Program-made: the position numbers and the translations under genes
Assembly: GCA_947179485.1 (NCBI GenBank)
Contig: OX359246.1
Coordinates: forward strand, 27,652,001 to 27,716,000
Source: Allacma fusca
Taxonomy: Eukaryota > Arthropoda > Collembola > Symphypleona > Sminthuridae
Direction: 5' to 3'
DNA length: 64,000 nt
Shown: one piece after another, positions 1 to 64,000 of the stretch
Layout of the letters: every line of letters starts with the position of its first letter
Numbering within the stretch: the first letter of the stretch is position 1
Notes under the pieces: model-generated
What the model was told of the DNA's origin: nothing
Database searches by the model: none
Seen by the model: the letters and a program-made list of their open reading frames with translations, nothing else

Positions 1-790
1 ACCAAGTTTTAAATTGTATTTTATTAATATTAAGAAGTTCACGTATGTACGTGTTGATCCAGTCGTCGAGTCAGGGTCCCACTAACAAATTTTCCAAAAG
101 CTTGTCTACAATTACAGTACACCAAGTTTCGTTCAGTTCTGCATTTTAAATCGGAACACCTACCTTGTTAGTAACATTTTACGTTGTAATAATCAGAGAG
201 GATCGTTTAAATATTTGGGATTTGCTGACGTCACCCTACCCGAAATGATTTCTTAATAAACTATTGATCCATTTATGATGAAAAACCTTGATGATGTACA
301 AATATAACGATAAACTAACATTACTGCTCATAATAATTCATTTATCTGTATTGAAATAATATGTAACGCGTGTTTCTTCAAGGGAACTCTATGCAAGTTC
401 TTATTTAATTACGATAATCATATCAATAAAAAAATTAAGCTACACGGGTTGGCTAAATTTATCATTTGTATTTATCACGTTTCATGAATTGCAAAGAGTT
501 AAACGATTAAGGCTGCAACAGTTGAAAGCGTTTAGAAAATAATTCCCTCAATCAAATTAACCTGTGTACGAGAATAATACTTATGGAACTAATGGGCGGT
601 TAAACAAAGTAATGAAGTTTATGTCAATATTATTTGTTCAAAAACACGTAACCAGGCTAACTACACAACAGCACACGCTACTTAAAATTTATTACAGATT
701 TCCATTAACGAAGGTTGTCAAAAACATTAAACAAAACACAAGATTTTCTGCTTTCGAAGCGGAACTCCATGCGCGGAAATAATTAGAACA
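1..790. other. 5' flank of the first class A receptor
   Basis: I see no gene here. From about 240 onward the sequence is a diverged copy of about 7790-8400, the 5' flank of the second class A gene. Both hold the same order of short words, including a run reading gcaaagagttaa and one reading aataattccct. This marks the flank as part of the duplicated unit and a candidate promoter region. The 72-codon frame at 564-782 has no counterpart in the second copy and is not considered a gene. Confidence 0.6.
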
Positions 791-3694
791 ATGAATCCAG
801 TTTTACTCATTTTAAGTCACATCTTGATTCAAAAAGTTTTAATTAGCGGAAGTTATCCACTGTCCAGCTTTATGAGTACTTTCCCCACTCTCTTTCTACA
901 ACCAAATACAAATTTTGAGCTAGTGGTTCTAGGGAATTTGGGTGAAGCACCTGATAACTTTCTACCAGCTATTTCTAAAAATAACTTCACAATCGTCAAA
1001 ATTTTATCAAATGCAAGCTACCCTGTATCCGGCCCTATTTCAAAGCATGGCTTTACTTGTTCAGTTTTTCTCGTTCAAGTACAAAATGTGAACATTGTTC
1101 CAATACCAATATTGGACATGTCAAAGAATAATCTTCTTAGCGCTTACTTTGTTTTTATTGCGCTCATGACTCAATTGATGGGTAACTCATATCCCGTTGA
1201 AGATCAGCTGAGCATTCTTGCAAACTTTACTCGTCCGTTAAAGAACACAATTTTCTTGGTGACATCTCCGAATCGATTGCAGGCATTTATTCCTGAAAAT
1301 TTGCAGGAGAGACGTGTCTTTAAAATTTACGATTACTCGACTAGCCATGGCGTCAAACACGAAAACCTCAAGAATGCCTTCATTGGTGGATCAAAAGTGA
1401 ATATGCATAAAGAGCGCATTTTTGGTGTTATATGTTCACACTGTGCCTCAATTGTAATTCAAAGCCATTGGTCAGAACGTTTAACCAACTCAGCATTTTC
1501 ATTAATGCCACTGCAGAATTCAAATTAGCACAAGGAGAAGTTCACAGTTCCGCACGGACACAGCCCTTACTAGATGGAACAGGGACAATCGCTCTACCTT
1601 CAGCCCTGGGACACGGAGATTTATTCTTCCATGTGACTGACGTTGCCGTATTCCATAGCGGAGTTCAGAGCTAATCCCGCCGATATACTCCCGCTGGTAT
1701 TACTCCCGCGAACAGAAACCCGCTGTCAGTTTGACCGATGTATATAATCCCGCTCATGATAATCCCGACACTAATGAGATAATCCCGCCATACAATGAAA
1801 CGTAGAATTTAATAAATAGAAAATGATGTTGCTATAACAACAGTGAAGATACCACAGTTGAGCACACAAGATCCGAAGTAATAAACAAATAATAAGCAAA
1901 GATAAGAAAAAGAGGTCCTGTCGTTGCTATTTAAATGTCATTTTAACGTTAACTTTAGAAAAATTTTGTTTTGAGTTAGAATTCTGAATAATTAACAGTG
2001 TAGCAGTGTACATGCGCATGTCAGAATTCACAACATAGGTACAAATCAAAACGGCCAATCAACAGCACACAGCTTGTTGTCAAGTACATGGATAATATTA
2101 AATATTAGCAAACAATTATTGTTTATTGAATTTAATACAATAAAACCTGGGTCGGGAATATCGTCAGTGGGGTTATGGTTGGCGGTATTGCATACTTTTG
2201 AGATCGGGATTAAATCCTCGGGGTTGCTTCGGCGGAGTTATCACTGGCGGGATTGTCGAGGCGGGATTAGCTCCGGGCACGTCCATAGCTATACCTTTGT
2301 TACGGGTCATCCCAGGAAGGTTTCCATTACTTCATTGTTACAATTGGCTCAGCCCTTTAGTTCATCGGTTTGGGCTCTCACGCTGACGTTTGTTGGAGTC
2401 ATTTTTCTAGCCATAGAAATGTTATCATATTCCAAAAGAAGGAAAAGTTTTAAGAAAGTTACCATGAAGAGTAACAAACTTGTACAGACTGAGAACACAT
2501 TTTTGCACATATGGTGGACTGTAGTTTTGCTTCAGCCTATTCTGGACCAAGGAATGTCCGGAAAATGTGTTTCTGCTGCTGAGCAACATAGCCTAAGTCA
2601 AATACTCTTGGCAATGTGGCTCTTGCTTTTGATAGTTTTAGGCTGCGGTTACAAAACTGAACTACTGGAAATGGTTGTTTTGCCGAAGATTATTTACCCA
2701 CCCAAAACATTTCGAAGTCTGGCGAAGTCAAATTACAAAATTGGAGTCATATCTTACACTAGGCTTCTAGCCAATTTGGAACCTTTTAATAACAGCATTG
2801 GCAAGGCACTGGTACCTAAACTTTCGGAGTACGAGCTAGTAAAGCCAGATGTAAATAAATGAATTTTTTAATTAGTCATTGTCAATGAGCTAACTTTAAT
2901 TATGTATTTTTATATTGTTATTTTGTGGCCATATGTAGTGCTACCAATTGATTTTTGAGCACAATGCCGCTTGCGTTGGACCCAGTTTCGTTTTTTCGTT
3001 TCTTGGATCTATTTACATGACCAGCGCGAAAAAGCAGCTCCTTTTCATGGAATCTAAAGATACATTATTTACTGAAGTTATGACTGCGGGGATGAGCATT
3101 CAATACCCTTACCTTGTTGGTAAGTAATTTTGAATTAATATTTTATTTTGCAGTACTCTTCATCCCAATTATAATAAAACTATTACTTGTACGCACTGTA
3201 ATTAGATTGAAGCAATAATTGTTTATGAGATTAGCAACAACTTCATGCGAATTGTAAGAAGTACCTGCGGGTAGATGTATGTTTGTATGTATCAGAAATT
3301 TATAAGGAACAAGTTGTTTCAGGAAGCGCACAGCAATATAGTGACTTACAATTTAGTCATCTTTTGTATTTGACAATTTTCAGAACCATATAATTTTATC
3401 TGGTCCGGGTTGTATACTTCAGGAATATTCCAAATTTACTGGGAATCCCAAGTTTTAGATGTGAAATTGAAACAGGGTAAAGAATACGCTAGGAAACATT
3501 CGAATGATCCGAAATACAGCACTGGGGAAACGCACGACTTCTCGAACCAACGTATCATTTCTTTATCCCTTGAAATTATTATTTATGGCAGTATTTTAGC
3601 AGCAGCTATTTTTGGAGGCGAATTAATAATTTTTTTTTCTTGGCGGCCAAAGAGTATACTGAAATTTCTTTGGAATCGTAAGAACCATTTTTAA
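791..3694 (+). pseudogene. Class A ionotropic receptor, disrupted (frameshift plus transposon insertion)
   Basis: This is a close paralogue of the intact gene at 9877-12141. Exon 1 opens at ATG 791 with a hydrophobic leader and runs in frame to about 1450. There a net 16-nt deletion relative to the intact paralogue shifts the frame, so translation would stop at 1528. Coding similarity continues in another frame to about 1659 and is then split by a 621-bp insertion (1660-2280). It resumes at 2281 through TM1, pore region and TM3, up to the GAT before the splice donor at 2851. Exon 2 (2939-3119) and exon 3 (3384-3694) keep open frames, the acceptors and the donor GTAAGT. The exon 3 tail is longer than in the paralogue. 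With two independent lesions no full-length channel can be made. The well preserved downstream exons suggest recent loss. Confidence 0.9.
1660..2280. mobile_element. Non-autonomous TIR element inserted in a receptor exon
   Basis: The 621-bp block interrupts class A exon 1 and is absent from the intact paralogue. It is flanked by a perfect 8-bp direct repeat, tccatagc, at 1652-1659 and 2281-2288. The ends are inverted relatives: gagctaatcccgcc near the left end and its complement near the right, while the outermost 8 bases match poorly. The word aatcccgc, or its complement, recurs many times near both ends. An 8-bp target duplication fits the hAT or P superfamilies. No transposase is seen, so it is probably a MITE mobilised in trans. 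Confidence 0.8.
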
Positions 3695-5200
3695 AGCCTT
3701 ACAATGTCAATTTATAGTTGCGCAATTTCCCTAAAGGTATAACTGCAAAAACGTACACTTATTTAACCTAAATATGTTTTCTTTACATTTCCGAAAAGCT
3801 TTGATATTTACTACAATTTAAAACAAATAGAAATTGTATTGTTATTGATTAATTCACTCTTTCTTGCCCTTCCCCAGATGAACTAAGAGAACGGTGGATG
3901 ATGATCAATTTTATTATGTATATATATATGCATTTTATTTCAAACAGTGAAGGCATTGAATTAAATCATGTTCGAAGAAAGGTTTACCCGCTACTAAAGG
4001 TACGCCCGAGATTTTGACGCAGAGAAAATTATGCTGAATGTCTTTACTCAAGGTTAAAGAATTTGACGTGGGTATTCTCCCACCAGGTTGGAGATTTATA
4101 TGTAGTGGCTTTTACAGCGGATAATTTTCCCGGCTATATACAATTTTTGCTCATAGGGTTCTTTTAAATGTATACTTTCTGAGGCGGGTTCCCTTCAACC
4201 AATTTCAACCCAATTTTCCCTTTAAAAGGATCAAACCTACTTTTATAAAAAGTACAAAAAAATAAATCCAAGATATTGTAAGTAGCAAGAAACTAATTTC
4301 AAGTATCTTCATGGGTCACAAAATGCAATTTATTATCTACCAAAGAAACTATTTTTAGGTCAGTTTGTAAAACAAATTACATCAGTTACATAGTATTCGG
4401 ATGCGCTGCCCGCCATCCCAACCCAAGTGTAAAATAAGTCACTTTTTGAGAAGTTATTGCAAAATGTACTGTAGACACTACTTAGAACCACTTAATAAAT
4501 CAACACATTTCCGTGTGGCATGAAGTTACAATTCAAAAATATCAATTCAGCCGACTACGAAAATTCAATAATAAGGAATAATATATTTGTGCGCTGGTTG
4601 TAGATCCAAACTTCCTTCAGCGGTTTATGACCTCTTAGACTGCGTTCCACTTAGTGTATAAATTTTATGCAAGTATTGCGATGGGAGACCCATCATTAAA
4701 CCACCTTACAATTAGGCCCTGGTAGTCAGGCGACAGATCTTTACCCCGCGGCATTAAATTTACTTGATAATTACCGCAGACGTATTTTACAATTAAAACA
4801 ATAATTAAGAGATACTATACGCGTGGAAACAAAATAATGTACCTTTGAGGTGTATTTTGTGCAGACCGAACAATCTTTTGTCCAAAAAATTTGTCCGTCT
4901 AATCACTCTTTCTCCAAAAATAGGAGCTAATATTTCATTTAATTTCAACGTTTGGCTATTTGGTAGACGTAGAAAAGTGAGGACTTTCATTTAAAATTAT
5001 TTACCGTAGAGAAATATTTCAATGGTTGTTATGTTTGCACTGGGTAAGAAAGTGTGACATCTGCCGAACAATCTTTTGTCAGTCCACTGTATGTATTTCC
5101 ATTAAAAAGGAAACTCAGTCATTTGAGTGGAAGTTCAAGTTTCCCTTGCACCCGGAACTTCAGGCAGGGTAATGACCAATGACTGTAGAACCAGAGAAGG
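3695..5200. other. Intergenic, 3' flank of class A copy 1
   Basis: The first 450 bp resemble the 3' flank of the second class A gene (12142-12700), including a shared tgaaggcattgaattaaat. This again shows unit duplication. Beyond about 4200 I recognise nothing. Minus-strand frames at 4805-4990 and 5119-5301 are short and unsupported. Confidence 0.5.
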
Positions 5201-5254
5201 CATTCAAGTAGTCTGGAAAGCGAAAAGTATATACGACGAAAAATCGTCGCTACA

Positions 5255-5660
5255 TGATGATTTGAGGCTTCGCGTAGGGTGGCATCAGCTACCTCCGTCA
5301 AAGTATGATGAATTTTCAGGGTTTTTTAAAAATTGTTTTCGAAAAAACAATCCGGCCGATTTCAACCACATCGGCAATAACCATTAAGATTTAAATAAGC
5401 AATAATCCATAAAATTACACTGAAACCAATTCAGTAGTTTTAGAGATAGCTGTCATTGGACTTCGAAATTTCGGATTTGTTTCCGAAAAACCTACGGCGC
5501 CGATTTCAACCACATAGGGAATAAACATTACTAGAAACATAAGCGATACTCACAAAATAATTTCTTGAAATACATTCAATAATTTTGGAGTTAACTGTCG
5601 TTTGACTTGAAGTTTGAAATTTCAAAACAACTTCTTAACTGATTATTTTGAATGTTTCTC
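5255..5660. repeat. Interspersed repeat copy (same family as 50890-51875)
   Basis: Begins with gaggcttcgcgtagggtggc and contains degenerate repeats of a word like ccgatttcaaccacata followed by ttcagtagttttagagat. The same words in the same order occur twice in intron 2 of the class B gene at 48936. Only one end is clear here, so this copy is probably truncated. The open frame at 5127-5387 crosses it and is dismissed. Confidence 0.65.
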
Positions 5661-6903
5661 CGCTCACAAACCTTCAAACTTTTTTAACACTCCAACGAAG
5701 TTAGCGTAACAAATTTTGATCTGCACGTGTCGCATAAATTCACTCGAATTAGATTAAAATTCGTAAATTGATGAGCAAATTTCGTATAAAACATAGTATT
5801 TACATGTAATTTTAAACATGTTGCAACATGGCTTTTTCTTTCAACAATTTCGGCAATTTTAGGAGAGCAATACCGATAATAACGATAGTTAAAATATTGC
5901 AATACTATTAACTCCAGCAGGTTCTATTGTAAAATATCAGTATGTATTGATTTGTAATTCAAAACATAATTGAATAATAGATTTAAAAGATTAAATTTAT
6001 GGTGTATGTATATACCTAATTACTAAGACCGAGCCTGCGGTCTGGTGGTGTAGTAAATCTGTAAGGTTGCAGAAGAGTCGCCTTCGACTCTAGGTCACCC
6101 TAAAATAATTTCAGGTCCTTTCTATCTTTCCCTATACACTATCGATATGCAAATGAGGTCCGGAGTCATGTTGCGCATTCTTGGAAGAGTATCAGCAGAA
6201 GTAGTGGGTACCGTGCACTGATAATGATTCGTAAGATGAATTGGTGTATTTGTATATCGTCGGCTAAAATCTAAAAGGTACCATTTTCATTTGCGAACCC
6301 GTTTAAAAAGCATAGGTTGTGAATTGAAAATGGTACTTTTTCGAATTTAGCCGATATACTGCGACTGCTGATATCTCGAATAAGATTGTCCGTGGCAGGT
6401 CCCATGTCTCCTTCCTTGTCTGCATATCCTCCGTCTGTATCTGTAGCTTTACATTTCACTCTCTATCTCTAATTCGTACGTACGTGCGTACGTGTGTGTT
6501 GATATACATGCTTGCGAGACTGCGGGGATGCTGTGTGTGACACCGGGTATGTGCTAATATGTAGCGGACTGCACACGTAGCGGGGGCCTGGATCTCTACC
6601 TTGGGTTATTAGTCATATATGATGACGAATTTACATACAGGCCTGCGGTTGAGTAATAAAGTGTGGAATGAGCGGACGGCCCCACTTCGCAGTACGCATC
6701 TAATGGGCCAGAATCTAATGGCTCCAATTTGTAAGAAATTAACAGATAATAAATGAGGTAAAGAAAACCCTGTAAGGCCTTAGGGCAAATCGTTGCATAA
6801 GCCATATTTTTTATATAACTAATTACTAAATTTATTGTAGACGCATAATGAATTACATAAACAACCTTCCTATGTTGAGAATGGTTTACAACTATATAAA
6901 TCA
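5661..6903. other. Intergenic, upstream region of a lost class B gene
   Basis: About 5800-5960 is a diverged copy of 16960-17130. The stretch around 6840-6900 matches 17230-17280, both upstream of the intact class B gene at 17686. It therefore represents a class B 5' flank whose gene survives only as the scrap at 6904-7390. A hairpin element lies at 6259-6355. Otherwise I see no gene. Confidence 0.55.
6259..6355. mobile_element. Tiny hairpin MITE, copy 1
   Basis: About 31 bp at the left (starting gtcggctaaaatctaaaagg) is an imperfect inverted repeat of the right end, 6325-6355, leaving a loop of only about 35 bp. A second copy lies at about 20632-20718. The size is too small for coding, and the mobilising partner is unknown. 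Confidence 0.65.
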
Positions 6904-7390
6904 ATGGCTAACTCAAAAGCCGTAACCTGCAGCGACAAGGTCCCGAGCTTGGTGCAAACAGATATTTGCAATCTGAAAAGGTCAAAAGTCTCAATGTTAT
7001 GCCTTAATGCTTAATACAATTGTTAAAGTTCTTTACATAGTTTTCCTTTGAATGGAATCTACAAGTACAGTACAATTATGAGTGGCCAACGATCCTTTCA
7101 GCAGATTTGTTTTCAAATTTGGTTTCTTTCCGACTGTACTTGATGTCGTTGTTAGAGGAGAACTCACTGAAAATCTAAACTAACTAATTTAATTAATTAA
7201 GTTTAGCATATCTGCATCAACAACTAAAAATTCCATACATTTTACGTATGTACACAAAGAACGACAGCTCTAAGAGGAACTGCGAAATTTAAAACGTTCG
7301 ATCAGTTGCCCAGCATTTGTATTTAACGTAGATAAAAAAGAAAATGTGCAAAATCCAAATAATGGTTTTACAAGTACCGATAAATCAAAT
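6904..7390 (+). pseudogene. Class B ionotropic receptor, 5' fragment
   Basis: Aligns with the first 500 bp of exon 1 of the class B gene at 17686. It starts at the equivalent ATG (6904) and runs through the hydrophobic leader, the GGCCAACGATCC segment, and the part reading ttccatacattttacgtatg. There are in-frame stops and small indels throughout, including a run of taa motifs near 7180-7200. Homology fades at about 7390, with no TM or pore exons downstream before the next class A unit. It is a decayed, 3'-deleted duplicate. Confidence 0.8.
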
Positions 7391-8446
7391 TGGCTTTGTT
7401 CATATTTAACTCTAATATTTGTTTAATCTTTTATTATGCTGTTTACTTAACAATTTAAAATATGAAATTTTCTATTTCTTCAATACGAACCCATCATATT
7501 AAATTGAATATACTCACTCTATAGTAATTGCTCGATGTTAAAGTTGGTAGCACTAAATGACATTGTATAATGCAAAGGATAGAGGCGGATGTGTAAACAT
7601 ACTCCCAGGAACTAGAATATCACAAAATTTATAAGGCAGTATGGTGTGCTAGAGGGAACCTGAATGAATGCAAGTGTTTTGTGATAATTGTCTCTGATTA
7701 TGTAAATATATTTACTAAATAAATTTTGAAATTCTAACAGTAAATATTTTACTTTTAAATATTTGGGAGCTCTTGGCGTCGTAAAAAATATTGATTTATT
7801 GATGGTGCAAAACCTTAAAGAAGTGCAACGGTAACGATAAAATAACATTATTGCTAGTAATAATTCCTTTATATGTGTGAACTGACAATTTACAATCAAT
7901 CAAAGGAAATAATATATAACGTGCATTTTCATTTGGGTAATGTTATGCAAGTTGTTACAAACACTTCCACGCTACGCTTGCAATTTGTCGTAAATTGTTG
8001 ATAGAATACAGCAAAACTATTTACACCCGTTGTAACGTGTAAGTTTACAAAAATTCTTATACTAGCTTTTATTTGTTAATAATAATCATATCCAACAAAG
8101 CGTTTAAGCCGAATAGGTTGGCTAAGTGTATCCTTATTTACCATCAAACATGTTTCATAAGTTGCAAAGAGTTAAGTGATAAAAGCTGAAACAGTTGTAA
8201 AAGTTTCGATAATAATTCCCTGAATTATTAAAATCTGTGTACAAGACACATACAATTATATTTATTGAACTACTGGGTACTTAAACAAAATTGACGTAGT
8301 TTGGGCCAATTAGTGTTATCATTTGTTCAAAAACACGTAACTATTACAACACACCGATGGTTACTAAATGGATCAAGTAATACACAATTCTAGGATTTGA
8401 TGTTTTCTAATTTTCAAAATCTAAGAATGATATTTTTACAGAAAAG
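7391..8446. other. Intergenic, 5' flank of the second class A gene
   Basis: No gene is seen from 7391 to about 7780. From about 7790 to 8400 the sequence parallels 240-740, upstream of class A copy 1, with shared words such as gttggctaa and gcaaagagttaa. It is a candidate promoter or 5' UTR region, later separated from its gene by the TIR element at 8450-9850. Confidence 0.55.
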
Positions 8447-8449
8447 CTA

Positions 8450-9850
8450 CCCCTAGTAGAAGAGCTTGGTAGCATAAACGTCAGATTAAGGTCCCGAACG
8501 TCAATAGACGTTTCGGGACCAAAGCTAAATGTTGAAGGAACAATCTGACAGTAGAGGCAACGTTGCAACAGCGTATTTTCTGGACGAAGAATTGCAGTGG
8601 TTACGGAAACGTTCTGTAAACGTCCGTACTTTTCGTTAAGATTTGACGTATCGCGTACGTTACCATCTGTATCATAATTTACTAAAACAAATTGCCCACG
8701 TGGGTATGTATAACTATGTGCACTAAAACTGGACACATTTGAAAATGTTTCCATCATATCAGTTCCAGTAATTGTAGGCTCCTTGGTCTCATCTGGGTTT
8801 TAAAACGGTAAGTGCATAATTTCTTATTTCAATTGATATTCTTTTGCAGAATAGTATTTGAATTAGGTTCATTACTATGAATCTCAATGCCTAAAATGTT
8901 TGATTAAACATATGTCGATAATTAAAAATTGAAATTAGCTATATTAACGTAAGTATAGGAACTAAAATGTTAAACACATGCATACAAATTAGGAAAGGAG
9001 TGGTTTAAAGAGTGGTTTTAAAAGTGGTTAAAAGAATGGTTTATGTTGTTTCCAAAATGGGAATTAAACAATTTCCCAGAATTGTTGTTTTTAATTCTAT
9101 TAAGTTATCTTTATCTTAGTAGCTATTATCTATAATACACAATACAAAATTTATATGAAAATGTTTTCTACTTATATGCGCATTATATTTTAGAACGTGT
9201 TCAGACGGTTGAAGAAAATAGTACAAATCGGACAAATTAATTGAAGGCTACGTTCAAAATTGGATCAACCATACTAATTGTAAGCGCCGGGGAACCCACC
9301 AAACTCCTGTTCCAAACTCACTTGTTTCAGAGGAAGACAATTTTGATGTGACTTCTGGGTATTCATTCTAACTTAGATATTATTAATGTAATTTTTACCC
9401 TGGCCCTAATTATCAAAATGGCTTGGTGGAACTATTCACTTGACGACTTGACCCCTATTTTTTCAGGGTGGGCAAATCCACTTTGTTCATTACTTATTAG
9501 TTATAAGTGAATATACAAATTAAAAAATTAAATTACAATAAAACTATGTATGTAATAAACGTTTATTTCTTTAAAACTATTCATTTCTTTAATTTAAAAC
9601 AAGAATGGACATACATAGATAATAGTCATAAAGCAGTAAATAATTCCCGTCGACAATACGTTACGAGTTTACGTCTGTGCAACGTTAATTTTAAACATTC
9701 ATCAAACGGTCCTCAAACTGGTAGCCGTGACGTTAAAAAAGCGGACATTTGTTCCTCACATGAACGTCCGTACGTGACGTTGAGGTGACCAATTGACGTC
9801 AAATTTTTACGTTGCGCTGACGTTCAGGTTACCATAATTTCTACTAGGGA
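8450..9850. mobile_element. TIR element just upstream of the second class A gene
   Basis: The left end ccctagtagaa (8451-8461) and right end ttctactaggg (9839-9849) are perfect inverted repeats. The similarity extends inward loosely, as a 200-300 bp subterminal zone rich in aacgt and gacgtt on both sides. The block is absent from the equivalent place in front of class A copy 1. No convincing target duplication is visible, so the superfamily is unassigned. The minus-strand frame 8407-8757 and plus-strand frame 9507-9788 lie in the repetitive ends and look fortuitous. The right end lies under 30 bp from the receptor ATG, so the element could alter the promoter or 5' UTR. Confidence 0.65.
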
Positions 9851-9876
9851 CTGCATATACAGAAATAATTAGAATA

Positions 9877-12141
9877 ATGAGTCCAATGTTACTCATCTTA
9901 AGTCACATCTTGATTCAAGAAGTTTTAATTAGCGGAAGTTATCCGCTGTCCAACTTTTTGAGTACTTTCCCCTCTCTCTTTCTACAACCAAATATAAACT
10001 TTGAGCTAGTGATTCTAGGAAATTTGGGTGAAGCAACTGATAGATTTCTACCTTCTACTTCTAAAGATAACTTAACAATCGTCAAAATCTTATCAAATGC
10101 AAGCCACCTTGTATCCGGCCCTGTTTCAAAGCATGGCTTTACTTGCTCCGTTTTTCTCGTTCAAGTGCAAAATGTGAACCTTGTTCCAATACCAATATTG
10201 GACATGTCAAAGAATAATCTTCTGAACGCTTACTTTGTTTTTATTACACTCGTGACTCAATTGATGCTTAACTCATTTCCAGTTGAATATCAGCTCAGCA
10301 TTCTTGCAAACTTAACTCGTCCGTTAAAGAACACAATTTTCTTGGTGACATCACCGAATCGATTGCAGGCATTTATTCCTGAAAATTTGCAGGAGAGACT
10401 TGTCTTTAAAATTTACGATTACTCGAGCAGCCGTGGCGACATCGTCGAAAATCTTAATCTTAATGCCCTCATTAGTGGATCAAAAGTGAATATGCATAAA
10501 GAGTGGATTTTTGGTATTGTGTGTCCACGCTGTGTCCCGAAGGACCGTAATTCAAAGGAGGTGCCGACGCCATTGGTAAGAACGTTCTATCAACTCAGCA
10601 TTTTTATTAATGCCACAGCAGGATTCAAAATTCCACAAGGAGAAATGCACAGTTCCGCAAGGTCACAACCCTTACTAGATGGAACAGGGACAATCGCTTT
10701 ACCTTCAACACTTGGACACGGGGATTTATCCTTCCATGTGACTGACGCTGCCGTATTTCATAGCTATATCTTCGTTACGGGTCACCCCAGGAAGGTTTCC
10801 ATTACATCATTGTTACAATTGGCCCAGCCTTTTAGTACATCAGTTTGGGCTCTCTCACTGACATTTGTTGTAGGCATTTTTCTAGCCATAGAAATGATAT
10901 CATATTTCAAAAGAAGAAAAGCTTTTAAGAAAGATGCCATGAAGAGTAACCAACTTGAACGGACTGAGAACACATTTTTGCACATATGGTGGATTGTAGT
11001 TTTGCTTCAGCCAATCCTGGATCAAGCAATGTCCGGAAAATGTGTTTCTGCTGCTGAACAACATATCCTTAGTGAAATACTTCTGGCAATGTGGCTTTTG
11101 CTTTTGATCGTTCTAGGCTGCGGGTACAAAACACAGCTACTGGAAATGGTTGTTTTGCCGAAGATTATTTACCCACCCAAAACATTTCGAAGTTTGGCGA
11201 AGTCAAATTACAAAATCGGAGTCATAGCTTATGCTAGGCTTCTGGCCAATATGGAATCCTTCAATAACAGTATTAGCAAGGAACTGGTACCTAAACTTTC
11301 GGAGTACGAGCGACTAAAGCCAGATGTAAGTGAATGAATTATTTAATAAGTCATTGTCAATGAGCTAACTGCATATATGTATTTTGAGATTGTTATTTTT
11401 TGGCCATGTAGTGCTTTCAACTGATTTTTGAACACAATGCCGCTTGCGTTGGACCCAGTTTCGTTTTTTGGTTTCATGGATCTATTTACATGACCAGCGT
11501 GAAAAAGCAGCTGCTTTTCGTTGAATCAAAAGATACATTATTTACTGAACTTATGACTGCGGGGATGAGCATTCAATACCCTTACCTTGTTGGTAAGTCA
11601 TTTTGAATTACTATTTTATTTTGTAGTACTCTCCACCCCAATTATAATATAACTATTGCAGGTACGCACTGTAATTAAAATGAAGCAATAATTGTTTATG
11701 AGATTAGCAACTTTTGAAGGCGTATTGTAAGAAGTTCCAGTAGGTAGTTGTATGTATGTGTCAGAAATTAATAAGTAGTAACCTGCGTAAGGCAGCGTAC
11801 TGCACAAGTACATGGGAATACCGTACTATAGTTATGTACATAATGACAATTGAGTCATCTTTTGTATTTGACAATTTTCAGAGCCGTATAACTTTATTTG
11901 GTCCGGGCTGTATACTTCAGGAATATTCCAAATTTACTGGGAATCCCAAGTGTTAGATGTGAAATTGAAACAGGGTAAAGAATACGCTAGGAAACATTCG
12001 AATGATCCGAAATACAGCGCTGGGAAAACGAACGACATCTCGAACCAACGTATCATTTCCTTATCCCTCCAAATTATTATTTACGGCATTATATTAGCAG
12101 CAGCTGCTCTTGTAGGCGAATTTATAAAAAAAAATTCTTGA
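9877..12141 (+). CDS. Class A divergent ionotropic receptor, intact (three exons)
   Basis: Exons 9877-11325, 11412-11592 and 11882-12141 join in frame to give 629 residues. The introns use GT-AG: donors GTAAGT after GAT and after GTTG, acceptors TGTAG and TTTCAG. The ATG starts a hydrophobic leader (residues 1-20), likely a signal peptide. A CPxC motif, part of the ligand-binding S1 half, falls near residue 215. TM1 is about 321-343, a pore-loop-like segment (WWIVVLLQPILDQ) about 367-382, and TM3 (LLAMWLLLLIVLGCGYKT) about 397-418. TM3 is followed by the classic IR stretch YPPKTFRSLAKSNYKIG, the start of the S2 half. Exon 2 continues S2. Exon 3 ends S2 and supplies TM4 (about 601-623). Order and spacing match the ligand-gated channel domain of IRs. 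It is probably a sensory-neuron cation channel; the ligand is unknown. Confidence 0.88.
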
Positions 12142-15130
12142 CGACCAAAGAGCATACTGAAATTCCTTAGGAAGCATAAGAACTATTTTGAAAGCTTTAC
12201 AACGTCAATAAATATTCATTAGTTTTGCTAAAGTAACAACTGCAACATGCTGAATTATTTTACGCTAAATATGCTTCCTTTCGATTATTGAAAAACTTTA
12301 ATATTTATTTACTTATTTTCTTTTCAAATTTGAAACAACTAGATAATGTATTACTAATTACATCTAGTCTTACTATTGCTGATTAAATCTTCTTTTAAAA
12401 CACTTGTTCTTGCCTTCCCCCCAATAGACTAAGAAAATGATATTGCACGGACGTAGATCAATTTTAATTTGTAAATATAATTTATTTCAATCAATGAAGG
12501 CATTGAATTAAATAGTGTTCGGAGAAAGACTTTTACACCCCTAAAGCTACTCCAGTCATTTATACGCCGAGAAAATTATACTAGAAATTTTTACTCTAGG
12601 TTGGTTATTTATGTGAAAGATTTTACGCCGGATAGTATCTATATATATTGTTTGCCGGCTATATATGAATCCTGCTTATCGGGGTTCGTTTAAATATTGC
12701 TTTCTGAGGCGGGGTCCCTACAACTAATTTCAATTTAAGTTTCCCTTCAAACTAAATTTTATACAAGGTACAAAAAAGAGATAGTAAACTCGGCTTAATC
12801 ATAGATTTTGTAAGTTGCATCGTGATGTATTTAATTTTGAAGTTCTGATTTGCTTCCTCGTCATTACGTGTAATAGTTGTTTGCCTATTTTTTTGAATTA
12901 TTCGTTAACCCAGAATAAAATTCTGTACAACGTTCTATAATTGTGCAGCATCATTAGATTTTGGAGAACCCAGCAATCAAAGGTTATTAACCGTCCTGTA
13001 GGTCCAAATAACTGGAGTGCATTGAATATTCAACTGGAACGCGCAATTATATACAACTTGAATGCAACAACAATAGTCATTGGGGCTGAGGTCATTATGT
13101 AGTCATTAAGTAAACTAATTTAGGACAAAAAAATATTTGTGGCGTTTTAGACAAAGCAATGGCTGGCTGTTCCTGTTGTACTTTGAATGTAGTTTACAAT
13201 TACACTAGCAACAAAAACTTCAGAAAATTTCTATGACAGCTTTAAATAATCGATGGTCACCCTTGAGCAAGGTCATGTGTCCCTAAAAAAACAAAATTAC
13301 GATCCTCATGTTACCGACTTGAAAGATATAGTACAATCCTTGTCAAAAAAACAAGAGTAATAGATGGTGAATATTTTAATATATTATTCCATGAATTGTA
13401 TGGCCTGCAACAACTATTTGTTTAATTGAATTATACTCCCATTATCATGGAAGATACATATTTACCAATAAGATGCATATCAAAATGAATACGTATTCTG
13501 GTGGTATGCTGTAAAAACAAGACAATTATATTATTATTATATGACTGGCGTTATGTATGAGTAACTAGTTTAAGAAGGATAATGTCAATGATATAAGACT
13601 ATTGTAAGAATAATTGTACACATATCTAAAGGTTGTAAGGGCTTAGGCTGAAATGTCGACCTGAATAAAGATTATTGTTATTTTCCAAGCTGCATACATT
13701 AAGAAACATAACGTAGAATAGACAGAATCCCATTTTAATTCCTCCCAAAACAAAAACACTGAATTCAAGCTTATGCGAGCAAAATCATGCATGCAATACA
13801 ACGCAAATACTTCATTGAGACTAATTGTAAGCCACATTCAATTATTTCTTTTCGCTCACAATATACATTTTGTTTACCTTTTCAAATACAATGATTCATA
13901 GGGGATGCTTTTGTAGTAAGATCTTTCTTATGATGTCACTCAACTAACTTTTGTATTTTACTAACTAATGTCACTACAATGTTAAGGCTAAATATTATGT
14001 CAGTATGGCGTGCTTCTAAGTTAAACGTAACGCTAGAACGCAAGGTCACAACTTCAATCATGAAACTGAAATTGCAGTACTTTTTCCCGGAATCGGTGGA
14101 ATAATGCAACTCCATGATTCAAGTTTACAAGTTAATAGTCACCGCCCACCCCCTCCCTTTTTAATTTTTTTACATTCTTTTTGCTCATAAATATATACTC
14201 TTAAGTAAGCAACTAGTGAGCAACTATATCGTACAGCGTTCCATGTCATTATCGTTGACGGTAGGTTCAAAAACTAAAATTGGTAAATTGTGGCTATGCA
14301 TATATCCTCCGCTATGTAGAACATTCTATAAAAGCATAATAAGCGTAATTGTTGTAGGACAAAATATACACCAAATCAGTTTAAAGAAATATTCTTGATC
14401 CTTTAATAATGTTTCGCTTGCTAGAACTTAATGCATCCATCGGGTTCTGTTTTGAGAAGCTTAAAAACCAAGTTGCAAGACAAGCTCGTTAAAGAATCTC
14501 GGGAAGCGTAATTAGGGAATTACATTTCCTTTGAAAGTTTGTGTTCAATATTTGACGAGGTTGCCTGGTTTATGCCTTCCTCTATTTGAAAAAATACTGA
14601 ATTTTAGTTTAATTCATTCCCTAATCCCTCATTAAAACTGAATAAAATTTGCGGCAATTCATTAGAAATTTTCGTCAGATATCGATAAACGCTTGTGAAA
14701 TAGCATAAACTGAGCAGGCTGTTCATAATTTTAAATCAAATTATCTTTATTACAGATCAGCATGTCTCATATTCTCTATAATTTTGAAATCATAGAAAAT
14801 GTAAGAATGAATAATAAATCCTACAAACTAACACCGAGCGCGAAGTTAACCGTACGAGTTGTGGAATAATAAAATAATTTGTAACCTGGCCCAAGCCTCA
14901 AACAAGATTCACGGGCTTTTCCCCATGCAATCTGAGGGGTTTTGTTAATTCTTTTTCCGTGGCCGGATGGAGGGGGAGGCGTAAATCCATCCCTGACCAC
15001 AATTACCTCTTATTAGCTGAAAATTGTCTCTGCAAGACTTCATGTGATCACAGAGACATTAGCTGAGCATTTGGGAGTAACTAGTTTTGATTTGTGTGTT
15101 GTAAATAAAATTACTCGAACTAGAATATTA
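12142..15130. other. Long intergenic region without recognised gene
   Basis: 12142-12700 matches the 3' flank of class A copy 1. From 12700 to 15130 I find no receptor homology, no long open frame and no clear transposon ends. The short frames at 13643-13837 (minus) and 14216-14398 (plus) have no support. Confidence 0.5.
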
Positions 15131-16918
15131 TCCCAGTCGGAAGAAATTCGGGTGGCTACAGAAAAACTAGGCATGCCCGACTACACGTAAATAATATAAG
15201 CCGTGGGACGGCCTGCGTGTCAGAACTGTATCAGTGGGCGCTTGTGCGCTCCAGCATTGCCGGGTTAGCAGCACAAAGTTTATTCATGAGGAGCCCCTCT
15301 GTAGTGGCGCTATCATTACTACGTCGCCTTCAATATACGAAATTAATAGCGCCCTTGATCCGCCGTATATATGTGAGCGCTTCCCAAATTAATATCAGGC
15401 GCATCATTTATGATGTATGCCTTATGATGCGGCGGCGATGGTTATACTAATTTGCCCATATTATTGATATGTAGTTATTACTTCTTTTATTTAAGCAATT
15501 AACAACCATAAGAATACACAACATCGCCCATAACATTTAAAGGAAAAAATACACATTTCCGAATTATTGAAATTGAGTATAATAAATACACTTGAAACAT
15601 GGCTAGCTTGAACAATATAGACAGGCAATAAGAAACTTAAGAGCGGTTCAACATACAATGGTCGAATACTGAAATATTTAGCTAAATTTTTCCCCCGATG
15701 TGCTGTCCGAGCACCAGCATCCCTCGTTTCTACATAGAGAAGCTCTCTAGTGTCCGGAAGATGCGTAAATATTATCTGACTTCCTTCTTGCAACGTAACT
15801 TGAGGCTCCTATCCTAGCAAATGTTCAAGTAAAATGCAATCTGACCCTGATCCTATATACAAATCCCATGTGATGATCGGAGTCGGAATATGAGGATGGT
15901 TTGGAGGATTCAAAAATGTATCTGTAAAACACAATACACGTTATATTTTGACATTGTATAGGAATTACGTGGTACTCAAAAATGTCTAGTGTCCGGAAAT
16001 AAATTCTACAAAATCTAATATCGAAAATACCTTGCAAGATTTCTTGTTCTGGTGTTAATAAAGCCAAGTTGCTACAATGATTAGTAGTTTCTCTCTCTTC
16101 GGAGTCGCTTCTTTTAGATTCCTTCTGACAAGGTTGTTTTCGTCTTTGCCTGGTCCTCCCTATACTCAGAACCTCATTGTCAGTGTCGCTTTCTACAGTA
16201 GACGTTTTCCAAAGCATTTTCCGTAGCTTTACGAGCAGATTTGAGAGTCCCTGAAAAAATGCCAAAGAGTGTGGTGAAAATAAAATGATAAAATGAATTG
16301 AATTGATGTCACCGTATTACATTATGTTAGTTGTAATAAAAAATCAAAGTAAAACTTACAGTATTTTCATTGGGCTTCAACGCTGTGGAGTTTCCAAGTA
16401 CTTTTCGGAACGGAATTTGGATTTGTCATTAACTTTATCAATGAGGGTCCACTAATATTTGGCCAATGACAGTTTAATCTTTGCGGTGTTAACTATATTA
16501 TTGGAACCACCGCTCTCTTTCGTATAGAAACAGACAACTGTAAAAAATTTCGTGTTAACTATTCCCGGAGCTAACATGTTGTTGCCTCGACGTTCGCAGA
16601 ATTAAACTGACAAAGCAAAATTCAGCATGCCCGGCACGCACCGTTTTGATACCACATAGAAATGTATTGCCGATTTAGCTGAGTTTACTCATAGTTTGAT
16701 CATATTTCAAGCATTGGGCATATTATGAGATGATGACACTAACCACTGTCGTTTCTACATCAAATCAATGTAGCCGGGCGTCGCTAGATTTTATTCGCCA
16801 CTTCGTGTTGTTACGACAGCGCCGTTACCTTCCTAGCTTACCAGTAGGCTATGGCATACCCTAAAATGACAGGCACCTAAAAAATTACTTCCGAGCGCTT
16901 TTAGTTTTCCGACTGGGT
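15131..16918. mobile_element. TIR element, 1.8 kb, possibly with a decayed minus-strand gene
   Basis: The left end is tcccagtcggaa (15131) and the right end is ttccgactgggt (to 16918), an inverted pair matching at 11 of 12 positions. A 6-bp direct repeat, atatta, flanks it (15125-15130 and 16919-16924). Inside, the minus-strand frames at 15825-16265 and 15491-15793 have protein-like composition: a Ser/Arg/Lys/Glu-rich stretch, then a segment containing IFTHLPDTRELLYVETRDAG. They may be exons of one gene, with a possible donor near 16032. I recognise no family, and the superfamily is undetermined. Confidence 0.55.
15491..16265 (-). pseudogene. Unrecognised minus-strand coding remnant inside the TIR element
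   Basis: Two open segments, 16265-15825 and 15793-15491, could be parts of one spliced gene. The first begins MAFFQGLSNLLVKLRKML and has a low-complexity charged stretch followed by LALLTPEQEILQ. The coding look ends near a GTATTT that could be a splice donor. The second has the coding-like TLQEGSQIIFTHLPD. Neither shows a motif I can name. An internal stop separates them in the simplest reading. It may be transposase or a passenger gene. Confidence 0.3.
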
Positions 16919-16924
16919 ATATTA

Positions 16925-17685
16925 CTCAGATATTGATAGACAATTAATGAATTTGATTTAAATCCCTTTATTTACATGCAATTTTTAAAGTTTTGGAATA
17001 TCATTTTATCGTTCAACAATTTTGGTAATTGTAAAAGAGAATTGCCATAACCGATATTAACAATTAACGATATTTCAAAAATAGCAATACTACTACATTT
17101 CACTAACAGGTATGTTTGAAAAATATCAGCATTTAATTATTCATAATAATTAGAGGCACTCATACAATTAATAATTGGGGTTCTAGTTAAAATTCTCCTA
17201 TAATGGCATATGTACCTATACTAGTGTTTAGGGACGATGCATAATGAATTACATAAACAACCTTCGTTTGTTGAGATTGGTTTAATTTCAGTGAAACTCG
17301 CACTGTACATTGAGTCATGAACAATATACATAAAACTAACTGTCACATGCAAACATGCCAAACATTATTTTGTTTTTTGCAAGAATTTATTTCAAATCCA
17401 GTTGAGTATTGCCCTCTTACAAGTCTCTTGCGTCACACTTACATATTACTCCAAAGTATTAATTTGATAAAAGTCTGGAAAAATTTTATTTACTTACGAA
17501 TACACGCATGTCCGTTACAAGTGTCTTGAAACTCAATTATTAATTTGTAGAAGAAGAATTTTGAGCATGTCAAATGCATATTCTTAAATATACATCCTTA
17601 TTTTCATCTATTTGTGGGCAGACAAAAGCCCTGAATTCATAACTACTTACAATTATTAGAAATATACAGCAACTCCATAAATACA
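16925..17685. promoter_or_regulatory. Class B upstream region (repeated), copy at the first intact B gene
   Basis: A conserved upstream segment starts near 17230 (gatgcataatgaattacataa), followed by a Cys/Thr-rich looking but non-coding stretch, a tactccaaagtatta word and ttatttacttac. Relatives occur near 6840, 23180, 37800, 41360, 48050, 58050 and 58580, each in front of, or where one expects, a class B gene. Synteny with the gene makes a promoter or 5' UTR role likely, but conservation may simply reflect duplication. Confidence 0.5.
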
Positions 17686-20553
17686 ATGGCTCACTCAAAA
17701 GTAGCAGGCATTGTCAAAGTTCGGAACTCGGTGAAAACAGGTTTCTGTGGTCTGGAAAAGCCAAATGTTATAATGTTATACATGAATACAATAATTATAA
17801 AAGTTCTTTCCATAATTTTCCTGCCCCTGGAATTCACAAGTACAAGCACGGCACCATTACGAGTGGCCGAAGATGCTTTTATCAGTTTCATCAGTATTTT
17901 CCAAATTTCTGTCCTTCCCGACTGTCCTTGTATTGATATCACTGTGAGAGGAGAATTGACTGAAAATTTAAACGAACAAAGTATAGTGGATCTACATCAT
18001 CATCTACAATTTCCATACATTTTGCGAATGTATACAAAAAATTTCAGCAACCAAGAGGAATTTCAAAATCTGAAACGTGCGACCGGTTGCTCCCTATTTG
18101 TATTTGCCAATGATAATGAAGAAAAGGCGCCAATTCCAATACACGGTTTCAGAGTTACCAATATGCTAAGTGCGTATTTTGTATTCATTTTCTCTGACCA
18201 TCAAGCATCACCCACAAAGATTCCTGAGGTAATAGAACAACTGAATTCAACCAGAATATTTTTAAACCGCATACTTCTGGTTTTATCCAAATCAAAAACT
18301 TTCGCCTACATGCCACTGCCAACGACTACTAGAAATGCTTCTGTACAAATCATTTACATTGATGACAACAAATTCCAAACACCCCATAATCAGCTGTATA
18401 CTCTGAAATCCACGAAGAGATCAAATTTGTCAAAAGAACTAGTCTTAGCTTTAGTGTGCCCCATTTGTGATCCTACGGTCGGGAAGTCAAAGGTGCCACC
18501 GACTTTGGCTATAGTATTTAATGAGTTCAATTACTTTATTAATGCAACTCCAAAATATTTTCCACTGCCTTCAGGTAGAAATGGCGAGATTTGGAAAATA
18601 CTTTTGGCAAATGGCACAGCCATGGTAGGCTTGCCCATGGTTCAGGTCAGTAGAGGTAGTGAATCATCATACCATACAACCGAAACTAACGATTTTATAG
18701 GTGCGATATTTGTAACAGCACCCCGAAAATCAGTGGAGTTTAATTCTTTGGAACAATTGTACCATCCATTCAGACCTTGGGTGTGGGGAACCATATTAAT
18801 TTGCGTAGGGTGTGTTTTTGTGACTTTATTGGGGATTTCCCATTTTCAAAAGCATTTTATGACTTCTAAACTACAAAATACTTCAACCAATGATAATGAG
18901 CAGAACTTTCTACGTCGTTTGTTAAATTTCTTTACATTTCCTATTTTACTGCAACCCTTCGTAGATCAGGCGGTTCCAATGGATATTTACGTGATATCAA
19001 AGCGTAATTTATCGGGTCAAATTTTGATCTCAATATGGTTCCTGATGTTAATAGTGCTAGGAGCAGGTTACAAAACAAAACTCCTTGAAATGGTTGTTCT
19101 CCCGTACTATATAAATCCTCCATCAACATTCCAGGAATTGATAGAATCAAATTACAAAATTGGAGCTTTATCAAATCCTTTATTAATGTCAAGTTTGAAA
19201 GCATCGAATCTTGGCATTGCTAAGATTATCCGCCAAAGGCACCATGAATACGAGCAAGTGAAACCAGATGTAAGAAAAATTTATTTGGTTTCTATCCTAA
19301 ATTTAAAACAAACCTAGTGGAAGTAGATTTAATTTCTATATTTTGTAGTGCTTCCAGAGTATTTTTGAAGAAAATACGGTATGTGTGGGTCACAGCTTTA
19401 CAATTGACAACCTCGGGACAAAATATATGACGGATGTGAGGAAACAATACCTATCACAGAAATCAAAAGACTCCTTATTTGATATCCTGATGACGGTTGG
19501 CATTAGCAAGCTGTACCCTCATCTGATCGGTACATTTAATACAAATAATTAAGACTTAAATAATTTCATAGGCTTGGAAAGCTAAGGGTTCATGTCACAA
19601 ATCTACTGGCGTGAATACTTTTTACATTTTTAGAACATGAGTCAAGTTTGCAATAATGCCTATTATTGTTCCATTGTTCTCGTTGCTGAATGAGAATAAT
19701 AATTGCTTTAATTTTGAGGTTCCTTGTTCCGATTTTAGAACAATTTGTTCATTGTTGGAAGGAATGGGATGGAGAGGGGTTGCCAGATATTAAGGTGATA
19801 GATATTTGGCTGATAGACGTTTGGGTGGTTATTATATCTATGGGAGATATTTGGGTGATAGACACTTAAGTAACACTATTTACATGGAGAATATTTTAAT
19901 GTTACATACTCAAATGGCAGATTTATTTGTTTGTTCTTTATGTTTGTGTGGTACGTATTAGGGTGGTCAATTCAATTTTAATCCTGAAACAACCTCAACT
20001 TTACATGGTCAAAATTATGTATTTACTTTTTGAGTATGTACATCAATTGTTCCCCTAGTCGTATATGTAGCTTTTGTATCGATGTCATAACCTTACAGAT
20101 ATAGACTAGAAACAGATTTGACCCGACTACCTGCAAAATTATATGCAAACAACCCTGTAAAAAGTATTCACGAAGTACGGTGGTTTCCAAATAATTATTT
20201 AAATATATAATTATTGAAAATATTTTATTTTGCGTTTTATGCTAATTTCAGCTCCTTTTAACTTTGTCAGAAATGGAATGGAGTGTGGGGGCATATATAA
20301 AAGCTACTGGGATCCGAAAATTATGGATGAGAAAATGGAACAAGGTCAGCATTATGCTCGACAACATGTTAGTACCCACAAGTATTATGAGGGTAAAAAA
20401 CATGGGACAGCGTCCGACCGACAAATCATTACTTTGTCATATCTGTTGCTTTTGTATGGGCTAGTCGGCTCACTTTGCGCTTATGGGACGGAGTTAATTC
20501 TTGTTCATGGACGGCCAATTTTTAGAGCTATTAATGCACGATTACTTGCATAA
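17686..20553 (+). CDS. Class B divergent ionotropic receptor, intact (three exons)
   Basis: Exons 17686-19269, 19349-19529 and 20252-20553 join in frame (688 residues from the first ATG). The ATG at 17773 is the likelier start, because it opens directly into a hydrophobic leader (MLYMNTIIIKVLSIIF) shared by the other B genes; that gives 659 residues. Numbering from 17773: CPICDP motif in S1 around 231; an NATPKY-to-DGTAM-like segment typical of IR S1; TM1 about 337-358; pore region ending QPFVDQAVP about 382-402; TM3 with LMLIVLGAGYKTKLLEM about 413-435; then PPSTFQELIESNYKIG. Exon 2 gives CFQSIFEEN through YPHLI. Exon 3 gives APFNFVRNGM and TM4 about 617-639. Intron 2 uses the weak donor GTACAT. 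It is predicted to be a ligand-gated channel of chemosensory or related neurons. Confidence 0.9.
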
Positions 20554-21477
20554 ATATGTCGGTTTCGCATTTTGTCGGATACTTCTTTCGGGGTTTCCAC
20601 GAAGAGGTAACGCAACATATGGTTGGCTAAATTCTAAAAAGTATCATTTCCAATCCAGATCGCAATTAAAAAGAATGGGTTACGAAATGAAAATGGTACC
20701 TTTTAAAATTTAGCCGACGACATTTTGGTTCGATCGGATGGTTTGATTTTTGCAAGATTTCATGTCGAATGGTATAATCTTCCGAATATCAGACTTGAAT
20801 AAATTGCCCAAATTTGGAAATATTTCCAGAATTTAGAACAATTGCCCAGAATGTTGAACTCTTCATCAAAATTTAGAACTATTTTCCTGAATTTTCTGAA
20901 TTCCTAAATTAATAATTTCAATTACTTGTTAACTTATTTACTTGATAATATGCAGTCGAGGCCACACTACCACCTGATGCGTTGAATTAATACAAATATT
21001 ACAAACTACTCTTCTCTGTTTTGTTGTACGATATTTTTTGAAAATAAAAATAATAAATTATTAAATATGTCAATTCAAATGTATAAATTAAAACTATTTC
21101 TTCGCAAACTATACCAACGATTCCACTAGATTCAAATGACTACGACTATAACTAAGTTCACCTTTTTCGGGGTAACTACGAAAAACATTAAAATTTGGCT
21201 TCCGTTGAGAGATAGATGGACCAATGACTAATGACAAAGATGGTGTGTACATTCGCGAAAAAAAGGAACCCAAATCTCAAGCAGTTATTTCTACTTCTTT
21301 GAAGCACATGTACTGGTTTTGGTACCAACTAAAGGAGAACCGGAATGCTTCTTATTTCCTGGAAGCAGTATAATTAATCCTTGCAGGGTATTTAATACGT
21401 CTATACGTATAATTATATTAAACTTGGAAGAAACATTCGTCTTTATCGAATATTTTCATAAGGTCACACGTGTAAAC
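20554..21477. other. Intergenic with hairpin MITE
   Basis: 20554-20630 is 3' flank of the class B gene. A hairpin element sits at 20632-20718. About 21040-21470 is a diverged copy of 39590-39890, a recurrent intergenic segment of the duplicated unit. There is no gene. Confidence 0.5.
20632..20718. mobile_element. Tiny hairpin MITE, copy 2
   Basis: An inverted repeat of about 28-32 bp (left ttggctaaattctaaaaag, right ending ttaaaatttagccgac) surrounds a short loop. It is the same family as 6259-6355, about 90 bp in total. A matching copy at an unrelated position supports mobility rather than chance palindromy. Confidence 0.65.
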
Positions 21478-22692
21478 TAGTGCCCCTCATGTGTACAGAT
21501 TTTACCCGGGTATTTGGGTACAGATTCAGGTACAGGTACGTATCAGGTACACACTTTTTGTACCCATCCAATTTGGGTACAGGTTCAGGTTCAGTCGTTA
21601 GATACCTGAAAATTCAGGTTCAGGTTCAGGTATGGGTACTGGTTCAAAAACCAATCTTTTGGGTATAAACCCATCAGGTACGGGTACGCACTGGGTAAAT
21701 ACCTGAACCTGAATGTAAAATACCTGAACTTTCAGGTACTTCTCAGTCAATCATAATTTCCAAGTAACGCCTGTAAAGGTAATGTTGAGTTTTAAAAATT
21801 CATCTAAATTTTTGACCTTGAAACATGTTACATTAAAATTTATATATATAACCTCAGTCATGAAAACTAATTCCACCATATAGGAACACGTGACCAGTTA
21901 CCCAGCATTAGCTGGAATGACCAGAGATTTTTAGCAGTTCCTGGAACTGGAGTACAGATAGAGCGAGCCTTCTCCGATGGCCCAGTTTTTCTGACTTAAA
22001 AACGCTTATAAACATAAGAGTGGAGATACGGTAGGAAATGTTTTTTTCTCAAAGCTTTGCTGAAGTTAAAATCTGGGGAGTTTGAATCGAAAAAAATGTT
22101 TTCCATTGCGAAAGCCATTTCAGGTTGCAAAAAAAATTCTTAATCGTTTAATTTCTTGGCATTATTGAACGTTTAGAAAATATTACACTGCGTTTGCATT
22201 GTTGCACTGAACTTCTTCATATCGTAGATTTTGCCATCTATTACCTTTTTAACCTTTATGTAATCATTTACATCTACTGATAATTCTAGTACTTATATAT
22301 TCATGCTTTGGAAGAATACAAAATATAAGTAAATCTAATATGATTAATTAATTAATTAAGTCAAAATGTCTTGGTGGCAGATATTTTAATTTTTTATTTC
22401 GTGTAATATCTTTGGTAATCTTTTAAATTAGTGCAATCGAAAATAACCGGGTAGGTTCAGGTACTTTTAAAATATACCCGGGTACAGGTACTTTTTGGGG
22501 TACTTTTTGGGTACAGGTACTTTTCAGGTACAGGTACTCCTGATTTAGTTTGAGTACAGGTACAGGTTCAGGAAAATTGAACCCAGGTATTCAGGTACAG
22601 GTACGGGTATAGGTTCAAAAAATCCATGTACCCATGATTCAGGTACAGGTACAGGTTCAGGTACAACATTTTTGTACCCATGCGGAGCACTA
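21478..22692 (+). mobile_element. hAT-type element with caggtac iterations and transposase C-terminal remnant
   Basis: TIRs match at 17 of 20 positions (left tagtgcccctcatgtgtaca). An 8-bp duplication flanks it: gtgtaaac at 21470-21477 and gcgtaaac at 22693-22700, with one mismatch. The paralogous segment near 39885 has the uninterrupted site. Both ends are packed with variants of caggtacaggt. Between them, 21897-22080 reads, with a frameshift and stops, as YPALAGMTRD then AVPGTGVQIERAFSDG. This is the signature of the hAT dimerisation domain. The element is therefore a dead member of a hAT family. Confidence 0.85.
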
Positions 22693-23460
22693 GCGTAAAC
22701 GATAGATGTGAGCATTGGTGTATGCGTTTCGTTGAACTATAATCTAAAGTTATAGCACAGCATTGTGATTGTTGGGGTAACCTCAGGAACTGTTTAAATT
22801 TAATACTAAACTTTTGTTTAAATTGCCCCCAATTCAATTTTAATATTCTGTATTAGTAGTTGAGGTATGCTTGAAAAATAAGAGCATCTTAAGAGTCACT
22901 ATTAAAACATTTCAATTCCAAATTTGTTCCTGTTCCCAGAACCAGGCCCAAGTTGGGGATCATATAATTGTATAGTTAGTGCCAATAAAGTACCAATTCA
23001 GTTTGGGTACTTAAGAGCATACACATTTCGGACCTGGACCTGTACCCAAATACTCCTCGTACCCATGCGATGCGCTGGCTTGGAAAATATGATATAAGAT
23101 TTATTAGTAAAACGTTTAACTATTATGAATACTAAACTTTCCAATTTTAAATGATGTAATCTGTCATACCTACTATATTTTAATGCAGATGCATAAGGAA
23201 TTGCTTAAACAGCCTTCGATTGTTAAGATTGTTTCATTTCAATAAAACTTGCACTGCACAATGAACCATTTACACTTTTACAAAAATAAATGTCGTATGC
23301 CACATGACAAACATTATTTGTATCTTTTATTACTAAGAAGTTACATATTTGGAATGCGATTGACTATCTGGTGTAATCTTTTGAGTCAGACTTGCATATT
23401 ATTCCAAAGTATTACTTCGTTAAAAGCCTAACTAACTTTGTTTACTTATGAATTCTCGTG
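22693..23460. promoter_or_regulatory. Recurrent intergenic segment and class B upstream region
   Basis: 22693-22880 continues the segment also found at 39900-40080 and 57770-57960. About 22880-23090 is an internally deleted relative of the element at 40082-41156: same right end gtacccatgcgatgcgctgg, same flank cttggaaaatatgat. 23180-23460 is a class B upstream copy that should belong to the B gene at 28140, now pushed 4.5 kb away by insertions. Confidence 0.5.
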
Positions 23461-24425
23461 TAGTGCTGGGACAGTTCTGGTCCGGACCATAAATTTCGGT
23501 CTGGTCAGGATTGATTAAATGGATTGAACCATTGATGGTAAATTTGAAGTTTTTGCCGGACAAGTGAATCTTCTTCAAAATTTCGGGCCAGACCATACCG
23601 CCAAAGTATGCAGTTGAATCGTCCGGGTTACAAATACGAACTCCGGAAACATCATTAAGTGCTTAAAGAGCACCGGAGCCGGGAGAAACTTCGATGTTAA
23701 AATGTATCCAAGTTGCTTCGCCAAGGACGACAGCAACTTTCATTATGTATGACAACGAATTATTTGCAAAACACACTGAAATTGACGGACGTGATTTTGT
23801 GCCCACTCCTGCATAAGCCAAGAGTTTTCAGAATGCTTGTGGTTGTCATAGAGATTCGGACTCGTGTATAACTTATGCAAGTTTATAAAATTTTGCAGTG
23901 GTCTTTTAACAACAAAATTATGTTGCTGAAAAAATAGTCTAACAATAAGCCTGCTTTATTCCTTACATTTTTGTTATAATCGGTGGTATACACAAAACCA
24001 TCAGCTTCAATACACCCTAGCTCCCATATTTCGTGCAATGTTTATTTTCTGTTTCCTCATTCCGTGCACAGTGGAATTTTAAGGAGGCACAGGAGCAAAG
24101 CATCGAAAAAGCTTACCTCTTGAAATTTATTTTTCTTTTTTTATCTACAATGTAATTCTTATGTTTCCGGAAGTACAAGTCGACACAGGTACTGTCAGCC
24201 GTATAACTAAAGTATCCTTTCTCCGTAGCAGTTAAAAATTAGTTTCATTGTGAATGTCCCTTAAACTGCATGGACTGGTACAAAACTTGGACCATTTAGC
24301 TATGTTCCGTAAAATTCGCAGGACTATGTTCCTTGGTCCATATTTGTTGAACATGCCAGACGAAACGAACCTGTTCTTGAACCACACTAGAAATTTTGGA
24401 AAAGACTGGAACAATCCCAGCACTT
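23461..24425. mobile_element. hAT-like element rich in ggtccgg, upstream of the broken class B gene
   Basis: The left end tagtgctgggacagttctgg and right end gactggaacaatcccagcactt form imperfect TIRs. The internal sequence is full of words such as tctggtccgg and tgggacc variants. Relatives sit at the equivalent place upstream of the class B genes at 48936 (48228-48691) and 60531 (58866-60304), and as a left-end stub at 41633. A degenerate flanking repeat around ctcgt is visible. The shared position means that insertion preceded the class B duplications. Confidence 0.65.
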
Positions 24426-24483
24426 GCTCGTATGGTTGATACATGTGTCCTGAAACCCAATTATTAATTTCTGGAAACGCCCT

Positions 24484-27400
24484 TGTACCAACTCAAGACT
24501 TAGATAAACCAGATGATGAAGTTTGCTATATACCACATCACGCAATAATTGGCAGGAAGTTTCGAGTGGTATTCGATGCCTCTTCGAAAACATCTAGCGG
24601 TTATTCATTGAATGATATTTTAATGATTGGACCGAAGTTACAGAACGACCTGTTTGTAATATTAGTTCGGTTTCGAATGTTTATTGTGGCTTTCACTGCA
24701 GATATAGTGAAAATGTTTCGTCAGATATGGGTGTCACAGAACCACAGAGATTTCCAGAGGATCGTTTGGAGAGATTCTCCTGAAAAACCTATACAGGACT
24801 TCAGACTCACAACTGTTACTTATGGTACGTCATCAGCGCCATATTTGTCCAAGCGGTGTCTGCAGTTATTAGCTCATCAAGGAAGAGAGTCTTATCCATT
24901 AGCAAGCGAAATTGTTAGCCGCGACTATTATATGGACGACTTGATGTCCGGTGATTTCAATTTAGAAAAGGCTATCCAGGTACAATCACAAACATTGAAT
25001 CTTATGAATAGTGCATGTATGGAATTGCGGAAATGGTCATCGTGTAGAGAAGAATTACTGGAGAGAATTCAACATTCGATGAGGGAAATTCAGACTCCTT
25101 TCCGAATAGATGAGGATGACGTCATTAAAACTTTAGGACTCCATTGGCTGCCGGGACCAGATATGTTTTGGTTTAAAGCCACTGCACCACCTAAAAGAAA
25201 CGTCATCACTAAAAGGACTGTATCTTCAGATTCGTCGAAGGTATTTGATCCGTTGGGACTTCTCGCACCAGTTACCATTGTTGGTAAAATCATGATGCAG
25301 AAATTGTGGTTAATGAAAAAGGATTGGGATGACGAAATTCCTGATGACTTACGAGAAGAGTGGCTACATTATCAACAGCAGCTTCCGGAGCTCGAAATTA
25401 TCAAAATACCCCGATGCGTAAAGACGGTTCACGATTCGAGTTACGAGCTTATTGGTTTTTCCGATGCATCGGAAACAGCCTCGGCAGCGATGGTGTATGT
25501 ACGGTCTAAAGATGAACTCGGTAATTACCAGTTGAGATTAGTAGCAGCCAAAACCAAGTTAGCACCACTTCAACAGAAGTCGTTACCACGTCTTGAACTC
25601 AATGGCGCAGTGCTGTTGGTCCGGTTGATGAAGATGATACAAGACGCATTTCTCTACAAACCAGATGCAATGCATGCCTTTACGGATTCAACGGTCGTTT
25701 TAGCGTGGCTTAAGGAGCATCCTAAGTCTTGGAACACTTATGTCGCCAATCGCGTCTCGGAGATTCAGGACTTTTTACCATTTGAACAGTGGCATCATGT
25801 CTCCGGGGCACAGAATCCGGTAGACTGCGCATCGCGTGGAATTCGACCTTCAGAGTTAATTTCTCATCCATTATGGTGGGAAGGGCCGGAATTCCTTAAA
25901 TCAGGTGACTATGTTTTTGAGAATCCACCGAATATTTCAGATTTGGAACTTTTGGAACAAAGGAAGAATATAACCATAGGTCACGTATCATCAGACAATA
26001 CATGTTTGCAAAAATTCTCGTCCTTGACAAAGCTTCAACGTGTTACGGCGTATTGCAGAAGATTTGCAGCGAATTGTAAAGTTCGTAAATGCGCAAGGAA
26101 CTTCTCATTTTTGAGTTCATATGAACTGCGCTATGCATTAGACATATGGATTCGAATTGTTCAAAATCAATTATTTTCATCGGAGATACAGGCTTGCAGC
26201 AGTGGCGAATTGATTTCGGTGAAAAGTAGGCTGAGAAGCTTTAACCCCTTCGTGGATTCAAGTGGACTTCTCAGGGTGGGGGGAAGATTACGTCACGCCA
26301 AAATTGCCAATGACAGGAAACATCCTATAATTCTTCCTACTAGTCACATACTAACTACTCTGGTCATTCAGCATGCACATGCAAATACCATGCACGGAGG
26401 TTGTCAATTGGTTCTGGCTACTATTCAGAGGAAGTTTTGGGTAGTTAATGGAAGAGACGCAGTTCGGAGAGAGATTCGGAAATGTGTAAGATGCTGTCGA
26501 TTTAGAGCCGAAACAGCCGAGCAGATGATGGGGGATTTACCTTCTTTCCGTGTTAACCCGAGTCGGCCATTTTTGAAAGTCGGTATAGACTTCGCAGGCC
26601 CTTACACATTACGTGTACTCAAAGGTAGGGGCAACCGTAACTACAAAGGTTACATTGCCATATTTATATGCATGGTGACCCGGGCCATGCACTTGGAGGT
26701 AGCGACAAGCCTTAGTACAGAGTCATTCTTATCGGCGATGAAACGGTTTGTTGCACGGCGCGGTCTACCCAGCGATGTATACAGCGATTGTGGAAGAACC
26801 TTCGTTGGCGCAAGCAAAGAATTAAGGCGTTTATGCCATTCAAAGGAATTTGCTAATGATGTAGGATCATTTTTAGCTCAAAACGAAATATCTTGGCACT
26901 TTAACCCGCCAGCGAGTCCTCACTTTGGTGGACTTTGGGAGGCTGGGATTCGTTCCGTGAAATATCACTTACAACGCATTATGGGTAACGTGACCTTCAA
27001 TTACGAGGACATGCATACTGTGACGTCACAAATTGAGGCTTGTCTCAACTCAAGGCCACTTACACAATTGTCTTCGGATCCAAATGATTTAACGGCTCTC
27101 ACGCCGGGACATTTTCTGATAGGTGAAGCCTTAACAGCGGTTCCAGAGCAAAACCAAATTGACGAAGCTCCTTCGCAATTTTCTCGTGGGAGAATTATGC
27201 AAAGAGTGGTTCAGCATTTTTGGAGACGGTGGAGCTCAGAATATATTGCTAGATTGCAGCAGCGACCAAAGTGGTTAAACTTGAGAGCTACATTGAAGGA
27301 AGGAGATTTAGTCCTTGTTAAGGATGAGAGACTGCCACCCCTTAAGTGGAAGTTAGCACGTATACTTCAAGGACATCCTGGTCCAGATGGAGTTACAAGA

Positions 27401-27484
27401 GTATACACACTGAAAACAGCAGACGGAGTTCTAAAGCGTCCTCTAGTCAAATTATGTCAACTACCGATTGAGTCCTCAGAGTAG
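24484..27484 (+). mobile_element. pol: BEL/Pao retrotransposon pol fragment (RT, RNase H, integrase), open
   Basis: A single open frame of about 1000 residues. The frame also runs upstream to ATG 24443, but that part is host flank. Counting from 24443, domains in order are as follows. Reverse transcriptase starts at PHHAIIGRKFRVVFDASSKTSSG (residue 31 on), with TADIVKMFRQ and the catalytic YMDD at about 163-166. An RNase H-like/Pao segment has LPRLELNGA and AFTDSTVVLAWL. An integrase zinc-binding HANTMHGG...CVRCC lies at about 644-685. The integrase core has D (GIDFAGP, about 715), D (YSDCGR, about 781) and E (LWEAG, about 832). The C-terminal domain has LVKDERLPPLKWKLARI. Gag, protease and the 5' LTR are missing, so it cannot move alone. 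A 5-bp gccct lies on both sides (24479-24483 and 27932-27936). Confidence 0.92.
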
Positions 27485-27558
27485 TTATTGAAATGGTATT
27501 TCAATGGGGCCGGGAAGAACGCATGTCGCCGATTATCCGGCTCGAAGGACCAAGAAAA

Positions 27559-27931
27559 TGTTGAGCGGTAACAAGGGCGCGTTAAGCTAGAAGCGTAGAA
27601 AAGTATGAAGGACTAGAGGTATGAATGTGGATGCTAAAATGAGTAACTGACTTGCTCACTAATTACAACAAGTATTACTATTTTTAATAAAGTAAGAAAA
27701 GATAATTTCGGTAGCAAAATGGTTAATGTTTAACAATGCTACTGCTTTCATCTCTCTCTGTATCCACACTGAGTTTATGCTTGTTTTTTAGTTCCTACTC
27801 CTCCATTCCATAGGCTTACAATTAGAAAGGAAATAAATTCATTTTTCTGGATTAATCATTATAACTAGTAAACAATGAACAATCAATAAATAATATTGTG
27901 TGTCCTAAGCACTATTTTGTAGTAACCAACA
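27559..27931 (+). repeat. Candidate 3' LTR of the BEL/Pao fragment
   Basis: Begins tgttgagcgg and ends accaaca, so it has TG...CA ends. It lies 75 bp after the pol stop, and host sequence homologous to other class B upstream regions resumes at 27932. No second LTR exists in the window to confirm the borders. An alternative start at tgtcgccgatt, about 40 bp earlier, is possible. Confidence 0.5.
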
Positions 27932-28139
27932 GCCCTTTTGAGTGCGTCAAATTCATATTCTTAAACGTACAATCATATTTACATTTACGACTGTCGACCA
28001 ATGAAACCTTTTTGTAAATACTTACTAGATTTATTAAAACCACTGCAACTATAATAGTCAGAGCTCAATTGCTAAACTCAGCAGTTATGAATTTCTGAGC
28101 TCTTCGTAAACACCTTTTTCTTAACTATTAATACAATTA
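27932..28139. other. Host flank resuming before the broken class B gene
   Basis: The words tgcgtcaaattcatattctt and gagctcttcgtaaacac match the immediate upstream sequence of the class B genes at 17686 and 48936. This shows that the BEL/Pao and hAT-like insertions lie in the 5' region of this one gene. Confidence 0.6.
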
Positions 28140-31100
28140 AAGTTCTATGCATAATTTACCTATCCCTGCATTCTACACATACAAAGATAGCGGCATTACA
28201 AGTGGCCAAAGATCCTTTTACAAGTTTTGTCAATTTCTTAAAAACTTCGGTCATACCCGATTGTACTTGCATAGATATTACGTTCAGAGGAGAATTGACC
28301 GAAATTGTAAACGAAGAAAGTATAGCACAATTGCATCAACACCTACCAATTCCATACAGTTTGCGTATGTTTTCAAAGAATGTCAAGAGGAATTGCAAAA
28401 TTCGAAACGTTCGACCAGTTGCTCCATATTTGCATTTAGCACTGATATTGCCGAAAATGTGCAAAATTCAATTAACGATTTTACAAGTACCGACTTGCTA
28501 AACGCATATTTCATATTCATTTTCTCTGACCATCAAGCATCACCCACAAAGATTTCTGAGGTAATACAACAATTGAATTTAACCAGCATTTTTCTAAAAC
28601 GCATATTTCTGGTTTTATCACAATCAAAGACTCTTGCCTACGTAACACGTCCAACTACTACTAGAAATGTTTCTTTACAAATCATTTACGCCGATGACAA
28701 CTCATTTCAAACACCCCACAATCAGCTGCATACTTTAAGGTCCAATTTGGCGAAAGAAGCTGTCATAGCTGTTGTGTGCACTGTGTGTGATCCTACAGTT
28801 GGAAAATCAAAGATACCAGCGTCATTAGTCCTAGTGTTTATTGAATTCATTCTCTTTAATAATGCAACTTCAAAATATTTACCTATGCCTGCAGAAAGAA
28901 ATGCGGAGAACTGGAAAAGACATTTGGCAGACGGCACAGCCATGATAGCCTTGCCAATGATTCAGGCAAGTAAAGAATCACCATATCATGCAGCTGACTC
29001 CAACGATTTTGTGGGTGTGATTTTTGTAACAGCACTCCAAAAATCGGTGAATTTTAATTTTTTAGAACAATTGTACCAAACTTACACACCTTGTGTGTGG
29101 GGAATTATATTAATTTGCGTGGGTTGTGTTTTTGTGACTTTGGGAGGGATTTCGCATTATCAAAAACATTTTAAGATTTTTAAACTGCAAAATACTTCAA
29201 CCAATGATGCTGACCACAACATTCGTCGTTTGATCAATTTCTTTACATTTCCTGTTTTATTGCAACCCTTCGTGGATCAGGCAGTTCCAATGGATATTTA
29301 CGTGATTTATAAACGTCATTTATCAAGTCAAATTTTGATATCAATATGTTTCCTGCTGTTAATAGTGCTAGGGGCGGGTTACAAAACAAAACTCCTTGAA
29401 ATGGTTGTTCGCCCTTACTATGTAAAGCCTCCGTCAACATTCTACGAGTTGGCAGAATCAAATTATAAAATTGGAGCTTTATCAAATCCAATATTAATGT
29501 CAAGTTTCAAAGCGTCGAATAGTGGCATTGCAAAGATTATCCGACAAAGGTACCATGAATATGATCAATTGCAACGAGATGTAAGAAAACCCTTTACTTG
29601 ATTTCCATCTAAAATAAATGATAACATGTATTGGAAGTCTAAGCTTATATTCGATTCATATTTTGTAGTGTTTTCAGATCATTTTTCAAGAAAATGCGGC
29701 ATGTGTGGGGAACAGCTTTACAATTGACTTCCTTGGAACAAAATATATGACGGATGTGAGTAAACAATTACTTTTACAGAAGTCAAAAGACTCATTATTT
29801 GATAACATGATGACAGTTGGCATAAGCAAGCTGTACCCTCATCTGATCGGTACATTTAAAACAAATAATTAGGACCTAATTGATTTCACAAATGAAGTTT
29901 GCACAAATGCTACATAGGTCCAAGTCACTCTTGCACTCGTGCACGAATATTTTTTATATGTTTAGAACTAGTGGTCGGACCGATTCAGCCCGAAATCGAA
30001 AAATTTCGACTTAGATCAGTTTGATTCAGTTCAGTTCACATTTGTTTCAGTTCAGTTCAAGATTGAATTAAACTGGATGATTCAGTTTACAATACTGAAT
30101 TGAACTGAACCGTACTCTTTGAATTGCAATTCAACCGATTCAGAAATTTGTAAATCAACGGAAAAGGCCTTAATATGAAAATACCCACTAAATGTAAAAA
30201 TGTTGACATTGCATGACATTCTCAGCATTTCATTACCATTCGTTTTGGAAACTTAGAATGCAACGAGAATGTCTGCTATATATGGATGCGATTGGTATGG
30301 TCCGGACCATTTATAATATTTATAATGATCCGTTATTTGTCTGGTCCGGTCTGGTCCAAGTGTTGGACCAGACGAGATGAAATTGGTCCAGTATCAGGAC
30401 CAGACCATATCAAAGGACCATGGTCCTAATCGTACGTAAAATTAAAAATTAATGAATTCACGAAATCCCCAGTAACATTTAAAACAGTCATTTTTAGGGA
30501 TGAAATCAAAATTTCTCTTAATAAAACTTAATTATTTAGTTAATCTCATTGGTTTCCTGGACCGTGGTCTTTGATCTGATTCGACAAACTGGGCCAGATC
30601 AACGGTGTGGTCTGACCTTTGATGTCTGCGCTACAAAATATTGGGTCCTGAAAGCGAGGAAAGTACTTTACAAAAGTTCATGAAAATTCAAGTATAGGGA
30701 GATACGAAGAATTGCATAATCCGCTTGCTTTTTCTGAGTATATACATACATGATATAATTACTTATTGTCGAATTAATTCAACATAAAATGTAAAATTAA
30801 AATAATTTAAAAAAATGAAAATGAAGTTTTTAATACTACAATAATAAATAAAAATTTAATTTCGATTCAGTTTGCCTAGAAAACTGAACTGAATCAAACA
30901 TGAGCCAAACTGAATCGTCCCGACAACTATTTAGAACAATGGGCAAGTTTGCAAAATGTAGGGCAACGACGAAATGAAATTGATTTATATGCAGATATTC
31001 AAAACACCCTTTCGTATTGCCTTCGTGGTCATCATAAATTCATGTGTGCATGCGCTGGAAATATATGTTGTTTACATGTCCTGATTATTGAATTGTAGTG

Positions 31101-31484
31101 TGGTGCTCACGAAATTGTATATTCTGCAAAATTTCGTGTATGTTTGTACACTTTTCAGCTCCTTTCAACTTTGTCAGAAACGGGATGGAATCTGGGGGCA
31201 TATATAATACCTACTGGAATCCGAAAATGATGGCAGAAAGGATGCAACAGGGTAAGCAGTACGCCCGAGAACACGTTAGTACTCATAAGTATTATGAAAG
31301 CAAAAACCACAGGTTGGCCTCAGATCAACGGATCATTGCTTTGTCATATCTCCTGCTTTTGTATGGCCTTGCGTCCTCTATGAGCGTTTATAGCATTGAG
31401 GTAATTGTTGTGCATGGAAGGGCAATTTATAGTGCAATTTCGCATAGATTGTGCATATTAAAATCATGGATTAAAATTCAATAA
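28140..31484 (+). pseudogene. Class B ionotropic receptor, probably broken (start lost, frameshift)
   Basis: Exon 1 homology runs from about 28140 to 29580, exon 2 is 29669-29849 and exon 3 is 31159-31484. Compared with the B genes at 48936 and 60531, the segment holding the start codon is deleted: cttaactattaatac replaces about 40 bp, and the leader frame has a stop upstream and no ATG. A net 7-nt loss near 28380-28386 then shifts the frame. Downstream of it everything is open: CDPTVGKSK, TM1, QPFVDQAVP pore region, TM3 with LLLIVLGAGYKTKLLEM, exon 2 and exon 3 with TM4. The exon 3 stop has moved 24 nt downstream relative to paralogues. The ATG at 28147 is in the wrong frame for the leader, though it reads into the correct frame after the indel. 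A receptor with an altered N-terminus therefore cannot be fully excluded. Confidence 0.8.
29969..30929. mobile_element. hAT-like element in intron 2 of the broken class B gene
   Basis: TIRs match at 17 of 20 positions (left tagtggtcggaccgattcag). A perfect 8-bp duplication tttagaac lies at 29961-29968 and 30930-30937. The introns of the B genes at 48936 and 60531 hold single-copy tttagaac at the same place, so the empty site is known. Ends are rich in gattcagttcagtt and its complement. A central zone near 30290-30640 has ggtccggtctggtcc words resembling the 23461 family and may be a nested insertion. Confidence 0.88.
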
Positions 31485-32206
31485 AATCCGCCAATTTTTA
31501 ATCTGGCGTCAAAATGATATCAAAATATTAACCCGGACGTTTTATTGAATTTTTGCAGCTTACAATGCTTATGTATAATTATTAAGTAAGCATAACAAAA
31601 CCCATACGGATCTTCACTACAGCTTTAATCATTATCTGGAGATCGTTGTATACACCAGAGCATTGTTGGACACCTCGTCAATGTATAGACCCCATAAATA
31701 GGTGAAAGTATCGGCGGGCTGGAAAAGGCTGAAAGAATGTATGCTAGGTTGACGAAAAGGGTATTCATTGTATAAATACTAGGCTAGGGGTAAGGAAGGC
31801 AAATACCAATTATGTAGGCAAGGAAAAGGAAGGGTGTCAAGTGTTGCCGATCATTTTAGAATGTGATGTTAAAGGGTACCTATCGGTGATTTTACAAGTC
31901 AAAGAGTACGAGTAAATGCATACATCAATGTACACGCGGAGCTGACTGAACGTACGATTGGACCGCATTAAACGTTTTATTGAAATCTGGTTTTGGGGTT
32001 GTTTGTAAATACAGAATAAGGGAAAATAGAAGCATTTTGTGCTACAGTTGATAAATAAACAGAACTTACATAGTTAGAAATGCAAATGCAGTAATACTTA
32101 ATCATACAAGCAGCACTACTCAAATTCAAATCAAAACTAGGCAAGGAGTTACCTAAGCGACCACAACAAAATAGAGAAGGAAAATGTAGGCGATCTAGGT
32201 TTGGAC
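31485..32206. other. 3' flank of the broken class B gene
   Basis: I see no gene. The minus-strand frame at 31977-32216 is unsupported. Confidence 0.4.
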
Positions 32207-32717
32207 CAGGATCCACCAGTCCCTACATTTTTCAGTCCAAGTCAAAATCAGTCTTAAGTTTCTGATCAGTCAGTCAGTCCTTAAGTCTGTTTGCAGTTTC
32301 CTATGAGTCTCAGTCAGTCACAGTCATTATAAGAGTCACTCGAATAAGTCACAGTCTCAGAGGACAATGTGAAAATTTCAAAAATACCTATTTTTTTGTA
32401 ATTTTCTTGTGCTGCATTTCAATACAATTGATGACCTGGAATCTACTTTTGTAAAATACTACGAAAATCTCCAATATTTTCAATGTAGATATTTGCTCCG
32501 CTAGATACGTTGTGTACGCTTTATGATTTTCTTGATTCCTACATTGGTTTAAGCGTTCGTCTCAGTCTCAGTCAGTCCCGATGATTCAGAAATAAGTCTG
32601 TCAGTCAAAGTCTTGAGCTGTAGTTAGATTTATCAGTCGCAGTCTCAATCAGTCATCAGTCAGTCACTCAGTGTTGCAGTCAGTCCTTCAGCATCAGTCT
32701 AAGACTGGTCTATCCTG
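32207..32717. mobile_element. hAT-like MITE filled with cagtcagtc words
   Basis: 511 bp. The ends caggatccaccagtc and the complement of gactggtctatcctg are inverted repeats with two mismatches. A perfect 8-bp duplication gtttggac lies at 32199-32206 and 32718-32725. The interior is dominated by cagtcagtc and agtctcag iterations. No coding capacity. Confidence 0.85.
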
Positions 32718-32829
32718 GTTTGGACTATGCGGAATGGGTGTCCTTATAGCCCAGAAGGTAGGATTGTTTTTCCAATATGTTGTAGGTAAGGCTAAAGGAT
32801 ATGCTCTCCACTTGCCCATCAATGCTCTA

Positions 32830-33499
32830 GAGGCTGGAAATGAGTGTTCACAACCGGACAGAAATGCTGAGTGGTAATTGTTCCTTCCCTATAATTTTTG
32901 TACTCACAACTTCTATATCAAATGTTTTAATAGACTTGTGACATGTCACCGCATAGAAGCAATTCCTCTGTGTAATAACTATACAATCCAAAAATAAGAA
33001 GATTTTACAATTAATTAAGCCTTCCGTTGAAAGGAAAAATGGCATCCCTCGAAAGAAACTGGACAAAAAATATGAATATTTTAAGTGATAAAATACACTA
33101 GAAACAAGAACTTGAATCAATTTAAGAGTTGCTAGATTATTCCTTAAGCCATGCTAAAAATAAAATGCAAACAATAGAAAACACAAAAATACATCAATCA
33201 TGTAAATACAGAAATACATTTCCCTTTTAATATACATACCAACTTAATAACAAAACAAATCGTTTCCAAAAGAATTGATTAACATTCAAGGGCCAAGGAC
33301 ATTCAATGTTACGTGTAACGTGCTTTTCATTATGTAAAACTCATACTAAGTTTATTTACATATACAGGAATATACGTTCACACCTTCAAACTTGAATGGC
33401 AATCCAGTACAATGCTTACATTTCTAGAACTACATATACTGTAGAACTGCAATGACTGTCACTATTTAAATGTTTGGATAGGTACTAATTTTCAGTCCT
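32830..33499. repeat. B-to-C spacer block, copy 1
   Basis: One of four diverged copies (others about 42400-43128, 52800-53540, 63520 to window end). Each lies downstream of a class B position and upstream of a class C position. Shared landmarks on the + strand are gtggtaattgtt, gccttccgttgaaagg and ggcaatccagt. Minus-strand frames overlap each copy but are not in the same frame between copies. A conserved spacer, promoter of class C, or decayed gene are all possible. Confidence 0.6.
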
Positions 33500-34172
33500 G
33501 CCATTATATACGCCGAAGTAGCACAACAACTATCATTATAATAGCCTGTGGAACTGTGGTGATCTGGTTCACAGTAACTTTTGTAAACACAGTGCTTCCA
33601 TCTAGATTTACAAATAACTTTATTCGCTTTTAAATTCGTTTCAACTTTCGATACTCCAGTATTGCCACGCATGGACATTCTCTATAAATATGCAACTCAT
33701 TGCAAAATGAGTTGCATATTCATGCGGCTTTTAATGCACACCTGCATAATATTAATACAATCAGTTACTAATATCAGTCCTGAAACACTCACTGGGATGC
33801 CTGGTCATCGAAGACAAAACTTCAAATACGAACGGCGTAGAGAACAGCCACCTCTTAAACGTTTATTTCATTTTTAATTTCACTGAGAATTCATCGTAGA
33901 TTTATTTAGCAATAATAAGAATAACGGTCTTTTAAATTTTGCTCATATTTTCAGGAAAGGTATTTTGTTGTTTTCTTCTCAATCTGTTATGCAATCCTTT
34001 GAACGCTCTCCTGCTAAACTTGCAAATATTCAGGAAGTTTTTGGTTTTAAAAACAGTGAAAATTAAACCATTACGACGTTACTCTATAATTCGAAGTTAC
34101 TCATGATCGACTTACAAAGTGAAGCAGTTGAAGCTACAGTAAGCCCTACATGCGATCCCTGAAGGAGATTTT
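33500..34172 (+). pseudogene. Class C ionotropic receptor, 5' half only
   Basis: Nucleotide homology to the class C gene at 43129 runs from its 5' flank and leader to the position of its CPACDPS motif, where this copy reads catgcgatccctgaagg. The start codon region is altered (a 9-nt deletion, no ATG), and stops and frameshifts are frequent. Homology ends at about 34172, so TM and pore segments are absent. No class C exons 2 or 3 follow. Confidence 0.85.
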
Positions 34173-35227
34173 TAAATTTACATAGAAAGACCATTGGTGT
34201 TGATTACTATTAACCAAAACTTCTAAACATCTTAAAAGAAATCCCGGGTGCAGGTCCACGTACAGCAAGGTACCTGTATTATGGGTCCAATTTGGAAAAA
34301 ACTCTAATTTATTTTAACACGGTTATTTTTATGTTGCTTACTCAAATTTCAATATGGCGGTAAACGTAGTAATTAATCCTGAATGAAAACAATTGTCATT
34401 TTAAAATGTTGCCGAATCTGTTTTCATAAACCAGGAATAAACGTTTCTCGGGTGTACTTGGACTACATCAGAGTCCTGACATACAGTCATAAAATTAAAC
34501 TATTGGTAAGATACTCCCCAGTCACTCCAAACTGTATGGGATTCCTATAGGATGCAAGTTTTGTGAGAAAATGTACCAGAAATCCCATAAGCCATATAGG
34601 ATCTTATAGAAATCATTCAGCTCGTCAGAAACTTGCATGCGATTCTTATAAGTTAGGGTATCATACGAAGTTTTTAGAAAAATCCTATAAGTTGGGTAGC
34701 ACAAATCTTGCCAGTGCGAGTACCATAGGACATTTTCAGAAAAATCCTATCGTTTGGGGTACCATAGGACATTTTTAGAAAAATCCTGTACTTGCTTTGA
34801 CAAGGATTCTGCGCTCCTCAGCGTTTGTACAAGACATGGATTATAACCGCCAAATTTGCCATACTTCATCAACAGCAGTTGGCGTTCACATGTTGTTTGA
34901 TTTTGATGAACGCCAAATCTACTTACCTGTTCTTTAGTTAGTTTCAGTCGAACTTACAAAAGTAATAGTAAGACTTGAGGAAAATATAACCAGTGTGTGA
35001 TTATTGTGTTTTTTTAATTCCTACGTTAAATTATTTACTTGTGGCTGCAATTTTATTTTGTAAAGTGTTACATGTTATTTACACATGGAACTACAGCGTA
35101 GTGTTTATTACGGATGATGATTTGATAAATTGAGATGTATATGTATGCAAGTGTTAATGTCAGTTAGCTTAATTGTTTAGACAATTGTAAATATTGAGAC
35201 TATTTACAATTGTCTAAAAATTAAACC
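34173..35227. other. Intergenic with ccataggac iterations
   Basis: About 34520-34800 contains repeated words such as accataggacatttt and aaaaatcctat in both orientations, like the iterated ends of the other elements. I cannot define termini. Similar words recur near 36150-36200. No gene is seen. Confidence 0.4.
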
Positions 35228-35235
35228 AGCTGTAG

Positions 35236-36069
35236 CAGTGCCTGTCATGGGAACAGAAAAGTCGTCCCCGTTCCCATTCCCGTTCCCACAGTTCGGGTTT
35301 GGGTACAAGGCAGAACCCAATTCACAAATTGCACCCGAAATCTTGTGAACAAAAGTGCTGCACCCAGACTCGAAATTTTTAAAATTATAGCACCCAAACC
35401 CGTTCCTGTTCCCAAAAATTAATTTTGGGTGCACCCAAACCCGTACCCAAAACCCTGGAACCCATTCCCGTACCCGAAACGGAAGTTCATATATTCAAGG
35501 ATAAAAGTTATACATTATATATACTTATTGTTTCAATTTTTGCTAACAATGGCTACACACAATTGCACTCATTCTATTTGTTACATTTCATTTTACTTAG
35601 GTAATTAATTTTGTAATTTTTAAGTCACCTTACATTTGCTAAGAACAACGTACGCATACAATTAATTTTAATTGTCACATTTCATCATTCGACGTAGGAT
35701 GATCTGTTCAAACAAAGAGTGTTTGCCTCTGAACTACAACAACGACACAAAAACAGTCAGTCACACCAAGCCAAACAAATCAATCATGTAATTATCGTTA
35801 CGCTCGCAAGATTGCTCTGTACACGGGTACGCATGAACAGAAACGGGTTTTTGAGCATACCGTTCCCTATCCTGTTGGGTACAGATCCCATTCAGCCTGT
35901 ATTGCACCCGTTCCCATATGGGTTCCTGTTCCACATACTATAATGGGAAAGGTTGGTTCCCAAACCTGTACCCACACTTTTGGGTGAAAACATTTTGCAC
36001 CCATATGATACCCGTTCCCGTTCCTGCACCCAAACACCCGGGTGAGAAGCGTTCCCATGACAGGCACTG
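35236..36069. mobile_element. hAT-like MITE filled with cgttcccgttccc words
   Basis: 834 bp with perfect 19-bp TIRs (cagtgcctgtcatgggaac at 35236-35254, complement at 36051-36069). A perfect 8-bp duplication agctgtag lies at 35228-35235 and 36070-36077. Each end carries many copies of ccgttcccgttccc and gcacccaaacccg. There is no coding capacity; apparent frames are repeat-derived. Perfect TIRs and target duplication suggest recent insertion. Confidence 0.92.
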
Positions 36070-36077
36070 AGCTGTAG

Positions 36078-37800
36078 TAAAGATAGTTATGTAGTTTTAA
36101 TTTTGGAGGAAAATGGAGTAGAGGTAGAGAATTGCATGAGATAATATAAATATTTAACCATAGGACAAGTCTGAGAAAATCCCATCCGAGGTTGGGACTA
36201 GTTACTGTGGGGAAGTATGGAATCCCGAAATAAAATCGTTTGAGATATCGTCCGCAAATCTGATACTTTCATCGTATAGATTTTACAAGTAGGATCCTAT
36301 ACATTTCGATTGACTGGGTCCGATCTAAACTAACAAGATGTTTTAATCCTTCTACTTTTTAAGATGTGTACAAACAAACAGTAGGGGGTGTTACTCGGAG
36401 ATCCGCGTACGGTGCGCAGACGCATACTTTATCACACGTATGTACATACATTTTGTAGTAACATTTACAGAGTAAGCACACGCTTAAATTCTTGAGCGTG
36501 TTTCAAAGTAAGGGCAATGCAATTCGATACAGTACTCTGCGTATGTACGTATGTATTTGAAAATAAATTTTGGCAAAGTTTAATATGTAAAAGTACAGGT
36601 TGCTTCTGGTCCGTTGGTAAAACGAATTGTACAGGAAGGAAACACGTCAAACAAATTACATATTCATACCGTGCAAATTTTAAATTCGTCGAGGGGTTTC
36701 GTTTAAAATTACAGCGAATTTGTTAACACGAAAATAGTACGAGGCACTGTTATGTATTTGTGTCTATAAATGTAAACATTAAAAACTAAATTAAAATTAT
36801 CAAGGCTTTAGCAAAAAATCAACACTGGATTTTATTTTCTTGTACATTCCCACGTAAATGTATTTGACGCAGATAACTTTTTAAATAACCTCGTTGAAAA
36901 TCTGTACTTCCTTAATAAACTGTTGTGTACCTGTAGGTAATCCTTTACATAAGCAAATGCAATTGAATAGTAATTATCTCCTACCGAATATTTCTAATTA
37001 TCTGCAAAAGCGTCTAACAACTCGAGGATGAAAGATATTTTCAAAACTAGTGGAACCTTTGTGGCATATTACACAAATTACAGGTCAATGAACCACTTTG
37101 GTCAAATTTTAACTAATCCCCCTTTGTCCAAAAGTATTGTGTAAACAATGTTATGTTTATAATGAAATTATGTAATACATATAATTGTCGTGCCCCAATA
37201 ACTAACAATTAGCCGGATTGGCCTGACGTTTTGTGGGAGTTGGGATATTCAACCTTAATATACTAATACACGAAGTCTCAATTCAATCCGTGCTGTCCAC
37301 TTAGACAGATTGAGTAAGTCCAAACTGATGTTTGGACCATGATTAACAATAGCAAGAAATTATTGGTTTTCAACCTAAAATTGTTTGTACCTTCACGAGT
37401 TTTTCAGTAAAATTACCAAGCATCGTTTTAAGGCAATTCTCTTGGCACATGTGTAAATGATTGACCTATAGGTTATTTCAAACATAACATTGTGAATAAT
37501 GTTCAAATGTAGAATATCCATCCCTAATTTAATCTAGATATTTGCGTCCGAATGTAATGTTCTGCGCGCATCCGCAATGCTAGTTTGGACACATCTATCA
37601 GCCCACAACACTTCCGACTAAGTGCACGTACGCTAAGTTTCGCGTATGGTCTGATATACGCACGGCATGCAAATCTACGAGTGAAAGCCCCTGCTGTACA
37701 TTACAAAATGTCTACGTTCTTCGAGATTGGTTTTCCTGTAATTTTTGGAGAATTGGTGCACATTGAGATTATATTACGTGAATAAATAATTATATTTAGC
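36078..37800. repeat. Recurrent intergenic segment (paralogue at 57005-57680)
   Basis: 36468-37100 matches 57010-57620 over hundreds of bases: shared acagagtaagcaca, agtactctgcgta, ggtccgttggtaaa, ctccta/ctcctg-ccgaa. The short frames in both copies (36517-36726 and 57056-57250) differ in length and product and are not convincing genes. It marks a duplicated unit between class C and the next class B. Confidence 0.55.
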
Positions 37801-39047
37801 ATGCAAATATTATTTTACCTTTCGTTACTTACTAATGTACATTCAAGCATTTTTAGTATTGTTCTCTTAATTTTCTCCTGCGTCATCCTTACTTATTATT
37901 CCAAATCATTACTGTCATAACTCGCTAAAACAAATTGATTCATATCAAAATTAATGCGCATTCTCGACTGTTTTGTCTATCCCAAGCACCGAATATATAG
38001 TTAATACTCTAGCGGGGAGGGGGCGGAGAAAAATCGAATTATAATACCCCTGAACTGCCCTGAAGGAATGGTAGGATGGTCCGTTCAATTTTAATTCTGT
38101 AACAACCTCAACTTTAGTCGTTCAACAATATAGGCTTAAATTAATAAAAATTAATATAAATAATACCAACCACTTTTCTTCGCTAGTTTTCTTTGAGATT
38201 TGGGAATAAAAAAATATTTCTTCGAAAACTATATCAGCGATTTTATTATATTCAAATGAATCCATATGAAATTTGCTACAATTATTACAGTATTCTGAAA
38301 TACTTTTTTTTGTACGCTCGGTCCAACAAGTCAATGTATGGATTGCTTGGTGTGCGCGTAGTATGTAGACGTCCTAAAATATTTTTTTATTTGTAAACAA
38401 TAGAATCACTGCAAAATTCAATATAAGCAGTAACCCATGTAAATATCTGCGTGTTAACAGCATATATTTTTATTGTGATCATCCTTGCTTTAAGGGGTGA
38501 TTTGAATGAATTGCGAAATCAACCGATATCACTTATCCTAGTCGGCCAGGCTACCTCGCTACCGCTTAATAGTCAAGTCTAGTCTACTCTTTAATGTTTA
38601 GAGCCACAAATAGTCAAATCTAGTCAAGCCAGCTGTATGATTAAGTAGCAGTGTTCAAGTCTAGTTCTAGGGATTCTACAGCTGGTCAAATTGTATTTTT
38701 TGTAAATTTTCATTCACTCTGATTAGCAAGATTTGAAATATCGTATTTTGTAAAAACCTGAGATTTGTTGAGTTCAAAATTTTCAGATTTTAGCGAATGC
38801 ATCTGGCAAAAAACTAGCTCATGCTAATTTTCATCAAACAACGTACAAATGAGAAACAACACGTGTAGTTTACAACATCAATACAAGAATAATGTTCAGT
38901 AAAATTTTTACGCAATCAGCAATTGTGTCTGTAAAATAGTTGGGATTTAATATGGGGATATTATCTGGTATATTATACCAAATTTCAACTGTGACGTACC
39001 AGGCAAAATACGACGTACATGTTGTGGAATTTGAAGTAGGTTGTACC
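37800..39047. other. Degraded class B upstream copy and intergenic
   Basis: 37800-37980 resembles the class B upstream region (gcgtcatccttacttattattcc) but no B gene follows. 38050-38280 is similar to 19960-20080 and to 63920-64000. Beyond 38400 I see nothing supported. Confidence 0.4.
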
Positions 39048-39250
39048 CAGGGGTCGGATTTATGTGGGAAATGGAAAAAATCTTCATCAGCAGGGAAATT
39101 TTCAAACGGGATTACAAACAGGTATTTTCAAATCTGTTGACCTTTTTATCAACAGGGACTTTTAAACTTGTTTCGAACAGGGACATCACAACCAGCAGGG
39201 AAAATCAAAAAAACAATCTTCCAGGGAGATTTACTAAAATCCGACCCCTG
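39048..39250. mobile_element. 203-bp MITE with 8-bp target duplication
   Basis: The ends caggggtcggattt and its complement are perfect inverted repeats. Flanked by gttgtacc at 39040-39047 and 39251-39258. Internal caggga words occur in both orientations. CAGGG ends and an 8-bp duplication fit hAT. The four overlapping short frames here are spurious. Confidence 0.85.
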
Positions 39251-39258
39251 GTTGTACC

Positions 39259-40081
39259 ATGGTATAAACTCATTGTACCAGGCAGTAACTGAACCGCAAA
39301 ATGACACTGTTAAAAGGCAGGTTAGAAAGATTGGTTCTTTGGTTTGCGGCGGGGGTTTGGGCCGACTGACCAACTGGTCAAAAGATTAGCAACCGAAGCA
39401 TTCAAATTTGATGGAATCGTAAAACGAGAACAGTACAAAAATCTGAAATTCAGTGCGTTTGACATTCGTTAATTGAGTTTCCTATTATTACTTACGTTCT
39501 AATTAATGTTGCCCCCCTTGGCCAGTTCCTGGTTACGCGCCTGCTCAACATTACATAAGTGTCAACCACCTTCAATTAACGAACTTCATCTTTTATGGAG
39601 TAACTTCGAAAAACATTTAAATTTGACTTCCGTTGTCAAATAAATGAATCAAAGATCGATGACAAATATAGTAATTACTTATAATGGCGAGGAAACGGAA
39701 ACCAAATCTCAAACAGTTATTTCAATGTCTTTGAAGCGCATACTGGTTTTGGTACCAAATGAAAGGAGAACCGGAATGCTTTGGTATTTCCCGGAATCAG
39801 TAGAATCAATCCTTGACGGGTATTTGCATACGCTAAACTTGGACAAAACATTCGCCTGGATTGAATATTCTGTTAAGATCATCCATGTAAGCTATAGATG
39901 TGATCACATATAACTGCAGAATATACATATGGGCTCGGTTTAACTACAATCTGTATGCAGTATGGCGACTGTTGAGGTAACCTGAGGAACCGTTTGAATT
40001 TGAAGCCAAATTTTTTTTAAATGGTCCACAATTCTATTTTAATAATCTGTAATGAAGTCATTTTCTCAGGTATCCTTGAAA
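39259..40081. repeat. Recurrent intergenic segment, paralogue of 21150-22880
   Basis: 39590-40080 matches 21150-21470 plus 22693-22880, that is, the region around the 21478-22692 element without that element. It thus supplies the empty site (catgtaagctatagatgtga). The 89-codon frame at 39644-39913 is not conserved as a frame in the paralogue. Confidence 0.55.
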
Positions 40082-41156
40082 TAGTGCATTACATAGTATA
40101 AAAATGGTGTACCTGGTCCTGCATTCAAATAGTGAGTACCAGCAAAAATCGTACCCAGAACAGTATCTGATTGTAAGTATAATTATTAGATATATGTTGG
40201 CATCTGGACCTGAATATTTTGTAAGTAGTACTTACCTGTACTTGAATTTTACCCGTTCCCAAAATATGGACCTATCGTCGAGGAAAAATAGAGTCATAGT
40301 TGGAGAAGAGTCAGATAAAGCTCCAACAACCAATAGGGTTCCAGCAGAGACGAAAATATATCTATTGCCGGAGGTTGCAAGCCAGGTGCAAGGAATGCCA
40401 GAAGTTATTTCTGAATTACCACCGTTCACCAAAGTGACTCAGGAATGTGGAGTCAGGACGATCGAGGCAGCTAGGAAATGCCAGCGCGATCGAAACGTTA
40501 AGGTGAAAATAGCTGACGACGTGGAGCAAGAACGTCAAGCGGAGGAGCAGCAAATCCCAAAGCAGGTAGCCGAAAGGGAAGAAAATGGCCGACCAATGAG
40601 AGACAATGAGCCCGGAATGGACTCATGGAGACGCGAACAATTTAGAAAAGGAGACAGGGAGTTGGATCAACACCTGAAGGAGAACAGACGTGCCCGATTC
40701 TTGATCCGAAGCCGAACGAAATCAAGGAAGTGAAATCAAAGATTTACTGTATTTCCTTCTGAGTTTTATTTGTAAAATCAATTATTATTTACTATCCCGA
40801 TCGGTGGCTGAAGTATTCGCCAAAATGAAATATCCTTATTATCAAATATAAAATACACCGGTCGGAGAGAAAGCCACGGACTGTACGACTGCTGTACTTC
40901 AAAGTACCAACATTTTCAAGTACTAATTCATCAGGTTCTGGTATTTTGAAAGCATGCACTTGTTCTGGTCAGGTACAACCCAAAAAAATTGTACCTGACC
41001 CCAACACTATGCTTTATACCCAATAAAGTTGGGGTACATGTATAGTTAGTGCCAATAAAGTACCAATTCAGTTTGGGTACTTAAAAGCATACCCATTTAG
41101 GACCTGGTCCTGTGCCCAAATCCAATGTTACTCCCCCGTACCCATGCGATGCACTG
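40082..41156. mobile_element. hAT-like element carrying a coding-like passenger ORF
   Basis: Ends tagtgcattacat and the complement of gcgatgcactg are short TIRs related to those at 21478-22692. It is flanked by ccttgaaa (40074-40081) and gcttgaaa (41157-41164). The right part shares gtacccatgcgatgc and gggtacttaa words with a deleted relative at about 22880-23090. Only this copy contains the 40104-40733 open frame. Confidence 0.65.
40267..40733 (+). CDS. Unrecognised charged protein inside a transposon (155 residues, or 209 from 40104)
   Basis: The frame is open from 40104, but the first 54 residues are translated from repeat words. The coding-like part starts at ATG 40267 (MDLSSRKNRVIVGEESDK). 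It continues through a neutral stretch (YLLPEVASQVQGMPEVISEL) into a long, charged, probably helical Glu/Gln/Arg region and a basic tail ending RSRTKSRK. Base composition is clearly more GC-rich than the surroundings, and codon use looks normal. There is no transposase motif, signal peptide or TM. It may be a captured host exon, a retro-copied fragment, or an element gene of unknown role. I do not recognise the family. Confidence 0.4.
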
Positions 41157-42399
41157 GCTTGAAAAATATGATGTAAGATTTATTATTCATATTCATTCAT
41201 ATTTATTACAGGATTCTTTTCGGGCGGCACCCATATCATCCATACAATATCATCAAACATTGAGAGAAAAGATTTATTATTAAAACGTTTAACTATTATG
41301 AATACTAAACTTTCCTATTTTAATTGTTATAATCTGCCAAACCTACTATATTTTAATGCAGATGCATAATGACTTGCTTAAGCAGCCTTCGATTATTAAG
41401 ATCAGTTGTATTTCAGTGAAGCTTGCACTGTATATTGAGCATCTAGAAAACTAACTGTAGCATGCCAACATGACAAATTTTATTTTTATCTTTTGGCACA
41501 AAGAACTTACATATTTGAAATGCGAGTGAGTATCTATTGTACTCTTAAAAATTTTTTGTTCAGACTTGCATATTATTCCAGTTTTAATTGTTTAATAACC
41601 TGGCTAACTTTGTTTACTAATGAGTGCTCGCTTAGTGCTGGGAGTGTTCCCGGCCCGACGTTAAATTCTGCTCTGGTCACGTCTGACAAAGGTTTGAAAA
41701 AGGGTTGAAAAATATTGTTCCGTTCTGTTTCCGAACACGGAACTTCGGGATTTCGGAAACCCGACGGAAGCTCTAGTTTGTATGAATAGTTGAAATACCG
41801 TTACCTGTAATATTTAGTCTTCTTGACAATTTAGTTCACTAAATTGAACACTATAAAAGTACTATTGCTGCCATGAACCAATCTTGTGTTTAACGCATAA
41901 TTCAACGCTTGTGCCTGCTTTATGTCATATCATTACGTGAAATAATTATTCTTGCAGTAAATTCAACTCTTTATTCCCGAATCGTTTTGCGCTTAACCCG
42001 TATCATCCATACGTTGCCATAAATATTTTTGAACAACCAATTAGCCAAATTTTACTTAAACTATGGAGGTGAGAGATCAAAGTAACAAAAGGAGATTGTA
42101 TTCCACGACGGAACGACGGAGTTCAGCTTTGTCATATAAGCACATATCCAGTAGAACCGATGTTATCGTAACTCCACCAACTCGTATGAGCGTTAGTGCG
42201 CTCTGTTTTCAGCCACACATCGACCTGAGCCCGACATCCATCTCCCATTTCTCTCACTTCTGCAAATGGAGTTCCACTGCGCTTTGAAGCCAACAAAAAT
42301 GGTAGTTGAGTAAATTCAGTGCTCCTGTGTTAATTAATTATAACAGCCCATATGAATTTTAATTAGAGTTCGAGTCATTATTTGGAAATTGTTTTGTAC
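41157..42399. other. Class B upstream region with no class B gene behind it
   Basis: 41280-41632 is a good copy of the class B upstream region. It is followed at 41633 by the left end of the same tagtgctggg element found before other B genes, cut off at about 41760. Instead of a B gene, the sequence runs through a segment similar to 45950-46100 into the B-to-C spacer. The simplest reading is deletion of a class B gene. The 74-codon frame at 42063-42287 is unsupported. Confidence 0.5.
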
Positions 42400-43128
42400 A
42401 CTAAATATCTGAAATGAGTGGGCACAACCTGGCAGGGACGATAAAAACACTCTTGAGTGGTAATTGTTCTGTCCTGATAATTTTCGTATTCACATGTTCC
42501 GCAGCCAATGTTTTTATAGACTTGTGACACGTCTCAGCATAGAAGCAATTCCCCTGCATAATAACAAAACAATCCAATTTAAGAGTGATAAAGTAATTTT
42601 TACAATAAATAAAGCCTTCCGTCGAAAGTAAAAACAGCATCTCTTGAAGAAAATGGGCAAACAATATGAATATTTAAGGTGATAAATTACATATGAAGAA
42701 CAAGCACTTAAAAGAGTTTTACAGGTGCTTTTTTTATCCCTTAGGTAATGCTAAAAATATAATACAAACAAAGAAAAGCACGAAAAAACAATCATGCTAA
42801 ATATGGAAATACGTTTCGGTTTTAATATTTGGAGTTATAACGCAATAACAAAACATCATTTGTTACCCAAAGATTTGTTTAGCATTAAAGGGGCCAGGAC
42901 ACGTAATGTTTCGTGTAACTATGAAATTTTTACTTAGTATCTACATTTACAGGAATATGTGTCCACGCATTTCAAACTTAAATGGCAATGACCCACTAAA
43001 CAATTGAATTCTTAGTGCTGTACTTGCAGAACTACAATGTCTTGTCACTATTTGTATTTTTAAATAGGTACTGATTTTCGAAGTATTGCCATTATATAAA
43101 CCGAAGTAGCACAACAACTATCATTACA
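42400..43128. repeat. B-to-C spacer block, copy 2 (upstream of intact class C)
   Basis: Matches copies at 32830, 52800 and 63520. Because it abuts the only intact class C gene, this copy is the best candidate for the class C promoter and 5' UTR. A word reading actatcattacaatg, with its ATG, leads straight into the coding region. Confidence 0.6.
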
Positions 43129-45310
43129 ATGCATAACCTCACTAGAGCAACTGTGGTGATCTGGTTCACAGTAACATTCGTAAAAACAGCTTTTCCATCT
43201 ACACTTACAAATAAGTTCATTCATTTTTTAAATTCTTTTCAACTTTCGTTTCTCCCGCATTGCCACTGCCTGAACATTCTCATGCTATTTCATGAAATAA
43301 ACATCGCAAAATTGCAAAATAAGTTGCATAATTTTGCCACTTTTGATTTACACCAGCAAAACGAATCCAACCAGATACAAATATCAATTTTGAAGCACTC
43401 GTTGGGATGTCTGGTAAATATAGTGAACATCGACGACAAAACGCCAGTTCCATATGGTGTAATAAACAACCACCTCTTAAACGTTCATTTCATTTTTCAT
43501 TTCACTGAGAATTTAACGTCTCTACTTAGCAATACGAATAGCCATTTTTTAAATTTTGCTCGTATATTCAGGAAAGTTATTTTTGTGTTTTCTTCTCAAT
43601 CTGATCTACAAGTCTTTAGACGGTCTCCTTCGAATCCTACAAATATTCAGGAAGTTTTGCTTTCTGACCACCGTGCGAATCATGCCATTATTACACCACA
43701 TTGTAGTTCAAATTTGCTCAAGATCGATTTACAAAGAGAAGTAGCAACCGCTGCAGTTTGCCCTGCATGTGATCCCTCAAAGAGACCATCAAAGATACAA
43801 GCACCATTAATTAAGGTTTTTATGGAGTTTGTTTCGTTTATTAATGCAACACCCGTATATCGAGCTGTTTCAGATAAAGTGGGCGGGTCAAAATGGGACG
43901 TCCCTTTGATAGATGGGACAGCCGCAATTTCCATGCCAATTTTTCGTGCTGAAGGTGAAACTAATTATCATCCAACTAGTTTGGCTTATATGCGTGGAAT
44001 GATTTTTTTTACAGCACTTGCAAGAGCAGTAGAGTTTAGCTCAGTGCTTCAATTGTGTGAGCCGTTTAGTCTTGAAGTGTGGATATTAACACTCACATTT
44101 CTAATATCTGTATTCGTTATCCTAGAGCTCATATTTCATTTTAAAAATCAGTTAAGTTGCCACCAGCAGCTCAACACAACAGTCAAACGTTACAGCAAAG
44201 ATATATATTCACTTGGATTGAACCTGCTCATCACGTCTCTGGTGCTGTTCCAACCATTTCTAGACAAGTCAGTCCCTAAAGCAATACTCTTGCGCTCGAT
44301 ACGCTACATTTGGGGTCGCGTAATACTTGCAATATGGTTGTTTCTTATAATTGTGCTAGCGACAGGGTACAAAACTAAACTTCTCCAAATGGTTGTTCTC
44401 CCTTATTATATTAACCCCCCAACAACGTTTAGTGAACTGGCTCAGTCGAACTACAAAATCGGGGTTTTGCTATCTCCAAAGATATCGACTGATTTTAACC
44501 AATCCAATAGTAGCATAACTAATGTCATACAGCGAAGATATCAAGAGTATGATTACAAAGTTCCTGACGTATGTACTCATTCATTATTTTATAGAACGTT
44601 TAATTAATGCATTCCCTCATCAAAATATGTCACAAACACAGTTATAATCTCCTTTCAAAATCCAACAAAATTAGGGATTAATGCTTGCTTACATTCATTC
44701 AATTTTATGATTTAATTTATTATGTCATAGTGCTACCAACAGATTTTCGAGGAAAACATGGCATGCATGGGGTCCACCTTTGCGTTTAACTTTTTCGGGG
44801 TGACTTACATGACGGATGTGAGAAAACGAAGCCTTTCACAGGAATCTAAAGACACCCTATTTAATGAAGTCTTGACAGCCGGTATAAGCAATCTATATCC
44901 TCATCTGATTGGTACTTTGAAAACAGATAATTAGAGCCTAAAATATCTTTTTTATCTTGAGTTCAAAATAGAATCATGGAATAGCAAACTCTTATGAGCT
45001 CAATACTGTTTAAATAAATTTAGAGCCGTTTAATTTCGTCAGTTCTGGAATGGAATCTGGAGGCATTCTTCACACTTATTGGAATCCTAAATTAAAAACG
45101 GAAAATATGGCTAAAGGTCAGCAGTATGCTAAGCAGCATGTAAATACGCTTAAGTACTATGATGGAATCACCAACAAGGCCCAAGGTAACCGGCAAATCA
45201 TTACTTTGTCGTACAAGCTACTCTTTTATGGCCTGACGTTTGCCCTTTTTGCGTACGTGTTGGAATTGGGAATAACCTATAGATACAATATTTATTACGG
45301 TATTATCTGA
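43129..45310 (+). CDS. Class C divergent ionotropic receptor, intact (three exons)
   Basis: Exons 43129-44568, 44731-44911 and 45024-45310 join in frame to 635 residues. Donors are GTATGT and GTACTT; acceptors are TCATAG and TTTAG. The start MHNLTRATVVIWFTVTF is a likely signal peptide. CPACDPSKRPSK lies in S1 around 222; an NATPVY-to-DGTAA segment follows. TM1 is about 314-338, the pore region (LFQPFLDKSVP) about 365-385, TM3 (AIWLFLIIVLATGYKTKLLQM) about 396-420, then PPTTFSELAQSNYKIG. Exon 2 reads CYQQIFEENMACM through YPHLI. Exon 3 begins at PFNFVSSGMESGG and has TM4 at about 598-621. It differs from B throughout the N-terminal half but shares exon 2 and exon 3 signatures. It is the only complete class C gene here. 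Confidence 0.9.
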
Positions 45311-46114
45311 AGTTTATTTGCTATATGTAAACAGTTTATTGCTAAAGTTTTTTTGTCATTGTTGGTGCACACACGCGTTTGTAAGTTTATAAAAAGTAGT
45401 ACGAAAATAATTGACATTTGTTGATAATCATGTTCCTATTGTGTAAGAAATAAATTCTTCATAAGATTCTTCAAAATATGGAAGCGATGAGAATACATTT
45501 TTATAAAAAATGGAACGGAACTATATATTAAGACTGAAAGTTAAATCTCACAAAAAAAACAAATTTTGCTAATTATTTTAGCGACCCTGTGGACGCAGTG
45601 CTAAAGGAATACGCGTAGAACGGGTAAATGTTTATAGCTCATAAAAATTGGTACTCCTGTGAGCAACGTATAGTGCCCCTCCTGCGTACTGCCTTTACGG
45701 TATTACGGGATGGCCCACCCAGACCCGTAATTCCCAGAAATTAAAAAAACCATCGAAGACCATCAAACTGCGACTGGAAAGACCCACAAGTCTATTTTAG
45801 TGCTTAGGGCCTGGGTAAAAATTATTTTATTAAACCACTCCTGTTCCCAGGTGTTTGCGTACAAGCCCAGGTACAGAATCGGTACACACATTTTGGTTGC
45901 TTTCTGAATACAGACGATTTTTACCCGCATATAATGGCAAGGGTATGTGAACGAATACCCAGGTAAAATTGTTTGAATAGTTTGTATGGACTGTTAAAAT
46001 ACCTTTACCTGCAATACTGGATACATTTTTGGAAACATCCAAGCAGGAAATCAGTCTTCTTGATCATTTAGTTTCCGGTTATGAACCACTTTTTTTGTTT
46101 AATACATAATTCAA
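45311..46114. other. 3' flank of class C
   Basis: No gene. 45950-46110 resembles 41760-41900, another piece of recurring intergenic DNA. Words like tagtgcccctcctgcgtac at 45670 resemble the left end of the 21478 element, but I find no matching right end. Confidence 0.4.
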
Positions 46115-46122
46115 CTCTTGAG

Positions 46123-46889
46123 TAGAGCTGGGGCCCGCAAGCGGGTTTTTGGATTCGGGCCGGCCCGAACCCGGCCCGGCGGGGTTTTTGGCCGTGTTCG
46201 GGATGTAAATACGAACTTACGTCGGGCTCCGACCGGGTTCGGGCTGCACTAAAACATTGAAACCGGGTTAAGATCGGGCTTGGGCCTGTATTTATTTTTC
46301 AGTTCGGGTTTCGGGCGGGCCAAAAATTACAAATGACCCGACAATCCTACTAGAATAGAATTTAGTACAGATAGGTGGCATACATATTTGACGTTGCGCA
46401 GAGTTCAATCATTGCTTTCATGTATGTACATTCATGATAAATAATAGTTCATTGTATTTTATACGCACACATGCTTAAGCATTTTGAAACGATCCCTTCA
46501 GCTTGACAGTTTATGTTGAAAAATTTTCAGAGCCAAAAAAAAGGTTTGCTCCTTTAGTGCTCGTGCTCGCTTATTGAATGTGTTGAGTAGGAATGGATAG
46601 TGTATGTAAGATGTAAATATAATAGAATATGTAAACAAATGTTTCACATCGGATTCAATTTTTACTAAAAATCCGGGTTTTCATCGGGTTTTTAGCGGGT
46701 TCGGGTTGTAAAAAAATTTAGAGACCGGGTTTTTAACGGGTTCGGGCTTCACAAAATTTAAGGTGCATAAAACGGGCCGGGTTGAATATCAAATATTTAG
46801 CCCGTTGGTGGGCCGGGTCGGGTTAATAGAGTATTTTTTTGGGTTTCTTCCGGGTTCGGGCCTGAAGTCAAGCCCGAATCCCACCTCTA
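46123..46889. mobile_element. hAT-like MITE filled with cgggttcggg words
   Basis: 767 bp with ends tagagctgggg and the complement of cgaatcccacctcta, partial TIRs. A perfect 8-bp duplication ctcttgag lies at 46115-46122 and 46890-46897. Both ends are rich in gggttcgggc and its complement, in sharp contrast to the AT-rich flanks. The frame at 46763-46951 runs out of the element and is spurious. Confidence 0.85.
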
Positions 46890-46897
46890 CTCTTGAG

Positions 46898-48040
46898 CCG
46901 TCTTATATATATATATTATTATTATATTATTTTAGAAGTAAAATTAATTAAAAAAAATAAATTCTTTAAACAGGAACAATTACTTCGAGAGGTGGTAGTG
47001 TGAGTGTAGAGGTTTAACCGCTTACAAATCAAGCCCAGTCGCGCAAACTTACTGTATGCCTAAATCTTGCGCGCTGATCTTTAGAGTAGAGCGCGAAATT
47101 TTAAAAGCCACAAACTCCATGCCTAGACCAATAATTTATAAGGATTTCTCACAATCATCCTATGTATTTTGAAGACGGAAAGCTACAACAATTATAATGG
47201 TATTAAAATTTAAGGTAAGTTTAGGTAAGTTTTTAAATAGTTACTTTACTTTAAAATAATTTAGATAGTCGTAGTAGGAGTGTAACACGTCTTTTGTATT
47301 ATTTGAGGTTTGAAATTGCAATTATTGCAGGTTTCAAAGCTGGAGCGGGATAGTTCCTTGCTGGTTAATTTTTGGTAAACGTTTTCAAATGTATAGATAA
47401 TTTTAACAATCTGTTGAATTCTGCCAATTAAATATTTAATTATTACTGACAAATATTGTTTTCCACAATAGTTACGTCCACTTGATTCCAGTTTTAAAGG
47501 GTCAACTGAAGTGTGGGACACATGTCGAATCTATTTCGTGTTTCAAATTGACTTTTGTTCTTTATTCAACTCTAATTTAATTTTAATTTATTTCAATTCT
47601 TTCCATTTTTTAGATGGTTAGCGGAGTAATGGACAAGATCTTACAGCATCCCCTTCCCGTATTTGCTTGAGAAGCTTATAGTGCAGTTTGTAGGTTTACT
47701 CTAATGGTTTTAATTTTCTCTAACAATTTAGAGAATAAAAGAATTTTTAATTATTTCAAAATAGTTTGATTTCTACCTCTTATTTAGTCACAATTGTTTA
47801 TAGTTTGTAAGGAACATAGTAATCATAAGTGCATATTTAACTTAGTGGGGAGGAGGGACCAATATGGCATTGCTGGAAATGTTCATATGGGAAAGGGCAT
47901 ATGGGAGAGGGTCATATGGGCGCAGTCTAGCAGGACATTTGTTGGGATTTTTGATAAAAGGCCCAACGAATTTCCCATAGTACTATCCCTATAAGCGTCC
48001 CATAGAAACACTTGCGCGGGTTTACAATAAAAAAACAACG
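46898..48040. other. Intergenic, no supported gene
   Basis: A minus-strand frame at 47261-47521 (86 codons, including KYLIGRIQQIVKIIYTFENVYQKL) looks somewhat protein-like but has no recognisable motif or paralogue in the window. Repeated catatggg words near 47885-47920 may be another iterated-end remnant. Confidence 0.35.
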
Positions 48041-48935
48041 GTTGCATGCCATCATGACAAACGTTATTTTTATCTTCTGTTACTAAGAACACACATATTT
48101 GAAATGCGATTGAATATCTATTGTCCTCTTAACAATGTTTCCCTCAGGCTTGCACGTTATTCCAAAGTATTAATCTTTTAAAACCTAACTAACTTTGTTT
48201 ACTTATGAATGCTCGCTTAGTGTTGTATCTGATCCGGTAAGAACAATTTTCATTCTGGTCCGGTTTGATCCTAAGGTTTGAACCATTTGGAATGATGAGC
48301 TTCCAGTATTTGGCAGGCCAGTATATCTGTTTCAAAATTTTGTCCCTATTTAGTCGGACCAATTTGAAATTCGTCGAGCTTTTGCGCGGCTCATTCTTTA
48401 GAAAAGCCTATCCAAGTGTATAAAAGCGTCAAAAAACGCGTTTATTTTAGCTGTACTAAAACAACAGCAGAAATTAGCAAGGAACCAAAGGTGATTATAA
48501 AGACATTAAAAAAAATTGCTAATACTGTTTGGCGCAAAGGTTGAACCAGACTAGGACTTGTACCCTTTAGATCTGTTCCAAATATCTGTCGGACTGTCTT
48601 TGGTCCACAATTGGGGAACGACGAAACGGAACTGTCCTTGGATCAGACCAGATCAGTAATTTTAGAACAGACCAGGACATTTCCAGCACTAACTCGTCGG
48701 TGTGCTACAATTGTCTTGAATTCCAATTATGATTTGTGGAAACACAATTTTGAGTGTACCAAAAGCATATACTTAAATGCACAACCTTATTTGCATTTAT
48801 TTATGAAAACTCTATGCAACGACTTACAATAATAATAATGAGTAACCTTACAGCTACAGTAGCCAGAGCTCAAAAGCTAGCAGTTCTGAAGTTGTGAGCT
48901 CGTTGCAAACAGCTTTTTCTAATGTAATAAGGCAA
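48041..48935. promoter_or_regulatory. Class B upstream region with embedded hAT-like element
   Basis: 48041-48227 is the conserved class B upstream word set (acatatttgaaatgcgattg, ttccaaagtattaatc). A 464-bp element fills 48228-48691. From 48692 the sequence resumes with the immediate 5' flank (cagttctgaagttgtgagct) shared with the genes at 28140 and 60531. Confidence 0.5.
48228..48691. mobile_element. hAT-like element rich in ggtccgg, copy upstream of the second intact class B gene
   Basis: Left end tagtgttgtatctgatccgg; right end gaccaggacatttccagcacta. This is the same family and the same host position as 23461-24425 and 58866-60304. Non-coding: the frame 48611-48832 leaves the element and is spurious. 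Confidence 0.65.
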
Positions 48936-51900
48936 ATGGCTACAATGTTATACATTAATACAATTAAAATTCTTTGCATAATTTTACTAACCCTGGAATT
49001 TACAAGCACAAATAAAGCACCATTACGAGTTGTGAAAGATCCTTTTACGAGTTTTGTCAGTTTTTTAAAAACCTCGGCACTTTCTGATTGTACGTGTATA
49101 GATATAACGTTCAGAGGAGAACTGACTGCAAATATAAACGAACAAAGTGTAGCAGCTCTTCACCAAAACCTACAAATTCCATACATTTTACGTATGTATA
49201 CGAACAACATCAGCTACTCAGAGGAACTACAAAATTCGAAACGTTCAATCAGTTGCTCTGTATTTGCGTTTATAGTTGATAAGCATAAAAATATGCAAAT
49301 TCCCATACACGGTTTTACAAGTACGAAAATGCTGAGCGCATATTTCATTTTCATTTTTTCTGACCATCAAACATCGCCCACAAAAATTCCTGAGGTAATA
49401 GAACAATTGAATTCAAGCAGAATCTTTTTAAATTGCATGCTTCTGGTTTTATCTCAATCAAAAACGCTTGCCTACATACCACTCCCAACCACTACTAGCA
49501 ATGTTCTTGTACAAATCATTTACGATGATGACAACACATTCCAAACATCCCATAATCAGCTGGATACTCTGAAATCGACAAAGAAGCTCAATTTAGTGAA
49601 AGAACCAGTCATAGCTTTGGTGTGCCCTGTGTGTGATCCTACATCCAAATATTCAAAGGTGCCAACGTCTTTAGTCGTAGTATTTATTGAGTTTACTCTC
49701 TTCATTAACGCAACTCCAAAATATTTGCCAATACCAGGAGGTAGAAATTTGGAGAACTGGAAACGACATTTGGGAGACGGCTCAGCCATGGTAGGCTTAC
49801 CTATGGTTCAGGGAAGTAGTCCATCATTATACCATACAGCGGATTCTAACGATTTTGTGGGTGTGATATTTGTAACAGCACTCCGAAAATCAGTGGAGTT
49901 TAATTCTTTGGAGCAATTGTACATTCCTTTTAGACCTTGGGTATGGGGAACCATAATAATTTGCGTGGTATGTGTTTTTGTGACACTGGAGGGGATTTCT
50001 CATTTTCAAAAACAGTTTATGACTTCTAAACTGCAAAATACTTCAAATAGAAATGGTGCTGACCATAGTTTCTTACGTCCATCGGTCCATTTCTTTACAA
50101 TTCCTGCTTTATTGCAGCCCTTCGTGGATCAGGCAGTTCCTATGGATATTTACGTGGCTTCAAAGCGTCGTTTATCGGGTCAATTGTTGATCTCAATATG
50201 GTTTCTCCTGTTAATAGTGCTGGGAGCGGGTTACAAAACAAAACTCCTTGAAATGGTTGTGCTCCCTTACTATATAAATCCTCCTTCAACATTCCACGAG
50301 TTGGTAGAATCAAATTACAAAATTGGAGCATTATCAAATCCTTTATTGATATCGAGTTTAAAAGCATCAAATAATGGCATTGCCAAGATTATCCGATACA
50401 GGTACCATGAGTATGATCAAGTGAAACCAGATGTAAGAAAACTCTGTACTTGATTAAAGTAATTAATATTTTTTGGAAGTTCATGCCTACATTTGAATCA
50501 TATGTTGTAGTGCTTCCAGATCATTTTTGAAGAAAATATGGCATGTATGGGGCACAGTTTTTCAATCGATTTTGGTGGGACAAAGTATATGACGGATGTG
50601 AGGAAGCAATTCCTGTCACAGAAATCAAAAGACTCCCTGTTTGATAACATGATGACAGTTGGTATAAGCAAGCTTTACCCCCATCTGATCGGTACAATTT
50701 AAATAAATAATTCCTCTATGAATGATTCCACAAGCTCGCACAATTGGATGTGTTAACCACACTTGCACTCTCTTGAATACGTTTTGAATGTTTAGAACGA
50801 GAACCGCCTTCACAAAATGTAGGGCAGCAAGACTAATTGAGAATGGTGTATATGGAGGCATGTTTGTATACAAAAATCATCGCAAAAATTTGAGGCTTCG
50901 CGTAGGGTGGCGTCTGCCACCGCCGTCAAAGTAGGATGAATTTGGAGCGTTTTTCAAAATTTTAGAATTTGTTTCAAAAACCTATTGGGCCGAATTCAGC
51001 CACATATGTTAGGAATAGCCATTCTGTTTTACACAAGCAATATTCACAAAACATTTCGTTGAAATCGATTCAGTAGTTTTAGAGATAGATGTCATTTGAC
51101 TTGAAGTTCAAAATTCTCAAAAACTATCCGACCGATTTCAACCAACTACGAAATCAACCTTACGTTTGACACAAATAATATCAAGAAAACTTTTCATTGA
51201 AATCGGACCAGCAGGTTTTGAGTAATCGTGCGGAAGGACACACGGACGTACGGACATGTCTATTTTAGAATTGGCTGACACCACCATAAAAATCATCGCT
51301 CCGCGATAATTTGAGGCTTCGCGAAGGGTGGCGTCAGCCGCGGCCGTCAAAGTAGGAAAATGTTTCGTTTTTTTCGAAATTTCATAATTGTTTTCGAAAA
51401 AACTATGGGGCCGATTTCAACCAAATAGACAGTAACCATTACGTTTTACATAAGCAATATTCACAAAAAGTTTCATTGAAATCGATGCAGTAGTTTTAGA
51501 GATTCCAGTCATTTGACATAAAGTCCAAAATTTCAAGAATTTTGTTTGAAAAACCTATCGGGCCGATTTCAACATCATATACGGTAGCCATTACTATTTA
51601 CATAAGCAATATTCACAAAAAGTTTCATTGAAATCGATTCAGTAGTTTTAGAGATAACAGTCATTTGACATAAAGTCCAAAATTTCAAGAATTTTTTTCG
51701 AAAAAACTATCCGGCCGATTTCGACCAAATACGAACTCAGCCTTACTTTTGATACATGTAATGCTCATAAAAAATTTCATTGAAATCGGTTCATTATTTT
51801 TTGCGTAATCGTGCGGAGGGACACACGGACGTACGGACAAGACTATTTTACTAGGGGGCTGACGCCACCCTAAAAAATCGTATTGTATTGCCTTGTGTTC

Positions 51901-52340
51901 TCCCAGACATTCATGTGTATGTGCATGCACTGGATATAAACAGTTGACATGTTCTGTAAATAAATTTATATATTTGGGCGCAATATAGTGTGGTTCGCAC
52001 AAAGTTATGCACTCTGTAATATTTCGTTGTGATTGCAGCTCCTTTCAACTTTGTCAGAAACAGGATGGAATCTGGGGGCATATACAGTAGCTTCTGGCAT
52101 TCGAAACTAATGCAAGAACGCTTGGAACAGGGGAAGCAGTATGCCCGAGAACATGTTAGTACCCATAAGTATTATGAGGGTAAGAAACATTGGGCGGTCT
52201 CCAGCCAACAGATCATTGCTTTGTCATATTTGCTGCTTTTGTATGGACTAGTCTGCTCCCTGTGTGTTTATTGTTTAGAATTGATTCATGTTCATGGAAG
52301 GTCAATTTGCCGTGTAATTTATGGACGATTTTGCACATGA
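48936..52340 (+). CDS. Class B divergent ionotropic receptor, intact (three exons)
   Basis: Exons 48936-50432, 50511-50691 and 52039-52340 join in frame to 659 residues. I start at ATG 48936 (MATMLYINTIKILCIILL); a longer open frame exists only with a GTG at 48894, which is unlikely in a eukaryote. The hydrophobic leader is followed by DCTCIDITFRGEL, shared by B genes. S1 carries CPVCDPTSKYSKVP. TM1 is PWVWGTIIICVVCVFVTL, the pore region ends QPFVDQAVP, and TM3 contains FLLLIVLGAGYKTKLLEM, followed by PPSTFHELVESNYKIG. Exon 2 keeps CFQIIFEENMACM. TM4 lies in exon 3 (ALSYLLLLYGLVCSLCVYCL). Intron 2 is long (1.35 kb) because of two repeat insertions. Donor 2 is the weak GTACAA. Confidence 0.92.
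50890..51875. repeat. Two head-to-tail copies of a TIR repeat in a receptor intron
   Basis: Copy 1 spans about 50898-51293 and copy 2 about 51317-51873. Each starts with gaggcttcgcg(t/a)agggtggcgtc and ends with ctgac(a/g)ccacc, so the ends are inverted (agggtggcgtcag). Inside are repeated gggccgatttcaacc and ttcagtagttttagagat words and a conserved cgtgcgga(a/g)ggacacacgg near the right end. Another member lies at 5255-5660. No coding region. Confidence 0.7.
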
Positions 52341-53547
52341 AAATCAAAGATTTACAATGTTTGAGATACTCCTTTGGCTTCATTATTGGTAAATATTTAC
52401 CATGTACTATTTACTACTTACTAAGAACAGGTTCGGCTGTTCTCTACACCCTCTGCTGAAATGGAATAGCTGTATGATGATTTAATGTGGGGACGTAAGT
52501 ACACACAATTAAAACAGACCTAACATTTTGGAATGCAATTATCTCCCGATCTATAACACTTACAACAATAAATAATGACGGCTATTAATAAATAGTGTAG
52601 ATACTATTGAAATAACTTTTCAACAAAATCCACCAAATTAAAGGTTGCACCAAAAGGGAGGCCAAAAATTAACGAGACATTTTACAAATCTTTTTTGCAA
52701 TTTTACCAAATTACAATGATTAATGTAAGTATTCATTGCATAGTCATTTCAGATTATCATTATACACTATAGCGCCAGGCATTCTCTGGAACCCGTTATA
52801 TTTCATATGCTTCGGTCAAGGAGGATAAAGACACTGCAGAATGGTAATTGTTTTGTTCTGATAATTTTCGTGCAAACCACATGTTTTGGCATCAAATAAT
52901 GTATTAGCATTTGTGACGTGTATTCACATGGAGACAAAACCTCCGTACAAAATGTATGCAATCCAAAAATAAAATACTTGTACAATAAATTATGCCTTAA
53001 GTAGAAAGGCGAAAGGGCATTTCTAGAAGACAGCATACAAAAAATATTAACATTTGAGGTGATAAAATTGACATGAAGGACAAACACTTGAAATAATTTA
53101 AGAGTTGCTACATTATCCCCTAAGGCTGTGCTAAAAATGTAATTCCAACAATGGAAAACACATAAATACAACAGGAATATGATTATAGAAATACGTTTCC
53201 CTTTTAATATACATAGGGTGTCTAACTCAATTACAGAACATAAATCGTTTCCAAAAGAATTTATTAATGTGCAAGGGGCAAGGACATACAGTGTTGCGCG
53301 TAACGGACTTTTCATTATGTAAGATTAAATCTCAGACCAAGTACAATAATTATTACAGAAATACAAGTCCACGTGTCTTCACTTGAATGGCAACAGAACT
53401 TAAATAACCCACTATATCAATTTAATTCCTTGTACCATACAGTAGGTCTGCAATGACTAAAAGTTTAAATATTTTAATTTAATACTTAAAGTTTTCCACC
53501 TGTACTGATTTTTATAGTTAAGTCTGTGAATTTCAGATATAGTAGAT
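52341..53547. repeat. 3' flank of class B and B-to-C spacer block, copy 3
   Basis: 52341-52780 matches the 3' flank of the class B gene at 60531 (63106-63500). 52800-53540 is the spacer block seen also at 32830, 42400 and 63520. The 170-codon minus-strand frame 52803-53315 is the longest found in any copy, but other copies do not keep the frame. Confidence 0.55.
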
Positions 53548-53555
53548 ATATATAG

Positions 53556-56117
53556 CAGAGCTGCGCTCAAGTTCAAGTAGACCATGAGTATTTCAAGTCA
53601 TGGTCAAGTTCGGGTCATGGTCAAGTAAAATATAATGGATACTTGAACATTCAAGGCATGGTCAAGTTATTTATTCTACTTGACCCTGAGATTTGAAATC
53701 AAGTAGTTATCATGGTCAAGACAAAAAATTCTACTTGAGAGTCAAGTCATGTTCATGGTCAAGTAAAAATGTATAAATCCTTGACCATGAACCATGAGTA
53801 TTTCAAGTACTTATTCAAGTAACGTAACGTTACGCATATCGAAGTTGTGGCACTATATATTTCAATAGGTTTTCTTTCATAATGTTATCGTTACTCCGAG
53901 ACTCCGTATCCATACATGTTCTTCTAAACTACATATTTTTGGGTTACGATTCAATATCTCTAGATATTGGAAAGCCACAGCTGTAATAGTGAACGAAAGA
54001 AAACGAATATAAAAACTTTGGACAGGCCTGTCATTCAAGTTCAAGTAAAACTTGACAAGTTCGGGTCAAGTTCAAGTTCAAGTCAAGTTCGGGTTACAAG
54101 TTAATTTGAACTTGACACTGAAATCTCAAGTTCGGGTCAACATGAAATTTGAACTTGATTTTAAGGCTCGAATCAAGTTCATGGTCAGGTCTTCATTATA
54201 GACTTGACATCAATGCCATGATCAAGTTCGGATCACATAACCCCAAAACCATGAACATGAACTTGACTTTTTATGGTCAAGTTCTTATACTCATATAATA
54301 CGCTGTAGATAATCGTTCTTATGCAGATATCCTTGCTGAAGCTGTAAACGCTAATTTAAATCACAGCGGTTTCGCGTGCAAATGCTAGACCGGTATTTCC
54401 GTGTTTTCAACGAGCAACGTGCTCCGGGCTCAAATATTACAAGCTAAATCCTGTTGTATTTTCTTCTTCACAACATCTTTTCAATTTTAACTTGATTTAA
54501 ATTTTTGAATAATCATATTTTAAAAACAACTGGAAAATGAGCACATCTGAAAAGTCTCAACAGTGCGAAGAAGCTGCTGATCCTGGAAGTCTAACTGCAT
54601 CAAGTAGCCGGAAAAAATGACCTAAGGTCCACAAGCATTTCACATTTTGCGATTCTACAAAAAAAAATACAGCTGCAAACACTGCTCGTAAGTGTATTCA
54701 TATATATATATATATACCTGTTTCAGTTGTCCTGGCACAGACCTACTAACTCCTAAAAGAATGTTAGAAGACATCATTTGTGTTTGTCTGTGCTTGAAGG
54801 GATGGTTGAAATTTAAATCTCAAACCAATTTTGATGAAATCCATGCATCATTCAAAAAATTCAACGGGAAATTTAGTATTTTTATATTCTCCTATTATAA
54901 GTTTTATCAATCATTACTTCTAAATTTTGATAGTCAATTTTAAAAAATAAATGGAAATTAAATCTCAGGTAATTTGTTAGCCTTTCTAATTATAAGTATA
55001 CATACAACACTATAACTAGAAATTCAAGTCCATGGTCAAGTTCATGGTCAAGTTCATGGTCAAGTTCATGGTCAAGTTCATGGTCAAGTTCATGGTCAAG
55101 TTCATGGTCAAGTTCATGGTCAAGTTCATGGTCAAGTTCATGGTCAAGTTCATGGTCAAGTTCATGGTCAAGTTCATGGTCAAGTTCGCCGAAATTAACT
55201 TGATTATGTGAACTTGATTACTCCGGTTCGTACCTACTTTTAAAAAATCAAGTTCAAGTTCGGATCTTAATTATGGTGATATAATCAAGTTCGGGTCAAG
55301 TTCAAGTGCGAATCATTAGTTGAACCGAACTTGAGGCCAGGCCTGACTTTGGAGCAGCACCTATGAAAGCAACAGTGTTCAATGTTCGATTGTTGTATAA
55401 AATAAACGCGTTGTTAATCAATCAAGTTACTTAAATCCAAGTACTCTTTTCATTCTAAACAATTTAACATCTGTAAAACGTTAAACACTACTACATAAGC
55501 CAGTTTGTTTCATTAACAGGGTGGACGCTGAACTGTAGATATTTTCAGTGAAGCACAACCCAAACTTGAATGTTAGCGTAAGTAATTATTATTAACAGGA
55601 AAATTCAATGGGAAATGATTTACTTACTTCTAAAAGACTGTTTACCTTACAATTAGCAGAGACTATTCGTAGTTTCTCGTGATTGAAGGTTGCCTAAAAC
55701 TAAAACACAAGACATTAAAATATCCAACTGAAGCAGCAACTCAAAATTTACTTGGAGAAGCTTGACAATTGTGAATAATATTGTTATTTGCTAAGTTTTA
55801 ACCATAAATGGTGTACTTGGTGTATTTTAAGTGTGAATACTATTTTTCTATTTCTATTTTTTTAAAAACTTGACAGTTCAAGTCAAGTTCAAGTTCGGGT
55901 CATGGTCAAGTCATGGTCAAGTCAAGAGTTGTCCCTGCTATACTTGACCAGGTTCAAGTTACGCGGAAAGTACTTGAATACTTGACCCTGAATTTTCAAG
56001 TAATTGTCTGACCATGAACCGTCAAGTTCAAGACCGTCTGAAAAACCTACTTGACTGTCAGGGTCAAGTCAAGTTCAGGGTCAAGTTTGGGATTTACTTG
56101 ACTTGAGCGCAGCTCTG
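53556..56117 (+). mobile_element. 2.6 kb hAT-derived element with iterated caagttc ends, minisatellite and BED-finger remnant
   Basis: Perfect 17-bp TIRs cagagctgcgctcaagt at both ends, with a perfect 8-bp duplication atatatag at 53548-53555 and 56118-56125. Long subterminal zones are made of gttcaagttcgggtcaag-type words in both orientations. Around 54538-54690 a coding remnant starts MSTSEKSQQCEEAADPG. After a stop it continues with a KVHKHFTF segment and, across a slip in an A-run, a YSCKHC-like pair of cysteines before a GTAAGT. This fits a BED zinc finger exon at the start of a hAT transposase. The rest of the transposase is gone. It inserted beside a class C remnant. Confidence 0.88.
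55041..55184. repeat. 12-bp tandem minisatellite, 12 perfect units
   Basis: Twelve identical copies of ttcatggtcaag in a row, plus a partial unit before. The unit is a variant of the iterated word of the surrounding element, so the array probably expanded from it by slippage or unequal exchange. There are no spacers, so it is not a CRISPR-like array. Confidence 0.97.
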
Positions 56118-56219
56118 ATATATAGTATAGTTTATTCATGGTCGATTTATGGCCTCAGCCCCAACAACCCAGTATTATACATTCATATTTACATACACTA
56201 TGGTTACAAAACTTCTTTG

Positions 56220-56330
56220 GAATTTCAGATATGCAAACCGAGGTAGCACAAAGAATACCATTAAAATGCGTAACCTCACTACTGCAAGTGTGGTACGATG
56301 TGGTTACGACTAAACCATGTTTTCCTTGAG
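56220..56330 (+). pseudogene. Class C ionotropic receptor, leader scrap
   Basis: The stretch caccattaaaatgcgtaacc-like (around 56255-56275) and the following catcgtgg-like bases align with the first 60-80 bp of the class C gene at 43129 and its immediate 5' flank (ccgaggtagcacaa against ccgaagtagcacaa). It keeps an ATG and LTTA-like residues but ends in stops by 56330. This is all that remains of a third class C copy, right after the hAT element. Confidence 0.65.
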
Positions 56331-57010
56331 CTTAAAATAGAATAGGGAGCAGTAATTATTATGGCCTGAATATTGTTGTAAATAAATTAAGCGTCGTTTT
56401 ACTTATTCGAATAATAAATTAAAATGGAAAATATGGCTACGAGGCTATTTACCCAGCATTAGCTCGAATAGCCAGAGATTGTTTAGCATTTTCTGGAACT
56501 GTGGAGTACCGATAGAGCGAGCATTTTTCTATTGCACAGATTTTCTGACGCTTATCTAAATGCATATCTATGAGTAGAGATACGGTCAGGAAATGTTTCT
56601 GTCTCAAAGCTTGGCTGAAATTAAAATGGAGAGTTGGAATTTAAAAAAGCGTTAATCGCAATAGCAATGATATTTTGCAAAACAAATTGTTAATCGATTA
56701 ATTTCTTGGCATTATTGAACGTTTAGATATTATTACAAATAATTACGATACTACATTTGTGTTATTGCACTGAACTTAGCCGTTCACATTGTAGACTGGT
56801 ATATGTTACCTTTTCTACACTTATGTATTCACTTTTATAATTATTGATAATTCCAGTACATACTCACTAATTTTAATTATATTATATTATTAATTAATAT
56901 TTTCTACCACATGGATGGGTACCAAAAGTTTGTATCTGATAGGCACCTGTACCTGAACCTGTACCCAAATACCTGGGTAAAACCTGTATCCATGCCGGGT
57001 ACTTCTACAG
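56331..57010 (+). mobile_element. hAT transposase C-terminal remnant, second copy
   Basis: 56440-56650 parallels 21897-22090. It reads YPALARIARDCLAF and then, after indels, an ERAF-like piece, again the hAT dimerisation signature. The right end near 56915-57005 has ggtacc and caggtac-type words and tccatgccgggtac, like the 21478 family. The left end is not found, so this is a truncated relic. Confidence 0.65.
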
Positions 57011-58369
57011 AGTAAGCACATGCTAAAACTATTGAGCGTATCTCAACTTTAGACAATGCAAATCGACGAAGTACTCTGCGTATATGCATGTGTATTTTTG
57101 AAAATAAATTTTTACAATGTTAACTATGTAAAGGTACAGGTCGCTTTTGGTCCGTTGGTAAATGGAATTGCAAAAAAACATAACAAAATTACATATTTTC
57201 ACCATGGAAATGTCAAATTCATCGAGAGCGTTCGTTTAAAATTACAATGATTTATTGGGGCGAAAATCGTACGGGGTAGGGTTAGGTAATTATCTGTATC
57301 TACATATAAATACAAGTATTAAAGAGAAAACTAAAATTAGCAGTGCTCATCAACTTTGGATTTTATTTCCCTGTGCATTCGCACGTAAATATATTTGACG
57401 CATATATCGTTTCAAATAAATAGCCTAGTTAAAAATCTTTATTTCCTTAATACATTGTTCTATATCTGCGGGGTAATTCTTTGCAGGAGCAAATACAATT
57501 GAGCATTTTTCTCCTGCCGAACACTTTTAATTGGCCAACAGGTCTAACATCTCGCCGATGAAAAATATTAGAGATATTTAGAAAACAAGTGGAACCAGCG
57601 CGAGATATTTATACCAATTACTGCAGGTCAATGAACCACTAACCATGTTTCGCAAATTTTAACTATTCACTCCGTGCCCAAACAAATTATTACAAACAAG
57701 GTATTCAATAAGAATATATATAGCGTGTAGATTATTTTGCCTCTTCAACGATGATACGCTAAACTTGGTGAATATTCTTATTGTACTGCATTATGGTGAT
57801 TACAAGGACAAAGTATGGCTGTTGGAGTAACTTCAGTAGCTGCTAAAATTTGATAGCAAATTTGGTTTTAAATTGTTCCCAAATAAATTTCACTAATCTG
57901 TAATAGGATCCATTTTCGCAAACATAATTACTTGAAATATGTATTCATGATTAGAGCATTTAACTATTACTAAAAATAGGATTTCGGATTTAAATCGATC
58001 TAGACTGTCATGCTTGCTAGTCATTAGTGTCGATGCCTTCGACAACCTTCGAATGTTGAGGTTAGTTTAATTTCTTGCACTGCAGATTGAACTGTTTACG
58101 TTGAGAAACTGCCAAGATGCGAACATGACAAATATTACTTTTATCTTTTGTTACTAATTGTAAGAACTTATTTCAAATACGGTTGAGCATTGGTCTGTTA
58201 ACTAACCGCGTCACCCTTAGATATTTTTTCAAAGTATTAATTTGAGAACAGCCTGATTAATGTGGTTTTCTTACGAATACATGCAAGTCCGTTACACGCA
58301 GAGTGCAACAAAAACTCTGAATTTATTAGCACTTACAATTATTAGAACTTCTGTAACAATATTAATACA
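57011..58369. other. Recurrent intergenic segments and class B upstream region
   Basis: 57011-57680 matches 36468-37120. 57760-57960 matches 22740-22880 and 39950-40080. 58040-58330 is a class B upstream copy, leading into the B scrap at 58370. No gene is seen. Confidence 0.5.
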
Positions 58370-58540
58370 ATGGTTAATTCAGCAACTATATGGCTGGCAG
58401 TAAAAAGACTCGGAATTCGGTGCAAACAGGTTTTTGTTATCTGAACTGGCAAAATGTTAGAATGTTAAACATTATTATAATTTATTAGTGTTCTAAATTT
58501 TCCTACCATGAATTCTATAAGCACAATTTAAATTTATTTA
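58370..58540 (+). pseudogene. Class B ionotropic receptor, leader scrap
   Basis: Aligns to the first 170 bp of the gene at 17686: ATG-aatggttaattcagc, then cggaattcggtgcaaacagg and gttctaaattttcc. The leader frame is broken. Homology stops just after the leader, and about 30 bp later a fresh class B upstream copy (58570-58865) begins, belonging to the next intact gene. It is the 5' stub of a deleted tandem copy. Confidence 0.75.
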
Positions 58541-58865
58541 AACTGTTATACCTGCTGACATTTAAAGTGCATCGATGCATAATGAACTGCATTGGCAGCC
58601 TTCGTTTGTTGACATCAGTTTCATGTCAGTGAAATATACACTGCAATATTGGAACATTTACATTAGAAAAACAGCTGTCGCATGCCAACATGACAAACAT
58701 AATTTTATCTTTTGTTACTAAGAACATGCATACATATTTGAAATGCGATTGAATATCTATTGTAGTATTAACTACCTTTTCCGTCATGCTTGCACGTTAC
58801 TCCAAAGTATTACAGTATAATCTGTTAAAAGCCTAACTAACTTTGTTTACTTATGAATGCTCGCT

Positions 58866-60304
58866 TCGTGCTGGGGCTGTTCCGGTCAAGACAAATTTAA
58901 TTCTGGTAAGGTCTGATCCAAAGGTTTGAACAATTTGGAATGATAAGTTTCCAGTTTTTACTGGACCAGTGTAGCCGTTTCAAAATTTTAGGCCAGACCA
59001 TTAGAACCGTTCCTGTACCTATTTGGTCAGAAAAATTTAAAATTCGTTGGCCTTTTGCGCGGCATATGCCGTATAGAGCTATGCAGTATTTTCAAATACA
59101 GTATTTTAAAATACGTATTTTCAGACCACAAAGTATTTTGTATTTTGTATTTCAAAGTTGGTAAGCAGTAAGCAAGTATTTTGTACTTAGTATTTTGAGA
59201 GCCAGGAAGTACAAAAGTATTTGGTATTTACTTACTCTCAATGAAATATGAAATGCAATTCAAATAAAGTATTTTGCTCAAAATACTTTTCGCTGGTATT
59301 ATTTCTGATTTTGAAACTGTATGTAGCTTATACGATGCGCAATGTCTGTGAAAATTCCATTTTACACATTGGAATAACATACGTTGGAATGAATCCCTTG
59401 TCTACATCAAAAATGTTCAGATTCTCGATACTGTACATCGTCGTTGAAGACTCGAAATGGTCTACGTGCGCATGGTTTTTACAGCACAGACCATTTTGCC
59501 TCTCCAACAACGATATTTAGGATACGCCGAAGACGAACACCTACTTGATTTAATTTTCAGTTACTAGCCCCTGTTTATAATAATTATTCCGAAAATACAT
59601 TTATTTACTAATAAATAAAATTTCATATTAATCTGTTACTTCATTAACAGTCAAAACGACTTAAAATATAATTATAATGGACTGACCTATTCGGCAACCG
59701 TTGAACAATTTGTTACTACACATGTCTTATATGCAGTCTTTGAAGTGACTGTTTTAAAATGTTCGTTCTAGAAATCGAAAATAGTGAGGATTAGGTGGGT
59801 ATTTTAAGAAAAGTATTGTATTTAAAATACAGTATTTTGTATTCGAGTATTTTAAATTTTCTACCAAGTATTGTATTTTTATTTGTATTTTAGCAATGTA
59901 ACCTGAGGTATTTTACTTTGTATTTTCCATATTTTAATTCAGGTATTTTATTTTGTATTTTGGCATCGAAGACCAAGTATTTTGCATAGCTCTGCTTATT
60001 CTTTAGAAAAGCCTACCCTGTATAAAAACGTCGAAAAAACGCGTTTGTTTTAGCTGTACTAATACAACAGCAGAAATTAGCAAGGAATAAAAGGTGAGAG
60101 ATTTTTTTGAAATAATTCATCACTAATAATGTTTGACTCAAAGTTTGAAACAGACTAGGACCTGTACCATTTAGATCTGTTTCAAACCATTCGCCGGACT
60201 ATGTCTTTGGTCCACAATTGGGGAACACGCGAGACGGAATGAACCTGTCCTTGGACCATACCAGTTCAGTAATTTTGGAACAGACCAGAACATTTCCAGC
60301 ACTA
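58866..60304. mobile_element. hAT-like element rich in ggtccgg, copy upstream of the third intact class B gene
   Basis: Left end tcgtgctggggctgttccgg; right end agaccagaacatttccagca followed by cta. Same host position as the elements at 23461 and 48228. It is lengthened by the nested element at 59075-59994: the sequence ggccttttgcgcggc continues after that insertion with ttattctttagaaaagcc, as in the undisturbed copy at 48370-48410. Confidence 0.65.
59075..59994. mobile_element. Nested TIR element filled with agtattttaaaatac words
   Basis: The ends agagctatgc (59075-59084) and gcatagctct (59984-59993) are perfect inverted repeats, continuing as tattttc/tatttt iterations. Dozens of agtattttgtattt words fill both arms. 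It lies inside the older hAT-like element and is absent from that element's copy at 48228. I see no clear target duplication. The frames at 59248-59520 are not convincing. Confidence 0.7.
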
Positions 60305-60530
60305 GCTCGTCAGTATTTTACAATTGTCCTGAAATCCAATTATTAACCAAAAGCATATACTTAGATGTACAACCGTGTTTGCAATTATGAAAACTCTATG
60401 TAACAACTTACAATAATTATTATAACCCTACAACTGTAATAGCCAGAGCTCAAATGCAAAATCCAGCAGTTCTGAAGTTGTGAGCTTGTTGCAAACAACC
60501 TTTTCTGATGTAATAGGGCAAATTGCTACA

Positions 60531-63105
60531 ATGCTAAACATTAATAGAATTAAAACTCTTTGCATAATTTTACTAACCCTGGAATCTACAAGTACAAGTA
60601 CAGCACCCTTACGAGTGGCGAAAGATCATTTTACAAGTTTTGTCAGTTTTTTTAAAACTTCGATCCTCTCTGATTGTACTTACATAGATATCACTTTCAG
60701 AGGAGGCTTGACTGAAAGCTTAGACGAACAAAGTATAGCAGCTCTGCACCAAAACCATCAAATTCCATACATTTTACGTATGTATACGAACAACATCAGC
60801 TACTCAGAGGAACTACAAAATTTTAAACGTTTGATCCGCTGCCTTCTATTTGTGTTTCTCGTTGATAAGGAACAAAATGTGCAAATTCCAAATAACGGTT
60901 TTACAAGTACTGATATGCTGAGTGCATATTTTATATTCATTTTCTCCGACCATCAAGCATCACCCACAAAGATTCCTGAGGTAATAGAACAATTGAATTT
61001 AACCAGAATCTTTTTAAATCGTATACTTCTGATTTCATCACCATCAAAAACTTCAGCCTATATTTTACAGCCAACTACTACCACAAATGTGTCTGTACAA
61101 ATCATTTACGCCGATAGGAACACATTTCAATCATTCCATAACGAGCTGGTTACTTTGAAATCGACGAAGAAGTTCAATTTGGCGAAAGAACCAGTCATAG
61201 CTGTAACGTGCCCCACATGTGATCCTACAGTCGGAAATTCAAAGGTACCAGCGTCTTTAGTCGTAGTATTTATTGAGTTTACTCTCTTTATTAATGCAAC
61301 TCCAAAATATTTACCAATGTCAGGAGGCAGAAATGCGGAGAACTGGAAGCGACGTTTGGGAGATGGCACAGCTATGTTAGGCTTGCCTATGTTTCAGGGG
61401 AGTAGCCAATCATCATACCATACGACGGATTCTAACGAGTTTGTGGGTGTGATATTTGTAACAGCACTGCGAAAATCAGTGGACTTTAATTCTTTGGAAC
61501 AACTGTACCAACCTTTCAGGCCTTGGGTGTGGGGAACGGTATTAATTTGCGTGGTATGTGTTGTTGTGACACTGGAGGGGATTTCCCATTATCAAAAGCA
61601 GTTTGGGACTTTAAAACTGCAAAATACTTCAACCAGAAATGATGCTTACCATAGTTTCTTAAGTCTGTCGGTCCATTTATTAACATTTCCTTCTTTATTG
61701 CAACCCGTCGTGGATCAGGCAGTTCCAAATGATATTTACGTGGCTTCAAAGCAACATTTATCGGGTCAATTTTTGATCTCAATATGGTTCCTCCTGCTAA
61801 TAGTGTTGGGTGCGGGTTACAAAACAAAACTCCTTGAAATGGTTGTGCTCCCTTACTATATAATTCCGCCGTCAACATTCCACGAGTTGGTAGAATCAAA
61901 TTACAAAATTGGAGCATTATCAAATCCTTTACTAATATCAGGTTTACAAGCAGCGAATCATGGCATTGCTAAGATTATCCGCCAAAGGTACCATGAGTAT
62001 GATCGATTGAAACCAGATGTAAGAAAACTCTATGATTTGATTTGATTTATTTAGATTTAATTGTAAAGTTATACATCGAATTAAATCAATGATTTCCAAT
62101 AACGGACAATATTTAAAAACTAGGGGTAAATTACAAAATTTAAAAACAACTATAAACAGGACATGGTCAATTCGCTATAAAAATGTACATTATCTAGGAA
62201 TTACATTAGGCTAGTAAAAATTGTTAGGATAGGTAAATATAAAGTACACGTCTACATTTGATTCATATATTGTAGTGTTTCCAGGTCATTTTTGAAGAAA
62301 ATGCAGCATGTATGGGGCACAGTTTTCCAATTGACTTTGGTGGAACAAAATACATGACGGATGTGAATAAACAATTCCTAGCACAGAAATCAAAAGACTC
62401 CCTGTTTGATAACATGATGACAGTTGGTATAAGCAAGCTATACCCTCATCTGATCGGTACACATGAATTAAATAATTAAGGCCTAAATGATTTCAGAAGT
62501 TTGCACAATTGGAGTTGATAACCACAATTGCACTCTCTTGAATATGTTTCGCATGTTTAGAACAATATAGCCACGTTTACAAAATGTAGGGCCACACGAC
62601 TAATTGAGAATGGTGTATATGGAGGCATGTTTCTATTGAAAAAATCGTGTAGTATTGCCTTCTATGTTCCCAGATATGCCTGTGTATGTGCTTGTTTTGG
62701 AAATAAAGTTGGCATGTTCTGAACATGAAGTTATTTATTTGGGCGCAATAGTGTGGTTAAAACAAAGTTATGCATTCTGTAATATTTCTTGCATTCATTG
62801 CAGCTCCTTTCAACTTTGTCATAAACGGAATGGAATCTGGGGGTATATATAATAACTTCTGGGGCCCGAAAGTGATGGAGGAACGGATGGAAGAAGGCAA
62901 GCAGTACGCCCGAAAACATGTTAGTACTCATAAATATTATGAGGGTAAGAAACATTGGACTGTCTCCGACCAACAGATCATAGCTTTGTCATATTTGCTG
63001 CTGTTGTATGGACTAGGTTGCTCCCTATGTGTTTATTGCATAGAGTTAATTCATGTTCATGGAAGGTCAATTTTCCTTGTAATTTGTGGACGATTTTGCA
63101 CATGA
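60531..63105 (+). CDS. Class B divergent ionotropic receptor, intact (three exons)
   Basis: Exons 60531-62018, 62276-62456 and 62804-63105 join in frame to 656 residues. ATG 60531 begins the leader MLNINRIKTLCIILL; the open frame extends upstream only through a GTG. S1 carries CPTCDPTVGNSKVP and NATPKYLPMSGG. TM1 is PWVWGTVLICVVCVVVTL, the pore region ends QPVVDQAVP (F to V relative to the other B copies), and TM3 contains FLLLIVLGAGYKTKLLEM, followed by PPSTFHELVESNYKIG. Exon 2 reads CFQVIFEENAACM through YPHLI. Exon 3 begins APFNFVINGMESGG and contains TM4. It is the closest relative of the gene at 48936, so these two are the latest duplicates. Intron 2 lacks the repeat pair seen in that gene. 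Confidence 0.92.
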
Positions 63106-64000
63106 AAATCAAGGATTTACAATGTTTTGAGATACTCCTTTGGCTTCATTATCGGCAAATATTAATTATGTACTATTTACAACTTCCTAAGAACAGGTTC
63201 GACTGTTCTCTACACCCTCTGCTGAAATGGAAAAGCACTATGATGATTTAATGAGGGGATGTACGTAATTTTCCAATGCAATTATTTCCCGAACTATAAC
63301 ACCTACAACAATAAATAATGATTGCGATTATTCCATTGAGCGTAGACATTATCTGTATTTAAATAACATGCAGAACGATTCAATAAAATCCTCCCAAATT
63401 AAATGCTGTACCAAATGGGAGGCCAAGTATTTACCAGACATTCTATAATTTGTTTTTGCAGTTTTAGTAGTATCTAATATTTATTACATAATCATTTCGA
63501 ATTATAATTAGTGCCCAGCATTACCTGGAAGCCATTTCATGTCATATGACCCAATAAGGTTATAGGACAATAAAGACGCTCTAGAGGGGTAATTGTTTTG
63601 TTCCGATAATTTTTGTGTAAACCGCATGTTTTGCATCAAATAATTTATTAGCATTTGTGGCGTGTATTCCCATGGAGACAAAACATCACTATAAAAGTTG
63701 CTACCCAAAAATAAAATACTTTTACAATAAATCAAGCCTTCAGTCGAAAGGGCAAATGGTATTTCTAAAAGACAGCAGGCAAACAATGGGATTATCTGAG
63801 ATGATAAGATTGACGTAAAGAACAAACACTTGAAACAATTTAAGAGTTGCTACACTTTCCCCTAAAGCTGTGCTAAAAACAGAATTCAAACAATGGAAAA
63901 TACATAAATAACCCTAAACTACCGTGAAGGAATGAAGGGCGTCATAGTTATTTGGATGGTAAATTCAATTTTTATTCTGTAACAGCATCAACTTTAGACG
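63106..64000. repeat. 3' flank of class B and B-to-C spacer block, copy 4
   Basis: 63106-63500 matches 52341-52780. From about 63520 this is the spacer block (ggtaattgttttgttccgataat, gccttcagtcgaaagg). The last 90 bp resemble 19950-20030 and 38050-38110 (aattcaatttttattctgtaac), so the next unit begins off the window. No class C sequence is reached. Confidence 0.55.

Follow-up and report, generated by a model that had tools for sequence, protein, structure and literature searches.

The receptor array and its genomic setting

The window analysed here is a stretch of 64,000 nucleotides (C8:27,652,001-27,716,000) of the 393-Mb Allacma fusca genome and is enclosed by an IR supercluster that spans roughly 1 Mb. 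It contains three-exon, IR-like receptor genes of three classes (A, B and C), which like all features described below lie on the + strand. With an intact gene model defined by a start, GT-AG introns and a stop, five genes are intact (A2, B17, B48, B60 and C43, encoding proteins of 629-659 aa) and six are broken (A1, B7, B28, b58, C33 and c56), as counted in an earlier note on this DNA: one A, three B and one C intact; one A, three B and two C broken. The snapshot of receptor turnover which that note described is larger than it claimed. Position 63105 marks merely the end of B60, and the array continues rightward as far as about 77 kb (window coordinates). An additional B remnant lies at 97-98.5 kb, and another contig carries an open B gene together with its upstream flank. 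The gene copies are mutually about 69-88% identical, so the set does not represent duplicated haplotypes of the assembly; identity between B48 and B60 (83.65% over 2104 bp) is far above chance. Rfam gave no match in the window, Pfam gave none at E 0.1 for six other frames, and viral contigs scanned with B48 yielded no match. A literature search returned nothing recognised as this locus, although we make no claim that it is absent from print.

The putative IR identity of the genes rests on sub-threshold matches. PF00060 was matched by four of the five intact proteins (best E 1.6e-4), all listed bit scores being under the curated cut-off, and is outscored by STE3 in exon 2 of A2 (E 0.0055 for STE3 vs 0.016). 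All 28 PDB matches are iGluRs and span M1-M3, but at E values of 0.18-0.9. Hydropathy profiles follow the order M1, M3, M4 with S2 between M3 and M4, the corresponding peaks being present in all five intact proteins and standing among other peaks. AlphaFold2 models of exon 2 alone (5 rows) had a mean pLDDT of 38.2 and were not used further. We infer a chemosensory, perhaps gustatory, function for these genes.

Class A genes

The broken class A gene, A1 (791-3691), carries a 624-bp insertion at 1660-2283 with a target duplication (TSD) CATAGC and, compared with A2, a net loss of 16 nt near 1444-1465. A2 (9877-12141; exons 9877-11325, 11412-11592 and 11882-12141) is intact and encodes 629 aa. 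The 5' flank of A1 (252-747) recurs upstream of A2 at 8018-8435, with a further piece at 7786-7957, and its 3' flank (3663-4261) has a second copy at 12161-12777. The B portion of U1, at 6812-7420, consists of a remnant of the B-upstream segment (Bup) and B7, a class B fragment of which the 5' 0.4 kb alone remains, with stops.

Class B genes and their upstream segment

The earlier note had reported at least seven copies of the B upstream region, and we found eight Bup copies in the window (at 6830, 17135, 23091, 37712, 41265, 48021, 57948 and 58475; profile E 8.6e-9 or lower), the first just 58 bp long and the one at 37712 weak; two more matches (E 0.0016 and 0.015) were excluded from this count. 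Genome-wide, 7 of 26 Bup matches exceed 200 bp, and these either belong to the array or adjoin the C1 copy. The final ~140 bp of Bup match elsewhere in the genome too, the core being found only in the array and beside the C1 copy.

In U2, Bup (17112-17520) has an empty site for an insertion shared by other copies and precedes the intact gene B17 (17773-20553; exons 17773-19269, 19349-19529 and 20252-20553; 659 aa). In U3, Bup (23081-23618) ends in ~135 bp of shared-insertion remnant and is followed at 24232-27793 by a piece resembling the B leader (24232-24558) and a fragment of a BEL/Pao retrotransposon with a pol frame at 24440-27484, in which no LTR pair was seen. Downstream of these, B28 (28121-31460) has lost its start codon and is frameshifted by a 7-nt gap, past which 548 codons read stop-free. 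The weak U4 Bup (37690-37990) has no B exon after it; the sequence at 38072-38309 resembles B17 intron 2. A Bup without a B gene is also present in U5 (41253-41794), where B was probably deleted. The earlier note had proposed one B deletion; B-less Bup copies do occur, but number two (37.7 and 41.3 kb) and possibly three, the third being at 23.1-24.6 kb beside the BEL/Pao fragment. The U6 Bup (48015-48430) precedes intact B48 (48945-52340; exons 48945-50432, 50511-50691 and 52039-52340; 656 aa), whose intron 2 contains a 152-bp tandem repeat. U7 (57933-58524) comprises a type-II Bup and b58, which retains a B leader and some 20 codons and is joined at 58524 to the Bup that follows, that of U8 (58525-59096; the profile match begins at 58475, within the b58 scrap). 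U8 also holds the intact gene B60 (60531-63105; exons 60531-62018, 62276-62456 and 62804-63105; 656 aa).

Values of dN/dS for the six pairs among B17, B28, B48 and B60 are 0.28-0.35, and among 4500 simulated neutral genes only 6 stayed free of stops. Constrained intact B copies stand beside decaying paralogues, as in birth-and-death evolution.

Class C genes, spacers and other intergenic segments

The B-to-C spacer occurs at 32837-33495, 42411-43107, 52813-53523 and 63563-64000, the last copy reaching the end of the window. All four matches of a whole-genome search fall in the window, in keeping with the four copies reported previously. Class C is represented by C33 (33544-34195), a 5' half with stops and a frameshift; by the intact gene C43 (43129-45310; exons 43129-44568, 44731-44911 and 45024-45310; 635 aa); and by the scrap c56 (56163-56443), in which the start is joined to the end of exon 3 and intron, and whose matches had E values of 5e-8 and 6e-7 in one search and just 0.004 and 0.0002 in another.

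Further intergenic segments recur in U2 (21115-23111; alpha 21115-21479, beta 21806-22335, eps 22690-22922, gamma 22950-23111), at 36461-37204 (delta), in U4 (39546-41190; alpha 39546-39894, eps 39882-40084, gamma 41026-41190) and at 57001-57969 (delta 57001-57751, eps 57743-57969). Alpha has one short match elsewhere in the genome and gamma has weak ones. Beta was rejected as a collinear flank when the genome search showed it to be a dispersed repeat, and was therefore dropped from the order test. Among the repeated intergenic segments, beta does not count as evidence.

Evidence for block duplication

Self-alignment and profiles recovered the blocks on one strand, so that the self-comparison proposed in the earlier note did reveal collinear flanks. 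As observed, the order of 30 segments in 12 units is contradiction-free, which was equalled by 0 of 20,000 free shuffles and 0 of 20,000 within-unit shuffles; this test also left out a 51-bp delta match at 66102, four weak gamma matches, and both the B remnant at 97-98.5 kb and eps at 100564. A cyclic order of alpha, beta and delta was only apparent and vanished on recognition of the weak Bup at 37.7 kb. The order Bup-B-spacer-C is collinear in U3 and U6, and six non-coding segments, Bup through spacer, are 81-86% identical between U6 and U8, a level that is even over gene and flanks.

Two structural markers are shared among units. A single site for a transposon-like insertion is filled in U3, U5, U6, U8, U10 and C1 and empty in U2, U7, U9 and U11; in U6 the overlap at the insertion is longer than a simple target duplication. 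The filled copies form one Bup clade (support 99.6/99, or 90.5/89 without the insert). Neighbouring blocks also have a deletion junction in common, found at 58524 in U7-U8 and at 67010, right of the window, in U9/U10.

The trees of genes and of flanks are mutually compatible across six units, a set from which U11 was dropped post hoc after its conflict had been seen. The grouping ((U6,U8),U10) is present in the Bup, exon 2 and exons 3+4 trees, and the placements of U3 and C1 vary. AU tests of three trees on three data sets rejected none (lowest p 0.087), among the nine bp-RELL values a single one excludes a tree (0.037, for exons 3+4 vs the exon-2 tree), and Mantel r was 0.58 (21/720), 0.78 (2/720) and 0.83 (1/720). 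The first Bup trees, both with U11 and for six units, took in part of the insert, without which support for ((U6,U8),U10) drops to 28/45. When U11 is included with its nearest Bup the conflict is strong (AU 0.0006 and ~0; Mantel r 0.14, 1685/5040), this Bup grouping with U7 and U9 and the U11 B gene with B60; the empty insertion site of U11 fits a Bup of the other type in this unit. The agreement between gene and flank trees sought by the earlier note therefore holds for the six units and fails for U11.

Mode of array growth

Very probably, this stretch belongs to a large tandem array of divergent IRs, which grew by tandem duplication of blocks including non-coding flank and shrank by insertion, frameshift and deletion. 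The earlier note's view that blocks rather than single genes were copied is borne out by the order test, the six-unit trees, the insertion site and the shared deletion junction. Its unit of A, B, spacer and C survives in part, as Bup-B-spacer-C is seen in U3 and U6, but neither of these contains A. The amplified unit is Bup-B-spacer-C with its flanks, and A+B was duplicated once. The copied block would run Bup-B-downstream-spacer-C-alpha/delta-eps-gamma, with A plus B copied together in a separate single event; the copying step may have been unequal (non-allelic) recombination between units, and losses would have come about by insertion, frameshift and deletion.

That an ancestral A-B-spacer-C triple was duplicated whole, with A later lost except in two units, is improbable and already disfavoured. 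A does stand before Bup-B in both of its occurrences, U1 and U2 are collinear over five segments in succession, and the A, B and C clades share one 28-row lineage. However, no unit in the 134 kb examined holds A, B and C together. Class A and the A+B collinearity are confined to U1 and U2, the two leftmost units; within the 134-kb extended locus the A flanks have no match outside them, and class A exons were not detected in other units even though B and C scraps persist there. U2, the sole unit with intact A and B, has neither spacer nor C, and the closest relatives of A map to C8:29.47 Mb, a place with no class B match listed. Duplication of single genes, with flanks that recur as dispersed repeats or by chance, is extremely unlikely. 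It could draw on beta and on the Bup tail, which matches elsewhere, but the spacer and Bup core are restricted to the array and the C1 surroundings and alpha has a single short outside match. The shared markers and level identity refute it for the pairs U6/U8 and U7-U8/U9-U10.

Gene conversion might, alongside block duplication, account for part of the similarity between copies, which we consider unlikely. The introns of A1 and A2 differ at 54 of 345 sites and their flanks at 274 of 929 (p=2.7e-7), a difference that conversion of the gene body subsequent to an older duplication would produce; conversion may in this way have left A1 and A2 more similar to each other than their flanks are. The split affinities of U11 point the same way. 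Intron constraint or flank alignment error could also produce the A1/A2 result, and conversion cannot make new units, collinear flanks or shared junctions. A further reading, that amplification and selection act on the upstream module no less than on the receptor, is very doubtful; Bup outnumbers complete B genes, adjoins B on another contig, and dead scraps are copied within living blocks. In U5, the Bup left upstream of intact C43 may confer on this gene the regulation of the lost B gene, against which counts the failure to find a B leader at U5.

Comparison with known systems

Birth-and-death through tandem block duplication is an ordinary, known process, here unusually well recorded, and the locus is no new type of system. 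Insect divergent IRs have been described in arrays of monophyletic groups, mostly single-exon with 5'-biased introns, with pseudogenes, birth-and-death and members on other chromosome arms, for which non-allelic homologous recombination was proposed (Croset et al., 2010; PMC2924276). The present array resembles these in its tandem arrangement, scattered members, pseudogenes and birth-and-death, but differs from the arrays as described there in that three classes interleave and two introns lie in the 3' part. In Campodea augens (PMC6938034), a huge IR expansion with many pseudogenes and fragments has been described, segmental duplications were proposed, and some IR lineages gained one or two introns. 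All of these features are paralleled here; unlike in the portions of that account drawn on here, in which no block is resolved, the blocks could be mapped here, together with a junction that they share and an insertion that serves as a marker. Blocks of live genes and pseudogene fragments have likewise been duplicated in primate MHC class I, leaving a repeating pattern (PMC12674619) similar to ours in a different gene family and different organisms.

The Allacma locus can serve as a template for tests of receptor-cluster growth, the process itself being already known. Chemoreceptor arrays are usually counted gene by gene. In this array, block history can be read from non-coding markers independent of the gene trees, namely the deletion joint and the state, filled or empty, of the insertion site. 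These markers reveal which copies arose together and that scraps can be inherited dead, so that a pseudogene count can overstate the number of independent deaths.

Gene classes and their affinity

Translated searches of the window (G+C ~36%, zero N) identified three receptor gene classes, A, B and C, which share a layout of a long first coding exon (exon 2 or e2, following the earlier note), then one of 60 residues, and lastly an exon encoding the final membrane segment. Intron positions are identical in the three classes, with GT-AG ends, the first intron lying in phase 0 after the long exon and the second in phase 1. Five genes are complete (A2, B17, C43, B48 and B60), with protein identities of ~33-39% between classes, and of 81% and 74% to B48 for B60 and B17, respectively. 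In an exon-2 protein tree of 58 sequences (from 62 frames, four having been dropped as they gave no profile match), A, B and C form separate clades (100/100 each), the nearest relatives of C being located at 28.05-28.08 Mb and those of A at 29.47 Mb.

The Pfam family PF00060 was matched by four of the five complete proteins (best E 1.6e-4), all printed scores being below the cut-off, and in exon 2 of A2 the unrelated family STE3 scores slightly above the iGluR channel domain. All 28 PDB matches are to iGluRs and span membrane segments M1-M3 (E 0.18-0.9), and hydrophobic segments are present at the expected M1, M3 and M4 places. The resemblance to the iGluR channel domain is weak but consistent, and we take the window genes to be divergent ionotropic receptors (IRs), a putative chemosensory role and an arthropod host both being suggested by family membership. 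Genome-wide, PF00060 has at least 137 matches, counted per exon (150 of 511 candidates scored). Ratios of dN/dS are 0.28-0.35 in the six pairs of B17, B28, B48 and B60, and 0.13-0.64 over five pieces of A1/A2. Simulated genes were rarely stop-free at 8-15% random substitutions (6 of 4500), which together with the B ratios suggests that the intact B genes are likely in use.

Repeated flanks and unit order

Duplication of an ordered A-B-spacer-C block had been proposed in the earlier note, and the self-comparison it called for revealed large direct repeats, almost all same-strand. The order of 30 segments is free of contradiction across 12 units (as against 0 of 20,000 orders for each of two kinds of shuffle), the boundaries of the units having been defined from the same data set by the B-upstream segment, Bup. 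Genome-wide searches of single flank segments covered Bup, the B-to-C spacer and the intergenic segments alpha, beta and delta. The spacer has four genome matches and delta two (40 of 672 candidates scored), all in the window; alpha has two in the window and a short one on contig C10, and a weaker third copy in the array. Bup has 26 matches, of which the seven longer than 200 bp lie in the array or beside a B copy on contig C1, and the remaining 19 are short and confined to its last ~140 bp. Beta was dropped as a collinear flank, being a dispersed repeat in this search. Between units U6 and U8, identity is 81-86% over six non-coding segments that span Bup to the spacer; together they make up one ~5 kb block.

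The common segment order and repeated flanks bear out part of the proposal, but not an amplified A-B-spacer-C unit, as none of the units combines all three classes. Class A is present in U1 and U2 only, and matches to its flanks were sought in the other units of the array and not found. A and B were duplicated together once, as U1/U2, in which five consecutive segments are collinear. A1 and A2 differ at 54 of 345 intron sites and at 274 of 929 flank sites (p=2.7e-7), and the lower divergence of the gene body suggests gene conversion after the duplication, with constraint as the alternative.

Other repeats in the window comprise a tandem repeat of 152 bp that lies within B48 intron 2 (50870-51812), is absent from B60 and has copies ~71-77% similar at 5239-5716; a 12-bp tandem repeat between a spacer and the C scrap c56 (55024-55187, 13.7 copies, 99%); and a dispersed repeat at 56440-57003 with tens of genome copies, its two parts matching on opposite strands.

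The array beyond the window

The window occupies C8:27,652,001-27,716,000, and its surroundings were read for 30 kb on the left and 40 kb on the right. The left extension contains four further, more distant IR gene places. To the right (window coordinates), alpha is found at 64421 and eps, another intergenic segment, at 66144, followed by Bup with a scrap at 66350-67010, the open B gene B68 (68630-71446, 673 aa) preceded by Bup, Bup with a broken B at 71728-77232, and exons 3 and 4 of another B at 97.3-98.5 kb. A 550-bp repeat has three copies here (67265-67820, 80964-81502 and 99468-100046; 88-90% identity), one inside a Bup. Searching the genome (392.7 Mb, 91 contigs) with B48 exon 2 identified, at a minimum identity of 65%, eight B loci (10 of 87 rows). 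One of these, on contig C1 (L018, C1:58540001-58550000), is open and has introns, with eps and Bup upstream, indicating that a DNA block moved.

Shared insertion and deletion junction

A probe of Bup continuing into the B leader matches continuously, as an empty site, in U2, U7, U9 and U11. The site is filled in U3, U5, U6, U8, U10 and the C1 copy, the Bup side ending within one base of a common point; the U6 site is not clean, its leader match beginning ~55 bases earlier. In C1 and U10 the leader picks up again beyond the insert with an overlap of 8-9 bases. The insert is ~376 bp long in C1, and weak inverted matches occur at its far end in C1, U10 and U6 (E 0.03-0.05). Filled copies form one Bup clade in the ten-copy tree (99.6/99), with all thirteen copies (99.4/78) and with the insert removed (90.5/89). 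At both U7-U8 (58524) and U9-U10 (67010), an identical B coding-start point is fused to an identical point of the next Bup, the junctions lying in a 1.3 kb stretch that is 74.5% identical. This is a single deletion followed by copying of the block, dead scrap included.

Gene and flank trees

Comparison of gene and flank trees gave compatible results for six units (U2, U3, U6, U8, U10 and C1) and a strong conflict with U11, which was excluded from this set only after its conflict had appeared. For the six, trees of Bup, exon 2 and exons 3+4 all contain ((U6,U8),U10), with varying placement of U3 and C1; across the nine pairings of tree and data set no tree is rejected by the AU test (lowest p 0.087), one tree is excluded by a single bp-RELL value (0.037), and pairwise distances of the three data sets correlate. 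With the insert removed, Bup unites U6 and U8 (97.9/98) but joins them to U10 at only 28.1/45. On adding U11, Bup rejects the exon-2 tree and exon 2 the Bup tree (AU 0.0006 and about 0), and distances no longer correlate (r 0.14, 1685/5040). Since its Bup clusters with U7 and U9 and its B gene with B60, we read U11 as a joint between two blocks.

Published accounts describe IR tandem arrays with translocated members and birth-and-death evolution (Croset et al., 2010; PMC2924276), 2,431 IRs in Campodea with segmental duplications and lineages that gained introns (PMC6938034), and MHC blocks mixing genes with pseudogene fragments (PMC12674619). The present locus belongs to this known type of system, as a new and unusually legible example.

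Broken copies

A1 carries a 624-bp insertion (1660-2283) that ends in inverted repeats and is bounded by a 6-bp duplication of the target (CATAGC), besides which it shows a net loss of 16 nt relative to A2. B28 lacks a start codon and is frameshifted by a 7-nt gap, after which no stops occur in the 548 codons read; this and its dN/dS of 0.31-0.35 against the three intact B genes indicate that it probably died late. B7 is a 0.4 kb 5' fragment with stops, C33 a 5' fragment, the scrap b58 a leader with ~20 codons and, on the basis of short, weaker matches, c56 a start fused to the end of exon 3. Two Bup copies, at 37.7 and 41.3 kb, are without a B. At 24.2-24.6 kb, adjoining a BEL/Pao fragment, lies a piece resembling the B leader, which may mark one further B loss. 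The BEL/Pao pol frame (24440-27484) is open over 1014 aa and flanked by two B-leader-like pieces, with no LTR pair seen nearby.
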